Shown here: positions 1-64,000 of the stretch, in pieces | Position numbering within the stretch: the stretch's first letter is position 1 | Layout of the letters: every line of letters begins with the position of its first letter | Assembly (NCBI GenBank): GCA_964019135.1 | Contig: OZ025260.1 | Coordinates: forward strand, 18,594,254 to 18,658,253 | Reading direction: 5' to 3' | Length of the DNA: 64,000 nucleotides | Source of the DNA: Arenicola marina | Taxonomy: Eukaryota > Annelida > Polychaeta > Arenicolidae | The notes under the pieces: model-generated | The model's input: only the letters and a program-made list of their open reading frames with translations | Told to the model about the DNA's origin: nothing | Databases searched by the model: none | Position numbers and translations under genes: made by a program

Positions 1-838
1 TAAAGAATTTATTTGATTTCAATGCCGCTTTATTGGTAAACAAATCAACACGCAACAATGTCAGATAACATATGAGCGACGTCCCGTTTGATAGTGTACT
101 CAGGGAAAATGCGACTGGACCCATGTAACTACTCGTTGGTGACCATGTCCTTGACGTAGCATTGAAGGCGCGGCATGGGTAAAGAACTTGTGTTGAGTGT
201 CGCTTGGTTCTGTTCCTGCCTGTATGGTTGGCGATGAGGATGATAACGACAAGCGATTTCGTTTGAAATTCGACTGACTGTCGATTTCGTTGGCCCGAAG
301 TGAATATCCGAGGTTTGAAGCCGACCCCTTGCCAGGATGTTGTCTTTTTGTGGAGTTGTCTGTTGAAGACAGCAGTTTGCTTTCCGGGGAAGAGTTGCTG
401 GTGTAGGTCCCTGGTGGGATCTCGCATACGCGTGTTAGCCAGCCACTTTTTGACCTGGTTGACCGAGATATTCCCGTGTCGAGATATATAGTGGACTACA
501 TAATCGGAAGGATATGGGTGATGGCGGTTGAGAGTGTACCACTGCTCCAACATGTCAACAGCTGTTCTACTGAGATAGCGGCTTGCTCTTTTGGAGCGCT
601 TGGTGGAATTGTCAGATACCGCAGAAGGTGTAGCGTCCGTTGATGACAGCGTAACGTCACTCTGGTAGCCGCTGTCTACAGTTGGCCAAGTTCTCATTAA
701 AGGCCTGACCAGCGATAAGTAGCAGCCATTCTGATGAATCTGTCCTCCACGGATCGTAGGTTTGATTTGTGCCACTGGGCATGGAACGGTGGTCGGCATC
801 GAGTTATCCTCCCAGGGACGGAAGAACTTTGTAGACAT
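1..838 (-). pseudogene. TALE homeobox gene copy 0, frameshifted
   Basis: The start codon is at 836-838 and the normal stop would be at 100-102, but the interval is 739 bp instead of 738. The extra base is an A at about 405, a few codons after the homeodomain. FRPW and the homeodomain are intact. Beyond the insertion the alternative frame stays open through the normal stop, through the AATAAA site and to the window edge. A transcript cleaved at the usual site would therefore have no in-frame stop. The unit also lacks 24 bp of upstream spacer near 1215 that other copies have. Confidence 0.85.
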
Positions 839-2037
839 CTTCAGTTGGTGAATAATTAGCCGAAGCGATGACACTTGATAACAGATCAAAGTTGATGATT
901 GAGATTTGTTGTGCACGTGCAAGTCAAGTGAACGCAGATCCAACTGAACTTCTATTTTCTCATCAGAATGCACTTGTAGTGAAACGAAAATGCTTTCCAC
1001 TGAAATTGCTCTTCCACCGAGTGAATTTGATTTTGTCTGAAGCGCAATAAATGTTGGAATGAAGCATTACGCCAAGCTGGACAATTTATATAACCCTGGG
1101 CTAGCCGATTTTGCTATCCAATGACGCGCGTGGGTGATCTAGATACAGAAGTGTCACGTTCAGCTGTGTCAACGGGTTTTAGATGCTCAGTAAAGTGTCA
1201 AAAGACACTAATTGCACCTGTTAACTTAGTGTGCACTTCTTTTGTTGATACTAATAGTTGGGTAAAACGATGCAGTCCTATGCAATGGGTGTACATTAGA
1301 CATGCAGAGAAAAACAATGTTGATGACTTTTTGATGGAAAAGGACTTCTAAGTAAAAATCCCTCTATTTATTGAAAGCTACAATTTTCTGACAAATTAGG
1401 TGCATCGACTTCAGCAACTTTAACATATTTTTCCTCGATTGTTGCTTATCGCACAAATTGACAATTAGACTGGTTTGCGAGTTGCTCTTTACACATATAA
1501 TTTGTGGAAACGATAAATTTGAGGTATATTTATGTGCATAGTTAGTTAACACATGAACTATTTGGGGATGGCAATTCAAAATTTAGAAATATAAACAGTG
1601 GAGATGAATAAGTGAGATTATGAACATATTTGAAAGCAGTTAGGTCAGCAACATGACGTTCGAATTGGTTTGGCCGTGTGTTGCAATCATGATTTAAGTG
1701 AATTGAAGTCAAACAGATTCTGAAATGACTATGTGCACTGAAAGAGTACAAGAACCCAGAACTGTAGTTAGCTAAAGCTGCAAGTCGTGTGTAAACAACC
1801 AGTGTAAAGGAATCGATTGCATGAAAGCTTTGCCCGCAAGAGATCATTGACGTAGAACTGTAGTTGTTTAATGCTGCAAGTCATGTGTAAAATACCGGCG
1901 TAAAAGAATTGTGGCAGTCTTGCCTGGCGGGTCAAGCAAAGTTACATTTCTTAATAACTAGGGCACCTTATCCACACAAATGCAGCCATGGACGTAATGG
2001 CGTTGCGATTAAAGAATTTATTTGATTTCAATGCCAT

Positions 2038-2043
2038 TTTATT
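2038..2043 (-). terminator. Poly(A) signal AATAAA, copy 1
   Basis: AATAAA on the minus strand lies 66-71 nt past the stop. A second AATAAA follows at 2017-2022. The same pair is present in most units. Confidence 0.7.
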
Positions 2044-2108
2044 GGTAAACAAATCAACACGCAACAATGTCAGATAACATATGAGCGACGTCCCGTTTGA
2101 TAGTGTAC

Positions 2109-2846
2109 TCAGGGAAAATGCGACTTGACCCATGTAACTACTCGTTGGTGACCATGTCCTTGACGTAGCATTGAAGGCGCGGCATGGGTAAAGAACTTGT
2201 GTTGAGTGTCGCTTGGTTCTGTTCCTGCCTGTATGGTTGGCGATGAGGATGATAACGACAAGCGATTTCGTTTGAAATTCGACTGACTGTCGATTTCGTT
2301 GGCCCGAAGTGAATATCCGAGGTTTGAAGCCGACCTCTTGCCAGGATGTTGTCTTTTTGTGGAGTTGTCTGTTGAAGACAGCAGTTTGCTTTCCGGGGAA
2401 GAGTTGCTGGTGTGGTCCCTGGTTGGATCTCGCATACGCGTGTTAGCCAGCCACTTTTTGACCTGGTTGACTGAGATATTCCCGTGTCGAGATATGTAGT
2501 GGACTACATAATCGGAAGGATATGGGTGATGGCGGTTGAGAGAGTACCACTGCTCCAACATGTCGACAGCTGTTCTACTGAGATAGCGGCTTGCTCTTTT
2601 GGAGCGCTTGGTGGAATTGTGATATACCGCAGAAGGTGTAGCGTCCGTTGATGACAGCGTAACGTCACTCTGGTAGCCGCTGTCTACAGTTAGCCAAGTT
2701 CTCATTAAAGGCCTGACAAGCGATGAGTAGCAGCCATTCTGATGAATCTGTCCTCCACGGATCGTAGGTTTGATTTGTGCCACTGGGCATGGAACGGTGG
2801 TCGGCATCGAGTTATCCTCCCAGGGACGGAAGAACTTTGTAGACAT
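2109..2846 (-). CDS. TALE homeodomain protein, copy 1 (245 aa, intact)
   Basis: I predict a nuclear DNA-binding transcription factor, probably a repressor. The ATG at 2844-2846 has an A at -3. The frame continues 54 codons further upstream to a GTG, but without any ATG, and the diverged inverted copy does not keep that leader as codons. The protein reads FRPW at residues 6-9, a conserved Pro/Thr N-terminal region, basic KRSKR at 80-84, then a TALE homeodomain of about 63 residues. That domain has P-Y-P at 108-110 and helix 3 carrying W132, L133, A134, N135, R137 and R139 (homeodomain positions 48, 49, 50, 51, 53, 55). The tail has a basic stretch near 164 and a Ser run at 197-202. Leu replaces Pro in the RTWP segment, a change private to this copy. 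Single exon; AATAAA at 2038-2043. Position 50 = Ala resembles Iroquois/Mohawk, but I cannot assign a family below TALE. Confidence 0.88.
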   Translation of the reverse strand: MSTKFFRPWEDNSMPTTVPCPVAQIKPTIRGGQIHQNGCYSSLVRPLMRTWLTVDSGYQSDVTLSSTDATPSAVYHNSTKRSKRASRYLSRTAVDMLEQWYSLNRHHPYPSDYVVHYISRHGNISVNQVKKWLANTRMRDPTRDHTSNSSPESKLLSSTDNSTKRQHPGKRSASNLGYSLRANEIDSQSNFKRNRLSLSSSSPTIQAGTEPSDTQHKFFTHAAPSMLRQGHGHQRVVTWVKSHFP

Positions 2847-3063
2847 CTTCAGTTGGTGAATAATTAGCCGAAGTGATGACACTTGATAACAGATCAAAGT
2901 TGATGATTGAGATTTGTTGTGCACTTGCAAGTCAAGTGAACGCAAATCCAAATGAACTTCTATTTTCTCATCAGAATGCACTTGTAGTGAAACGAAAATG
3001 CTTTCCACTAAAATTGCTCTTCCAGCGAGGGAATTTGACTTTGTCTGAAGCGCAATAAATTTT

Positions 3064-3100
3064 AGAATGAAGCATTACGCCAAGCTGGACAATTTATATA
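3064..3100 (-). promoter_or_regulatory. Core promoter (TATA + Inr), copy 1
   Basis: TATATAAA occupies 3100-3093 and a perfect YYANWYY initiator (TCATTCT) occupies 3070-3064. There are 32 nt from the first T of TATA to the initiator A at 3068, which is normal spacing. The predicted leader is about 222 nt and contains one minimal uORF (ATG AGA AAA TAG). Confidence 0.65.
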
Positions 3101-4037
3101 ACCCTGGGCTAGCCGATTTTGCTATCCAAGGACGCGTGTGGGTGATCTAGATACAGAAGTGTCACGTTGAGCTGTGTCAACGGGTTGTAGATGCTCAGTA
3201 AAGTGTCAAAAGACACTAATTGCAATCAAGTCTTATTGCTGTCTTCGCACCTGTTAACTTAGTGTGCACTTCTTTTGTTGATACTAATAGTTGGGTAAAA
3301 CGATACAGTCCTATGCAATGGGTGTACATTAGAGATGCAGAGAAAAACAATGTTGATGACTCTTTGATGGAAAATGACTTCTATGTAAACATCCCTCTAT
3401 TTATTGAAAGCTACAATTTTCTGACAAATTAGGTGTATCGACTTCAGCAACTTTAACATATTTTTCCTCGATTGCTGCTTATCGCACAAATTGACAATTA
3501 GACTGGTTTGCGAGTTGCTCTTTACACATATAATTTGTGGAAACGATAAATATGAGGTATATTTACGTGCATAGTTAGTTAACACATGAACTATTTGGGG
3601 ATGGCAATTCAAAATTTAGAAATATAAACAGTGGAGATGAATAAGTGAGATTATGAACATATTTGAAAGCAGTTAGGTCAGCAACATGACGTTGGAATTG
3701 GTTTGGCCGTGTGTTGCAATCATGATTTAAGTGAATTGAAGTCAATCAGATTCTGAAATGACTATGTGCACTGGAAGAGTAAAAGAACCCAGAACTGTAG
3801 TTACCTAAAGCTGCAAGTCGTGTGTAAAATACCAATGTAAAGGAATCGATTGCATGAAAGCTTTGCCCGCATGAGATCATTGACGTAGAACTGTAGTTGT
3901 TTAATGCTGCAAGTCATGTGTAAAATACCGGCGTAAAAGAATTGTGGCAGTCTTGCCTGGCGGGTCAAGCAAAGTTACATTTCTTAATAACTAGGGCACC
4001 TTATCCACACATATGCAGCCATGGACGTAATGGCGTT
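3101..4037. other. Inter-gene spacer of the unit (representative)
   Basis: This is the stretch between the copy-1 promoter and the copy-2 3' region. Apart from the TGACA cluster it is AT-rich, with short open frames of about 60-70 codons that start with TTG and lack ATG, so I call no gene. Four of the five retroelements sit directly after the spacer motif GAAGTCAATCAGAT (present here near 3742-3755). The equivalent spacer occurs in every unit. Confidence 0.7.
3160..3217 (-). promoter_or_regulatory. TGACA-core cluster upstream of the TATA box (copy 1 example)
   Basis: Three TGACA cores on the minus strand lie at 3160-3164, 3175-3179 and 3204-3208. The last is part of a perfect inverted repeat, AGTGTC-AAAA-GACACT, at 3202-3217. 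TGACA is the known core of MEIS/TGIF-type TALE sites. The cluster recurs about 314 bp upstream of the start in the other units, though the hairpin has lost a G in some B-type units. Confidence 0.35.
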
Positions 4038-4070
4038 GGGATTGAAGAAGTTATTTGATTTTAATGCCGT

Positions 4071-4076
4071 TTTATT
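4071..4076 (-). terminator. Poly(A) signal AATAAA, copy 2
   Basis: Lies 66-71 nt downstream of the stop. The second AATAAA of the unit is altered here (the region reads AAGAAGTTATTTG on the plus strand). Confidence 0.65.
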
Positions 4077-4141
4077 GGTAAACAAATTAACACGCAACAA
4101 TGTCAGATAACATATGAACGACGTCCCTTTTGATAATGTAC

Positions 4142-4879
4142 TCAGGGAAAATGCGACTTGACCCATGTAACTACTCGTTGGTGACCATGTCCTTGACGTA
4201 GCATTGAAGGCGCGGCATGGGTAAAGAACTTGTGTTGAGTGTCGCTTGGTTCTGTTCCTGCCTGTATGGTTGGAGATGAGGATGATAACGACAAGCGATT
4301 TCGTTTGAAATTCGACTGACTGTCGATTTCGTTGGCCCGAAGTGAATATCCGAGGTTTGAAGCCGACCCCTTGCCAGGATGTTGTCTTTTTGTGGAGTTG
4401 TCTGTTGAAGACAGCAGTTTGCTTTCCGGGGAAGGGTTGCTGGTGTGGTCCCTGGTGGGATCTCGCATACGCGTGTTAGCCAACCACTTTTTGACCTGGT
4501 TGACTGAGATATTCCCGTGTCGAGATATGCAGTGGACTACATAATCGGAAGGATATGGGTGATGGCGGTTGAGAGAGTACCACTGCTCCAACATGTCAAC
4601 AGCTGTTCTACTGAGATAGCGGCTTGCTCTTTTGGAGCGCTTGGTGGAATTGTGATATACCGCAGAAGGTGTAGCGTCCGTTGATGACAGCGTAACGTCA
4701 CTCTGGTAGCCGCTGTCTACAGTTGGCCAAGTTCTCATTAAAGGCCTGACCAGCGATGAGTAGCAGCCATTCTGATGAATCTGTCCTCCACGGATCGTAG
4801 GTTTGATTTGTGCCACTGGGCATGGAACGGTGGTCGGCATCGAGTTATCCTCCCAGGGACGGAAGAACTTTGTAGACAT
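4142..4879 (-). CDS. TALE homeodomain protein, copy 2 (245 aa, intact)
   Basis: Full-length frame of 738 bp from the ATG at 4877-4879, with the same layout as copy 1: FRPW, TALE homeodomain with P-Y-P loop, W-L-A-N-T-R-M-R helix 3, Ser-rich tail. Differences include Tyr to Cys in helix 2 (VVHC) and Asn-Pro after the homeodomain (SNPSP). It shares these and 3'-flank markers with the copies at 50516 and 17090, so those form a subfamily. AATAAA is at 4071-4076. All DNA-contact residues expected of a homeodomain (R53, N51) are kept. Confidence 0.87.
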   Translation of the reverse strand: MSTKFFRPWEDNSMPTTVPCPVAQIKPTIRGGQIHQNGCYSSLVRPLMRTWPTVDSGYQSDVTLSSTDATPSAVYHNSTKRSKRASRYLSRTAVDMLEQWYSLNRHHPYPSDYVVHCISRHGNISVNQVKKWLANTRMRDPTRDHTSNPSPESKLLSSTDNSTKRQHPGKGSASNLGYSLRANEIDSQSNFKRNRLSLSSSSPTIQAGTEPSDTQHKFFTHAAPSMLRQGHGHQRVVTWVKSHFP

Positions 4880-5096
4880 CTTCAGTTGGTGAATAATTAG
4901 CCGAAGCGATGACACTTGATAACAGATCAAAGTTGATGATTGAGATTTGTTGTGCACGTGCAAGTCAAGTGAACGCAAATCCAAATGAACTTCTATTTTC
5001 TCATCAGAATGCACTTGTAGTGAAACGAAAAGGCTTTCCACTAAAATTGCTCTTCCACCGAGTAAATTTGATTTTGTCTGAAGCCCAACAAATGTT

Positions 5097-5133
5097 GGAA
5101 TGAAGCATTACGCCAAGCTGGACAATTTATATA
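5097..5133 (-). promoter_or_regulatory. Core promoter (TATA + Inr), copy 2
   Basis: TATATAAA at 5133-5126 and initiator TCATTCC centred on 5101, with 32-nt spacing and a predicted leader of about 222 nt. Confidence 0.62.
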
Positions 5134-6174
5134 ACCCTGGGCTAGCCGATTTTGCTATCCAAGGACGCGTGTGGGTGATCTAGATACAGAAGTGTCACGT
5201 TGAGCTGTGTCAACGGGTTTTAGATGCTCATTAAAGTGTCAAAAGACACTAAATGCAATCAAGTCTTATTGCTGTCTTCGCACCTGTTAATTTAGTGTGC
5301 ACTTTTTTTGTTGATACTAATAGTTGGGTAAAACGATGCAGTCCTATGCAATGGGTGTAGATTACACATGCAGAGAAAAACAATGTTGATGACTCTTTGA
5401 TGGAAAAGGACTTCTATGTAAACATCCCTCTATTTATTGAAAGCTACAAATTTCTGACAAATTAGGTGTATCGACTTCAGCAACTTTAACATATTTTTCA
5501 TCGATTGCTGCTTATCGCACAAATTGACAATTAGACTGGTTTGCGAGTTGCTCTTTACAGATATAATTTGTGGAAACGATAAATATGAGGTATATTTATG
5601 TGCATAGTTAGTTAACACATGAACTATTTGGGGATGGCCATTCAAAATTTAGAAATATAAACAGTGGAGATGAATAAGTGAGATTATGAACATATTTGAA
5701 AGCAGTTAGGTCAGCAACATGAAGTTGGAATTGGCTTGGCCGTGTGTTGCAATCATGATTTAAGTGAATTGAAGTCAATCAGATTCTGAAATGACTATGT
5801 GCACTGGAAGAGTGCAAGAACCCAGAACTGTAGTTACCTAAAGCTGCTAGCCGTGTGTAAAATACCAGTGTAAACGAATCGATTGCATGAAAGCCTTGCC
5901 TGCAAGAGAACATTGACGTAGAACTGTAGTTGTTTAATGCTGCAAGTCATGTGTAAAATACCGACGTAAAAAAATTGTGGCAGTCTTGCCTGGCGGGTCA
6001 AGCAAAGTTACATTTCTTAATAACTAGGGCACCTTATCCACAAAAATGCAGCCATGGACGTAATGGCGTTGCGATTAAAGAATTTATTTGATTTCAATGC
6101 CGGTTTATTGGTAATCAAATCAACACGCAACAATGTCAGATAACATATGAGCGACGTCCCTTTTGATAATGTAC

Positions 6175-6912
6175 TCAGGGAAAATGCGACTTGACCCATG
6201 TAACTACTCGTTGGTGACCATGTCCTTGACGTAGCATTGAAGGCGCGGCATGGGTAAAGAACTTGTGTTGAGTGTCGCTTGGTTCTGTTCCTGCCTGTAT
6301 GGTTGGAGAGGAGGATGATAACGACAAGCGATTTCGTTTGAAATTCGACTGACTGTCGATTTCGTTGGCCCGAAGTGAATATCCGAGGTTTGAAGCCGAC
6401 CCCTCGCCAGGATGTTGTCTTTTTGTGGAGTTGTCTGTTGAAGACAGCAGTTTGCTTTCCGGGGAAGAGTGGCTGGTGTGGTCCCAGGTGGGATCTCGCA
6501 TAGGCGTGTTAGCCAGCCACTTTTTGACCTGGTTGACTGAGATATTCCCGTGTCGAGATATGTAGTGGACTACATAATCGGAAGGATATGGGTGATGGCG
6601 GTTGAGAGAGTACCACTGCTCCAACATGTCGACAGCTGTTCTACTGAGATAGCGGCTTGTTCTTTTGGAGCGCTTGGTGGAATTGTGAGCTACCGCAGAG
6701 GGTGTAGCGTCCGTTGATGACAGCGCAACGTCACTCTGGTAGCCGCTGTCTACAGTTGGCCAAGTTCTCATTAAAGGCCTGACCAACGATGAGTAACACC
6801 CTTTCTGATGAATCTGTCCTCCACGTATCGTAGGTTTGATTTGTGCCACTGGGCATGGAACGGTGGTCGGCATCGAGTTATCCTCCAAGGGACGGAAGAA
6901 CTTTGTAGACAT
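6175..6912 (-). CDS. TALE homeobox copy 3: full frame but FRPW and Arg53 lost
   Basis: The frame is complete (245 codons), but two key sites are substituted. The FRPW Trp is Leu (FFRPLED), and homeodomain Arg53, an invariant DNA-backbone contact, is Pro (ANTPMR), which should also break helix 3. A Trp also follows the domain (DPTWD). The reading frame therefore probably does not make a working DNA-binding protein. Promoter and AATAAA (6104-6109) look normal. It could be called a pseudogene; I keep it as CDS only because the frame is open. Confidence 0.7.
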   Translation of the reverse strand: MSTKFFRPLEDNSMPTTVPCPVAQIKPTIRGGQIHQKGCYSSLVRPLMRTWPTVDSGYQSDVALSSTDATPSAVAHNSTKRSKRTSRYLSRTAVDMLEQWYSLNRHHPYPSDYVVHYISRHGNISVNQVKKWLANTPMRDPTWDHTSHSSPESKLLSSTDNSTKRQHPGEGSASNLGYSLRANEIDSQSNFKRNRLSLSSSSPTIQAGTEPSDTQHKFFTHAAPSMLRQGHGHQRVVTWVKSHFP

Positions 6913-7129
6913 CTTCAGTTGGTGAATAATTAGCCGAAGCGATGACACTTGATAACAGATCAAAGTTGATGATTGAGATTTGTTGTGCACGTGCAAGTCA
7001 AGTGAACGCAAATCCAAATGAACTTCTATTTTCTCATCCGAATGCACTTGTAGTGAAACGAAAATGCTTTCCACTAAAATTGCTCTTCCACCGAGTGAAT
7101 TTGATTTTGTCTGAAGCCCAACAAATGTT

Positions 7130-7166
7130 GGAATGAAGCATTACGCCAAGCTGGACAATTTATATA
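7130..7166 (-). promoter_or_regulatory. Core promoter (TATA + Inr), copy 3
   Basis: TATATAAA at 7166-7159 and initiator at about 7130-7136, with the same 32-nt spacing as other copies. Confidence 0.6.
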
Positions 7167-7817
7167 ACCCTGGGCTAGCCGATTTTGCTATCCAAGGACG
7201 CGTGTGGGTGATCTAGATACAGAAGTGTCACGTTGAGCTGTGTCAACGGGTTGTAGATGCTCAGTAAAGTGTCAAAAGACAGTAAATGCAATCAAGTCTT
7301 ATTGCTGTCTTCGCACCTGTTAACTTAGTGTGCACTTTTTTTGTTGATAGTAACAGTTGGGTAAAACGATGCAGTCCTATGCAATGGGTGTCCATTACAC
7401 ATGCAGAGAAAAACAATGCTGATGACTTTTTGATGGAAAAGGACTTCTATGTAAAAATCCCTCTATTTATTGAAAGCTACAATTTTCTGACAAATTAGGT
7501 GTATCGACTTCAGCAACTTTAACATATTTTTCCTCGATTGTTGCTTATCGCACAAATTGACAATTAGACTGGTTTGCGAGTTGCTCTTTACACATATAAT
7601 TTGTGGAAACGATAAATATGAGGTATATTTATGTGCATAGTTAGTTAACACATGAACTATTTCGGGATGGCCATTCAAAATTTAGAAATATAAACAGTGG
7701 AGATGAATAAGTGAGATTATGAACATATTTGAAAGCAGTTAGGTCAGCAACATGACGTTGGAATTGGTTTGGCCGTGTGTTGCAATCATGATTTAAGTGA
7801 ATTGAAGTCAATCAGAT

Positions 7818-9240
7818 GCTAACCACTCCACCAGATTGGCGCTAGTGCTTTTAACAGATCGAATAGTCTCTGCAATAGATAAGGGTGAGTTCACATGAGG
7901 GATATTCTTAGACTTCTCAAAAGCTTAACATGGTTAATCACGAAATTCTTTTATTGAAACTCGAACGATACGGGATTCGGGGAGTAACTCTAAAATGGCT
8001 TGACAGTTATTTAGATTCAAGGTACCAGTATGTGGAATATAACCACACTAAGTCATCAAGGTCAAAAATCAACTGTGGGGTGCCTCAAGGATCTACTCTT
8101 GGTCCCCTGTTATTTTTAATTTATATTAATGATATTGCCCAGGTCAGTGCGAAACTATTCAGTATTTTATTTGCTGATGACTCTAACTTTTTTATATCGG
8201 GTAAAGATATTGCCGATGTGACTTCTACCCTGAATTCTGAACTGGAAAAAATTTGATACTGGCTGCAATTAAACAAACTCACGCTCAACCTTGGGAAGAC
8301 AAAGTTCATGATATTTAAATCTCCTCGTAAAAAAATTACCATGCAGAGCGAAATCGTGATGGCAGGAGAAATCATTACACAAGTAAATACTATAAAATTC
8401 CTTGGGGTTCAACTTGACTCTGGTTTACTTTGGATAGACCATGTACACTATATAAAGGGCAAAATAGCTAGGGGGTTAGGAATCCTTACAAAGGCCAGAA
8501 AGGTGTTTAAAAGTGAAACCTTACGTATGTTATACTATAGTTTTATATTTCCATATCTTTCGTATGTTATCGAATTATGGGGAGCTGCATTTGAATCCTA
8601 TGTTAAGCCATTGAATACTCTGCAGAAAAGAGCTATCAGAATCTTATATGGTGCTCCTAAACTTGCTCATACTAAACCACTTTTTGTCTCCAATAATCTT
8701 CTACCCTTAGCCTCCCTGTATGAATATAAGATGTTAATTTTTATGTACAGGCAATACCATGAGATACATCCAGAAATTATAAAGAAAATGTTTGTCCGAA
8801 ACCAAGATGTTCATAAGTATGCAAAAAGAGCGTCCAATAACCTACGAGCGCCACAATATAGAAATAGTTGTATGAAGATGTCAGTTAGAAATATGGGAAC
8901 GCGTGTATTTAATACGTGGTTTACCAGGCTTAACTTTCTATGCTCTATACATGTTTTTAAGAGAACGGGAAAAAGTATGTTGTTAAAAGAAATTACCTAA
9001 CAATATCTGAGTGATTAAACAGTTATTTTGTGTACGGCATTATTATGAAAAAATCTGTTTAATTTTACATATATATATATATATATAGATCTTTTTTTTT
9101 TTTTTTTTTTTTTGGGGGGGGGTATTCATTTTGTTCTTTTTGTTCCTTTTGCACGAGCATATAAGCACCGCTTCAACCCTGTTTGCACATGAAGATGTAA
9201 TGTACATGTTTTTTAGATGCAATAAACCTATTATTATCAT
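7818..9240 (+). mobile_element. 5'-truncated jockey/CR1-like non-LTR retrotransposon, copy R1
   Basis: The element begins inside a reverse transcriptase domain (RVT_1). The palm motif GVPQGSTLGPLLF and catalytic FADD are readable in the fragment at 7930-8256, and the C-terminal LGVQLDSGLLW and thumb/connection part at 8308-8998. The frame is broken by an in-frame TGA at 8254-8256, another TGA upstream, and a 5-bp loss that destroys the first catalytic motif (the FSKAFD region), which other copies keep. The 3' end has a TA repeat, a T-run and G-run, AATAAA and a short ATT tail. It lies opposite to the homeobox genes. No intact enzyme is possible. Confidence 0.88.
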
Positions 9241-9816
9241 ATTTTTGTGCATAGTTAGTTAACACATGAACTATTTGCAGATGGCAATTCAAACATTAGA
9301 AATATAAAGAATGGAGATGAATAAGTGAGATTATGAACATATTTGAAAGCAGTTAGGTCAGCAACATGACGTTGGAATTGGTTTGGCCGTGTGTTGCAAT
9401 CATGATTTCAGTGAATTGAAGTCAATTCTGAAATGACTATGTGCACTGGAAGAGTACAAGAACCCAGAATTGTAGTCAGCTAAAGCTGCAAATCGTGTGT
9501 AAAGTACCAGTGTAAAAGAATCGATTGCATGAAAGCCTTGCCTGCAAGAGATCATTGACGTAGAACTGTAGTTGTTTAATGCTACAAGTCATGTGTAAAA
9601 TACAGGCGTAAAAGAATTGTGGCAGTGTTGCCTGGCGGGTCAAGCAAAGTTACATTTCTTAACAACTAGGACACCTTATCCACAAAATAGAAGTCATGGA
9701 CGTAATGGCGTTGCGATTAAAGAATTTATTTGATTTCAATGCCGTCTTAGTGGAAAACAAATCAACACGCAACAATGTCAGATAACATATGAGCGACATC
9801 CCTTTCGATAATGTAC

Positions 9817-10554
9817 TCAGGGAACATGCGACTTAACCCATGTAACTACTCGTTGGTGACCATGTCCTTGACGTAGCATTGAAGGCGCGGCATGGGTAAA
9901 GAATTTGAGTTGAGTGTCGCTTGGTTATGTTCCTGCCTGTATGGTTGGAGATGAGGATGATAACGACAAGCCATTTCGTTTGAAATTCGACTGACTGTCG
10001 ATTTCGTTGGCCCGAAGTGAATATCCGAGGGTTGAAGCCGACCGCTTGCCAGGTTGTTGTCTTTTTGTGGAGTTGTCTGTTCAAGACAGCAGTTTGCTTT
10101 CCGGGGAAGAGTTGCTGGTGTGGTCCGTAGTGGGATCTCGCATACCCGTGTTAGCCAGCCACTTTCTGACCTGGTTGACTGAGATATTCCCGTGTCGAGA
10201 TATGTAGTGGACTACATAATCGGAAGGATATGGGTGATGGCGGTTGAGAGAGCACCACTGCTCCAACATGTCGACAGCTGTTCTACTGAGATAGCGGCTT
10301 GCTCTTTTAGAGCGCTTGGTGGAATTGTGAGATACCGCAGAAGCAGTAGCGTCCGTTGATGACAGCGTAACGTCACTCTGGTAGCCGCTGTCTACAGTTG
10401 GCCAAGTTCTCATTAAAGGCCTGACCAGCGATGAGTAGCAGCTATTCTGATGAATCTGTCCTCCACGGATCGTAGGTTTGATTTGTGCCACTGGGCATGG
10501 AACGGTGGTCGGCATCGAGTTATCCTCCCAGGGACGGAAGAACTTTGTAGACAT
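9817..10554 (-). pseudogene. TALE homeobox copy 4, B-type: premature stop and Arg53Gly
   Basis: First of six B-type copies. The interval is the normal 738 bp, but a TCA to TGA change at 10081-10083 stops translation after 157 residues. This leaves FRPW and the homeodomain without the Ser-rich tail. Within the homeodomain Arg53 is Gly (ANTGMR), and DPTTD replaces DPTRD. The usual AATAAA is also destroyed (AATAAA to CTAAGA); only the second signal remains. It could make a truncated FRPW protein with weakened DNA binding, or be a dead copy. Amplification without decay of the remaining frame keeps the first option open. Confidence 0.8.
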
Positions 10555-11776
10555 CTTCAGTTGGTGAACAATTAGCCGAAGCGATGACCCTTGATAATAG
10601 ATCAAAGTTGACGATTGAGATTTGTTGTGCACGTGCAAGTCAAGTGAACGCAAATCCAAATGAACTGCTATTTTCTCATCAGAATGCACTTGTAGTGAAA
10701 CGAAAATGCTTTCCACTAAAATTGCTCTTCCACCGAGTAAATTTGGTTTCGTCTGAAGCGCAATAAATGTTGGAATGAAGCATTACGCCAAGCTGGACAA
10801 TTTATATAACCCTTGGCTAGCCGATTTTGCTATCCAATGACGCGTGTGGGTGATTTAGATACAAAAGTGTCACGTTAAGCTATGCCAACGGGTTTTAGAT
10901 GCTCAGTAAAGTGTCAAAAACACTAATTGCAATCAAGTCTTATTGATGTCTTCGCACCTGTTAACTTAGTGTGCACTTCTTTTGTTGATACTAATAGTTG
11001 GGTGAAACGATGCAGTCCTATGCAATGGGTGTACATTAGAGATGCAGAGAAAAAAATGTTGATGACTTTTTGATGGAAAAGGACTTCTATGTAAAAATCC
11101 CTCTATTTATTGAAAGCTACAATTTTCTGACAAATAAGGTGTATCGAATTCAGCAACTTTAACAGATTTTTTCTCGATTGTTGCTTATCGCACAAATTGA
11201 AAATTAGACTGCTTTGCGAGTTGCTCTTTACACATATAATTTGTAGAAACGATAAATATGAGGTATATTTATGTGCATAGTTAGTTAACACATGAACTAT
11301 TTGGGGATGGCCATTCAAAATTTAGAAATATAAACAGTGGAGATAAATAAGTGAGATTATGAACATATTTGAAAGCAGTTAGTTCAGCAACATGACGTTG
11401 GAATTGGTTTGGCCGTGTGTTGCAATCATGATTTAAGTGAATTGAAGTCAATCAGATTCTGAAATGACTATGTGCACTGGAAGAGTACAAGAACCCAGAA
11501 CTGTAGTTAGCTAAAGCTGCAAGTCGTGTGTAAAATACCAGTGTAAAAGAATTGATTGCATGAAAGCCTTGCCTGCAAGAGATCATTGACGTAGAACTGT
11601 AGTTGTTTAATGCTGCAAGTCATGTGTAAAATACCGGTGTCAAAGAATTGTGGCAGTCTTGCCTGGCGGGTCAAGCAAAGTTACATTTCTTAATAACTAG
11701 GGCACCTTATCCACAAAAATGCAGCCATGGACGTAATGGCGTTGCGATTACAGAATTTATTTGATTTCAATGCCGT

Positions 11777-11782
11777 TTTATT
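11777..11782 (-). terminator. Poly(A) signal AATAAA, copy 5
   Basis: Lies 66-71 nt after the stop. The second downstream signal of the unit is also kept. Confidence 0.65.
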
Positions 11783-11847
11783 GGTAAACAAATTAACACG
11801 CAACAATGTCAGATAAAATATGAGCGACGTCCCTTTTGATAATGTAC

Positions 11848-12585
11848 TCAGGGAAAATGCGACTTGACCCATGTAACTACTCGTTGGTGACCATGTCCTT
11901 GACGTAGCATTGAAGACGCGGCATGGGTAAAGAACTTGTGTTGAGTGTCGCTTGGTTCTGTTCCTGCCTGTATGGTTGGAGATGAGGATGATAACGACAA
12001 GCGATTTCGTTTCAAATTCGACTGACTGTCGAATTCGTTGGCCCGAAGTGAATATCCGAGGTTTGAAGCCGACCCCTTGCCAGGATGTTGTCTTTTTGTG
12101 GAGTTGTCTGTTGAAGACAGCAGTTTGCTTTCCGGGGAAGAGTTGCTGGTGTGGTCCCTGGTGGGATCTCGCATACGCGTGTTAGCCAGCCACTTTTTGA
12201 CCTGGTTGACTGAGATATTCCCGTGTCGAGATATATAGTGGACTACATAATCGGAAGGATATGGGTGATGGCGGTTGAGAGTGTACCACTGCTCCAACAT
12301 GTCGACAGCTGTTCTACTGAGATAGCGGCTTGCTCTTTTGGAGCGCTTGGTGGAATTGTCAGATACCGCAGAAGGTGTAGCGTCCGTTGATGACAGCGTA
12401 ACGTCACTCTGGTAGCCGCTGTCTACAGTTGGCCAAGTTCTCATTAAAGGCCTGACCAGCGATGAGTAGCAGCCATTCTGATGAAAATGTCCTCCACGGA
12501 TCGTAGGTTTGATTTGTGCCACTGGGCATGGAACGGTGGTCGGCATCGAGTTATCCTCCCAGGGACGGAAGAACTTTGTAGACAT
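11848..12585 (-). CDS. TALE homeodomain protein, copy 5 (245 aa, intact)
   Basis: Complete frame with FRPW, P-Y-P loop and W48/L49/A50/N51/R53/R55 all present. Private substitutions include His-Phe in place of Gln-Ile (GGHFHQ), Thr for Ser in helix 1 (WYTLN, shared with the copies at 46449 and 48482 and with copy 0), Phe-Asp and Leu in the tail (NEFDSQSNL) and a Pro to Ser near the C-terminus. AATAAA is at 11777-11782. This is among the copies most likely to be functional. Confidence 0.87.
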   Translation of the reverse strand: MSTKFFRPWEDNSMPTTVPCPVAQIKPTIRGGHFHQNGCYSSLVRPLMRTWPTVDSGYQSDVTLSSTDATPSAVSDNSTKRSKRASRYLSRTAVDMLEQWYTLNRHHPYPSDYVVHYISRHGNISVNQVKKWLANTRMRDPTRDHTSNSSPESKLLSSTDNSTKRQHPGKGSASNLGYSLRANEFDSQSNLKRNRLSLSSSSPTIQAGTEPSDTQHKFFTHAASSMLRQGHGHQRVVTWVKSHFP

Positions 12586-12802
12586 CTTCAGTTGGTGAAT
12601 AATTAGCCGAAGCGATGACACTTGATAACAGATCAAAGTTGATGATTGAGATTTGTTGTGCACGTGCAAGTCAAGTGAACGCAAATCCAACTGAACTTCT
12701 ATTTTCTCATCAGAATGCACTTGTAGTGAAACGAAAATGCTTTCCACTAAAATTGCTCTTCCACCGAGTGAATTTGATTTTGTCTGAAGCGCAATAAATG
12801 TT

Positions 12803-12839
12803 GGAATGAAGCATTACGCCAAGCTGGACAATTTATATA
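12803..12839 (-). promoter_or_regulatory. Core promoter (TATA + Inr), copy 5
   Basis: TATATAAA at 12839-12832 and initiator TCATTCC around 12807. Confidence 0.62.
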
Positions 12840-13880
12840 ACCCTGGGCTAGCCGATTTTGCTATCCAATGACGCGCGTGGGTGATCTAGATACAGAAGTG
12901 TCACGTTGAGCTGTGTCAACGGGTTTTAGATGCTCATTAAAGTGTCAAAAGACACTAATTGCAATCAAGTCTTATTGCTGTCTTCGCACCTGTTAACTTA
13001 GTATGCACTTCTTTTGTTGATACTAATAGTTGGGTAAAACGATGCAGTCCTATGCAATGGGTGTACATTAGACATGCAGAGAAAAACAATGTTGATGACT
13101 TTTTGATGGAAAAGATCTTCTAAGTAAAAATCCCTCTATTTATTGAAAGCTACAATTTTCTGACAAATTAGGTGTATCGACTTCAGCAACTTTAACATAT
13201 TTTTCCTCGATTGTTGCTTATCGCACAAATTGACAATTAGACTGGTTTGCGAGTTGCTCTTTACACATATAATTTGTGGAAACGATAAATATGAGGTATA
13301 TTTATGTGCATAGTTAGTTAACACATGAACTATTTGGGGATGGCAATTCAAAATTTAGAAATATAAACAGTGGAGATGAATAAGTGAGATTATGAACATA
13401 TTTGAAAGCAGTTAGGTCAGCAACATGACGTTGGAATTGGTTTGGCCGTGTGTTGCAATCATGATTTAAGTGAATTGAAGTCAATCAGATTCTGAAATGA
13501 CTATGTGCACTGGAAGAGTACAAGAACCCAGAATTGTAGTCAGCTAAAGCTGCAAATCGTGTGTAAAGTACCAGTGTAAAAGAATCGATTGCATGAAAGC
13601 CTTGCATGCAAGAGATCATTGACGTAGAACTGTAGTTGTTTAATGCTACAAGTCATGTGTAAAATACAGGCGTAAAAGAATTGTGGCAGTGTTGCCTGGC
13701 GGGTCAAGCAAAGTTACATTTCTTAACAACTAGGACACCTTATCCACAAAATAGAAGTCATGGACGTAATGGCGTTGCGATTAAAGAATTTATTTGATTT
13801 CAATGCCGTCTTAGTGGAAAACAAATCAACACGCAACAATGTCAGATAACATATGAGCGACATCCCTTTCGATAATGTAC

Positions 13881-14618
13881 TCAGGGAACATGCGACTTGA
13901 CCCATGTAACTACTCGTTGGTGACCATGTCCTTGACGTAGCATTGAAGGCGCGGCATGGGTAAAGAACTTGTGTTGAGTGTCGCTTGGTTATGTTCCTGC
14001 CTGTATGGTTGGAGATGAGGATGATAACGACAAGCCATTTCGTTTGAAATTCGACTGACTGTCGATTTCGTTGGCCCGAAGTGAATATCCGAGGGTTGAA
14101 GCCGACCGCTTGCCAGGTTGTTGTCTTTTTGTGGAGTTGTCTGTTCAAGACAGCAGTTTGCTTTCCGGGGAAGAGTTGCTGGTGTGGTCCGTAGTGGGAT
14201 CTCGCATACCCGTGTTAGCCAGCCACTTTCTGACCTGGTTGACTGAGATATTCCCGTGTCGAGATATGTAGTGGACTACATAATCGGAAGGATATGGGTG
14301 ATGGCGGTTGAGAGAGCACCACTGCTCCAACATGTCGACAGCTGTTCTACTGAGATAGCGGCTTGCTCTTTTGGAGCGCTTGGTGGAATTGTGAGATACC
14401 GCAGAAGCAGTAGCGTCCGTTGATGACAGCGTAACGTCACTCTGGTAGCCGCTGTCTACAGTTGGCCAAGTTCTCATTAAAGGCCTGACCAGCGATGAGT
14501 AGCAGCCATTCTGATGAATCTGTCCTCCACGGATCGTAGGTTTGATTTGTGCCACTGGGCATGGAACGGCGGTCGGCATCGAGTTATCCTCCCAGGGACG
14601 GAAGCACTTTGTAGACAT
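13881..14618 (-). pseudogene. TALE homeobox copy 6, B-type, without neighbouring retroelement
   Basis: Carries the B-type premature TGA (14145-14147), Arg53Gly and the lost first AATAAA, plus Phe5Cys just before FRPW and Thr to Ala (MPTAV). Unlike the other B copies, no retroelement lies on its low-coordinate side. Left of about 13,500 the spacer is A-type (with the CAGAT motif), and B-type markers start at about 13,530. This marks a recombination or gene-conversion boundary within the unit. Confidence 0.8.
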
Positions 14619-15856
14619 CTTCAGTTGGTGAACAATTAGCCGAAGCGATGACCCTTGATAATAGATCAAAGTTGACGATTGAGATTTGTTGTGCACGTGC
14701 AAGTCAAGTGAACGCAAATCCAAATGAACTGCTATTTTCTCATCAGAATGCACTTGTAGTGAAACGAAAATGCTTTCCACTAAAATTGCTCTTCCACCGA
14801 GTAAATTTGGTTTCGTCTGAAGCGCAATAAATGTTGGAATGAAGCATTACGCCAAGCTGGACAATTTATATAACCCTTGGCTAGCCGATTTTGCTATCCA
14901 ATGACGCGTGTGGGTGATTTAGATACAAAAGTGTCACGTTAAGCTATGCCAACGGGTTGTAGATGCTCAGTAAAGTGTCAAAAACACTAATTGCAATCAA
15001 GTCTTATTGATGTCTTCGCACCTGTTAACTTAGTGTGCACTTCTTTTGTTGATACTAATAGTTGGGTGAAACGATGCAGTCCTATGCAATGGGTGTACAT
15101 TAGAGATGCAGAGAAAAAAATGTTGATGACTTTTTGATGGAAAAGGACTTCTATGTAAAAATCCCTCTATTTATTGAAAGCTACAATTTTCTGACAAATA
15201 AGGTGTATCGACTTCAGCAACTTTAACAGATTTTTTCTCGATTGTTGCTTATCGCACAAATTGAAAATTAGACTGCTTTGCGAGTTGCTCTTTACACATA
15301 TAATTTGTAGAAACGATAAATATGAGGTATATTTATGTGCATAGTTAGTTAACACATGAACTATTTGGGGATGGCCATTCAAAATTTAGAAATATAAACA
15401 GTGGAGATAAATAAGTGAGATTATGAACATATTTGAAAGCAGTTAGTTCAGCAACATGACGTTGGAATTGGTTTGGCCGTGTGTTGCAATCATGATTTAA
15501 GTGAATTGAAGTCAATCAGATTCTGAAATGACTATGTGCACTGGAAGAGTACAAGAACCCAGAACTGTAGTTAGCTAAAGCTGCAAGTCGTGTGTAAAAT
15601 ACCAGTGTAAAAGAATTGATTGCATGAAAGCCTTGCCTGCAAGAGATCATTGACGTAGAACTGTAGTTGTTTAATGCTGCAAGTCATGTGTAAAATACCG
15701 GTGTCAAAGAATTGTGGCAGTCTTGCCTGGCGGGTCAAGCAAAGTTACATTTCTTAATAACTAGGGCACCTTATCCACAAAAATGCAGCCATGGACGTAA
15801 TGGCGTTGCGATTACAGAATTTATTTGATTTCAATGCCGTTTTATTGGTAAACAAA

Positions 15857-15952
15857 TCAACACGCAACAATGTCAGATAACACTGCCACTAGGCATGGAA
15901 CGGTGGTCGGCATCGAGTTATCCTCCCAGGGACGGAAGAACTTTGTAGACAT
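15857..15952 (-). pseudogene. TALE homeobox copy 7, homeodomain deleted
   Basis: The start codon at 15950-15952 and the N-terminal codons through MPTTVPC remain. About 700 bp are then missing with a junction at about 15,880-15,885, joining the 3' untranslated region straight to the N-terminal coding part. The residual frame has 31 codons. The homeodomain, the tail and the normal stop are gone, so the unit is about 1,335 bp long. Its upstream promoter region persists. Confidence 0.88.
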
Positions 15953-17089
15953 CTTCAGTTGGTGAATAATTAGCCGAAGCGATGACACTTGATAACAGAT
16001 CAAAGTTGATGATTGAGATTTGTTGTGCACGTGCAAGTCAAGTGAACGCAAATCCAAATGAACTTCTATTTTCTCAATAGAATGCACTTGTAGTGAAACG
16101 AAAATGCTTTCCACTAAAATTGCTCTTCCGCCGAGTGAATTTGATTTTGTCTGAAGCCCAATAAATGTTGGAATGAAGCATTACGCCTAGCTGGGCAATT
16201 TATATAACCCTGGGCTAGCCGATTTTGCTATCCAAGGACGCGTGTGGGTGATCTAGATACAGAAGTGTCACGTTGAGCTGTGTCAACGGGTTGTAGATGC
16301 TCAGCAAAGTGTCAAAAGACACTAATTGCAATCAAGTCTTATTGCAGTCTTCGCACTTGTTAACTTAGTGTGCACTTTATTTGTTGATACTAATAGTTGG
16401 GTAAGACGATACAGTCCTATGCAATGGGTGTACATTAGACATGCAGAGAAAAACAATGTTGATGACTTTTTGATGGAAAAAGACTTCTATGTAAAAATCT
16501 CTCTACTTATTGAAAGCTACAATTTTCTGACAAATTAGGTGTATCGACTTCAGCAACTTTAACATATTTTTCCTCGATTGTTGCTTATCGCACAAATTGA
16601 CAATTAGACTGGTTTGCGAGTTGCTCTTTACACATATAATTTGTGGAAACGATAAATTTGAGGTATATTTATGTGCATAGTTAGTTAACACATGAACTAT
16701 TTGGGGATGGCAATTCAAAATTTAGAAATATAAACAGTGGAGATGAATAAGTGAGATTATGAACATATTTGAAAGCAGTTAGGTCAGCAACATGACGTTG
16801 GAATTGGTTTGGCCGTGTGTTGCAATCATGATTTAAGTGAATTGAAGTCAATCAGATTCTGAAATGACTATGTGCACTGGAAGAGTACAAGAACCCAGAA
16901 CTGTAGTTAGCTAAAGCTGCAAGTCGTGTGTAAAATACCAGTGTAAAAGAATCGATTGCATGAAAGCCTTGCCTGCAAGAGATCATTGACGTAGAACTGT
17001 AGTTGTTTAATGCTGCAAGTCATGTGTAAAATACCGGCGTAAAAGAATTGTGGCAGTCTTGCATGGCGGGTCAAGCAAAGTTACATTTC

Positions 17090-17983
17090 TTAATAACTAG
17101 GGCACCTTATCCACCAAAATACAGCCATGGACGTAATGGCGTTGCGATTGAAGAAGTTATTTGATTTTAATGCCGTTTTATTGGTAAACAAATCAACACG
17201 CAACAATGTCAGATAACATATGAGCGACGTCCCTTTTGATAATGTACTCGGAAAATGCGACTTGACCCATGTAACTACTCGTTGGTGACCATGTCCTTGA
17301 CGTAGCATTGAAGGCGCGGCATGGGTAAAGAACTTGCGTTGAGTGTCGCTTGGTTCTGTTCCTGCCTGTATGGTTGGAGATGAGGATGATAACGACAAGC
17401 GATTTCGTTTGAAATTCGACTGACTGTCGATTTCGTTGGCCCGAAGTGAATATCCGAGGTTTGAAGCCGACCCCTTGCCAGGATGTTGTCTTTTTGTGGA
17501 GTTGTCTGTTGAAGACAGCAGTTTGCTTTCCGGGGAAGGGTTGCTGGTGTGGTCCCTGGTGGGATTTCGCATACGCGTGTTAGCCAGCCACTTTTGGACC
17601 TGGTTGACTGAGATATTCCCGTGTCGAGATATGCAGTGGACTACATAATCGGAAGGATATGGGTGATGGCGGTTGAGAGAGTACCACTGCTCCAACATGT
17701 CAACAGCTGTTCTACTGAGATAGCGGCTTGCTCTTTTGGAGCGCTTGGTGGAATTGTGATATACCGCAGAAGGTGTAGCGTCCGTTGATGACAGCGTAAC
17801 GTCACTCTGGTAGCCGCTGTCTACAGTTGGCCAAGTTCTCATTAAAGGCCTGACCAGCGATGAGTAGCAGCCATTCTGATGAATCTGTCCTCCACGGATC
17901 GTAGGTTTGATTTGTGCCACTGGGCATGGAACGGTGGTCGGCATCGATTTATCCTCCCAGGGACGGAAGAACTTTGTAGACAT
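17090..17983 (-). CDS. TALE homeodomain protein, copy 8, stop lost (297 aa extended)
   Basis: FRPW and homeodomain are intact (K46Q, and Asn for Asp after helix 3: RMRNP). A 2-bp deletion at about 17,249-17,251 removes the normal stop and shifts into a frame that stays open for about 52 more codons, ending at 17090. The extension passes through the AATAAA at 17177-17182, so mRNA cleaved at the usual place would lack a stop codon and might be subject to non-stop decay. If a later poly(A) site is used, a longer protein results. Treat it as possibly non-functional. Confidence 0.65.
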   Translation of the reverse strand: MSTKFFRPWEDKSMPTTVPCPVAQIKPTIRGGQIHQNGCYSSLVRPLMRTWPTVDSGYQSDVTLSSTDATPSAVYHNSTKRSKRASRYLSRTAVDMLEQWYSLNRHHPYPSDYVVHCISRHGNISVNQVQKWLANTRMRNPTRDHTSNPSPESKLLSSTDNSTKRQHPGKGSASNLGYSLRANEIDSQSNFKRNRLSLSSSSPTIQAGTEPSDTQRKFFTHAAPSMLRQGHGHQRVVTWVKSHFPSTLSKGTSLICYLTLLRVDLFTNKTALKSNNFFNRNAITSMAVFWWIRCPSY

Positions 17984-18200
17984 CTTCAGTTGGTGAATAA
18001 TTAGCCGAAGCGATGACACTTGATAACAGATCAAAGTTGATGATTGAGATTTGTTGTGCACGTGCAAGTCAAGTGAACGCAAATCCAACTGAACTTCTAT
18101 TTTCTCATCAGAATGCACTTGTAGTGAAACGAAAATGCTTTCCACTAAAATTGCTCTTCCACCGAGTGAATTTGATTTTGTCTGAAGCGCAATAAATGTT

Positions 18201-18237
18201 GGAATGAAGCATTACGCCAAGCTGGACAATTTATATA
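18201..18237 (-). promoter_or_regulatory. Core promoter (TATA + Inr), copy 8
   Basis: TATATAAA at 18237-18230 and initiator around 18205; same geometry as the intact copies. Confidence 0.6.
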
Positions 18238-19207
18238 ACCCTGGGCTAGCCGATTTTGCTATCCAAGGACGCGTGTGGGTGATCTAGATACAGAAGTGTC
18301 ACGTTGAGCTGTGTCAACGGGTTGTAGATGCTCAGTAAAGTGTCAAAATACACTAATTGCAATCAAGTCTTATTGCTGTCTTCGCACCTGTTAACTTAGT
18401 ATGCACTTCTTTTGTTGATACTAATAGTTGGGTAAAACGATACAGTCCTATGCAATGGGTGTACATTAGAGATGCAGAGAAAAACAATGTTGATGACTCT
18501 TTGATGGAAAAGGACTTCTATGTAAACATCCCTCTATTTATTGAAAGCTACAATTTTCTGACAAATAAGGTGTATCGACTTCAGCAACTTTAACATATTT
18601 TTCCTCGATTGTTGCTTATCGCACAAATTGACAATTAGACTGGTTTGCGAGTTGCTCTTTACACATATAATTTGTGGAAACGATAAATTTGAGGTATATT
18701 TATGTGCATAGTTAGTTAACACATGAACTATTTCGGGATGGCCATTCAAAATTTAGAAATATAAACAGTGGAGATGAATAATTGAGATTATGAACATATT
18801 TGAAAGCAGTTAGGTCAGCAACATGAAGTTGGAATTGGTTTGGCCGTGTGTTGCAATCATGATTTAAGTGAATTGAAGTCAATCAGATTCTGAAATGATT
18901 ATGTGCACTGGAAGAGTGCAAGAACCCAGAACTGTAGTTACCTAAAGCTGCTAGCCGTGTGTAAAATACCAGTGTAAACGAATCGATTGCATGAAAGCCT
19001 TGCCTGCAAGAGAACATTGACGTAGAACTGTAGTTGTTTAATGCTGCAAGTCATGTGTAAAATACCGACGTAAAAAAATTGTGGCAGTCTTGCCTGGCGG
19101 GTCAAGCAAAGTTACATTTCTTAATAACTAGGGCACCTTATCCACAAAAATGCAGCCATGGACGTAATGGCGTTGCGATTAAAGAATTTATTTGATTTCA
19201 ATGCCGT

Positions 19208-19213
19208 TTTATT
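19208..19213 (-). terminator. Poly(A) signal AATAAA, copy 9
   Basis: Lies 66-71 nt beyond the stop, in the standard position. Confidence 0.65.
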
Positions 19214-19278
19214 GGTAAACAAATCAACACGCAACAATGTCAGATAACATATGAGCGACGTCCCTTTTGATAATGTAC

Positions 19279-20016
19279 TCAGGGAAAATGCGACTTGACC
19301 CATGTAACTACTCGTTGGTGACCATGTCCTTGACGTAGCATTGATGGCGCGGCATGGGTAAAGAACTTGTGTTGAGTGTCGCTTGGTTCTGTTCCTGCAT
19401 GTATGGTTGGAGATGAGGATGATAACGACAAGCGATTTCGTTTGAAATTCGACTGACTGTCGATTTCGTTGGCCCGAAGTGAATATCCGAGGTTTGAAGC
19501 CGACCCCTCGCCAGGATGTTGCCTTTTAGTGGAGTTGTCTGTTGAAGACAGCAGTTTGCTTTCCGGGGAAGAGTTGCTGGTGTGGTCCCTGGTGGGATCT
19601 CGCATACGCGTGTTAGCCAGCCACTTTTTGACCTGGTTGACTGAGATATTCCCGTGTCGAGATATGTAGTGGACTACATAATCGGAAGGATATGGGTGAT
19701 GGCGGTTGAGAGAGTACCACTGTTCCAACATGTCGACAGCTGTTCTACTGAGATAGCGGCTTGCTCTTTTGGAGCGCTTGGTGAAATTGTGAGATACCGC
19801 AGAGGGTGTAGCGTCCGTTGATGACAGCGCAACGTCACTCTGGTAGCCGCTGTCTACAGTTGGCCAAGTTCTCATTAAAGGCCTGACCAACGATGAGTAG
19901 CACCCTTTCTGATGAATCTGTCCTCCACGGATCGTAGGTTTGATTTGTGCCACTGGGCATGGAACGGTGGTCGATATCGAGTTATCCTCCCAGGGACGGA
20001 AGAACTTTGTAGACAT
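19279..20016 (-). CDS. TALE homeodomain protein, copy 9 (245 aa, intact)
   Basis: Full frame with FRPW and all helix-3 contact residues. Private or semi-private changes are Ile-Ser for Met-Pro (NSISTTV, shared with copies near 39-45 kb and 56 kb), Lys in HQKGC, Phe in HNFTKRSKR and His for Gln in the Ser-rich tail. The TATA box is kept, although the base after it is C (TATACCCC on the plus strand). AATAAA is at 19208-19213. Confidence 0.86.
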   Translation of the reverse strand: MSTKFFRPWEDNSISTTVPCPVAQIKPTIRGGQIHQKGCYSSLVRPLMRTWPTVDSGYQSDVALSSTDATPSAVSHNFTKRSKRASRYLSRTAVDMLEQWYSLNRHHPYPSDYVVHYISRHGNISVNQVKKWLANTRMRDPTRDHTSNSSPESKLLSSTDNSTKRQHPGEGSASNLGYSLRANEIDSQSNFKRNRLSLSSSSPTIHAGTEPSDTQHKFFTHAAPSMLRQGHGHQRVVTWVKSHFP

Positions 20017-20233
20017 CTTCAGTTGGTGAATAATTAGCCGAAGCGATGACACTTGATAACAGATCAAAGTTGATGATTGAGATTTGTTGTGCACGTGCAA
20101 GTCAAGTGAACGCAAATCCAAATAAACTTCTATTTTCTCATCAGAATGCACTTGTAGTGAAACGAAAATGCTTTCCACTAAAATTGCTCTTCCACCGAGT
20201 GAATTTGATTTTGTCTGAAGCGCAATAAATGTT

Positions 20234-20270
20234 GGAATGAAGCATTACGCCTAGCTGGACAATTTATATA
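20234..20270 (-). promoter_or_regulatory. Core promoter (TATA + Inr), copy 9
   Basis: TATATAAA at 20270-20263 and initiator near 20238. Confidence 0.6.
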
Positions 20271-21310
20271 CCCCTGGACTAGCCGATTTTGCTATCCAAG
20301 GACGCGTGTGGGTGATCTAGATACAGAAGTGTCACGTTGAGCTGTGTCAACGGGTTGTAGATGCTCAGTAAAGTGTCAAAAGACACTAATTGCAATCAAG
20401 TCTTATAGCTGTCTTCGCACCTGTTCACTTAGTGTGCACATCTTTTGTTGATACTAATAGTTGGGTAAAACGATGCAGTCCTATGTAATAGGTGTACATT
20501 AGACATGCAGAGAAAATAATGTTGATCACTTTTTGATGGAAAAGGACTTCTATGTAAAAATCCCTCTATTTATTGAAAGCTACAATTTTCTGACAAATAA
20601 GGTGTATCGACTTCAGCAACTTTAACATATTTTTCCTCGATTGTTGCTTATCGCACAAATTGACAATTAGACTGGTTTGCGAGTTGCTCTTTACACATAT
20701 AATTTGTGGAAACGATAAATTTGAGGTATATTTATGTGCATAGTTAGTTAACACATGAACTATTTGGGGATGGCAATTCAAAATTTAGAAATATAAACAG
20801 TGGAGATGAATAAGTGAGATTATGAACATATTTGAAAGCAGTTAGGTCAGCAACATGACGTTGGAATTGGTTTGGCCGTGTGTTGCAATCATGATTTAAG
20901 TGAATTGAAGTCAATCAGATTCTGAAATGACTATGTGCACTGGAAGAGTGCAAGAACCCAGAACTGTAGTTATCTAAAGCTGCAAGTCGTGTGTAAAATA
21001 CCAGTGTAAAAGAATCGATTGCATGAAAGCCTTGCCTGCAAGAGATCATTGACGTAGAACTGTAGTTGTTTAATACTGCAAGTCATGTGTAAAATACCGG
21101 CGTCAAAGAATTGTGGCAGTCTTGCCTGGCGGGTCAATCAAAGTTACATTTCTTAATAACTAGGGCACCTTATCCACAAAAATGCAGCCATGGACGTAAT
21201 GGCGTTGCCATTAAAGAATTTATTTGATTTCAATGCCGTTTTATTGGTAAACAAATCAACACGCAACAATGTCAGATAAAATATGAGCGACGTCCCTTTT
21301 GATAATGTAC

Positions 21311-22048
21311 TCAGGGAAAATGCGACTTGACCCATGTAACTACTCGTTGGTGACCATGTCCTTGACGTAGCATTGAAGGCGCGGCATGGGTAAAGAACTT
21401 GTGTTGAGTGTCGCTTGGTTCTGTTCCTGCCTGTATGGTTGGATAGGAGGATGATAACGACAAGCGATTTCGTTTGAAATTCGACTGACTGTCGATGTCG
21501 TTGGCCCGAAGTGAATATCCGAAGTTTGGAGCCGACCCCTTGCCAGGATGTTGTCTTTTTGTGGAGTTGTCTGTTGAAGACAGCAGTTTGCTTTCCGGGG
21601 AAGAGTTGCTGGTGTGGTCCCTGGTGGGACCTCGCATACGCGTGTTAGCCAGCCACTTTTTGACCTGGTTGACTGAGATATTCCCGTGTCGAGATATGTA
21701 GTGGACTACATAATCGGAAGAATATGGGTGATGGCGGTTGAGAGAGTACCACTGCTCCAACATGTCGACAGCTGTTCTACTGAGATAGCGGCTTGCTCTT
21801 TTGGAGCGCTTGGTGGAATTGTGAGAGACCGCAGAGGGTGTAGCGTCCGTTTATGACAGCGTAACGTCATTCTGGTAGCCGCTGTCTACAGTTGGCCAAG
21901 TTCTCATTAAAGGCCTGACCAGCGATGAGTAGCAGCCATTCTGATGAATCTGTCCTCCACGGATCGTAGGTTTGATTTGTGCCACTGGGCATGGAACGGT
22001 GGTCGGCATCGAGTTATCCTCCCAGGGACGGAAGAACTTTGTAGACAT
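21311..22048 (-). pseudogene. TALE homeobox copy 10, nonsense before the homeodomain
   Basis: The 738-bp interval is conserved, but TCA to TAA at 21851-21853 stops the protein after 65 residues, before the homeodomain. The downstream part still encodes an open homeodomain and tail (with Pro to Ser in the loop, HPYSSDY), and an internal ATG at 21761-21763 could start a 150-aa product lacking the domain's N-terminal arm. I see no reason to think that is used. The 5' half of this unit belongs to the first copy of the 5.67-kb higher-order repeat. Confidence 0.85.
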
Positions 22049-22953
22049 CTTCAGTTGGTGAATAATTAGCCGAAGCGATGACACTTGATAACAGATCAAA
22101 GTTGATGATTGAGATTTGTTGTGCACGTGCAAGTCAAGTGAACGCAAATCCAAATGAACTTCTATTTTCTCATCAGAATGCACTTGTAGTGAAACGAAAA
22201 GGCTTTCCACTAAAATTGCTCTTCCACCGAGTGAATTTGATTTTGTCTGAGGCGCAATAAATGTTGGAATGAAGCATTACGCCAAGCTGGACAATTTATA
22301 TAACCCTGGGCTAGCCGATTTTGCTATCCAAGGACGCGTGTGGGTGATCTAGATACAGAAGTGTCACGTTGAGCTGTGTCAACGGGTTGTAGATGCTCAG
22401 TAAAGTGTCAAAAGACACTAATTGCAATCAAGTCTTATTGCTGTCTTCGCAGCTGTTAACTTAGTGTGCACTTCTTTTGTTGATACTAATAGTTGGGTAA
22501 AACGATGCAGTCCTATGCAATGGGTGTACATTAGACATGCAGAGAAAAACAATGTTGATGACTTTTTGATGGAAAAGATCTTCTAAGTAAAAATCCCTCT
22601 ATTTATTGAAAGCTACAATTTTCTGACAAATTAGGTGTATCGACTTCAGCAACTTTAACAGATTTTTCCTCGATTGTTGCTTATCGCACAAATTGACAAT
22701 TAGACTGGTTTGCGAGTTGCTCTTTACACATATAATTTGTGGAAACGATAAATATGAGGTATATTTATGTGCATAGTTAGTTAACACATGAACTATTTGG
22801 GGATGGCCATTCAAAATTTAGAAATATAAACAGTGGAGATGAATAAGTGAGATTATGAACATATTTGAAAGCAGTTAGGTCAGCAACATGACGTTGGAAT
22901 TGGTTTGGCCGTGTGTTGCAATCATGATTTAAGTGAATTGAAGTCAATCAGAT

Positions 22954-24371
22954 GCTAACCACTCCACCACATTGGCGCTAGTGCTTTTAACAGATCGAAT
23001 AGCCTCTGCAATAGATAAGGGTTACTTCACATGAGGGGTATTCTTAGACTTCTCAAAAGCCTTCGACACGGTTAATCACGAAATTCTTTTATTGAAACTC
23101 GAACGGTACGGGATTCGGGGAGTAACTCTAAAATGGCTTGACAGTTATTTAGATTCAAGGTACCAGTATGTGGAATATAACCACACTAAGTCATCAAGGT
23201 CAAAAATCAACTGTGGGGTGCCTCAAGGATCTACTCTTGGTCCCCTGTTATTTTTAATTTATATTAATGATATTGCCCAGGTCAGTGCAAAACTATTCAG
23301 TATTTTATTTGCTGATGACTCTAACTTTTTTATATCGGGTAAAGATATTGCCGATGTGACTTCTACCCTGAATTCTGAACTGGAAAAAATTTGATACTGG
23401 CTGCAATTAAACAAACTCACGCTCAACCTTGGGAAGACAAAGTTCATGATATGTAAATCTCCTCGTAAATAAATTACCATGCAGAGCGAAATCGTGATGG
23501 CAGGAGAAATCATTACACAAGTAAATACTATAAAATTCCTTGGGGTTCAACTTGACTCTGGTTTACTTTGGATAGACCATGTACACTATATAAAGGGCAA
23601 AATAGCTAGGGGGTTAGGAATCCTTACAAAGGCCAGAAAGGTGTTTAAAAGTGAAACCTTACGTATGTTATACTATAGTTTTATATTTCCATATCTTTCG
23701 TATGTTATCGAATTATGGGGAGCTGCATTTGAATCCTAAGTTAAGCCATTGAATACTCTGCAGAAAAGAGCTATCAGAATCTTATATGGTGCTCCTAAAC
23801 TTGCTCATACTAAACCACTTTTTGTCTCCAATAATCTTCTACCCTTAGCCTCCCTGTATGAATATAAGATGTTAATTTTTATGTACAGGCAATACCATGA
23901 GATACATCCAGAAATTATGAAGAAAACGTTTGTCCGAAACCAAGATGTTCATAAGTATGCAACAAGAGCGTCCAATAACCTACGAGCGCCACAATATAGA
24001 AATAATTGTATGAAGATGTCAGTTAGAAATTTGGGAACGCGTGTATTTAATACGTGGTTTACCAGGCTTAACTTTCTATGCTCTATACATGTTTTTAAGA
24101 GAACGGGAAAAAGTACGTTGTTAAAAGAAATTACCTAACAATATCTGAGTGATTAAACAGTTATTTTGTGTACGGCATTATTATGAAAAAATCTGTTTAA
24201 TTTTACATATATATATATATCTTCTTTTTATTTTTATTTTTTGGGGGGGGGGGGGTATTCATTTTGTTCTTTTTGATCCTTTTGCACGAGCATATAAGCA
24301 CCGCTTCAGCCCTGTTTGCACATGAAGATGTAATGTACATGTTTTTTAGATGCAATAAACCTATTATTATT
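22954..24371 (+). mobile_element. Non-LTR retrotransposon relic, copy R2
   Basis: Same element and same junctions as R1. Here the first catalytic motif FLDFSKAFDTV is intact, followed by GVPQGS and FADD. In-frame stops include the TGA before that motif and the TGA after ELEKI, both shared by all five copies. A TAA at 23470-23472 is shared by R2-R4, and a TAA in place of TAT (about 23,738) is shared by R2 and R3. The 3' end has a TA run, a G-run, AATAAA and ATT repeats. Non-functional. Confidence 0.88.
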
Positions 24372-24949
24372 ATATTTATGTGCATAGTTAGTTAACACAT
24401 GAACTATTTGCAGATGGCAATTCAAACATTAGAAATATAAAGAATGGAGATGAATAAGTGAGATTATGAACATATTTGAAAGCAGTTAGGTCAGCAACAT
24501 GACGTTGGAATTGGTTTGGCCGTGTGTTGCAATCATGATTTCAGTGAATTGAAGTCAATTCTGAAATGACTATGTGCACTGGAAGAGTACAAGAACCCAG
24601 AATTGTAGTCAGCTAAAGCTGCAAATCGTGTGTAAAGTACCAGTGTAAAAGAATCGATTGCATGAAAGCCTTGCCTGCAAGAGATCATTGACGTAGAACT
24701 GTAGTTGTTTAATGCTACAAGTCATGTGTAAAATACAGGCGTAAAAGAATTGTGGCAGTGTTGCCTGGCGGGTCAAGCAAAGTTACATTTCTTAACAACT
24801 AGGACACCTTATCCACAAAATAGAAGTCATGGACGTAATGGCGTTGCGATTAAAGAATTTATTTGATTTCAATGCCGTCTTAGTGGAAAACAAATCAACA
24901 CGCAACAATGTCAGATAACATATGAGCGACATCCCTTTCGATAATGTAC

Positions 24950-25687
24950 TCAGGGAACATGCGACTTGACCCATGTAACTACTCGTTGGTGACCATGTCC
25001 TTGACATAGCATTGAAGGCGCGGCATGGGTAAAGAACTTGAGTTGAGTGTCGCTTGGTTATGTTCCTGCCTGTATGGTTGGAGATGAGGATGATAACGAC
25101 AAGCCATTTCGTTTGAAATTCGACTGACTGTCGATTTCGTTGGCCCGAAGTGAATATCCGAGGGTTGAAGCCGACCGCTTGCCAGGTTGTTGTCTTTTTG
25201 TGGAGTTGTCTGTTCAAGACAGCAGTTTGCTTTCCGGGGAAGAGTTGCTGGTGTGGTCCGTAGTGGGATCTCGCATACCCGTGTTAGCCAGCCATTTTCT
25301 GACCTGGTTGACTGAGATATTCCCGTGTCGAGATATGTAGTGGACTACATAATCGGAAGGATATGGGTGATGGCGGTTGAGAGAGCACCACTGCTCCAAC
25401 ATGTCGACAGCTGTTCTACTGAGATAGCGGCTTGCTCTTTTGGAGCGCTTGGTGGAATTGTGAGATACCGCAGAAGCAGTAGCGTCCGTTGATGAGAGCG
25501 TAACGTCACTCTGGTAGCCGCTGTCTACAGTTGGCCAAGTTCTCATTAAAGGCCTGACCAGCGATGAGTAGCAGCCATTCTGATGAATCTGTCCTCCACG
25601 GATCGTAGGTTTGATTTGTGCCACTGGGCATGGAACGGCGGTCGGCATCGAGTTATCCTCCCAGGGACGGAAGCACTTTGTAGACAT
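24950..25687 (-). pseudogene. TALE homeobox copy 11, B-type
   Basis: B-type lesions (TGA at 25214-25216, Arg53Gly, lost first AATAAA), with Phe5Cys. The premature stop leaves 157 codons. Part of the 5,671-bp block. Its spacer on the low-coordinate side follows the retroelement and lacks the 5-bp CAGAT found in A-type spacers. Confidence 0.8.
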
Positions 25688-27146
25688 CTTCAGTTGGTGA
25701 ACAATTAGCCGAAGCGATGACCCTTGATAATAGATCAAAGTTGACGATTGAGATTTGTTGTGCACGTGCAAGTCAAGTGAACGCAAATCCAAATGAACTG
25801 CTATTTTCTCATCAGAATGCCCTTGTAGTGAAACGAAAATGCTTTCCACTAAAATTGCTCTTCCACCGAGTAAATTTGGTTTCGTCTGAAGCGCAATAAA
25901 TGTTGGAATGAAGCATTACGCCAAGCTGGACAATTTATATAACCCTTGGCTAGCCGATTTTGCTATCCAATGACGCGTGTGGGTGATCTAGATACAAAAG
26001 TGTCACGTTAAGCTATGCCAACGGGTTGTAGATGCTCAGTAAAGTGTCAAAAGACACTAATTGCAATCAAGTTTTATTGCTGTCTTCGCACCTGTTAACT
26101 TAGCGTGCACTTCTTTTGTTGATACTAATAGTTGGGTGAAACGATGCAGTCCTATGCAATGGGTGTACATTAGACATGCAGAGAAAAAAAATGTTGATGA
26201 CTTTTTGATGGAAAAGGACTTCTATGTAAAAATCCCTCTATTTATTGAAAGCTACAATTTTCTGACAAATAAGGTGTATCTACTTCAGCAACTTTAACAG
26301 ATTTTTTCTCGATTGTTGCTTATCGCACAAATTGAAAATTAGACTGCTTTGCGAGTTGCTCTTTACACATATAATTTGTAGAAACGATAAATATGAGGTA
26401 TATTTATGTGCATAGTTAGTTAACACATGAACTATTTGGGGATGGCAATTCAAAATTTAGAAATATAAACAGTGGAGATGAATAAGTGAGATTATGAACA
26501 TATTTGAAAGCAGTTAGGTCAGCAACATGACGTTGGAATTGGTTTGGCCGTGTGTTGCAATCATGATTTATGTGAATTGAAGTCAATCAGATTCTGAAAT
26601 GACTATGTGCACTGGAAGCGTGCAAGAACCCAGAACTGTAGTTAGCTAAAGCTGCAAGTCCTGTGTAAAATACCAGTGTAAAAGAATCGATTGCATGAAA
26701 GCCTTGCATGCAAGAGATCATGGACGTAGAACTGTAGTTGTTTAATGCTGCAAGTCATGTGTAAAATACCGGCGTCAAAGAATTGTGGCAGTCTTGCCTG
26801 GCGGGTCAAGCAAAGTTACATTTCTTAATAACTAGGGCACCGTATCCACAAAAATGCAGCCATGGACGTAATGGCGTTGCGATTAAAGAATTTATTTGAT
26901 TTCAATGCCGCTTTATTGGTAAACAAATCAACACGCAACAATGTCAGATAACATATGAGCGACGTCCCTTTTGATAATGTACTCAGGGAAAATGCGACTT
27001 GACCCATATAACTACTAGTTGGTGACCATGTCCTTGACGTAGCATTGAAGGCGCGACATGGGTAAAGAACTTGTGTTGAGTGTCGCTTGGTTCTGTTCCT
27101 GCCTGTATGGTTGGAGATGAGGATGATAACGACAAGCGATTTCGTT

Positions 27147-27719
27147 TCAAATTCGACTGACTGTCGAATTCGTTGGCCCGAAGTGAATATCCGAGGTTTG
27201 AAGCCGACCCCTTGCCAGGATGTTGTCTTTTTGTGGAGTTGTCTGTTGAAGACAGCAGTTTGCTTTCGGGGAAGGGTTGCTGGTGTGGTCCCTGGTGGGA
27301 TCTCGCATACGCGTGTTAGCCAGCCACTTTTTGACCTGGTTGACTGAGATATTCCCGTGTCGAGATATGTAGTAGACTACATAATTGGAAGGATATGGGT
27401 GATGGCGGTTGAGATAGTACCACTGCTCCAATATGTCGACAGCTGTTCTACAGAGATAGCGGCTTGCTCTTTTGGAGCGCTTGGTGGAATTGTGAGATAC
27501 CGCAGAGGGTGTAGCGTCCGTTGATGACAGCGTAACGTCACTCTGGTAGCCGCTGTCTACAGTTGGCCAAGTTCTCATTAAAGGCCTGACCAGCGATGAG
27601 TAGCAGCCATTCTGATGAATCTGTCCTCCACGGATCGTAGGTTTGATTTGTGCCACTGGGCATGGAACGGTGGTCGGCATCGAGTTATCCTCCCAGGGAC
27701 GGAAGAACTTTGTAGACAT
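27147..27719 (-). pseudogene. TALE homeobox copy 12, shared 1-bp deletion
   Basis: One C is missing from the CCGGGG run at about 27,268, so the frame shifts about 13 residues after the homeodomain and ends at 27147 after 190 codons. The expected stop position (26983-26985) is 737 bp from the start. FRPW and the homeodomain are intact; Ser to Cys and Met to Ile changes occur at the start of helix 1 (YLCRTAVDILEQ). A protein with a different 39-residue tail is possible. The same deletion occurs in the copies at 32818, 38488, 40518 and 44582. Confidence 0.8.
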
Positions 27720-28624
27720 CTTCAGTTGGTGAATAATTAGCCGAAGCGATGACACTTGATAACAGATCAAAGTTGATGATTGAGATTTGTTGTGCACGTG
27801 CAAGTCAAGTGAACGCAAATCCAAATGAACTTCTATTTTCTCATCAGAATGCACTTGTAGTGAAACGAAAAGGCTTTCCACTAAAATTGCTCTTCCACCG
27901 AGTGAATTTGATTTTGTCTGAGGCGCAATAAATGTTGGAATGAAGCATTACGCCAAGCTGGACAATTTATATAACCCTGGGCTAGCCGATTTTGCTATCC
28001 AAGGACGCGTGTGGGTGATCTAGATACAGAAGTGTCACGTTGAGCTGTGTCAACGGGTTGTAGATGCTCAGTAAAGTGTCAAAAGACACTAATTGCAATC
28101 AAGTCTTATTGCTGTCTTCGCAGCTGTTAACTTAGTGTGCACTTCTTTTGTTGATACTAATAGTTGGGTAAAACGATGCAGTCCTATGCAATGGGTGTAC
28201 ATTAGACATGCAGAGAAAAACAATGTTGATGACTTTTTGATGGAAAAGATCTTCTAAGTAAAAATCCCTCTATTTATTGAAAGCTACAATTTTCTGACAA
28301 ATTAGGTGTATCGACTTCAGCAACTTTAACAGATTTTTCCTCGATTGTTGCTTATCGCACAAATTGACAATTAGACTGGTTTGCGAGTTGCTCTTTACAC
28401 ATATAATTTGTGGAAACGATAAATATGAGGTATATTTATGTGCATAGTTAGTTAACACATGAACTATTTGGGGATGGCCATTCAAAATTTAGAAATATAA
28501 ACAGTGGAGATGAATAAGTGAGATTATGAACATATTTGAAAGCAGTTAGGTCAGCAACATGACGTTGGAATTGGTTTGGCCGTGTGTTGCAATCATGATT
28601 TAAGTGAATTGAAGTCAATCAGAT

Positions 28625-30042
28625 GCTAACCACTCCACCACATTGGCGCTAGTGCTTTTAACAGATCGAATAGCCTCTGCAATAGATAAGGGTTACTTCA
28701 CATGAGGGGTATTCTTAGACTTCTCAAAAGCCTTCGACACGGTTAATCACGAAATTCTTTTATTGAAACTCGAACGGTACGGGATTCGGGGAGTAACTCT
28801 AAAATGGCTTGACAGTTATTTAGATTCAAGGTACCAGTATGTGGAATATAACCACACTAAGTCATCAAGGTCAAAAATCAACTGTGGGGTGCCTCAAGGA
28901 TCTACTCTTGGTCCCCTGTTATTTTTAATTTATATTAATGATATTGCCCAGGTCAGTGCAAAACTATTCAGTATTTTATTTGCTGATGACTCTAACTTTT
29001 TTATATCGGGTAAAGATATTGCCGATGTGACTTCTACCCTGAATTCTGAACTGGAAAAAATTTGATACTGGCTGCAATTAAACAAACTCACGCTCAACCT
29101 TGGGAAGACAAAGTTCATGATATGTAAATCTCCTCGTAAATAAATTACCATGCAGAGCGAAATCGTGATGGCAGGAGAAATCATTACACAAGTAAATACT
29201 ATAAAATTCCTTGGGGTTCAACTTGACTCTGGTTTACTTTGGATAGACCATGTACACTATATAAAGGGCAAAATAGCTAGGGGGTTAGGAATCCTTACAA
29301 AGGCCAGAAAGGTGTTTAAAAGTGAAACCTTACGTATGTTATACTATAGTTTTATATTTCCATATCTTTCGTATGTTATCGAATTATGGGGAGCTGCATT
29401 TGAATCCTAAGTTAAGCCATTGAATACTCTGCAGAAAAGAGCTATCAGAATCTTATATGGTGCTCCTAAACTTGCTCATACTAAACCACTTTTTGTCTCC
29501 AATAATCTTCTACCCTTAGCCTCCCTGTATGAATATAAGATGTTAATTTTTATGTACAGGCAATACCATGAGATACATCCAGAAATTATGAAGAAAACGT
29601 TTGTCCGAAACCAAGATGTTCATAAGTATGCAACAAGAGCGTCCAATAACCTACGAGCGCCACAATATAGAAATAATTGTATGAAGATGTCAGTTAGAAA
29701 TTTGGGAACGCGTGTATTTAATACGTGGTTTACCAGGCTTAACTTTCTATGCTCTATACATGTTTTTAAGAGAACGGGAAAAAGTACGTTGTTAAAAGAA
29801 ATTACCTAACAATATCTGAGTGATTAAACAGTTATTTTGTGTACGGCATTATTATGAAAAAATCTGTTTAATTTTACATATATATATATATCTTCTTTTT
29901 ATTTTTATTTTTTGGGGGGGGGGGGGTATTCATTTTGTTCTTTTTGATCCTTTTGCACGAGCATATAAGCACCGCTTCAGCCCTGTTTGCACATGAAGAT
30001 GTAATGTACATGTTTTTTAGATGCAATAAACCTATTATTATT
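28625..30042 (+). mobile_element. Non-LTR retrotransposon relic, copy R3
   Basis: Identical to R2 as far as I compared, including all internal stops and the length of the G-run. It lies exactly 5,671 bp from R2, so it was copied with the block. Confidence 0.87.
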
Positions 30043-30620
30043 ATATTTATGTGCATAGTTAGTTAACACATGAACTATTTGCAGATGGCAATTCAAACAT
30101 TAGAAATATAAAGAATGGAGATGAATAAGTGAGATTATGAACATATTTGAAAGCAGTTAGGTCAGCAACATGACGTTGGAATTGGTTTGGCCGTGTGTTG
30201 CAATCATGATTTCAGTGAATTGAAGTCAATTCTGAAATGACTATGTGCACTGGAAGAGTACAAGAACCCAGAATTGTAGTCAGCTAAAGCTGCAAATCGT
30301 GTGTAAAGTACCAGTGTAAAAGAATCGATTGCATGAAAGCCTTGCCTGCAAGAGATCATTGACGTAGAACTGTAGTTGTTTAATGCTACAAGTCATGTGT
30401 AAAATACAGGCGTAAAAGAATTGTGGCAGTGTTGCCTGGCGGGTCAAGCAAAGTTACATTTCTTAACAACTAGGACACCTTATCCACAAAATAGAAGTCA
30501 TGGACGTAATGGCGTTGCGATTAAAGAATTTATTTGATTTCAATGCCGTCTTAGTGGAAAACAAATCAACACGCAACAATGTCAGATAACATATGAGCGA
30601 CATCCCTTTCGATAATGTAC

Positions 30621-31358
30621 TCAGGGAACATGCGACTTGACCCATGTAACTACTCGTTGGTGACCATGTCCTTGACATAGCATTGAAGGCGCGGCATGGG
30701 TAAAGAACTTGAGTTGAGTGTCGCTTGGTTATGTTCCTGCCTGTATGGTTGGAGATGAGGATGATAACGACAAGCCATTTCGTTTGAAATTCGACTGACT
30801 GTCGATTTCGTTGGCCCGAAGTGAATATCCGAGGGTTGAAGCCGACCGCTTGCCAGGTTGTTGTCTTTTTGTGGAGTTGTCTGTTCAAGACAGCAGTTTG
30901 CTTTCCGGGGAAGAGTTGCTGGTGTGGTCCGTAGTGGGATCTCGCATACCCGTGTTAGCCAGCCATTTTCTGACCTGGTTGACTGAGATATTCCCGTGTC
31001 GAGATATGTAGTGGACTACATAATCGGAAGGATATGGGTGATGGCGGTTGAGAGAGCACCACTGCTCCAACATGTCGACAGCTGTTCTACTGAGATAGCG
31101 GCTTGCTCTTTTGGAGCGCTTGGTGGAATTGTGAGATACCGCAGAAGCAGTAGCGTCCGTTGATGAGAGCGTAACGTCACTCTGGTAGCCGCTGTCTACA
31201 GTTGGCCAAGTTCTCATTAAAGGCCTGACCAGCGATGAGTAGCAGCCATTCTGATGAATCTGTCCTCCACGGATCGTAGGTTTGATTTGTGCCACTGGGC
31301 ATGGAACGGCGGTCGGCATCGAGTTATCCTCCCAGGGACGGAAGCACTTTGTAGACAT
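30621..31358 (-). pseudogene. TALE homeobox copy 13, B-type
   Basis: Same sequence as copy 11 (premature TGA at 30885-30887, Arg53Gly, Phe5Cys, lost AATAAA). Offset from copy 11 is 5,671 bp. Confidence 0.8.
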
Positions 31359-32817
31359 CTTCAGTTGGTGAACAATTAGCCGAAGCGATGACCCTTGATA
31401 ATAGATCAAAGTTGACGATTGAGATTTGTTGTGCACGTGCAAGTCAAGTGAACGCAAATCCAAATGAACTGCTATTTTCTCATCAGAATGCCCTTGTAGT
31501 GAAACGAAAATGCTTTCCACTAAAATTGCTCTTCCACCGAGTAAATTTGGTTTCGTCTGAAGCGCAATAAATGTTGGAATGAAGCATTACGCCAAGCTGG
31601 ACAATTTATATAACCCTTGGCTAGCCGATTTTGCTATCCAATGACGCGTGTGGGTGATCTAGATACAAAAGTGTCACGTTAAGCTATGCCAACGGGTTGT
31701 AGATGCTCAGTAAAGTGTCAAAAGACACTAATTGCAATCAAGTTTTATTGCTGTCTTCGCACCTGTTAACTTAGCGTGCACTTCTTTTGTTGATACTAAT
31801 AGTTGGGTGAAACGATGCAGTCCTATGCAATGGGTGTACATTAGACATGCAGAGAAAAAAAATGTTGATGACTTTTTGATGGAAAAGGACTTCTATGTAA
31901 AAATCCCTCTATTTATTGAAAGCTACAATTTTCTGACAAATAAGGTGTATCTACTTCAGCAACTTTAACAGATTTTTTCTCGATTGTTGCTTATCGCACA
32001 AATTGAAAATTAGACTGCTTTGCGAGTTGCTCTTTACACATATAATTTGTAGAAACGATAAATATGAGGTATATTTATGTGCATAGTTAGTTAACACATG
32101 AACTATTTGGGGATGGCAATTCAAAATTTAGAAATATAAACAGTGGAGATGAATAAGTGAGATTATGAACATATTTGAAAGCAGTTAGGTCAGCAACATG
32201 ACGTTGGAATTGGTTTGGCCGTGTGTTGCAATCATGATTTATGTGAATTGAAGTCAATCAGATTCTGAAATGACTATGTGCACTGGAAGCGTGCAAGAAC
32301 CCAGAACTGTAGTTAGCTAAAGCTGCAAGTCCTGTGTAAAATACCAGTGTAAAAGAATCGATTGCATGAAAGCCTTGCATGCAAGAGATCATGGACGTAG
32401 AACTGTAGTTGTTTAATGCTGCAAGTCATGTGTAAAATACCGGCGTCAAAGAATTGTGGCAGTCTTGCCTGGCGGGTCAAGCAAAGTTACATTTCTTAAT
32501 AACTAGGGCACCGTATCCACAAAAATGCAGCCATGGACGTAATGGCGTTGCGATTAAAGAATTTATTTGATTTCAATGCCGCTTTATTGGTAAACAAATC
32601 AACACGCAACAATGTCAGATAACATATGAGCGACGTCCCTTTTGATAATGTACTCAGGGAAAATGCGACTTGACCCATATAACTACTAGTTGGTGACCAT
32701 GTCCTTGACGTAGCATTGAAGGCGCGACATGGGTAAAGAACTTGTGTTGAGTGTCGCTTGGTTCTGTTCCTGCCTGTATGGTTGGAGATGAGGATGATAA
32801 CGACAAGCGATTTCGTT

Positions 32818-33390
32818 TCAAATTCGACTGACTGTCGAATTCGTTGGCCCGAAGTGAATATCCGAGGTTTGAAGCCGACCCCTTGCCAGGATGTTGTCTT
32901 TTTGTGGAGTTGTCTGTTGAAGACAGCAGTTTGCTTTCGGGGAAGGGTTGCTGGTGTGGTCCCTGGTGGGATCTCGCATACGCGTGTTAGCCAGCCACTT
33001 TTTGACCTGGTTGACTGAGATATTCCCGTGTCGAGATATGTAGTAGACTACATAATTGGAAGGATATGGGTGATGGCGGTTGAGATAGTACCACTGCTCC
33101 AATATGTCGACAGCTGTTCTACAGAGATAGCGGCTTGCTCTTTTGGAGCGCTTGGTGGAATTGTGAGATACCGCAGAGGGTGTAGCGTCCGTTGATGACA
33201 GCGTAACGTCACTCTGGTAGCCGCTGTCTACAGTTGGCCAAGTTCTCATTAAAGGCCTGACCAGCGATGAGTAGCAGCCATTCTGATGAATCTGTCCTCC
33301 ACGGATCGTAGGTTTGATTTGTGCCACTGGGCATGGAACGGTGGTCGGCATCGAGTTATCCTCCCAGGGACGGAAGAACTTTGTAGACAT
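32818..33390 (-). pseudogene. TALE homeobox copy 14, shared 1-bp deletion
   Basis: Same sequence and lesion as copy 12, offset 5,671 bp. The frame ends at 32818; the ancestral stop would be at 32654-32656. Confidence 0.8.
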
Positions 33391-34295
33391 CTTCAGTTGG
33401 TGAATAATTAGCCGAAGCGATGACACTTGATAACAGATCAAAGTTGATGATTGAGATTTGTTGTGCACGTGCAAGTCAAGTGAACGCAAATCCAAATGAA
33501 CTTCTATTTTCTCATCAGAATGCACTTGTAGTGAAACGAAAAGGCTTTCCACTAAAATTGCTCTTCCACCGAGTGAATTTGATTTTGTCTGAGGCGCAAT
33601 AAATGTTGGAATGAAGCATTACGCCAAGCTGGACAATTTATATAACCCTGGGCTAGCCGATTTTGCTATCCAAGGACGCGTGTGGGTGATCTAGATACAG
33701 AAGTGTCACGTTGAGCTGTGTCAACGGGTTGTAGATGCTCAGTAAAGTGTCAAAAGACACTAATTGCAATCAAGTCTTATTGCTGTCTTCGCAGCTGTTA
33801 ACTTAGTGTGCACTTCTTTTGTTGATACTAATAGTTGGGTAAAACGATGCAGTCCTATGCAATGGGTGTACATTAGACATGCAGAGAAAAACAATGTTGA
33901 TGACTTTTTGATGGAAAAGATCTTCTAAGTAAAAATCCCTCTATTTATTGAAAGCTACAATTTTCTGACAAATTAGGTGTATCGACTTCAGCAACTTTAA
34001 CAGATTTTTCCTCGATTGTTGCTTATCGCACAAATTGACAATTAGACTGGTTTGCGAGTTGCTCTTTACACATATAATTTGTGGAAACGATAAATATGAG
34101 GTATATTTATGTGCATAGTTAGTTAACACATGAACTATTTGGGGATGGCCATTCAAAATTTAGAAATATAAACAGTGGAGATGAATAAGTGAGATTATGA
34201 ACATATTTGAAAGCAGTTAGGTCAGCAACATGACGTTGGAATTGGTTTGGCCGTGTGTTGCAATCATGATTTAAGTGAATTGAAGTCAATCAGAT

Positions 34296-35712
34296 GCTAA
34301 CCACTCCACCACATTGGCGCTAGTGCTTTTAACAGATCGAATAGCCTCTGCAATAGATAAGGGTTACTTCACATGAGGGGTATTCTTAGACTTCTCAAAA
34401 GCCTTCGACACGGTTAATCACGAAATTCTTTTATTGAAACTCGAACGGTACGGGATTCGGGGAGTAACTCTAAAATGGCTTGACAGTTATTTAGATTCAA
34501 GGTACCAGTATGTGGAATATAACCACACTAAGTCATCAAGGTCAAAAATCAACTGTGGGGTGCCTCAAGGATCTACTCTTGGTCCCCTGTTATTTTTAAT
34601 TTATATTAATGATATTGCCCAGGTCAGTGCAAAACTATTCAGTATTTTATTTGCTGATGACTCTAACTTTTTTATATCGGGTAAAGATATTGCCGATGTG
34701 ACTTCTACCCTGAATTCTGAACTGGAAAAAAATTGATACTGGCTGCAATTAAACAAACTCACGCTCAACCTTGGGAAGACAAAGTTCATGATATGTAAAT
34801 CTCCTCGTAAATAAATTACCATGCAGAGCGAAATCGTGATGGCAGGAGAAATCATTACACAAGTAAATACTATAAAATTCCTTGGGGTTCAACTTGACTC
34901 TGGTTTACTTTGGATAGACCATGTACACTATATAAAGGGCAAAATAGCTAGGGGGTTAGGAATCCTTACAAAGGCCAGAAAGGTGCTTAAAAGTGAAACC
35001 TTACGTATGTTATACTATAGTTTTATATTTCCATATCTTTCGTATGTTATCGAATTATGGGGAGCTGCATTTGAATCCTATGTTAAGCCATTGAATACTC
35101 TGCAGAAAAGAGCTATCAGAATCTTATATGGTGCTCCTAAACTTGCTCATACTAAACCACTTTTTGTCTCCAATAATCTTCTACCCTTAGCCTCCCTGTA
35201 TGAATATAAGATGTTAATTTTTATGTACAGGCAATACCATGAGATACATCCAGAAATTATAAAGAAAACGTTTGTCCGAAACCAAGATGTTCATAAGTAT
35301 GCAACAAGAGCGTCCAATAACCTACGAGCGCCACAATATAGAAATAATTGTATGAAGATGTCAGTTAGAAATTTGGGAACGCGTGTATTTAATACGTGGT
35401 TTACCAGGCTTAACTTTCTATGCTCTATACATGTTTTTAAGAGAACGGGAAAAAGTACGTTGTTAAAAGAAATTACCTAACAATATCTGAGTGATTAAAC
35501 AGTTATTTTGTGTACGGCATTATTATGAAAAAATCTGTTTAATTTTACATATATATATATATCTTCTTTTTATTTTTATTTTTTTGGGGGGGGGGGTATT
35601 CATTTTGTTCTTTTTGATCCTTTTGCACGAGCATATAAGCACCGCTTCAGCCCTGTTTGCACATGAAGATGTAATGTACATGTTTTTTAGATGCAATAAA
35701 CCTATTATTATT
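34296..35712 (+). mobile_element. Non-LTR retrotransposon relic, copy R4
   Basis: Like R2 and R3 it has the TAA after SPRK, but it keeps TAT where R2 and R3 have TAA, giving a 219-codon open stretch at 34821-35480. It is intermediate between R2/R3 and R1/R5, which helps order the duplications. Confidence 0.87.
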
Positions 35713-36290
35713 ATATTTATGTGCATAGTTAGTTAACACATGAACTATTTGCAGATGGCAATTCAAACATTAGAAATATAAAGAATGGAGATGAATAAGT
35801 GAGATTATGAACATATTTGAAAGCAGTTAGGTCAGCAACATGACGTTGGAATTGGTTTGGCCGTGTGTTGCAATCATGATTTCAGTGAATTGAAGTCAAT
35901 TCTGAAATGACTATGTGCACTGGAAGAGTACAAGAACCCAGAATTGTAGTCAGCTAAAGCTGCAAATCGTGTGTAAAGTACCAGTGTAAAAGAATCGATT
36001 GCATGAAAGCCTTGCCTGCAAGAGATCATTGACGTAGAACTGTAGTTGTTTAATGCTACAAGTCATGTGTAAAATACAGGCGTAAAAGAATTGTGGCAGT
36101 GTTGCCTGGCGGGTCAAGCAAAGTTACATTTCTTAACAACTAGGACACCTTATCCACAAAATAGAAGTCATGGACGTAATGGCGTTGCGATTAAAGAATT
36201 TATTTGATTTCAATGCCGTCTTAGTGGAAAACAAATCAACACGCAACAATGTCAGATAACATATGAGCGACGTCCCTTTCGATAATGTAC

Positions 36291-37028
36291 TCAGGGAACA
36301 TGCGACTTGACCCATGTAACTACTCGTTGGTGACCATGTCCTTGACATAGCATTGAAGGCGCGGCATGGGTAAAGAACTTGAGTTGAGTGTCGCTTGGTT
36401 ATGTTCCTGCCTGTATGGTTGGAGATGAGGATGATAACGACAAGCCATTTCGTTTGAAATTCGACTGACTGTCGATTTCGTTGGCCCGAAGTGAATATCC
36501 GAGGGTTGAAGCCGACCGCTTGCCAGGTTGTTGTCTTTTTGTGGAGTTGTCTGTTCAAGACAGCAGTTTGCTTTCCGGGGAAGAGTTGCTGGTGTGGTCC
36601 GTAGTGGGATCTCGCATACCCGTGTTAGCCAGCCATTTTCTGACCTGGTTGACTGAGATATTCCCGTGTCGAGATATGTAGTGGACTACATAATCGGAAG
36701 GATATGGGTGATGGCGGTTGAGAGAGCACCACTGCTCCAACATGTCGACAGCTGTTCTACTGAGATAGCGGCTTGCTCTTTTGGAGCGCTTGGTGGAATT
36801 GTGAGATACCGCAGAAGCAGTAGCGTCCGTTGATGAGAGCGTAACGTCACTCTGGTAGCCGCTGTCTACAGTTGGCCAAGTTCTCATTAAAGGCCTGACC
36901 AGCGATGAGTAGCAGCCATTCTGATGAATCTGTCCTCCACGGATCGTAGGTTTGATTTGTGCCACTGGGCATGGAACGGCGGTCGGCATCGAGTTATCCT
37001 CCCAGGGACGGAAGCACTTTGTAGACAT
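36291..37028 (-). pseudogene. TALE homeobox copy 15, B-type
   Basis: Premature TGA at 36555-36557, Arg53Gly, Phe5Cys and lost first AATAAA as in copies 11 and 13. A few 3' substitutions separate it from them. Confidence 0.8.
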
Positions 37029-38487
37029 CTTCAGTTGGTGAACAATTAGCCGAAGCGATGACCCTTGATAATAGATCAAAGTTGACGATTGAGATTTGTT
37101 GTGCACGTGCAAGTCAAGTGAACGCAAATCCAAATGAACTGCTATTTTCTCATCAGAATGCCCTTGTAGTGAAACGAAAATGCTTTCCACTAAAATTGCT
37201 CTTCCACCGAGTAAATTTGGTTTCGTCTGAAGCGCAATAAATGTTGGAATGAAGCATTACGCCAAGCTGGACAATTTATATAACCCTTGGCTAGCCGATT
37301 TTGCTATCCAATGACGCGTGTGGGTGATCTAGATACAAAAGTGTCACGTTAAGCTATGCCAACGGGTTGTAGATGCTCAGTAAAGTGTCAAAAGACACTA
37401 ATTGCAATCAAGTTTTATTGCTGTCTTCGCACCTGTTAACTTAGCGTGCACTTCTTTTGTTGATACTAATAGTTGGGTGAAACGATGCAGTCCTATGCAA
37501 TGGGTGTACATTAGACATGCAGAGAAAAAAAATGTTGATGACTTTTTGATGGAAAAGGACTTCTATGTAAAAATCCCTCTATTTATTGAAAGCTACAATT
37601 TTCTGACAAATAAGGTGTATCTACTTCAGCAACTTTAACAGATTTTTTCTCGATTGTTGCTTATCGCACAAATTGAAAATTAGACTGCTTTGCGAGTTGC
37701 TCTTTACACATATAATTTGTAGAAACGATAAATATGAGGTATATTTATGTGCATAGTTAGTTAACACATGAACTATTTGGGGATGGCAATTCAAAATTTA
37801 GAAATATAAACAGTGGAGATGAATAAGTGAGATTATGAACATATTTGAAAGCAGTTAGGTCAGCAACATGACGTTGGAATTGGTTTGGCCGTGTGTTGCA
37901 ATCATGATTTATGTGAATTGAAGTCAATCAGATTCTGAAATGACTATGTGCACTGGAAGAGTGCAAGAACCCAGAACTGTAGTTAGCTAAAGCTGCAAGT
38001 CCTGTGTAAAATACCAGTGTAAAAGAATCGATTGCATGAAAGCCTTGCATGCAAGAGATCATGGACGTAGAACTGTAGTTGTTTAATGCTGCAAGTCATG
38101 TGTAAAATACCGGCGTCAAAGAATTGTGGCAGTCTTGCCTGGCGGGTCAAGCAAAGTTACATTTCTTAATAACTAGGGCACCGTATCCACAAAAATGCAG
38201 CCATGGACGTAATGGCGTTGCGATTAAAGAATTTATTTGATTTCAATGCCGCTTTATTGGTAAACAAATCAACACGCAACAATGTCAGATAACATATGAG
38301 CGACGTCCCTTTTGATAATGTACTCAGGGAAAATGCGACTTGACCCATATAACTACTAGTTGGTGACCATGTCCTTGACGTAGCATTGAAGGCGCGGCAT
38401 GGGTAAAGAACTTGTGTTGAGTGTCGCTTGGTTCTGTTCCTGCCTGTATGGTTGGAGATGAGGATGATAACGACAAGCGATTTCGTT

Positions 38488-39060
38488 TCAAATTCGACTG
38501 ACTGTCGAATTCGTTGGCCCGAAGTGAATATCCGAGGTTTGAAGCCGACCCCTTGCCAGGATGTTGTCTTTTTGTGGAGTTGTCTGTTGAAGACAGCAGT
38601 TTGCTTTCGGGGAAGGGTTGCTGGTGTGGTCCCTGGTGGGATCTCGCATACGCGTGTTAGCCAGCCACTTTTTGACCTGGTTGACTGAGATATTCCCGTG
38701 TCGAGATATGTAGTAGACTACATAATTGGAAGGATATGGGTGATGGCGGTTGAGATAGTACCACTGCTCCAATATGTCGACAGCTGTTCTACAGAGATAG
38801 CGGCTTGCTCTTTTGGAGCGCTTGGTGGAATTGTGATATACCGCAGAGGGTGTAGCGTCCGTTGATGACAGCGTAACGTCACTCTGGTAGCCGCTGTCTA
38901 CAGTTGGCCAAGTTCTCATTAAAGGCCTGACCAGCGAGGAGTAGCAGCCATTCTGATGAATCTGTCCTTCGCGGATCGTAGGTTTGATTTGTGCCACTGG
39001 GCATGGAACGGTGGTCGATATCGAGTTATCCTCCCAGGGACGGAAGAACTTTGTAGACAT
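38488..39060 (-). pseudogene. TALE homeobox copy 16, shared 1-bp deletion
   Basis: Carries the same lost C as copy 12 and ends after 190 codons. Its 5' half differs from copies 12 and 14 (NSISTTV, IREGQ, AVYHN), so it is a mosaic formed at the right end of block 3. FRPW and the homeodomain contacts are kept. Confidence 0.8.
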
Positions 39061-40517
39061 CTTCAGTTGGCGAATAATTAGCCGAAGCGATGACACTTGA
39101 TAACAGATCAAAGTTGATGATTGAGATTTGTTGTGCACGTGCAAGTCAAGTGAACGCAAATCCAAATGAACTTCTATTTTCTCATCAGAATGCACTTGTA
39201 GTGAAACGAAAATGCTTTCCACTAAAATTGCTCTTCCACCGAGTGAATTTGATTTTGTCTGAAGCGCAATAAATGTTGGAATGAAGCATTACGCCTAGCT
39301 GGACAATTTATATAACCCTGGGCTAGCCGATTTTGCTATCCAGTGACGCGTGTGGGTGATCTAGATACAAAAGTGTCACGTTAAGCTATGCCAACGGGTT
39401 GTAGATGCTCAGTAAAGTGTCAAAAGACACTAATTGCAATCAAGTCTTATTGCTGTCTTCGCACCTGTTAACTTAGCGTGCACTTCTTTTGTTGATAGTA
39501 ATAGTTGGGTGAAACGATGCAGTCCTATACAATGGGTGTACATTAGAGATGCAGAGAAAAAAATGTTGATCACTTTTTGATGGAAAAGGACTTCTATGTA
39601 AAAATCCCTCTATTTATTGAAAGCTACAATTTTCTGACAAATAAGGTGTATCGACTTCAGTAACTTTAACAGATTTTTTCTCGATTGTTGCTTATCGCAC
39701 AAATTGAAAATTAGACTGCTTTGCGAGTTGCTCTTTACACATATAATTTGTAGAAACGATAAATATGAGGTATATTTATGTGCATAGTTAGTTAACACAT
39801 GAACTATTTGGGGATGGCCATTCAAAATTTAGAAATATAAACAGTGGAGATGAATAAGTGAGATTATGAACATATTTGAAAGCAGTTAGGTCAGCAACAT
39901 GACGTTGGAATTGGTTTGGCCGTGTGTTGCAATCATGATTTAAGTGAATTGAAGTCAATCAGATTCTGAAATGACTATGTGCACTGGAACAGTACAAGAA
40001 CCCAGAACTGTAGTTAGCTAAAGCTGCAAGTCGTGTGTAAAATACCAGTGTAAAAGAATTGATTGCATGAAAGCCTTGCCTGCAAGAGATCATTGACGTA
40101 GAACTGTAGTTGTTTAATGCTGCAAGTCATGTGTAAAATACCGGTGTCAAAGAATTGTGGCAGTCTTGCCTGGCGGGTCAAGCAAAGTTACATTTCTTAA
40201 TAACTAGGGCACCTTATCCACAAAAATGCAGCCATGGACGTAATGGCGTTGCGATTACAGAATTTATTTGATTTCAATGCCGTTTTATTGGTAAACAAAT
40301 CAACACGCAACAATGTCAGATAAAATATGAGCGACGTCCCTTTTGATAATGTACTCAGGGAGAATGCGACTTGACCCATGTAACTACTCGTTGGTGACCA
40401 TGTCCTTGACGTAGCATTGAAGGCGCGGCATGGGTAAAGAACTTGTGTTGAGTGTCGCTTGGTTCTGTCCTGCCTGTATGGTTGGAGATGAGGATGATAA
40501 CGACAAGCGATTTCGTT

Positions 40518-41090
40518 TCAAATTCGACTGACTGTCGAATTCGTTGGCCCGAAGTGAATATCCGAGGTTTGAAGCCGACCCCTTGCCAGGATGTTGTCTT
40601 TTTGTGGAGTTGTCTGTTGAAGACAGCAGTTTGCTTTCGGGGAAGGGTTGCTGGTGTGGTCCCTGGTAGGATCTCGCATACGCGTGTTAGCCAGCCACTT
40701 TTTGACCTGGTTGAGTGAGATATTCCCGTGTCGAGATATGTAGTGGACTACATAATTGGAAGGATATGGGTGATGGCGGTTGAGATAGTACCACTGCTCC
40801 AACATGTCGACAGCTGTTCTACAGAGATAGCGGCTTGCTCTTTTGGAGCGCTTGGTGGAATTGTGAGATACCGCAGAGGGTGTAGCGTCCGTTGATGACA
40901 GCGTAACGTCACTCTGGTAGCCGCTGTCTACAGGTGGCCAAGTTCTCATTAAAGGCCTGACCAGCGATGAGTAGCAGCCATTCTGATGAATCTGTCCTCC
41001 GCGGATCGTAGGTTTGATTTGTGCCACTGGGCATGGAACGGTGGTCGATATCGAGTTATCCTCCCAGGGACGGAAGAACTTTGTAGACAT
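40518..41090 (-). pseudogene. TALE homeobox copy 17, two 1-bp deletions
   Basis: Has the shared lost C after the homeodomain, ending the frame at 40518. A second, private 1-bp loss lies in a TTCC run at about 40,469, so start to ancestral stop (40355-40357) is 736 bp. Homeodomain contacts are kept; Val to Leu occurs at ISLNQV and Pro replaces Thr in RTWPP. Confidence 0.8.
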
Positions 41091-42313
41091 CTTCAGTTGG
41101 TGAATAATTAGCCGAAGCGATGACACTTGATAACAGATCAAAGTTGATGATTGAGATTTGTTGTGCACGTGCAAGTCAAGTGAACGCAAATCCAAATGAA
41201 CTTCTATTTTCTCATCAGAATGCACTTGTAGTGAAACGAAAATGCTTTCCACTAAAATTGCTCTTCCACCGAGTGAATTTGATTTTGTCTGAAGCGCAAT
41301 AAATGTTCGAATGAAGCATTACGCCTAGCTGGACAATTTATATAACCCTGGGCTAGCCGATTTTGCTATCTAAGGACGCGTGTGGGTGATCTAGATACAG
41401 AAGTGTCACGTTGAGCTGTGTCAACGGGTTGTAGATGCTCAGTAAAGTGTCAAAAGACACTAATTGCAATCAAGTCTTATTGCTGTCTTCGCACCTGTTA
41501 ACTTAGTGTGCACTTCTTTTGTTGATACTAATAGTTGGGTAAAACGATGCAGTCCTATGCAATAGGTGTACATTAGACATGCAGAGAAAATAATGTTGAT
41601 CACTTTTTGATGGAAAAGGACTTCTATGTAAAAATCCCTCTATTTATTGAAAGCTGCAATTTTCTGACAAATTAGGTGTATCGACTTCAGCAACTTTAAC
41701 ATATTTTTCCTCGATTGTTGCTTATCGCACAAATTGACAATTAGACTGGTTTGCGAGTTGCTCTTTACACATATAATTTGTGGAAGGGATAAATATGAGG
41801 TATATTTATGTGCATAGTTAGTTAACACATGAACTATTTGGGGATGGCAATTCAAAATTTAGAAATATAAACAGTGGAGATGAATAAGTGAGATTATGAA
41901 CATATTTGAAAGCAGTTAGGTCAGCAACATGACGTTGGAATTGGTTTGGCCGTGTGTTGCAATCATGATTTAAGTGAATTGAAGTCAATCAGATTCTGAA
42001 ATGACTATGTGCACTGGAAGAGTACAAGAACCCAGAACTGTAGTTAGCTAAAGCTGCAAGTCGTGTGTAAAATACCAGTGTAAAGGAATCGATTGCATGA
42101 AAGCTTTGCCCGCAAGAGATCATTGACGTAGAACTGTAGTTGTTTAATGCTGCAAGTCATGTGTAAAATACCGGCGTAAAAGAATTGTGGCAGTCTTGCC
42201 TGGCGGGTCAAGCAAAGTTACATTTCTTAATAACTAGGGCACCTTATCCACACAAATGCAGCCATGGACGTAATGGCGTTGCGATTAAAGAATTTATTTG
42301 ATTTCAATGCCAT

Positions 42314-42319
42314 TTTATT
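42314..42319 (-). terminator. Poly(A) signal AATAAA, copy 18
   Basis: Standard position, 66-71 nt after the stop. Confidence 0.65.
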
Positions 42320-42384
42320 GGTAAACAAATCAACACGCAACAATGTCAGATAACATATGAGCGACGTCCCGTTTGATAGTGTAC

Positions 42385-43122
42385 TCAGGGAAAATGCGAC
42401 TTGACCCATGTAACTACTCGTTGGTGACCATGTCCTTGACGTAGCATTGAAGGCGCGGCATGGGTAAAGAACTTGTGTTGAGTGTCGCTTGGTTCTGTTC
42501 CTGCCTGTATGGTTGGCGATGAGGATGATAACGACAAGCGATTTCGTTTGAAATTCGACTGACTGTCGATTTCGTTGGCCCGAAGTGAATATCCGAGGTT
42601 TGAAGCCGATTCCTTGCCAGGATGTTGTCTTTTTGTGGAGTTGTCTGTTGAAGACAGCAGTTTGCTTTCCGGGGAAGATTTGCTTTTGTGGTCCCTGGTT
42701 GGATCTCGCATACGCGTGTTAGCCAGCCACTTTTTGACCTGGTTGACTGAGATATTCCCGTGTCGAGATATGTAGTGGACTACATAATCGGAAGGATATG
42801 GGTGATGGCGGTTGAGAGAGTACCACTGCTCCAACATGTCGACAGCTGTTCTACTGAGATACCGGCTTGCTCTTTTGGAGCGCTTGGTGGAATTGTGATA
42901 TACCGCAGAAGGTGTAGCGTCCGTTGATGACAGCGTAACGTCACTCTGGTAGCCGCTGTCTACAGGTGGCCAAGTTCTCATTAAAGGCCTGACCAGCGAG
43001 GAGTAGCAGCCATTCTGATGAATCTGTCCTCCGCGGATCGTAGGTTTGATTTGTGCCACTGGGCATGGAACGGTGGTCGATATCGAGTTATCCTCCCAGG
43101 GACGGAAGAACTTTGTAGACAT
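42385..43122 (-). CDS. TALE homeodomain protein, copy 18 (245 aa, intact)
   Basis: Full frame with FRPW, P-Y-P loop, N51 and R53. Differences: NSISTTV, RTWPP, two Lys in DHKSKSS after the homeodomain and Glu in GKESAS. The 3' region matches copy 1 (CCATTTTATT variant). AATAAA is at 42314-42319. A functional product is plausible. Confidence 0.86.
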   Translation of the reverse strand: MSTKFFRPWEDNSISTTVPCPVAQIKPTIRGGQIHQNGCYSSLVRPLMRTWPPVDSGYQSDVTLSSTDATPSAVYHNSTKRSKRASRYLSRTAVDMLEQWYSLNRHHPYPSDYVVHYISRHGNISVNQVKKWLANTRMRDPTRDHKSKSSPESKLLSSTDNSTKRQHPGKESASNLGYSLRANEIDSQSNFKRNRLSLSSSSPTIQAGTEPSDTQHKFFTHAAPSMLRQGHGHQRVVTWVKSHFP

Positions 43123-43339
43123 CTTCAGTTGCTGAATAATTAGCCGAAGCGATGACACTTGATAACAGATCAAAGTTGATGATTGAGATTTGTTGTGCAC
43201 GTGCAAGTCAAGTGAACGCAAATCCAAATGAACTTCTATTTTCTCATCAGAATGCACTTGTAGTGAAACGAAAATGCTTTCCACTAAAATTGCTCTTCCA
43301 CCGAGTGAATTTGATTTTGTCTGAAGCGCAATAAATGTT

Positions 43340-43376
43340 GGAATGAAGCATTACGCCTAGCTGGACAATTTATATA
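43340..43376 (-). promoter_or_regulatory. Core promoter (TATA + Inr), copy 18
   Basis: TATATAAA at 43376-43369 and initiator around 43344. Confidence 0.6.
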
Positions 43377-44417
43377 ACCCTGGGCTAGCCGATTTTGCTA
43401 TCCAAGGACGCGTGTGGGTGATCTAGATACAGAAGTGTCACGTTGAGCTGTGTCAACGGGTTGTAGATGCTCAGTAAAGTGTCAAAAGACACTAATTGCA
43501 ATCAACTCTTATTGCTGTCTTCGCACCTGTTAACTTAGTGTGTACTTCTTTTGTTGATACTAATAGTTGGGTAAAACGATGCAGTCCTATGCAATGGGTG
43601 TACATTAGAGATGCAGAGAAAAAAAATGTTGATGACTTTTTGATGGAAAAGGACTTCTATGTAAAAATCCCTCTATTTATTGAAAGCTACAATTTTCTGA
43701 CAAATAAGGTGTATCGACTTCAGTAACTTTAACAGATTTTTTCTCGATTGTTGCTTATCGCACAAATTGAAAATTAGACTGCTTTGCGAGTTGCTCTTTA
43801 CACATATAATTTGTAGAAACGATAAATATGAGGTATATTTATGTGCATAGTTAGTTAACACATGAACTATTTGGGGATGGCCATTCAAAATTTAGAAATA
43901 TAAACAGTGGAGATGAATAAGTGAGATTATGAACATATTTGAAAGCAGTTAGGTCAGCAACATGACGTTGGAATTGGTTTGGCCGTGTGTTGCAATCATG
44001 ATTTAAGTGAATTGAAGTCAATCAGATTCTGAAATGACTATGTGCACTGGAAGAGTACAAGAACCCAGAACTGTAGTTAGCTAAAGCTGCAAGTCGTGTG
44101 TAAAATACCAGTGTAAAAGAATTGATTGCATGAAAGCCTTGCCTGCAAGAGATCATTGACGTAGAACTGTAGTTGTTTAATGCTGCAAGTCATGTGTAAA
44201 ATACCGGTGTCAAAGAATTGTGGCAGTCTTGCCTGGCGGGTCAAGCAAAGTTACATTTCTTAATAACTAGGGCACCTTATCCACAAAAATGCAGCCATGG
44301 ACGTAATGGCGTTGCGATTACAGAATTTATTTGATTTCAATGCCGTTTTATTGGTAAACAAATCAACACGCAACAATGTCACATAATATATGAGCGACGT
44401 CCCTTTTGATAATGTAC

Positions 44418-45154
44418 TCAGGGAAAATGCGAATTGACCCATGTAACTACTCGTTGGTGACCATGTCCTTGACGTAGCATTGAAGGCGCGGCATGGGTAA
44501 AGAACTTGTGTTGAGTGTCGCTTGGTTCTGTTCCTGCCTGTATGGTTGGAGATGAGGATGATAACGACAAGCGATTTCGTTTCAAATTCGACTGACTGTC
44601 GAATTTGTTGGCCCGAAGTGAATATCCGAGGTTTGAAGCCGACCCCTTGCCAGGATGTTGTCTTTTTGTGGAGTTGTCTGTTGAAGACAGCAGTTTGCTT
44701 TCGGGGAAGGGTTGCTGGTGTGGTCCCTGGTGGGATCTCGCATACGCGTGTTAGCCAGCCACTTTTTGACCTGGTTGACTGAGATATTCCCGTGTCGAGA
44801 TATGTAGTGGACTACATAATTGGAAGGATATGGGTGATGGCGGTTGAGATAGTACCACTGCTCCAACATGTCGACAGCTGTTCTACAGAGATAGCGGCTT
44901 GCTCTTTTGGAGCGCTTGGTGGAATTGTGAGATACCGCAGAGGGTGTAGCGTCCGTTGATGACAGCGTAACGTCACTCTGTTAGCCGCTGTCTACAGTTG
45001 GCCAAGTTCTCATTAAAGGCCTGACCAGCGAGGAGTAGCAGCCATTCTGATGAATCTGTCCTCCGCGGATCGTAGGTTTGATTTGTGCCACTGGGCATGG
45101 AACGGTGGTCGATATCGAGTTATCCTCCCAGGGTCGGAAGAACTTTGTAGACAT
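44418..45154 (-). pseudogene. TALE homeobox copy 19, nonsense plus shared deletion
   Basis: TAC to TAA at 44981-44983 stops the protein after 57 residues, upstream of the homeodomain. The shared 1-bp deletion is also present (start to ancestral stop is 737 bp). The homeodomain-coding part remains open at 44582-44869 but without its N-terminal arm. Confidence 0.87.
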
Positions 45155-46448
45155 CTTCAGTTGGTGAATAATTAGCCGAAGCGATGACACTTGATAACAG
45201 ATCAAAGTTGATGATTGAGATTTGTTGTGCACGTGCAAGTCAAGTGAACGCAAATCAAAATGAACTTCTATTTTCTCATCCGAATGCACTTGTAGTGAAA
45301 CGAAAATGCTTTCCACTAAAATTGCTCTTCCACCGAGTGAATTTGATTTTGTCTGAAGCGCAATAAATGTTGGAATGAAGCATTACGCCTAGCTGGACAA
45401 TTTATATAACCCTGGGCTAGCCGATTTTGCTATCCAAGGACGCGTGTGGGTGATCTAGATACAGAAGTGTCACGTTGAGCTGTGTCAACGGGTTGTAGAT
45501 GCTCAGTAAAGTGTCAAAAGACACTAATTGCAATCAAGTCTTATTGCTGTCTTCGCACCTGTTAACTTAGTGTGCACTTCTTTTGTTGATACTAATAGTT
45601 GGGTAAAACGATGCAGTCCTATGCAATAGGTGTACATTAGACATGCAGAGAAAATAACGTTGATCACTTTTTGATGGAAAAGGACTTCTATGTAAAAATC
45701 CCTCTATTTATTGAAAGCTGCAATTTTCTGACAAATTAGGTGTATCGACTTCAGCAACTTTAACATATTTTTCCTCGATTGTTGCTTATCGCACAAATTG
45801 ACAATTAGACTGGTTTGCGAGTTGCTCTTTACACATACAATTTGTGGAAGCGATAAATATGAGGTATATTTATGTGCATAGTTAGTTAACACATGAACTA
45901 TTTGGGGATGGCAATTCAAAATTTAGAAATATAAACAGTGGAGATGAATAAGTGAGATTATGAACATATTTGAAAGCAGTTAGGTCAGCAACATGACGTT
46001 GGAATTGGTTTGGCCGTGTGTTGCAATCATGATTTAAGTGAATTGAAGTAAATCAGATTCTGAAATGACTATGTGCACTGGAAGAGTACAAGAACCCAGA
46101 ACTGTAGTTAGCTAAAGCTGCAAGTCGTGTGTAAAATACCAGTGTAAAGGAATCGATTGCATGAAAGCTTTGCCCGCAAGAGATCATTGACGTAGAACTG
46201 TAGTTGTTTAATGCTGCAAGTCATGTGTAAAATACCGGCGTAAAAGAATTGTGGCAGTCTTGCCTGGCGGGTCAAGCAAAGGTACATTTCTTAATAACTA
46301 GGGCACCTTATCCACACAAATGCAGCCATGGACGTAATGGCGTTGCGATTAAAGAATTTATTTGATTTCAATGCCATTTTATTGGTAAACAAATCAACAC
46401 GCAACAATGTCATTTAACATATGAGCGACGTCCCGTTTGATAGTGTAC

Positions 46449-47186
46449 TCAGGGAAAATGCGACTTGACCCATGTAACTACTCGTTGGTGACCATGTCCT
46501 TAACGTAGCATTGAAGGCGCGGCATGGGTAAAGAACTTGTGTTGAGTGTCGCTTGGTTCTGTTCCTGCCTGTATGGTTGGCGATGAGGATGATAACGACA
46601 AGCGATTTCGTTTGAAATTCGACTGACTGTCGATTTCGTTGGCCCGAAGTGAATATCCGAGGTTTGAAGCCGACCCCTTGCCAGGATGTTGTCTTTTTGT
46701 GGAGTTGTCTGTTGAAGACAGCAGTTTGCTTTCCGGGGAAGAGTTGCTGGTGTGGTCCCTGGTGGGATCTCGCATACGCGTGTTAGCCAGCCACTTTTTG
46801 ACCTGGTTGACTGAGATATTCCCGTGTCGAGATATATAGTGGACTACATAATCGGAAGGATATGGGTGATGGCGGTTGAGAGTGTACCACTGCTCCAACA
46901 TGTCGACAGCTGTTCCACTGAGTTAGCGGCTTGCTCTTTTGGAGCGCTTGGTGGAATTGTGATATACCGCAGAAGGTGTAGCGTCCGTTGATGACAGCGT
47001 AACGTTACTCTGGTAGCCGCTGTCTACAGTTGGCCAAGTTCTCATTAAAGGCCTGACCAGCGATGAGTAGCAACCATTCTGATGAATCTGTCCTCCACGG
47101 ATCGTAGGTTTGATTTGTGCCACTGGGCATGGAACGGTGGTCGGCATCGAGTTATCCTCCCAGGGACGGAAGAACTTTGTAGACAT
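46449..47186 (-). pseudogene. TALE homeobox copy 20, two nonsense codons
   Basis: TAT to TAA at 46923-46925 ends translation at residue 87, in the homeodomain N-terminal arm. A second change, CAA to TAA at 46500-46502, lies near the C-terminus. The length is otherwise normal. It uses Thr in WYTLN like copies 0, 5 and 21. Confidence 0.87.
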
Positions 47187-48481
47187 CTTCAGTTGGTGAA
47201 TAATTAGCCGAAGCGATGACACTTGATAACAGATCAAAGTTGATGATTGAGATTTGTTGTGCACGTGCAAGTCAAGTGAACGCAAATCCAACTGAACTTC
47301 TATTTTCTCATCAGAATGCACTTGTAGTGAAACGAAAATGCTTTCCACTAAAATTGCTCTTCCACCGAGTGAATTTGATTTTGTCTGAAGCGCAATAAAT
47401 GTTGGAATGAAGCATTACGCCTAGCTGAACAATTTATATAACCCTGGGCTAGCCGATTTTGCTATCCAAGGACGCGTGTGGGTGATCTAGATACAGAAGT
47501 GTCACGTTAAGCTATGCCAACGGGTTGTAGATGCTCAGTAAAGTGTCAAAAGACACTAATTGCAATCAAGTCTTATTGCTGTCTTCGCACCTGTTAACTT
47601 AGCGTGCACTTCTTTTGTTGATAATAATAGTTGGGTGAAACGATGCAGTCCTATGCAATGGGTGTACATTAGAGATGCAGAGAAAAAAAATGTTGATGAC
47701 TTTTTGATGGAAAAGGACTTCTATGTAAAAATCCCTCTATTTATTGAAAGCTACAATTTTCTGACAAATAAGGTGTATCGACTTCAGTAACTTTAACAGA
47801 TGTTTTCTCGATTGTTGCTTATCGCACAAATTGAAAATTAGACTGCTTTGCGAGTTGCTCTTTACACATATAATTTGTAGAAACGATAAATATGAGGTAT
47901 ATTTATGTGCATAGTTAGTTAACACATGAACTATTTGGGGATGGCAATTCAAAATTTAGAAATATAAACAGTGGAGATGAATAAGTGAGATTATGAACAT
48001 ATTTGAAAGCAGTTAGGTCAGCAACATGACGTTGGAATTGGTTTGGCCGTGTGTTGCAATCATGATTTAAGTGAATTGAAGTCAATCAGATTCTGAAATG
48101 ACTATGTGCACTGGAAGAGTACAAGAACCCAGAACTGTAGTTAGCTAAAGCTGCAAGTCGTGTGTAAAATACCAGTGTAAAGGAATCGATTGCATGAAAG
48201 CTTTGCCCGCAAGAGATCATTGACGTAGAACTGTAGTTGTTTAATGCTGCAAGTCATGTGTAAAATACCGGCGTAAAAGAATTGTGGCAGTCTTGCCTGG
48301 CGGGTCAAGCAAAGTTACATTTCTTAATAACTAGGGCACCTTATCCACACAAATGCAGCCATGAACGTAATGGCGTTGCGATTACAGAATTTATTTGATT
48401 TCAATGCCATTTTATTGGTAAACAAATCAACACGCAACAATGTCAGATAACATATGAGCGACGTCCCGTTTGATAGTGTAC

Positions 48482-49220
48482 TCAGGGAAAATGCGACTTG
48501 ACCCATGTAACTACTCGTTGGTGACCATGTCCTTGACGTAGCATTGAAGGCGCGGCATGGGTAAAGAACTTGTGTTGAGTGTCGCTTGGTTCTGTTCCTG
48601 CCTGTATGGTTGGCGATGAGGATGATAACGACAAGCGATTTCGTTTGAAATTCGACTGACTGTCGATTTCGTTGGCCCGAAGTGAATATCCGAGGTTTGA
48701 AGCCGACCCCTTGCCAGGATGTTGTCTTTTTGTGGAGTTGTCTGTTGAAGACAGCAGTTTGCTTTCCGGGGAAGAGTTGCTGGTGTGGTCCCTGGTGGGA
48801 TCTCGCATACGCGTGTTAGCCAGCCACTTTTTGACCTGGTTGACGGAGATATTCCCGTGTCGAGATATATAGTGGACTACATAATCGGAAGGATATGGGT
48901 GATGGCGGTTGAGAGTGTACCACTGCTCCAACATGTCGACAGCTGTTCTACTGAGATAGCGGCTTTTTTCTTTTGGAGCGCTTGGTGGAAGTGTGATATA
49001 CCGCAGAAGGTGTAGCGTCCGTTGATGACAGCGTAACGTTACTCTGGTAGCCGCTGTCTACAGTTGGCCAAGTTCTCATTAAAGGCTCGACAAGCGATGA
49101 GTAGCAGCCATTCTGATGAATCTGTCCTCCACGGATCGTAGGTTTGATTTGTGCCACTGGGCATGGAACGGTGGTCGGCATCGAGTTATCCTCCCAGGGA
49201 CGGAAGAACTTTGTAGACAT
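48482..49220 (-). pseudogene. TALE homeobox copy 21, frameshift in homeodomain arm
   Basis: A run of T has replaced TTGCTC at about 48,964-48,972, with one extra base. The frame shifts right after KRSKR and stops at 48948 (90 residues). The remainder is open but out of frame with the start. Its leader (around 49,397-49,441) has the unusual variant also seen upstream of copy 1. Confidence 0.87.
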
Positions 49221-50444
49221 CTTCAGTTGGTGAATAATTAGCCGAAGCGATGACACTTGATAACAGATCAAAGTTGATGATTGAGATTTGTTGTGCACGT
49301 GCAAGTCAAGTGAACGCAAATCCAAATGAACTTCTATTTTCTCATCAGAATGCACTTGTAGTGAAACGAAAATGCTTTCCACTAAAATTGCTCTTCCAGC
49401 GAGGGAATTTGACTTTGTCTCAAGCGCAATAAATTTTAGAATGAAGCATTACGCCAAGCTGGACAATTTATATAACCCTGGGCTAGCCGATTTTGCTATC
49501 CAAGGACGCGTGTGGGTGATCTAGATACAGAAGTGTCACGTTGAGCTGTGTCAACGGGTTGTAGATGCTCAGTAAAGTGTCAAAAGACACTAATTGCAAT
49601 CAAGTCTTATTGCTGTCTTCGCACCTGTTAACTTAGTGTGCACTTCTTTTGTTGATACTAATAGTTGGGTAAAACGATACAGTCCTATGCAATGGGTGTA
49701 CATTAGAGATGCAGAGAAAAACAATGTTGATGACTCTTTGATGGAAAAGGACTTCTATGTAAACATCCCTCTATTTATTGAAAGCTACAATTTTCTGACA
49801 AATTAGGTGTATCGACTTCAGCAACTTTAACATATTTTTCCTCGATTGCTGCTTATCGCACAAATTGACAATTAGACTGGTTTGCGAGTTGCTCTTTACA
49901 CATATAATTTGTGGAAACGATAAATATGAGGTATATTTACGTGCATAGTTAGTTAACACATGAACTATTTGGGGATGGCCATTCAAAATTTAGAAATATA
50001 AACAGTGGAGATGAATAAGTGAGATTATGAACATATTTGAAAGCAGTTAGGTCAGCAACATGAAGTTGGAATTGGTTTGGCCGTGTGTTGCAATCATGAT
50101 TTAAGTGAATTGAAGTCAATCAGATTCTGAAATGACTATGTGCACTGGAAGAGTGCAAGAACCCAGAACTGTAGTTACCTAAAGCTGCTAGCCGTGTGTA
50201 AAATACCAGTGTAAACGAATCGATTGCATGAAAGCCTTGCCTGCAAGAGAACATTGACGTAGAACTGTAGTTGTTTAATGCTGCAAGTCATGTGTAAAAT
50301 ACCGGCGTAAAAGAATTGTGGCAGTCTTGCATGGCGGGTCAAGCAAAGTTACATTTCTTAATAACTAGGGCACCTTATCCACCAAAATGCAGCCATGGAC
50401 GTAATGGCGTTGGGATTGAAGAAGTTATTTGATTTTAATGCCGT

Positions 50445-50450
50445 TTTATT
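50445..50450 (-). terminator. Poly(A) signal AATAAA, copy 22
   Basis: Lies 66-71 nt downstream of the stop. The second signal is altered, as in copy 2. Confidence 0.65.
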
Positions 50451-50515
50451 GGTAAACAAATTAACACGCAACAATGTCAGATAACATATGAACGACGTCC
50501 CTTTTGATAATGTAC

Positions 50516-51253
50516 TCAGGGAAAATGCGACTTGACCCATGTAACTACTCGTTGGTAACCATGTCCTTGACGTAGCATTGAAGGCGCGGCATGGGTAAAG
50601 AACTTGTGTTGAGTGTCGCTTGGTTCTGTTCCTGCCTGTATGGTTGGAGATGAGGATGATAACGACAAGCGATTTCGTTTGAAATTCGACTGACTGTCGA
50701 TTTCGTTGGCCCGAAGTGAATATCCGAGGTTTGAAGCCGACCCCTTGCCAGGATGTTGTCTTTTTGTGGAGTTGTCTGTTGAAGACAGCAGTTTGCTTTC
50801 CGGGGAAGGGTTGCTGGTGTGGTCCCTGGTGGGATTTCGCATACGCGTGTTAGCCAGCCACTTTTTGACCTGGTTGACTGAGATATTCCCGTGTCGAGAT
50901 ATGCAGTGGACTACATAATCGGAAGGATATGGGTGATGGCGGTTGAGAGAGTACCACTGCTCCAACATGTCAACAGCTGTTCTACTGAGATAGCGGCTTG
51001 CTCTTTTGGAGCGCTTGGTGGAATTGTGATATACCGCAGAAGGTGTAGCGTTCGTGGATGACAGCGTAACGTCACTCTGGTAGCCGCTGTCTACAGTTGG
51101 CCAAGTTCTCATTAAAGGCCTGACCAGCGATGAGTAGCAGCCATTCTGATGAATCTGTCCTCCACGGATCGTAGGTTTGATTTGTGCCACTGGGCATGGA
51201 ACGGTGGTCGGCATCGAGTTATCCTCCCAGGGACGGAAGAACTTTGTAGACAT
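50516..51253 (-). CDS. TALE homeodomain protein, copy 22 (245 aa, intact)
   Basis: Complete frame, FRPW present, W48/L49/A50/N51/R53/R55 kept. Substitutions: Cys in helix 2 (VVHC), Asn after helix 3 (RMRNP), Asn in SSTNATP and Tyr near the end (HGYQRV). It is closest to copies 2 and 8; copy 2 lies 46,374 bp to the left in the corresponding block. AATAAA is at 50445-50450. Confidence 0.87.
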   Translation of the reverse strand: MSTKFFRPWEDNSMPTTVPCPVAQIKPTIRGGQIHQNGCYSSLVRPLMRTWPTVDSGYQSDVTLSSTNATPSAVYHNSTKRSKRASRYLSRTAVDMLEQWYSLNRHHPYPSDYVVHCISRHGNISVNQVKKWLANTRMRNPTRDHTSNPSPESKLLSSTDNSTKRQHPGKGSASNLGYSLRANEIDSQSNFKRNRLSLSSSSPTIQAGTEPSDTQHKFFTHAAPSMLRQGHGYQRVVTWVKSHFP

Positions 51254-51470
51254 CTTCAGTTGGTGAATAATTAGCCGAAGCGATGACACTTGATAACAGA
51301 TCAAAGTTGATGATTGAGATTTGTTGTGCACGTGCAAGTCAAGTGAACGCAAATCCAACTGAACTTCTATTTTCTCATCAGAATGCACTTGTAGTGAAAC
51401 GAAAATGCTTTCCACTAAAATTGCTCTTCCACCGAGTGAACTTGATTTTGTCTGAAGCGCAATAAATGTT

Positions 51471-51507
51471 GGAATGAAGCATTACGCCAAGCTGGACAAT
51501 TTATATA
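51471..51507 (-). promoter_or_regulatory. Core promoter (TATA + Inr), copy 22
   Basis: TATATAAA at 51507-51500 and initiator near 51475. Confidence 0.6.
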
Positions 51508-52158
51508 ACCCTGGGCTAGCCGATTTTGCTATCCAAGGACGCGTGTGGGTGATCTAGATACAGAAGTGTCACGTTGAGCTGTGTCAACGGGTTGTAGATG
51601 CTCAGTAAAGTGTCAAAAGACACTAATTGCAATCAAGTCTTATTGCTGTCTTCGCACCTGTTAACTTAGTGTGCACTTCTTTTGTTGATACTAATAGTTG
51701 GGTAAAACGATACAGTCCTATGCAATGGGTGTACATTAGAGATGCAGAGAAAAACAATGTTGATGACTCTTTGATGGAAAAGGACTTCTATGTAAACATC
51801 CCTCTATTTATTGAAAGCTACAATTTTCTTACAGATTAGGTGTATCGACTTCAGCAACTTTAACATATTTTTCATCGATTGCTGCTTATCGCACAAATTG
51901 ACAATTAGACTGGTTTGCGAGTTGCTCTTTACACATATAATTTGTGGAAACGATAAATATGAGGTATATTTATGTGCATAGTTAGTTAACACATGAACTA
52001 TTTGGGGATGGCCATTCAAAATTTAGAAATATAAACAGTGGAGATGAATAAGTGAGATTATGAACATATTTGAAAGCAGTTAGGTCAGCAACATGACGTT
52101 GGAATTGGTTTGGCCGTGTGTTGCAATCATGATTTAAGTGAATTGAAGTCAATCAGAT

Positions 52159-53576
52159 GCTAACCACTCCACCAGATTGGCGCTAGTGCTTTTAACAGAT
52201 CGAATAGCCTCTGCAATAGATAAGGGTGAGTTCACATGAGGGGTATTTTTAGACTTCTCAAAAGCCTTCGACACGGTTAATCACGAAATTCTTTTATTGA
52301 AACTCGAACGATACGGGATTCGGGGAGTAACTCTAAAATGGCTTGACAGTTATTTAGATTCAAGGTACCAGTATGTGGAATATAACCACACTAAGTCATC
52401 AAGGTCAAAAATCAACTGTGGGGTGCCTCAAGGATCTACTCTTGGTCCCCTGTTATTTTTAATTTATATTAATGATATTGCCCAGGTCAGTGCGAAACTA
52501 TTCAGTATTTTATTTGCTGATGACTCTAACTTTTTTATATCGGGTAAAGATATTGCCGATGTGACTTCTACCCTGAATTCTGAACTGGAAACAATTTGAT
52601 ACTGGCTGCAATTAAACAAACTCACGCTCAACCTTGGGAAGACAAAGTTCATGATATTTAAATCTCCTCGTAAAAAAATTACCATGCAGAGCGAAATCGT
52701 GATGGCAGGAGAAATCATTACACAAGTAAATACTATAAAATTCCTTGGGGTTCAACTTGACTCTGGTTTACTCTGGATAGACCATGTACACTATATAAAG
52801 GGCAAAATAGCTAGGGGGTTAGGAATCCTTACAAAGGCCAGAAAGGTGTTTAAAAGTGAAACCTTACGTATGTTATACTATAGTTTTATATTTCCATATC
52901 TTTCGTATGTTATCGAATTATGGGGAGCTGCATTTGAATCCTATGTTAAGCCATTGAATACTCTGCAGAAAAGAGCTATCAGAATCTTATATGGTGCTCC
53001 TAAACTTGCTCATACTAAACCACTTTTTGTCTCCAATAATCTTCTACCCTTAGCCTCCCTGTATGAATATAAGATGTTAATTTTTATGTACAGGCAATAC
53101 CATGAGATACATCCAGAAATTATAAAGAAAATGTTTGTCCGAAACCAAGATGTTCATAAGTATGCAAAAAGAGCGTCCAATAACCTACGAGCGCCACAAT
53201 ATAGAAATAATTGTATGAAGATGTCAGTTAGAAATATGGGAACGCGTGTATTTAATACGTGGTTTACCAGGCTTAACTTTCTATGCTCTATACATGTTTT
53301 TAAGAGAACGGGAAAAAGTATGTTGTTAAAAGAAATTACCTAACAATATCTGAGTGATTAAACAGTTATTTTGTGTACGGCATTATTATGAAAAAATCTG
53401 TTTAATTTTACATATATATATATATATCTTTTTTTTTTTTTTTTTTTGGGGGGGGGGGGGTATTCATTTTGTTCTTTTTGTTCCTTTTGCACGAGCATAT
53501 AAGCACCGCTTCAACCCTGTTTGCACATGAAGATGTAATGTACATGTTTTTTAGATGCAATAAACCTATTATTATT
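52159..53576 (+). mobile_element. Non-LTR retrotransposon relic, copy R5
   Basis: Most similar to R1 (no TAA after SPRK, shared Met/Lys alleles in the C-terminal part), but it keeps the first catalytic motif SKAFDTV that R1 has lost. It still has the shared TGA codons on either side of the RT palm. The longest open part is 52651-53343 (230 codons) and lacks the catalytic motifs. Confidence 0.88.
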
Positions 53577-54154
53577 ATATTTATGTGCATAGTTAGTTAA
53601 CACATGAACTATTTGCAGATGGCAATTCAAACATTAGAAATATAAAGAATGGAGATGAATAAGTGAGATTATGAACATATTTGAAAGCAGTTAGGTCAGC
53701 AACATGACGTTGGAATTGGTTTGGCCATGTGTTGCAATCATGATTTCAGTGAATTGAAGTCAATTCTGAAATGACTATGTGCACTGGAAGAGTACAAGAA
53801 CCCAGAATTGTAGTCAGCTAAAGCTGCAAATCGTGTGTAAAGTACCAGTGTAAAAGAATCGATTGCATGAAAGCCTTGCCTGCAAGAGATCATTGACGTA
53901 GAACTGTAGTTGTTTAATGCTACAAGTCATGTGTAAAATACAGGCGTAAAAGAATTGTGGCAGTGTTGCCTGGCGGGTCAAGCAAAGTTACATTTCTTAA
54001 CAACTAGGACACCTTATCCACAAAATAGAAGTCATGGACGTAATGGCGTTGCGATTAAAGAATTTATTTGATTTCAATGCCGTCTTAGTGGAAAACAAAT
54101 CAACACGCAACAATGTCAGATAACATATGAGCGACATCCCTTTCGATAATGTAC

Positions 54155-54892
54155 TCAGGGAACATGCGACTTAACCCATGTAACTACTCGTTGGTGACCA
54201 TGTCCTTGACGTAGCATTGAAGGCGCGGCATGGGTAAAGAATTTGAGTTGAGTGTCGCTTGGTTATGTTCCTGCCTGTATGGTTGGAGATGAGGATGATA
54301 ACGACAAGCCATTTCGTTTCAAATTCGACTGACTGTCGATTTCGTTGGCCCGAAGTGAATATCCGAGGGTTGAAGCCGACCGCTTGCCAGGTTGTTGTCT
54401 TTTTGTGGAGTTGTCTGTTCAAGACAGCAGTTTGCTTTCCGGGGAAGAGTTGCTGGTGTGGTCCGTAGTGGGATCTCGCATACCCGTGTTAGCCAGCCAC
54501 TTTCTGACCTGGTTGACTGAGATATTCCCGTGTCGAGATATGTAGTGGACTACATAATCGGAAGGATATGGGTGATGGCGGTTGAGAGAGCACCACTGCT
54601 CCAACATGTCGACAGCTGTTCTACTGAGATAGCGGCTTGCTCTTTTGGAGCGCTTGGTGGAATTGTGAGATACCGCAGAGGGTGTAGCGTCCGTTGATGA
54701 CAGGGTAACGTCACTCTGGTAGCCGCTGTCTACAGTTGGCCAAGTTCTCATTAAAGGCCTGACCAGCGATGAGTAGCAGCCATTCTGATGAATCTGTCCT
54801 CCACGGATCGTAGGTTTGATTTGTGCCATTGGGCATGGAACGGCGGTCGGCATCGAGTTATCCTCCCAGGGACGGAAGAACTTTGTAGACAT
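54155..54892 (-). pseudogene. TALE homeobox copy 23, B-type
   Basis: Premature TGA at 54419-54421, Arg53Gly and lost first AATAAA. Unlike copies 6, 11, 13 and 15 it keeps Phe5 and has Pro in DATPSA, so it is the B copy closest to A-type in its 5' half. Confidence 0.8.
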
Positions 54893-56347
54893 CTTCAGTT
54901 GGTGAATAATTAGCCGAAGCGATGACCCTTGATAATAGATCAAAGTTGACGATTGAGATTTGTTGTGCACGTGCAAGTCAAGTGAACGCAAATCCAAATG
55001 AACTTCTATTTTCTCATCAGAATGCACTTGTAGTGAAACGAAAATGCTTTCCACTAAATTTGCTCTTCCACCGAGTAAATTTGGTTTCGTCTGAAGCGCA
55101 ATAAATGTTGGAATGAAGCATTACGCCAAGCTGGACAATTTATATAACCCTTGGCTAGCCGATTTTGCTATCCAATGACGCGTGTGGGTGATCTAGATAC
55201 AAAAGTGTCACGTTAAGCTATGCCAACGGGTTGTAGATGCTCAGTAAAGTGTCAAAAACACTAATTGCAATCAAGTCTTATTGATGTCTTCGCACCTGTT
55301 AACTTAGTGTGCACTTCTTTTGTTGATACTAATAGTTGGGTGAAACGAAGCAGTCCTATGCAATGGGTGTACATTAGAGATGCAGAGAAAAAAAATGCTG
55401 ATGACTTTTTGATGGAAAAGGACTATGTAAAAATCCCTCTATTTATTAAAAGCTACAATTTTCTGACAAATAAGGTGTATCGACTTCAGCAACTTTAACA
55501 GATTTTTTCTCGATTGTTGCTTATCGCACAAATTGAAAAGTAGACTGGTTTGCGAGTTGCTCTTTACACATATAATTTGTAGAAACGATAAATATGAGGT
55601 ATATTTATGTGCATAGTTAGTTAACACATGAACTATTTGGGGATGGCCATTCAAAATTTAGAAATATAAACAGTGGAGATGAATAAGTGAGATTTTGAAC
55701 ATATTTGAAAGCAGTTAGGTCAGCAACATGACGTTGGAATTGGTTTGGCCGTGTGTTGCAATCATGATTTAAGTGAATTGAAGTCAATCAGATTCTGAAA
55801 TGACTATGTGCACTGGAAGAGTACAAGAACCCAGAACTGTAGTTAGCTAAAGCTGCAAGTCGTGTGTAAAATACCAGTGTAAAAGAATTGATTGCATGAA
55901 AGCCTTGGCTGCAAGAGATCATTGACGTAGAACTGTAGTTGTTTAATGCTGCAAGTCATGTGTAAAATACCGGTGTCAAAGAATTGTGGCAGTCTTGCCT
56001 GGCGGGTCAAGCAAAGTTACATTTCTTAATAACTAGGGCACCTTATCCACAAAAATGCAGCCATGGACGTAATGGCGTTGCGATTACAGAATTTATTTGA
56101 TTTCAATGCCGTTTTATTGGTAAACAAATCAACACGCAACAATGTCAGATAAAATATGAGCGACGTCCCTTTTGATAATGTACTCAGGGAAAATGCGACT
56201 TGACCCATGTAACTACTCGTTGGTGACCATGTCCTTGACGTAGCATTGAAGGCGCGGCATGGGTAAAGAACTTGTGTTGAGTGTCGCTTGGTTCTGTTCC
56301 TGCCTGTATGGTTGGAGATGAGGATGATAACGACAAGCGATTTCGTT

Positions 56348-56812
56348 TCAAATTCGACTGACTGTCGAATTCGTTGGATTGGATTCTGTCGGATCTCGCA
56401 TACGCGTGTTAGCCAGCCACTTTTTGACCTGGTTGACTGAGATATTCCCGTGTCGAGATATGTAGTGGACTACATAATCGGAAGGATATGGGTGATGGCG
56501 GTTGAGAGAGTACCACTGCTCCAACATGTCGACAGCTGTTCTACTGAGATAGCGGCTTGCTCTTTTGGAGCGCTTGGTGGAATTGTGAAATACCGCAGAG
56601 GGTGTAGCGTCCGTTGATGACAGCGTAACGTCACTCTGGTAGCCGCTGTCTACAGTTGGCCAAGTTCTCATTAAAGGCCTGACCAGCGAGGAGTAGCAGC
56701 CATTCTGATGAATCTGTCCTCCGCGGATCGTAGGTTTGATTTGTGCCACTGGGCATGGAACGGTGGTCGATATCGAGTTATCCTCCCAGGGACGGAAGAA
56801 CTTTGTAGACAT
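56348..56812 (-). pseudogene. TALE homeobox copy 24, internal deletion
   Basis: The start codon is at 56810-56812. FRPW and the whole homeodomain are present. A net 109 bp just after the homeodomain are missing, with about 13 bp of unrelated filler at 56,378-56,390, and the frame shifts and ends at 56348 (154 residues). This is the last minus-strand gene before the inversion. Its leader has an in-frame TAA, which further argues that the upstream leader is not coding. Confidence 0.85.
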
Positions 56813-57158
56813 CTTTAGTTGGCGAATAATTAGCCGAAGCGATGACACTTGATAACAGATCAAAGTTGATGATTGAGATTTGTTGTGCACGTGCAAGTCA
56901 AGTAAACGCAAATCCAAATGAACTTCTATTTTCTCATCAGAATGCACTTGTAGTTAAACGAAAATGCTTTCCACTAAAATTGCTCTTCCACCGAGTGAAT
57001 TTGATTTTGTCTGAAGCGCAATAAATGTTGGAATGAAGCATTACGCTTAGCTGGACAATTTATATAACCCTGGGCTAGCCGATTTTGCTATCCAAGGACG
57101 CGTGTGGGTGATCTAGATACAGAAGTGTCACATTGAGCTGTGTCAACGGGTTGTAGAT

Positions 57159-57242
57159 GTGTAAGGAGCCACTCGCTAAGCAGTTTAATTGTCAATTTAT
57201 GTGTAAGGAGCCACTCGCTAAGCAGTTTAATTGTCAATTTAT
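57159..57242. repeat. 42-bp tandem duplication at the inversion junction
   Basis: The segment at 57159-57200 is repeated at 57201-57242. It sits exactly where minus-strand unit sequence ends and inverted unit sequence begins. Confidence 0.85.
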
Positions 57243-57620
57243 GCGATAAGCAAGAGTCGAGTAAACATCATTTATTGTTGCTGAAGTGGATACACCTTAT
57301 TTGTCAGAAAATTGTATCTTTCAATAAAAATAAGGATTTTTAAATAGAAGCAGGTCTCCATCAAAAATTCAATAATATTGTTTTTCCCTCTAATGTACAT
57401 CCATGGCATAGGACTGAATCGTTTTTCAAAATGTTAGTTTCAACGAAAGAAGTGCGAACTAACTTAAGAGGTGCAAAGACAGCAATAACACTTGATTGCA
57501 ATTAATGTCTTTTGACACTTTACTGAGCATCTACAACCCGTTGACACTGCTCAACGTGCCACTATTGTATCTAAATCACCCACAAGCGCCCTTGGATGGC
57601 AAAATCGGCTATCCCAGGGT

Positions 57621-57657
57621 TATATAAATTGTCTAGTTGGGCGTAATGCTTCATTGC
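57621..57657 (+). promoter_or_regulatory. Core promoter of the inverted copy
   Basis: TATATAAA at 57621-57628 and an initiator-like TCATTGC at 57651-57657, again 32 nt apart. Conserved in the most diverged copy. The small leader uORF is also kept (ATG AGG AAA TAG). Confidence 0.55.
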
Positions 57658-57872
57658 AAAATTTATTGCGCTTCACACGAATTCAACTTCATTTGGCGAA
57701 AGAGCAATTTCAGTGGAATGCATTATTTTCGCTAAAAGCGCAACCTGATGAGGAAATAGAAGGTCATTTGGGTTTTCGTCCACTTCACTTGCACGTGCAC
57801 AACAAATTTCAATCACCAACCTTGATCTGTTGCCAAGGGTCATCGTTTCGGCTAATTATTCACCAACTGAAG

Positions 57873-58610
57873 ATGTCTACAAAGTTCTTCCGTCCCTGGG
57901 AGGATGACTCTGTGCCGACAACAGTTCCATGCCCTGTGGCACAAATCAAACCTACGATCCGCGGAGGACAGATGCATCATAATACCTAGCACTCATCGCT
58001 GGTCTGGCCTTTAGTGAGAAGTTGGCCAACTGTGGACGGCGGCTACCAGAGTGACGTTACGCTGTCATCCACGAACGCTACTGCTTCTGTGGCATCTCAC
58101 AATTCCACCAAGCGCCCAAAAAGAGCAAGCCGCTATCTCAGTGGAACAGCTGTCGACATGTTGGAGCAGTGGTACTCTCTCAACCGCCACCACCCATATC
58201 CTGCCGACTATGTAGTCCGCTACATATCTCGACACGGAAATATCTCAGTCAACCAAGTCAAAAAGTGGCTGGCTAACACGCGTATGCGAGACCCCACCAG
58301 GGACCACACCAGCAACTCTTCCCCGGATAGCAAACCGCCGTCTGCAATAGACAACTCCACTAAGAGACAACATCCTGGCAAGCGGTCGGCTTCCACCCTC
58401 GGATATTCACTTCGGGCCAACGAAACCGACAGTCAGTCGAATTTCAAACGAAATCGCTTGTCGTTATCATCCTCATCTCCAACCATACAGGCAGGAACAG
58501 AACCAAGCGACACTCAACCCAAGTTCTGTACCCATGCCGCGCCTCCAATGCTACGTCAAGGACATGGTCACAAACGAGTAGTTACATGGGTCAAGTCGCA
58601 TTTTCCCTGA
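57873..58610 (+). pseudogene. TALE homeobox copy 25, inverted, one nonsense codon
   Basis: The interval is 738 bp, as in the intact genes, with ATG at 57873-57875 and the stop ending at 58610. A single TAG at 57987-57989 (TGC in the others) breaks it after 38 residues. The rest remains in frame and encodes an intact homeodomain (helix 3 unchanged) and tail. Over about 65 homeodomain codons I count 5 synonymous base changes against 4 changed residues relative to the array consensus, which suggests the lineage was constrained before the stop arose. It is divergent, head to head with copy 24. Confidence 0.85.
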
Positions 58611-59562
58611 GTACATTATCAAAAGGGACGTCGCTCATATGTTATCTGACATTGTTGCGTGTTGATTTGTTTACCAATAAAACGGCATTGAAATCAAATA
58701 AATTCTTTAATCGCAACGCCATTACGTCCATGGCTGCATTTTTGTGGATAAGGTGCCCTAGTTATTAAGAAATGTAACTTTGCTTGACCCGCCAGGCAGG
58801 ACTGCCACAATTCTTTTACGCCTGTATTTTACACATGACTTGCAGCATTAAACAACTACAGTTCTACGTCAATGATCTCTTGCAGGCAAGGCTTTCATGC
58901 AATCGATTCTTTTACACTGGTATTTTACACACGACTTGCAGCTTTAGCTAACTACGGTTCTGGGTTCTTGTACTCTTCCAGTGCACATAGTCATTTCAGA
59001 ATCTGATTGACTTCAATTCACTTAAATCATGATTGCAACACACGGCCAAACCAATTCCAACGTCATGTTGCTGACCTAACTGCTTTCAAATATGTTCATA
59101 ATCTCACTTATTCATCTCCACTGTTTATATTTCTAAATTTTGAATGGCCATCCCCAAATAGTTCATGTGTTAACTAACTATGCACATAAATATACCTCAT
59201 ATTTATCGTTTCCACAAATTATATGTGTAAAGAGCAACTCGCAAACCAGTCTAATTGTCAATTTGTGCGATAAGCAACAATCGAGGAAAAATATGTTAAA
59301 GTTGCTGAAGGCGATACACCTAATTTGTCAGAAAATTGTAGCTTTCAATAAATAGAAGAATTTTTACATAGAAGTCCTTTTCCATCAAAAAGTCATAAAC
59401 ATTGTTTTTCTCTGCATGTCTAAATGTACACCCATTGCATAGGACTGCATCGCTTTACCCAACTATTAGTATCAACAAAAGAAGTGCACACTAAGTTAAC
59501 AGGTGCCAGACAGCAATAAGACTTGATTGCAATTAGTGTCTTTTGACACTTTACTGAGCATC

Positions 59563-59762
59563 NNNNNNNNNNNNNNNNNNNNNNNNNNNNNNNNNNNNNN
59601 NNNNNNNNNNNNNNNNNNNNNNNNNNNNNNNNNNNNNNNNNNNNNNNNNNNNNNNNNNNNNNNNNNNNNNNNNNNNNNNNNNNNNNNNNNNNNNNNNNNN
59701 NNNNNNNNNNNNNNNNNNNNNNNNNNNNNNNNNNNNNNNNNNNNNNNNNNNNNNNNNNNNNN
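59563..59762. other. Assembly gap (200 N)
   Basis: A run of exactly 200 N, probably a placeholder. Sequence to the left is mid-unit array spacer; sequence to the right is unrelated. At least part of one more plus-strand unit is probably missing. Confidence 0.97.
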
Positions 59763-59767
59763 GACAA

Positions 59768-59956
59768 AATTATTCCATATCCGGAGAAATATACTGATAT
59801 CGTACCACTAATCATTATATTTAGAATTAATAAGGCCCTCGGTAAGTCTAATAGTCCATGTATTGGCGCCGAGACATGTATGAATAATGCTTAAGGGCGA
59901 AATTATTCCATATCCAGAGATATATACTGAAATCATACCACTAATCATTATATTTA
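59768..59956 (+). repeat. Pair of ~57-bp direct repeats
   Basis: 59768-59824 and 59900-59956 match with a few substitutions (132-bp offset). They may be part of a short satellite that extends into the gap. No gene here. Confidence 0.75.
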
Positions 59957-59979
59957 CCACCCCCAACAAGGCCTTGCCG

Positions 59980-60285
59980 TGACAACAACAACAACAACTC
60001 TATCATTCGACGTATCATGACCGTGGCAGTAAGTAATTAATAATCATGGCATGAATGATATTAATTACCATCGATTCTCCATTTAATTCTAAACAGTACG
60101 TGGCGATAAACTTCTGTGTAGTGCTGTATGTAACTCTTCCATGTATTGAAGTCTTCCCCCATCCTTGCAGAAAAGGCCGGGCCACTAGCAGACGACGTAC
60201 CTTCATCCTGCAAATATTTGTCTTGGTTTGAGTCTATCTGTCATTCTGTCTGTCAGTCAGTCAGTCAGTCAGTCAGTCAGTACTA
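59980..60285. repeat. Short satellites (CAA)n and (CAGT)n
   Basis: (CAA)n lies at about 59,982-59,998 and (CAGT)n at about 60,252-60,281. Between them I see no gene. Confidence 0.8.
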
Positions 60286-61300
60286 AGCTTAGCAGCTACT
60301 GACACCCACAAGTTGTTGTTGTTATTATTGAAATAACCACCGGTTGAAGGCCAATATATTTTAAGAAAACACATCCAGTGAGGGAGGGAGAGAGAGAAAG
60401 TTAATTTTTTGGCAAAACAATGTCAACGGTTGTCTGACATATGCTAAAACACTCTGACAGTAGGTGGCGCGAGCGAGCTGGGCGGCTTGCTTATATCATC
60501 GCTCACTCGCGAAAGACAGCGAAGTTGCTAGTCATTCGAATACACGTCGTTCGAAGCAATTAGTATTAGATAGGACAGACTTAGGTCACATACTACCAAC
60601 AAATCGCACTGGTATCCCCTAGACACTTACCTGCTTCAACTTTTAGCCAATTCAAATCCATCTATCCATCGATCGATCGATCGGCATTGCGCCTCCTTCT
60701 CAGTTCAGTGCACACGCACGGACGGGCCGATGCCTGCCAGCCATGCATCTGTCATATCGGTTTTATTCACTTTTTTCATAATCCTCAACAATTCCTGTCA
60801 CCTAAAAATTACCAGACGGCCTAAGGCCTCATTTACAAGCATTACGACCCGACAATTTGCAAGACTTTTTCTTTACTGGCCAGTAATGAAAAAAAAGTGT
60901 CACCACCAAAAACTGGGAGCCGACGTAAGGCATGAAGCCCTACCATTTCGCCCGTCAACCTAAGTGTCATATATATATATATATATACACTAAGTCCAAA
61001 TCAGGACGCAACCAGCATACGCAATTCCCTATCCATTAGGCCGCTAACCTCATTCCACAAACCCATTTCTGACCCCGAAAAATTACTATATCTTTCAATC
61101 TAAAGTTCATACCACGTCCCCGAGCATTTCTAATATTCCCTTTTCCCCTCGCTCGACCCCTTTCCATTACATTACATCTACTCCCCCCCCCCCCCTTCCC
61201 TCCCTCCCTCCCTCTCTAGTTTCCCCCTGCCACGCTTTTCCTAACGGCCGTTATTTCAAATTTCATCATGCAGCCAGCCTATACCGGCCTGCCACCATGC
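60286..61300. other. Non-coding flank with simple repeats
   Basis: Contains (GATC)n at about 60,667-60,684, a (TA)n run at about 60,969-60,988, a C-run at about 61,182-61,195 and (CCCT)n after it. Open frames here are short and show no recognisable domain. Confidence 0.6.
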
Positions 61301-61607
61301 ATTCACACGGTAAGCCGAGGCGAGCCGAGTTGGTCGCCGAGGCGAGCTGAGTTCTTGGCTTAGTGCATGTGACCCCTTGCTGGCTGTATGCAAAAACTGG
61401 GGTGCCCTCTAAAAGGTCCGCGCGTCTCATGTATAAAGATAGATAGAGAGCCGCAGACGACCTCAGTTGCGAGCTGGGCGCGAGCCGAGACAACATGCCA
61501 CGGCGCCTGCCACGGCGCCTGCCACGGATTTCGATCCCCTCAGCGGCTCGCCTTGAGGCATATAAAACAAAGAGTGAGTTGCTTAAGCAAGCAAGCAAGC
61601 AAGGGGG
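61301..61607. other. GC-richer segment with 12-bp tandem repeat
   Basis: A 12-bp unit (GCCACGGCGCCT) is present about 2.5 times at about 61,496-61,526, and a duplicated GCCGAGGCGAG motif near 61,314-61,350. Overlapping 110-codon frames exist on both strands but are low-complexity in composition; I call no gene. Confidence 0.5.
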
Positions 61608-61799
61608 AAAATTGCTATAACGTTCATAGTTTCCATTTAATCAAGCTGCAAATTATTTCACGTATTGGGTTCATTATTACCTTCTATACCGTCTTTCATT
61701 TGTGCAAATCGCCCGAATAGTTTTTCTGCTAAAAATTCCCAAAGTTTAACATGGGACCCTATGGGACCATTTTGGCGGGAACCAGGCCTCCTCAATTTT
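61608..61799 (+). repeat. Dispersed repeat, copy a
   Basis: Imperfect match to 62409-62599. The last 60 bp (61740-61799, containing CATGGGACCCTATGGGA) are nearly identical at an offset of 800 bp. Probably part of a larger interspersed element. Confidence 0.75.
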
Positions 61800-61891
61800 T
61801 CAAAGTCATGAAATGGGCCTTAACATAGTCGAATTGGTCCCATAACCCAAATTTTCGTCTTCCATCTCAAGCTGTGCTTGACGGTCTAGGT

Positions 61892-61940
61892 TAGTCTGTC
61901 TGTCTGTCTGTGTGTGTGTCTGTCTGTCCGTCTGTCTTGT
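61892..61940. repeat. (GTCT)n microsatellite
   Basis: Interrupted TGTC/TGTG repeat inside the region between the dispersed repeat copies. Confidence 0.8.
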
Positions 61941-62227
61941 CACGCATTATCTCTCGAATGCCTTAACATATCGACTTCCAAATTCACAAAAAGATGCGGA
62001 ATAACCAATCTCAGGCTGAGTTCGAAGATGGGCAACGTACCTCAAACGTCAACGTCACGGTGACGTCATACGTCCAAAACACATTTTCCGCTCTAGCTCA
62101 CTTAATATTGCAGCTAGAGAGCCGCAATTAGTGTCAAAATACTCAGCTCCTCAAAATCTTTCGCGTTACTGACATCAGATTTGACGTAGGATAAAAAGTT
62201 TTCGCGCCACAGGCAGCTAAAAATTCA

Positions 62228-62254
<27 letters not shown>
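62228..62254. repeat. Poly(T) tract
   Basis: About 27 T in a row. It could be the poly(A) of a retroposed sequence on the minus strand; no companion element was recognised. Confidence 0.7.
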
Positions 62255-62260
<6 letters not shown>

Positions 62261-62344
62261 TTTGAGATATCGACTCCTCCTTCTGCACAGACAATGCCAC
62301 GGCCCACCGTCAGGCTAAGTTCGTAGATGGGCCATGTAGGTCAA

Positions 62345-62356
62345 AGGTGAAGGTCA
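62345..62356 (+). promoter_or_regulatory. AGGTGA-AGGTCA direct repeat
   Basis: Two nuclear-receptor-like half-sites without a spacer. Likely a by-product of the dispersed repeat. Confidence 0.25.
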
Positions 62357-62408
62357 CAGGAATTTTCGAAATTCGCTTAACCATTGATAGATAGGACCAA
62401 AAATCGGC

Positions 62409-62599
62409 AAAATCGCTATAGCGTTCCGAGTTTTTGCTTAATGACGCTCAGAATTAATTCACGTATTAGGCTCGTAAGTACCTTGTATACAGTGTTTTAA
62501 TTTTGAAAATCGTCCGAATAGTTCTTCCGCAAAAAATTCACAAAGTTTAACATGGGACCCTATGGGAGCATTTTGGCGGGAACCAGGCCTCCTCAATTT
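62409..62599 (+). repeat. Dispersed repeat, copy b
   Basis: Second copy of 61608-61799; the best match is 62540-62599. Confidence 0.75.
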
Positions 62600-62683
62600 C
62601 TCCATGAAAGGGACATGTCAGACAAACGACACGTTGCGTGAGACATGACATTAGTATTTGGGCGTAAAATATTATATTGACCA

Positions 62684-62720
62684 AGGTCACGCTTTCAAGG
62701 TCAAGGTCACATCAAGGTCA
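62684..62720 (+). promoter_or_regulatory. Cluster of four AGGTCA half-sites
   Basis: AGGTCA at 62684, 62698, 62704 and 62715, with spacings of 8, 0 and 5 bp. These match nuclear-receptor half-sites, but such runs also occur in repetitive DNA, so function is unproven. Confidence 0.3.
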
Positions 62721-63800
62721 TGGTTACGAAACATGTATTCCGGCGTAATTTCGTTAATATTTGGACTAGAGATTCGCGGTTTCTTTCCGAGTATTCTTCA
62801 GAGAGATACGCAAAAGCAAAGTGTCCTCAGATTTCACCTCACTTTTATAGTTTTCGAGTAATTGGATGATCAATTTTGACATTGCCGAAAGCGCAAAAAA
62901 TTCGCTGTGACTACATAAATGCAGGTAGATGACTCATATGTGGTGGAATATGTACCCATATTACTGGCATCATGTTTGCCAAATTGCATCAAAATCAAAG
63001 CAGTAGTTTGGACGCTAGCAAATAATCACACGTTAACATGGCCAAGCCCACTATAGGGCCTCGATACGCCAAATGACTGACGTCGTGCCATGCCAAAGTC
63101 ATGAAATGGGCCTTAAAGTCCATCTCTTGGGGGGGTATTTGTTTGTAAACCACTGTCAAATATACATTTCTCAGTGGTTACTAAAGCCATTTATCAGATG
63201 CAATTATTTTACAATGTCTCGTATGCCATAAATATTAATATCTAAAGTCACCAAAATAAACTCAAGCAGCGAACGATCCATTTCCAAACCCCCGCCCAGA
63301 GTAGAGATTGGTGACGTCACAAGATGATCCGCTTTGAGTGCGCCTCGCTCGCTTCGACTGCCCGCGGTGTTTGAATGTAGCTTACGTGCAGGGAAGCTCT
63401 AACTCAGATGTGTATTTCGATTAACATTAACTCATGATGAATATTTGCCACATGTAGATGTAGATAGACCTAGATCAATTACATTATAGGTGTGTGATTG
63501 TTGGTTAGCGCAACTTTCGTGACACTGACACTGAGAGAAAACAAACAGCTGCAGTGGCCGCCGCCCTAATTCCGACGACGTATGCAGCGTGTAAGCACAT
63601 TGCCCTAATTAGGCTACATATGCAGCGTATATGCCACCTCCCCACCCCTTATGACCCCCTAACCCATATGTGTATACATAGCCCTAATAGAATACCTACC
63701 CACCCCCCCTGGTACCATATGATTAGGCGGCTACAATATCCATGAAATACTTAAGAACGAAGGATACAATGTTACATATTTATTTATTGTCATCAACAAA
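62721..63800. other. Non-coding flank
   Basis: No gene is recognised. A GTCATGAAATGGGCCTTAA motif at about 63,100 repeats one near 61,806, so the same interspersed element may extend here. One perfect TGACGTCA lies at 63312-63319, and another at 62061-62068. Confidence 0.5.
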
Positions 63801-63804
63801 TATT

Positions 63805-64000
63805 ATACATACGTACATACATACCTACCTACTTACAGACATACATACGTACTTACAGACATACATACGTACTTACAGACAGACATACATACATACATAC
63901 TTACAGACAGACAGACATACATACAGACAGACAGACAGACATACATACATACATACATACATACTTACAGACAGACATGACATACATGACATGCATACAT
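63805..64000. repeat. Compound (CATA)n/(CAGA)n satellite
   Basis: Alternating ATAC and GACA tetranucleotide blocks run to the window edge. Confidence 0.9.

Follow-up and report, generated by a model that had tools for sequence, protein, structure and literature searches.

The window, by which we mean the whole 64,000-nucleotide stretch analysed here, was found to carry 2,033-bp units repeated head to tail (1..57159, minus strand), with one intronless TALE homeobox gene per unit, and we put at roughly one in two the probability that it lies in one of three tandem arrays that supply dosage of SPILE-type (spiralian-specific TALE) transcription factors and fire together in early cleavage. The array itself is real. 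The spacing of shared 15-mers in the window peaked at 2033, 2032 and 2031 bp, and 26 CDS-bearing units were counted, namely 25 with a CDS copy of 425 bp or more and one that has lost most of its gene and retains a 69-bp stub (15884..15952, minus strand). The full 245-aa frame was present in 7 of the 25 scorable copies (2109..2846, 4142..4879, 6175..6912, 11848..12585, 19279..20016, 42385..43122 and 50516..51253, all on the minus strand). These counts, together with the head-to-tail units bearing CDS, promoter and poly(A) signals, bore out the earlier note, which had described a megasatellite-like array of at least 26 copies with a 2,033-bp period and seven full frames, its unit being a complete TALE homeobox gene.

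Other minus-strand copies in the window were altered to different degrees. One further copy encoded 297 aa with an altered C-terminus (17090..17983), and one was frameshifted past the homeodomain (100..838). The homeodomain was retained in copies stopped at 157 aa (9817..10554, 13881-14618, 24950-25687, 30621-31358, 36291-37028 and 54155-54892) and in those stopped at 190 aa (26983..27719, 32654-33390, 38324-39060 and 40355-41090), while four were broken before or inside it (21311..22048, 65 aa; 44418-45154, 57 aa; 46449-47186, 87 aa; 48482-49220, 90 aa). An internal deletion left 154 aa at 56388..56812, with the 3' part at 56184-56377. A non-LTR retrotransposon fragment (reverse-transcriptase part) was inserted in a unit at 7821..9238 on the plus strand, and amplified copies of it were located at 22957-24370, 28628-30041, 34299-35711 and 52162-53575. 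No other frame of at least 80 aa was found in the unit, and a second gene there was rejected for that reason; the Rfam search of the window for structured RNA gave no match at gathering scores.

At its right end the minus-strand array met an inverted stretch at a junction with a 42-bp direct repeat (57157..57243). One or more inverted units (57194..59562, plus strand) contained a CDS of a second subfamily broken at codon 39 (57873-58610, plus strand) and ran up to an assembly gap of 200 N inside the array locus (59563..59762). This gap beside an inversion, and the identity of some 5.67-kb blocks with one another, would suit an assembly artefact in which copy number was inflated through collapse, haplotype duplication or misjoins. 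The mean pairwise divergence of 43 units was 3.9%, with a maximum of 9.3%, so distinct copies must exist, and three arrays with different units were found on three chromosome-size contigs; such an artefact was therefore judged the least probable of the explanations considered, with hardly any weight. The closest-matching copies were frequently 2-3 units apart. This spacing and the identical 5.67-kb blocks suggest that the units multiply through unequal crossing-over and block duplication.

The window was the middle part of an array of about 235 kb (C13:18.51-18.745 Mb), which also contained a second subfamily with a period of about 1,943 bp. Complete TALE genes were likewise repeated on contig C14 (about 750 kb, unit 2,117 bp, protein 376 aa) and on contig C4 (about 262 kb, unit about 1,910 bp, protein 274 aa), all within a genome of 867 Mb. 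Thus the array reported in 59.5 kb exists, but it extends past the window and is not the only one of its kind in the genome. The description of it as homogenised like rDNA went too far for C13, where homogenisation was moderate, although the units of C14 were 99.5% identical. About 600 units were estimated by extrapolation over the three arrays, and the interpretation in the earlier note, sound in its relation to SPILE genes, had understated this scale. On this estimate, amplification appears to have given the genome several hundred copies of one class of regulator of embryonic cell fate. Full frames were present in 82 of the 133 CDS rows read from the three arrays, and the intact fraction was high in c13b, in c14 and to the left of the window. 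Single genes related to the arrays were also detected: a two-homeodomain, SPILE-B-like gene on C9, the first homeodomain flank of which resembled the C4 family, and one diverged solo relative adjoining each of the C13 and C4 arrays (the latter on the minus strand). A transposon-borne unit was set aside, the copies seen being tandem apart from these solo relatives.

The class of the protein was determined from profiles, motifs, a tree and a structure model. The window protein scored 38.3 bits against Homeobox_KN (PF05920), the profile that had been proposed for checking it, above the cut-off of 24, and the C14 and C4 arrays also exceeded this cut-off. The plain Homeodomain model gave 19.3 bits, below its cut-off of 22.9, and the NCBIfam search gave no useful match. 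The homeodomain has the three-residue loop extension of the class, aligning without gaps over 58 residues with Extradenticle, itself a TALE protein, and its WLANTR segment presumably places alanine at homeodomain position 50. In TALE genes this position is occupied by I, A or G according to PMC5322547, which also gives QVKK as the motif of molluscan TALE clade VI (SPILE A/C); QVKK was invariant in the C13, C4 and C14 families. In a tree composed of our own rows, the arrays and the C1 and C9 genes stood apart from the TGIF, PKNOX, EXD, IRX-like and MKX-like rows with support of 79/87 (UFBoot/SH-aLRT), and the same split was recovered under a second model (74/83). Each array protein had one homeodomain, while the C9 gene had the two that characterize SPILE-B/TALE-IV. 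The PADRE domain, of about 90 residues, lies upstream of the homeodomain in SPILE A/C (TALE clade VI). Between the C1 gene and the C14 protein, a long region upstream of the homeodomain was shared (27% over 299 columns). The C13 window protein has just 81 residues before the homeodomain, where BLASTP found no region of the C14/C1 type, and the C13 and C4 proteins, unlike SPILE A/C, appear to be without a PADRE-like upstream region. In the structure model of the window protein the mean pLDDT was 51 overall and 81-92 over residues 91-140, the homeodomain alone being confident; homeodomain structures ranked first in Foldseek (best 4cyc_B, E 1.0e-3), with none at or below the 0.001 line. The array proteins have one TALE homeodomain and are otherwise disordered.

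As the earlier note had stated, every intronless gene comes with a promoter and poly(A) signals of its own. The distance from the start of the TATA box TATATAAATT to the ATG was exactly 254 bp in all 24 minus-strand CDS copies tested (for example 3091..3100, minus strand), 26 such boxes were present in the window, and AATAAA signals lay downstream of the stop, two of them at 2015..2045 on the minus strand for the CDS at 2109-2846. In addition, a 14-bp element that had escaped the earlier note, TTGATWGCAATTAG, was detected 330-406 bp ahead of the ATG in each of the three arrays, whose promoters otherwise barely align. Among 109 testable upstream regions it was exact in 92 and had one mismatch in 13. 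It occurred in one orientation, upstream of the TATA box, within -330 to -443 of the ATG and mostly at one position per family; in the window, TTGATTGCAATTAG was present in 22 exact copies, for example at -383 (3216..3229, minus strand). A TGAT core of PBX/TALE-like type lies beside an ATTA homeodomain core. No copy of the element turned up in about 63 kb of DNA outside the arrays, nor in front of four relatives present as single copies (C1, C9 and the C13 and C4 solo genes); the first result speaks for a role in dosage and the second against it. This distribution would also be expected if the element drove duplication, through recombination or replication, instead of transcription, so that families possessing it grew into arrays. 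The fixed orientation, the narrow range upstream of the TATA box, as in promoter elements, and the resemblance of the two cores to homeodomain and TALE sites make a duplication element very unlikely. Between the C13 subfamilies, a 66-bp block round the element was conserved in 65 of 66 columns (P 0.07), which is no more than suggestive. A further objection to the dosage reading is that the C13 and C4 elements could descend from a common ancestor, though their flanks no longer align.

Selection was evaluated between and within the arrays. Between the C13 subfamilies, dN/dS was 0.43, and 0.18 for the homeodomain alone, with an excess of silent changes (P 0.011 and 0.013); identity was 92% in the CDS, 89% upstream and 69% downstream. 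Within arrays, mutations were spread nearly as without selection, and pN/pS among intact copies was 0.52-0.70, and 1.18 in C14. Nonsense mutations were scarce in c4 (P 0.014, one of many P-values computed, on which no weight was placed). Single copies drift near-neutrally; the homeodomain stays conserved between subfamilies. The near-neutral pattern within arrays and the few full copies in the window speak against a need for dosage and in favour of the main rival, namely runaway amplification of duplication-prone loci in which surplus copies are tolerated, few copies work and the rest behave like a satellite. The co-amplified retrotransposon piece and the numerous broken copies agree with it, as do the moth Shx arrays of up to 165 loci, for which their authors propose a mutational cause. 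It fits less well with the presence of one gene class in three unlinked arrays, the element common to 105 of 109 upstream regions at no more than one mismatch, the silent excess between subfamilies and the high intact fraction in c13b, in c14 and left of the window, and we hold it to be a serious possibility that falls short of probable. Rapid copy growth on three chromosomes, with truncations past the homeodomain in 6 and 4 window copies, might instead reflect genetic conflict, in which selfish or antagonistic genes (drive, or copies competing with truncated homeodomain-only versions) expand by an arms race and not by dosage need. By eye, distinct disabling changes in the window copies were roughly equal in number before and after the homeodomain, for which reason homeodomain-only copies were set aside as a selected class, and dN/dS was below 1 between subfamilies without sign of positive selection; genetic conflict was considered unlikely.

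The preferred reading, that of arrays serving transcription factor dosage, is favoured by the complete cassettes, the unlinked arrays with different units, the proportion of full frames, the near-universal element, the silent excess with low dN/dS, and the combination of QVKK with a TALE homeodomain. The unit is a compact and complete gene without introns, with TATA-type promoter, TALE homeodomain and AATAAA signals; no individual copy is indispensable and single copies decay, while the homeodomain and promoter are retained in the consensus, as observed for the C13 subfamilies. The element TTGATWGCAATTAG would turn on all three arrays jointly, probably in early cleavage, when short cycles would cap the output of one gene and many short promoters in parallel could deliver a burst of a cell-fate regulator. 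Homeodomain proteins may bind the element, perhaps the SPILE-B-like two-homeodomain protein or the arrays' own products.

Sea urchin early histone arrays comprise hundreds of tandem short intronless genes whose copy number serves cleavage; they differ in encoding histones, not a regulatory factor, and in having several genes per unit. Further comparisons were drawn from the literature (PMC8524836, PMC5322547, PMC6118893, PMC9977156, PMC7618685, PMC12376486, PMC10446496, PMC4654234, PMC7566022, PMC8848322). There, expression of novel TALE genes in the oyster runs from egg to blastula (PMC5322547), and SPILE genes are active in the cleavage-stage blastomeres of limpet and mussel (PMC8524836); both observations count in favour of the preferred reading. 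SPILE genes share with the arrays the TALE homeodomain, the QVKK motif of TALE clade VI and fast lineage-specific duplication, with eight near-identical tandem copies in the limpet Lottia and seven copies sharing a scaffold in a chiton (PMC8524836, PMC5322547); the counts found there stand at 9 A/C genes for Lottia and 16 genes for a single leech clade, against about 600 units here. The nearest known design, which the earlier note did not name, is by analogy D4Z4/DUX4. As in the arrays, its tandem units hold a homeobox gene in which no introns are needed for the protein, and DUX4 is expressed at mammalian zygotic genome activation and binds a composite site with TAAT and TGAT cores. DUX4 has two homeodomains of another class, whereas the arrays encode one TALE homeodomain; unlike D4Z4, they have an intact promoter and poly(A) signal inside the unit and are three different arrays. 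A tentative extension, which we do not regard as probable, is that the roughly 600 TALE genes are to spiralians what the DUX macrosatellites are to mammals: one co-regulated unit whose TGAT/ATTA element would be bound by homeodomain proteins of the same family in early cleavage, so that the number of copies and a self-reinforcing feedback would together determine the dose. The moth Shx genes also form huge tandem homeobox arrays with LINE association in some species, and their 165 loci were the largest homeobox array found in the literature cited here; they are Hox3-derived and lie within the Hox cluster, whereas the present genes are of TALE class at three unlinked loci with satellite-like periodicity and a shared element. 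In C. elegans, fast early zygotic regulators of cell fate have been duplicated recently; these genes are short and poor in introns, and a higher transcript dose is the supposed benefit. They number a few paralogs each, compared with the satellite scale here. No report of satellite-scale TALE arrays was found in one open-access literature collection, covered mostly at listing level.

Homeobox genes usually exist in few copies, and one genome here has three arrays of satellite scale. If the arrays are silent, they would exemplify, in extreme form, the neutral growth of gene arrays. If they are expressed, animals can meet the demand for transcription factor dosage in the early embryo through copy number, independently of the mammalian DUX arrays, and the rapid turnover for which TALE genes are known in spiralians would gain a mechanism.

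The repeated words of the window (C13:18594254-18658253 of the host assembly G000, 867 Mb in 762 contigs) had a peak spacing of 2,033 bp, and a BLAST search of the window with a single unit placed minus-strand array units at 1-57159; in five of these units the sequence is broken by an insert of about 1.4 kb. The sole ATG-started frame of at least 80 aa per unit encoded a 245-aa protein, whose nearest solved structures by sequence were Extradenticle and PBX1; the profile search named in an earlier note, which had described a TALE homeobox array here, detected the Homeobox_KN domain (38.3 bits against a cut-off of 24). The minimum of 26 units and the seven full frames counted in that note were also recovered: 25 CDS copies were 425 bp or longer, a 26th unit retained 69 bp only, and 7 of the 25 had the full 245-aa frame. 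The homeodomain (residues 82-143) was retained in these and in the copies with a 297-aa reading (one), a frame shift past the homeodomain (one), or a stop at 157 aa (six) or 190 aa (four); one further copy had an internal deletion (154 aa) and five were broken before or inside the homeodomain. A TATA box lay at -254 in all 24 minus-strand copies tested. Within the spacer of each unit, a sequence of about 56-79 bp was directly repeated at 74-88% identity (unit positions 1763-1838 and 1879-1951).

A 42-bp direct repeat marked the junction at which the minus-strand units met an inverted stretch (57194-59562), and a 200-N gap followed. The inversion seen in this region (57157-59762) may be real or due to a scaffolding error. 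Non-array DNA of about 4.2 kb, with GTCA, GTCT and ATAC runs and a poly-T run, occupied 59763-64000, and past about 4.4 kb of other DNA array pieces resumed in both orientations (positions 179-657 of the adjoining stretch L023).

In the flanking stretches, the left end of the C13 array lay at about 18.5105 Mb and its right end within 18.7447-18.750 Mb; a probe placed at 18.744 hit the array, and the six at 18.750-18.870 were negative. On the left side of the window, intact CDS accounted for 19 of the 26 non-partial rows, and on the right lay a second C13 subfamily (c13b) with a period of about 1,943 bp. Four left-hand copies (C13:18567916, 18574015, 18582150 and 18588251, in stretches L019, L020 and L021) carried a stop at codon 10; they were almost identical mutually and had an in-frame ATG further on. 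The C14 array had its left end within 2.500-2.550 Mb and its right end within 3.299-3.308 Mb (8/8 interior probes positive, 15/15 outside negative), and the C4 array ran from about 11.355 to about 11.618 Mb (all 5 probes inside it positive; those at 11.300, 11.340, 11.345 and 11.650 negative). Span divided by period gave about 110 (C13), 355 (C14) and 135 (C4) units, about 600 in total, presuming no long breaks between probes. Full frames were present in 82 of the 133 CDS rows read directly (27/55 in c13, the window-type subfamily, 18/21 in c13b, 20/25 in c14 and 17/32 in c4); the homeodomain was retained in 21 others and broken in 11, while 17 rows were partial and 2 lacked an ATG, these last two classes including copies cut at stretch ends. 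The best 150 of 707 candidates by score in a Homeobox_KN search of the genome comprised 123 matches in the C14 array, 20 in the C4 array, one solo beside it and six single places. None of these 150 had an in-frame stop and none was a C13 copy, so the set is biased to strong matches.

No report of such TALE arrays was found among the papers listed in one open-access library on SPILE genes, molluscan TALE duplication and megasatellite or hundred-copy homeobox arrays. The largest published counts found were 165 Shx loci in one homeobox array (PMC9977156, available part) and, for a TALE clade, 16 members in one leech clade. Tandem expansion of homeobox genes is itself a known phenomenon; what sets this case apart is its scale, the presence of three arrays and the element that they have in common.

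Alignment of six proteins from the three families gave 36 invariant columns, 22 in the homeodomain, including QVKK in the homeodomain and an N-terminal RPW motif. QVKK is the motif given for TALE clade VI, which is mollusc-only in that study (PMC5322547, available part). Upstream of the homeodomain, the C14 protein and a single gene on C1 matched over a long region (27% over 299 columns, E 2e-23) that, judged without the published PADRE sequence, fits a candidate PADRE domain of SPILE genes (PMC8524836, accessible portion); the C13 and C4 proteins were without it. A single gene on C9 (13450993-13454112, minus strand, stretch L006) encoded two homeodomains within a single open frame, 651 codons long or more, resembling SPILE-B/TALE-IV, of which this arrangement is the mark; the flanking sequence of the first C9 homeodomain has NTLxFNGSIHPK in common with the C4 family. 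A homeodomain tree of 17 rows separated the arrays, C1 and C9 from TGIF, PKNOX, EXD and two rows which we take to be IRX- and MKX-like, with support that was moderate under either of two models (79/87 and 74/83); the grouping of C13 with its solo relative was supported at 100, and most other forks were weak. The host genome is presumed to be that of a mollusc or some other spiralian. Diverged solo relatives adjoined the C13 array (264-aa frame, L027 8826-9617, C13:18.463 Mb) and the C4 array (321-aa frame, minus strand, L018 5667-6392, C4:~11.6217 Mb), and are perhaps near the array founders. AlphaFold predicted order only for the three homeodomain helices. The residue after the recognition-helix tryptophan is phenylalanine in most homeodomains; it was leucine in C13 (WLANTR, residues 132-137), phenylalanine in C14, and methionine in C4 and the first C9 homeodomain.

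Across 43 units of a contiguous 114-kb C13 block, mean divergence was 3.9%, the nearest copy was commonly two or three units off and 5.67-kb blocks were repeated without any difference, which fits unequal crossing-over with block duplication. Five retrotransposon pieces in the window, at one common unit position and 98.0-100% alike, look like a single insertion co-amplified with the units. CDS identity among sampled C14 copies was 99.5%. Distinct mutations within each array, counted per family against simulation, were spread much as by chance: 57 silent, 138 missense and 8 nonsense in c13 (simulated 53, 140 and 10), 23, 67 and 2 in c13b (24, 64 and 4), 8, 20 and 0 in c14 (7, 20 and 1), and 40, 94 and 1 in c4 (37, 92 and 6; nonsense count P 0.014). 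The pN/pS of intact copies was 0.52, 0.70, 1.18 and 0.69, respectively. That most of these mutations look neutral speaks for neutral growth of the arrays and against the dosage reading set out below, and mutation alone can account for the huge Shx arrays of moths (PMC9977156, available part); we hold neutral growth to be possible, on the doubtful side. Between the C13 subfamilies dN/dS was 0.43 (0.18 in the homeodomain alone), and silent changes exceeded chance overall (23 vs 14.9, P 0.011) and in the homeodomain (7 vs 3.1, P 0.013), with no silent excess in the C-terminal part (P 0.44). Subfamily identity was 69% in the downstream flank, 92% in the CDS and 89% in the upstream 450 bp. Gene conversion among neighbours could blur these signals of selection. 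Taken together, individual copies look dispensable and the consensus protected.

The three family promoters were hardly alignable, save for a 16-bp word, TTGATTGCAATTAGTG, identical in C13 (-383) and C4 (-333); common words in 300 shuffles averaged 10 bp and none reached 16 bp. Its C14 counterpart was TTGATAGCAATTAG at -406. The 14-mer TTGATWGCAATTAG was exact in 92 of 109 testable upstream regions, had one mismatch in 13 and was missing in 4 (7 further regions were too short), and the best three-way 14-mer had one mismatch in total against at least four in each of 300 shuffles. The shared element did not occur at up to one mismatch in 66,058 bases of non-array loci (3.1 kb counted twice), nor was it found upstream of the C1, C9 and two solo genes, which disfavours a general SPILE role. 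Since only amplified families carry it, the element might favour duplication instead of transcription. In the reverse complement, CTAATTGCWATCAA, three or four bases separate a TAAT core from an ATCA (TGAT) core, and the single base differing between families falls outside both. The DUX4 site, TAAYBBAATCA, is likewise composite, its TAAT and TGAT parts each being read by a different homeodomain (PMC12376486, accessible portion). The C9 two-homeodomain protein is a predicted, possible binder of such a two-core site.

A TATA-like box and AATAAA were present in each family; all initiators, like the boxes of C4 and C14, were identified by eye. Short intronless genes with TATA promoters are suited to transcription at cleavage stages (PMC4654234, available part), and for this reason the arrays are proposed as dosage devices of early cleavage. 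The units, the sampled copy numbers, the element and the constraint between subfamilies are observed; binding, co-activation, timing and dosage we infer. On this proposal, to which we give a probability of about 0.5, the units of the arrays would all be fired together in early cleavage.
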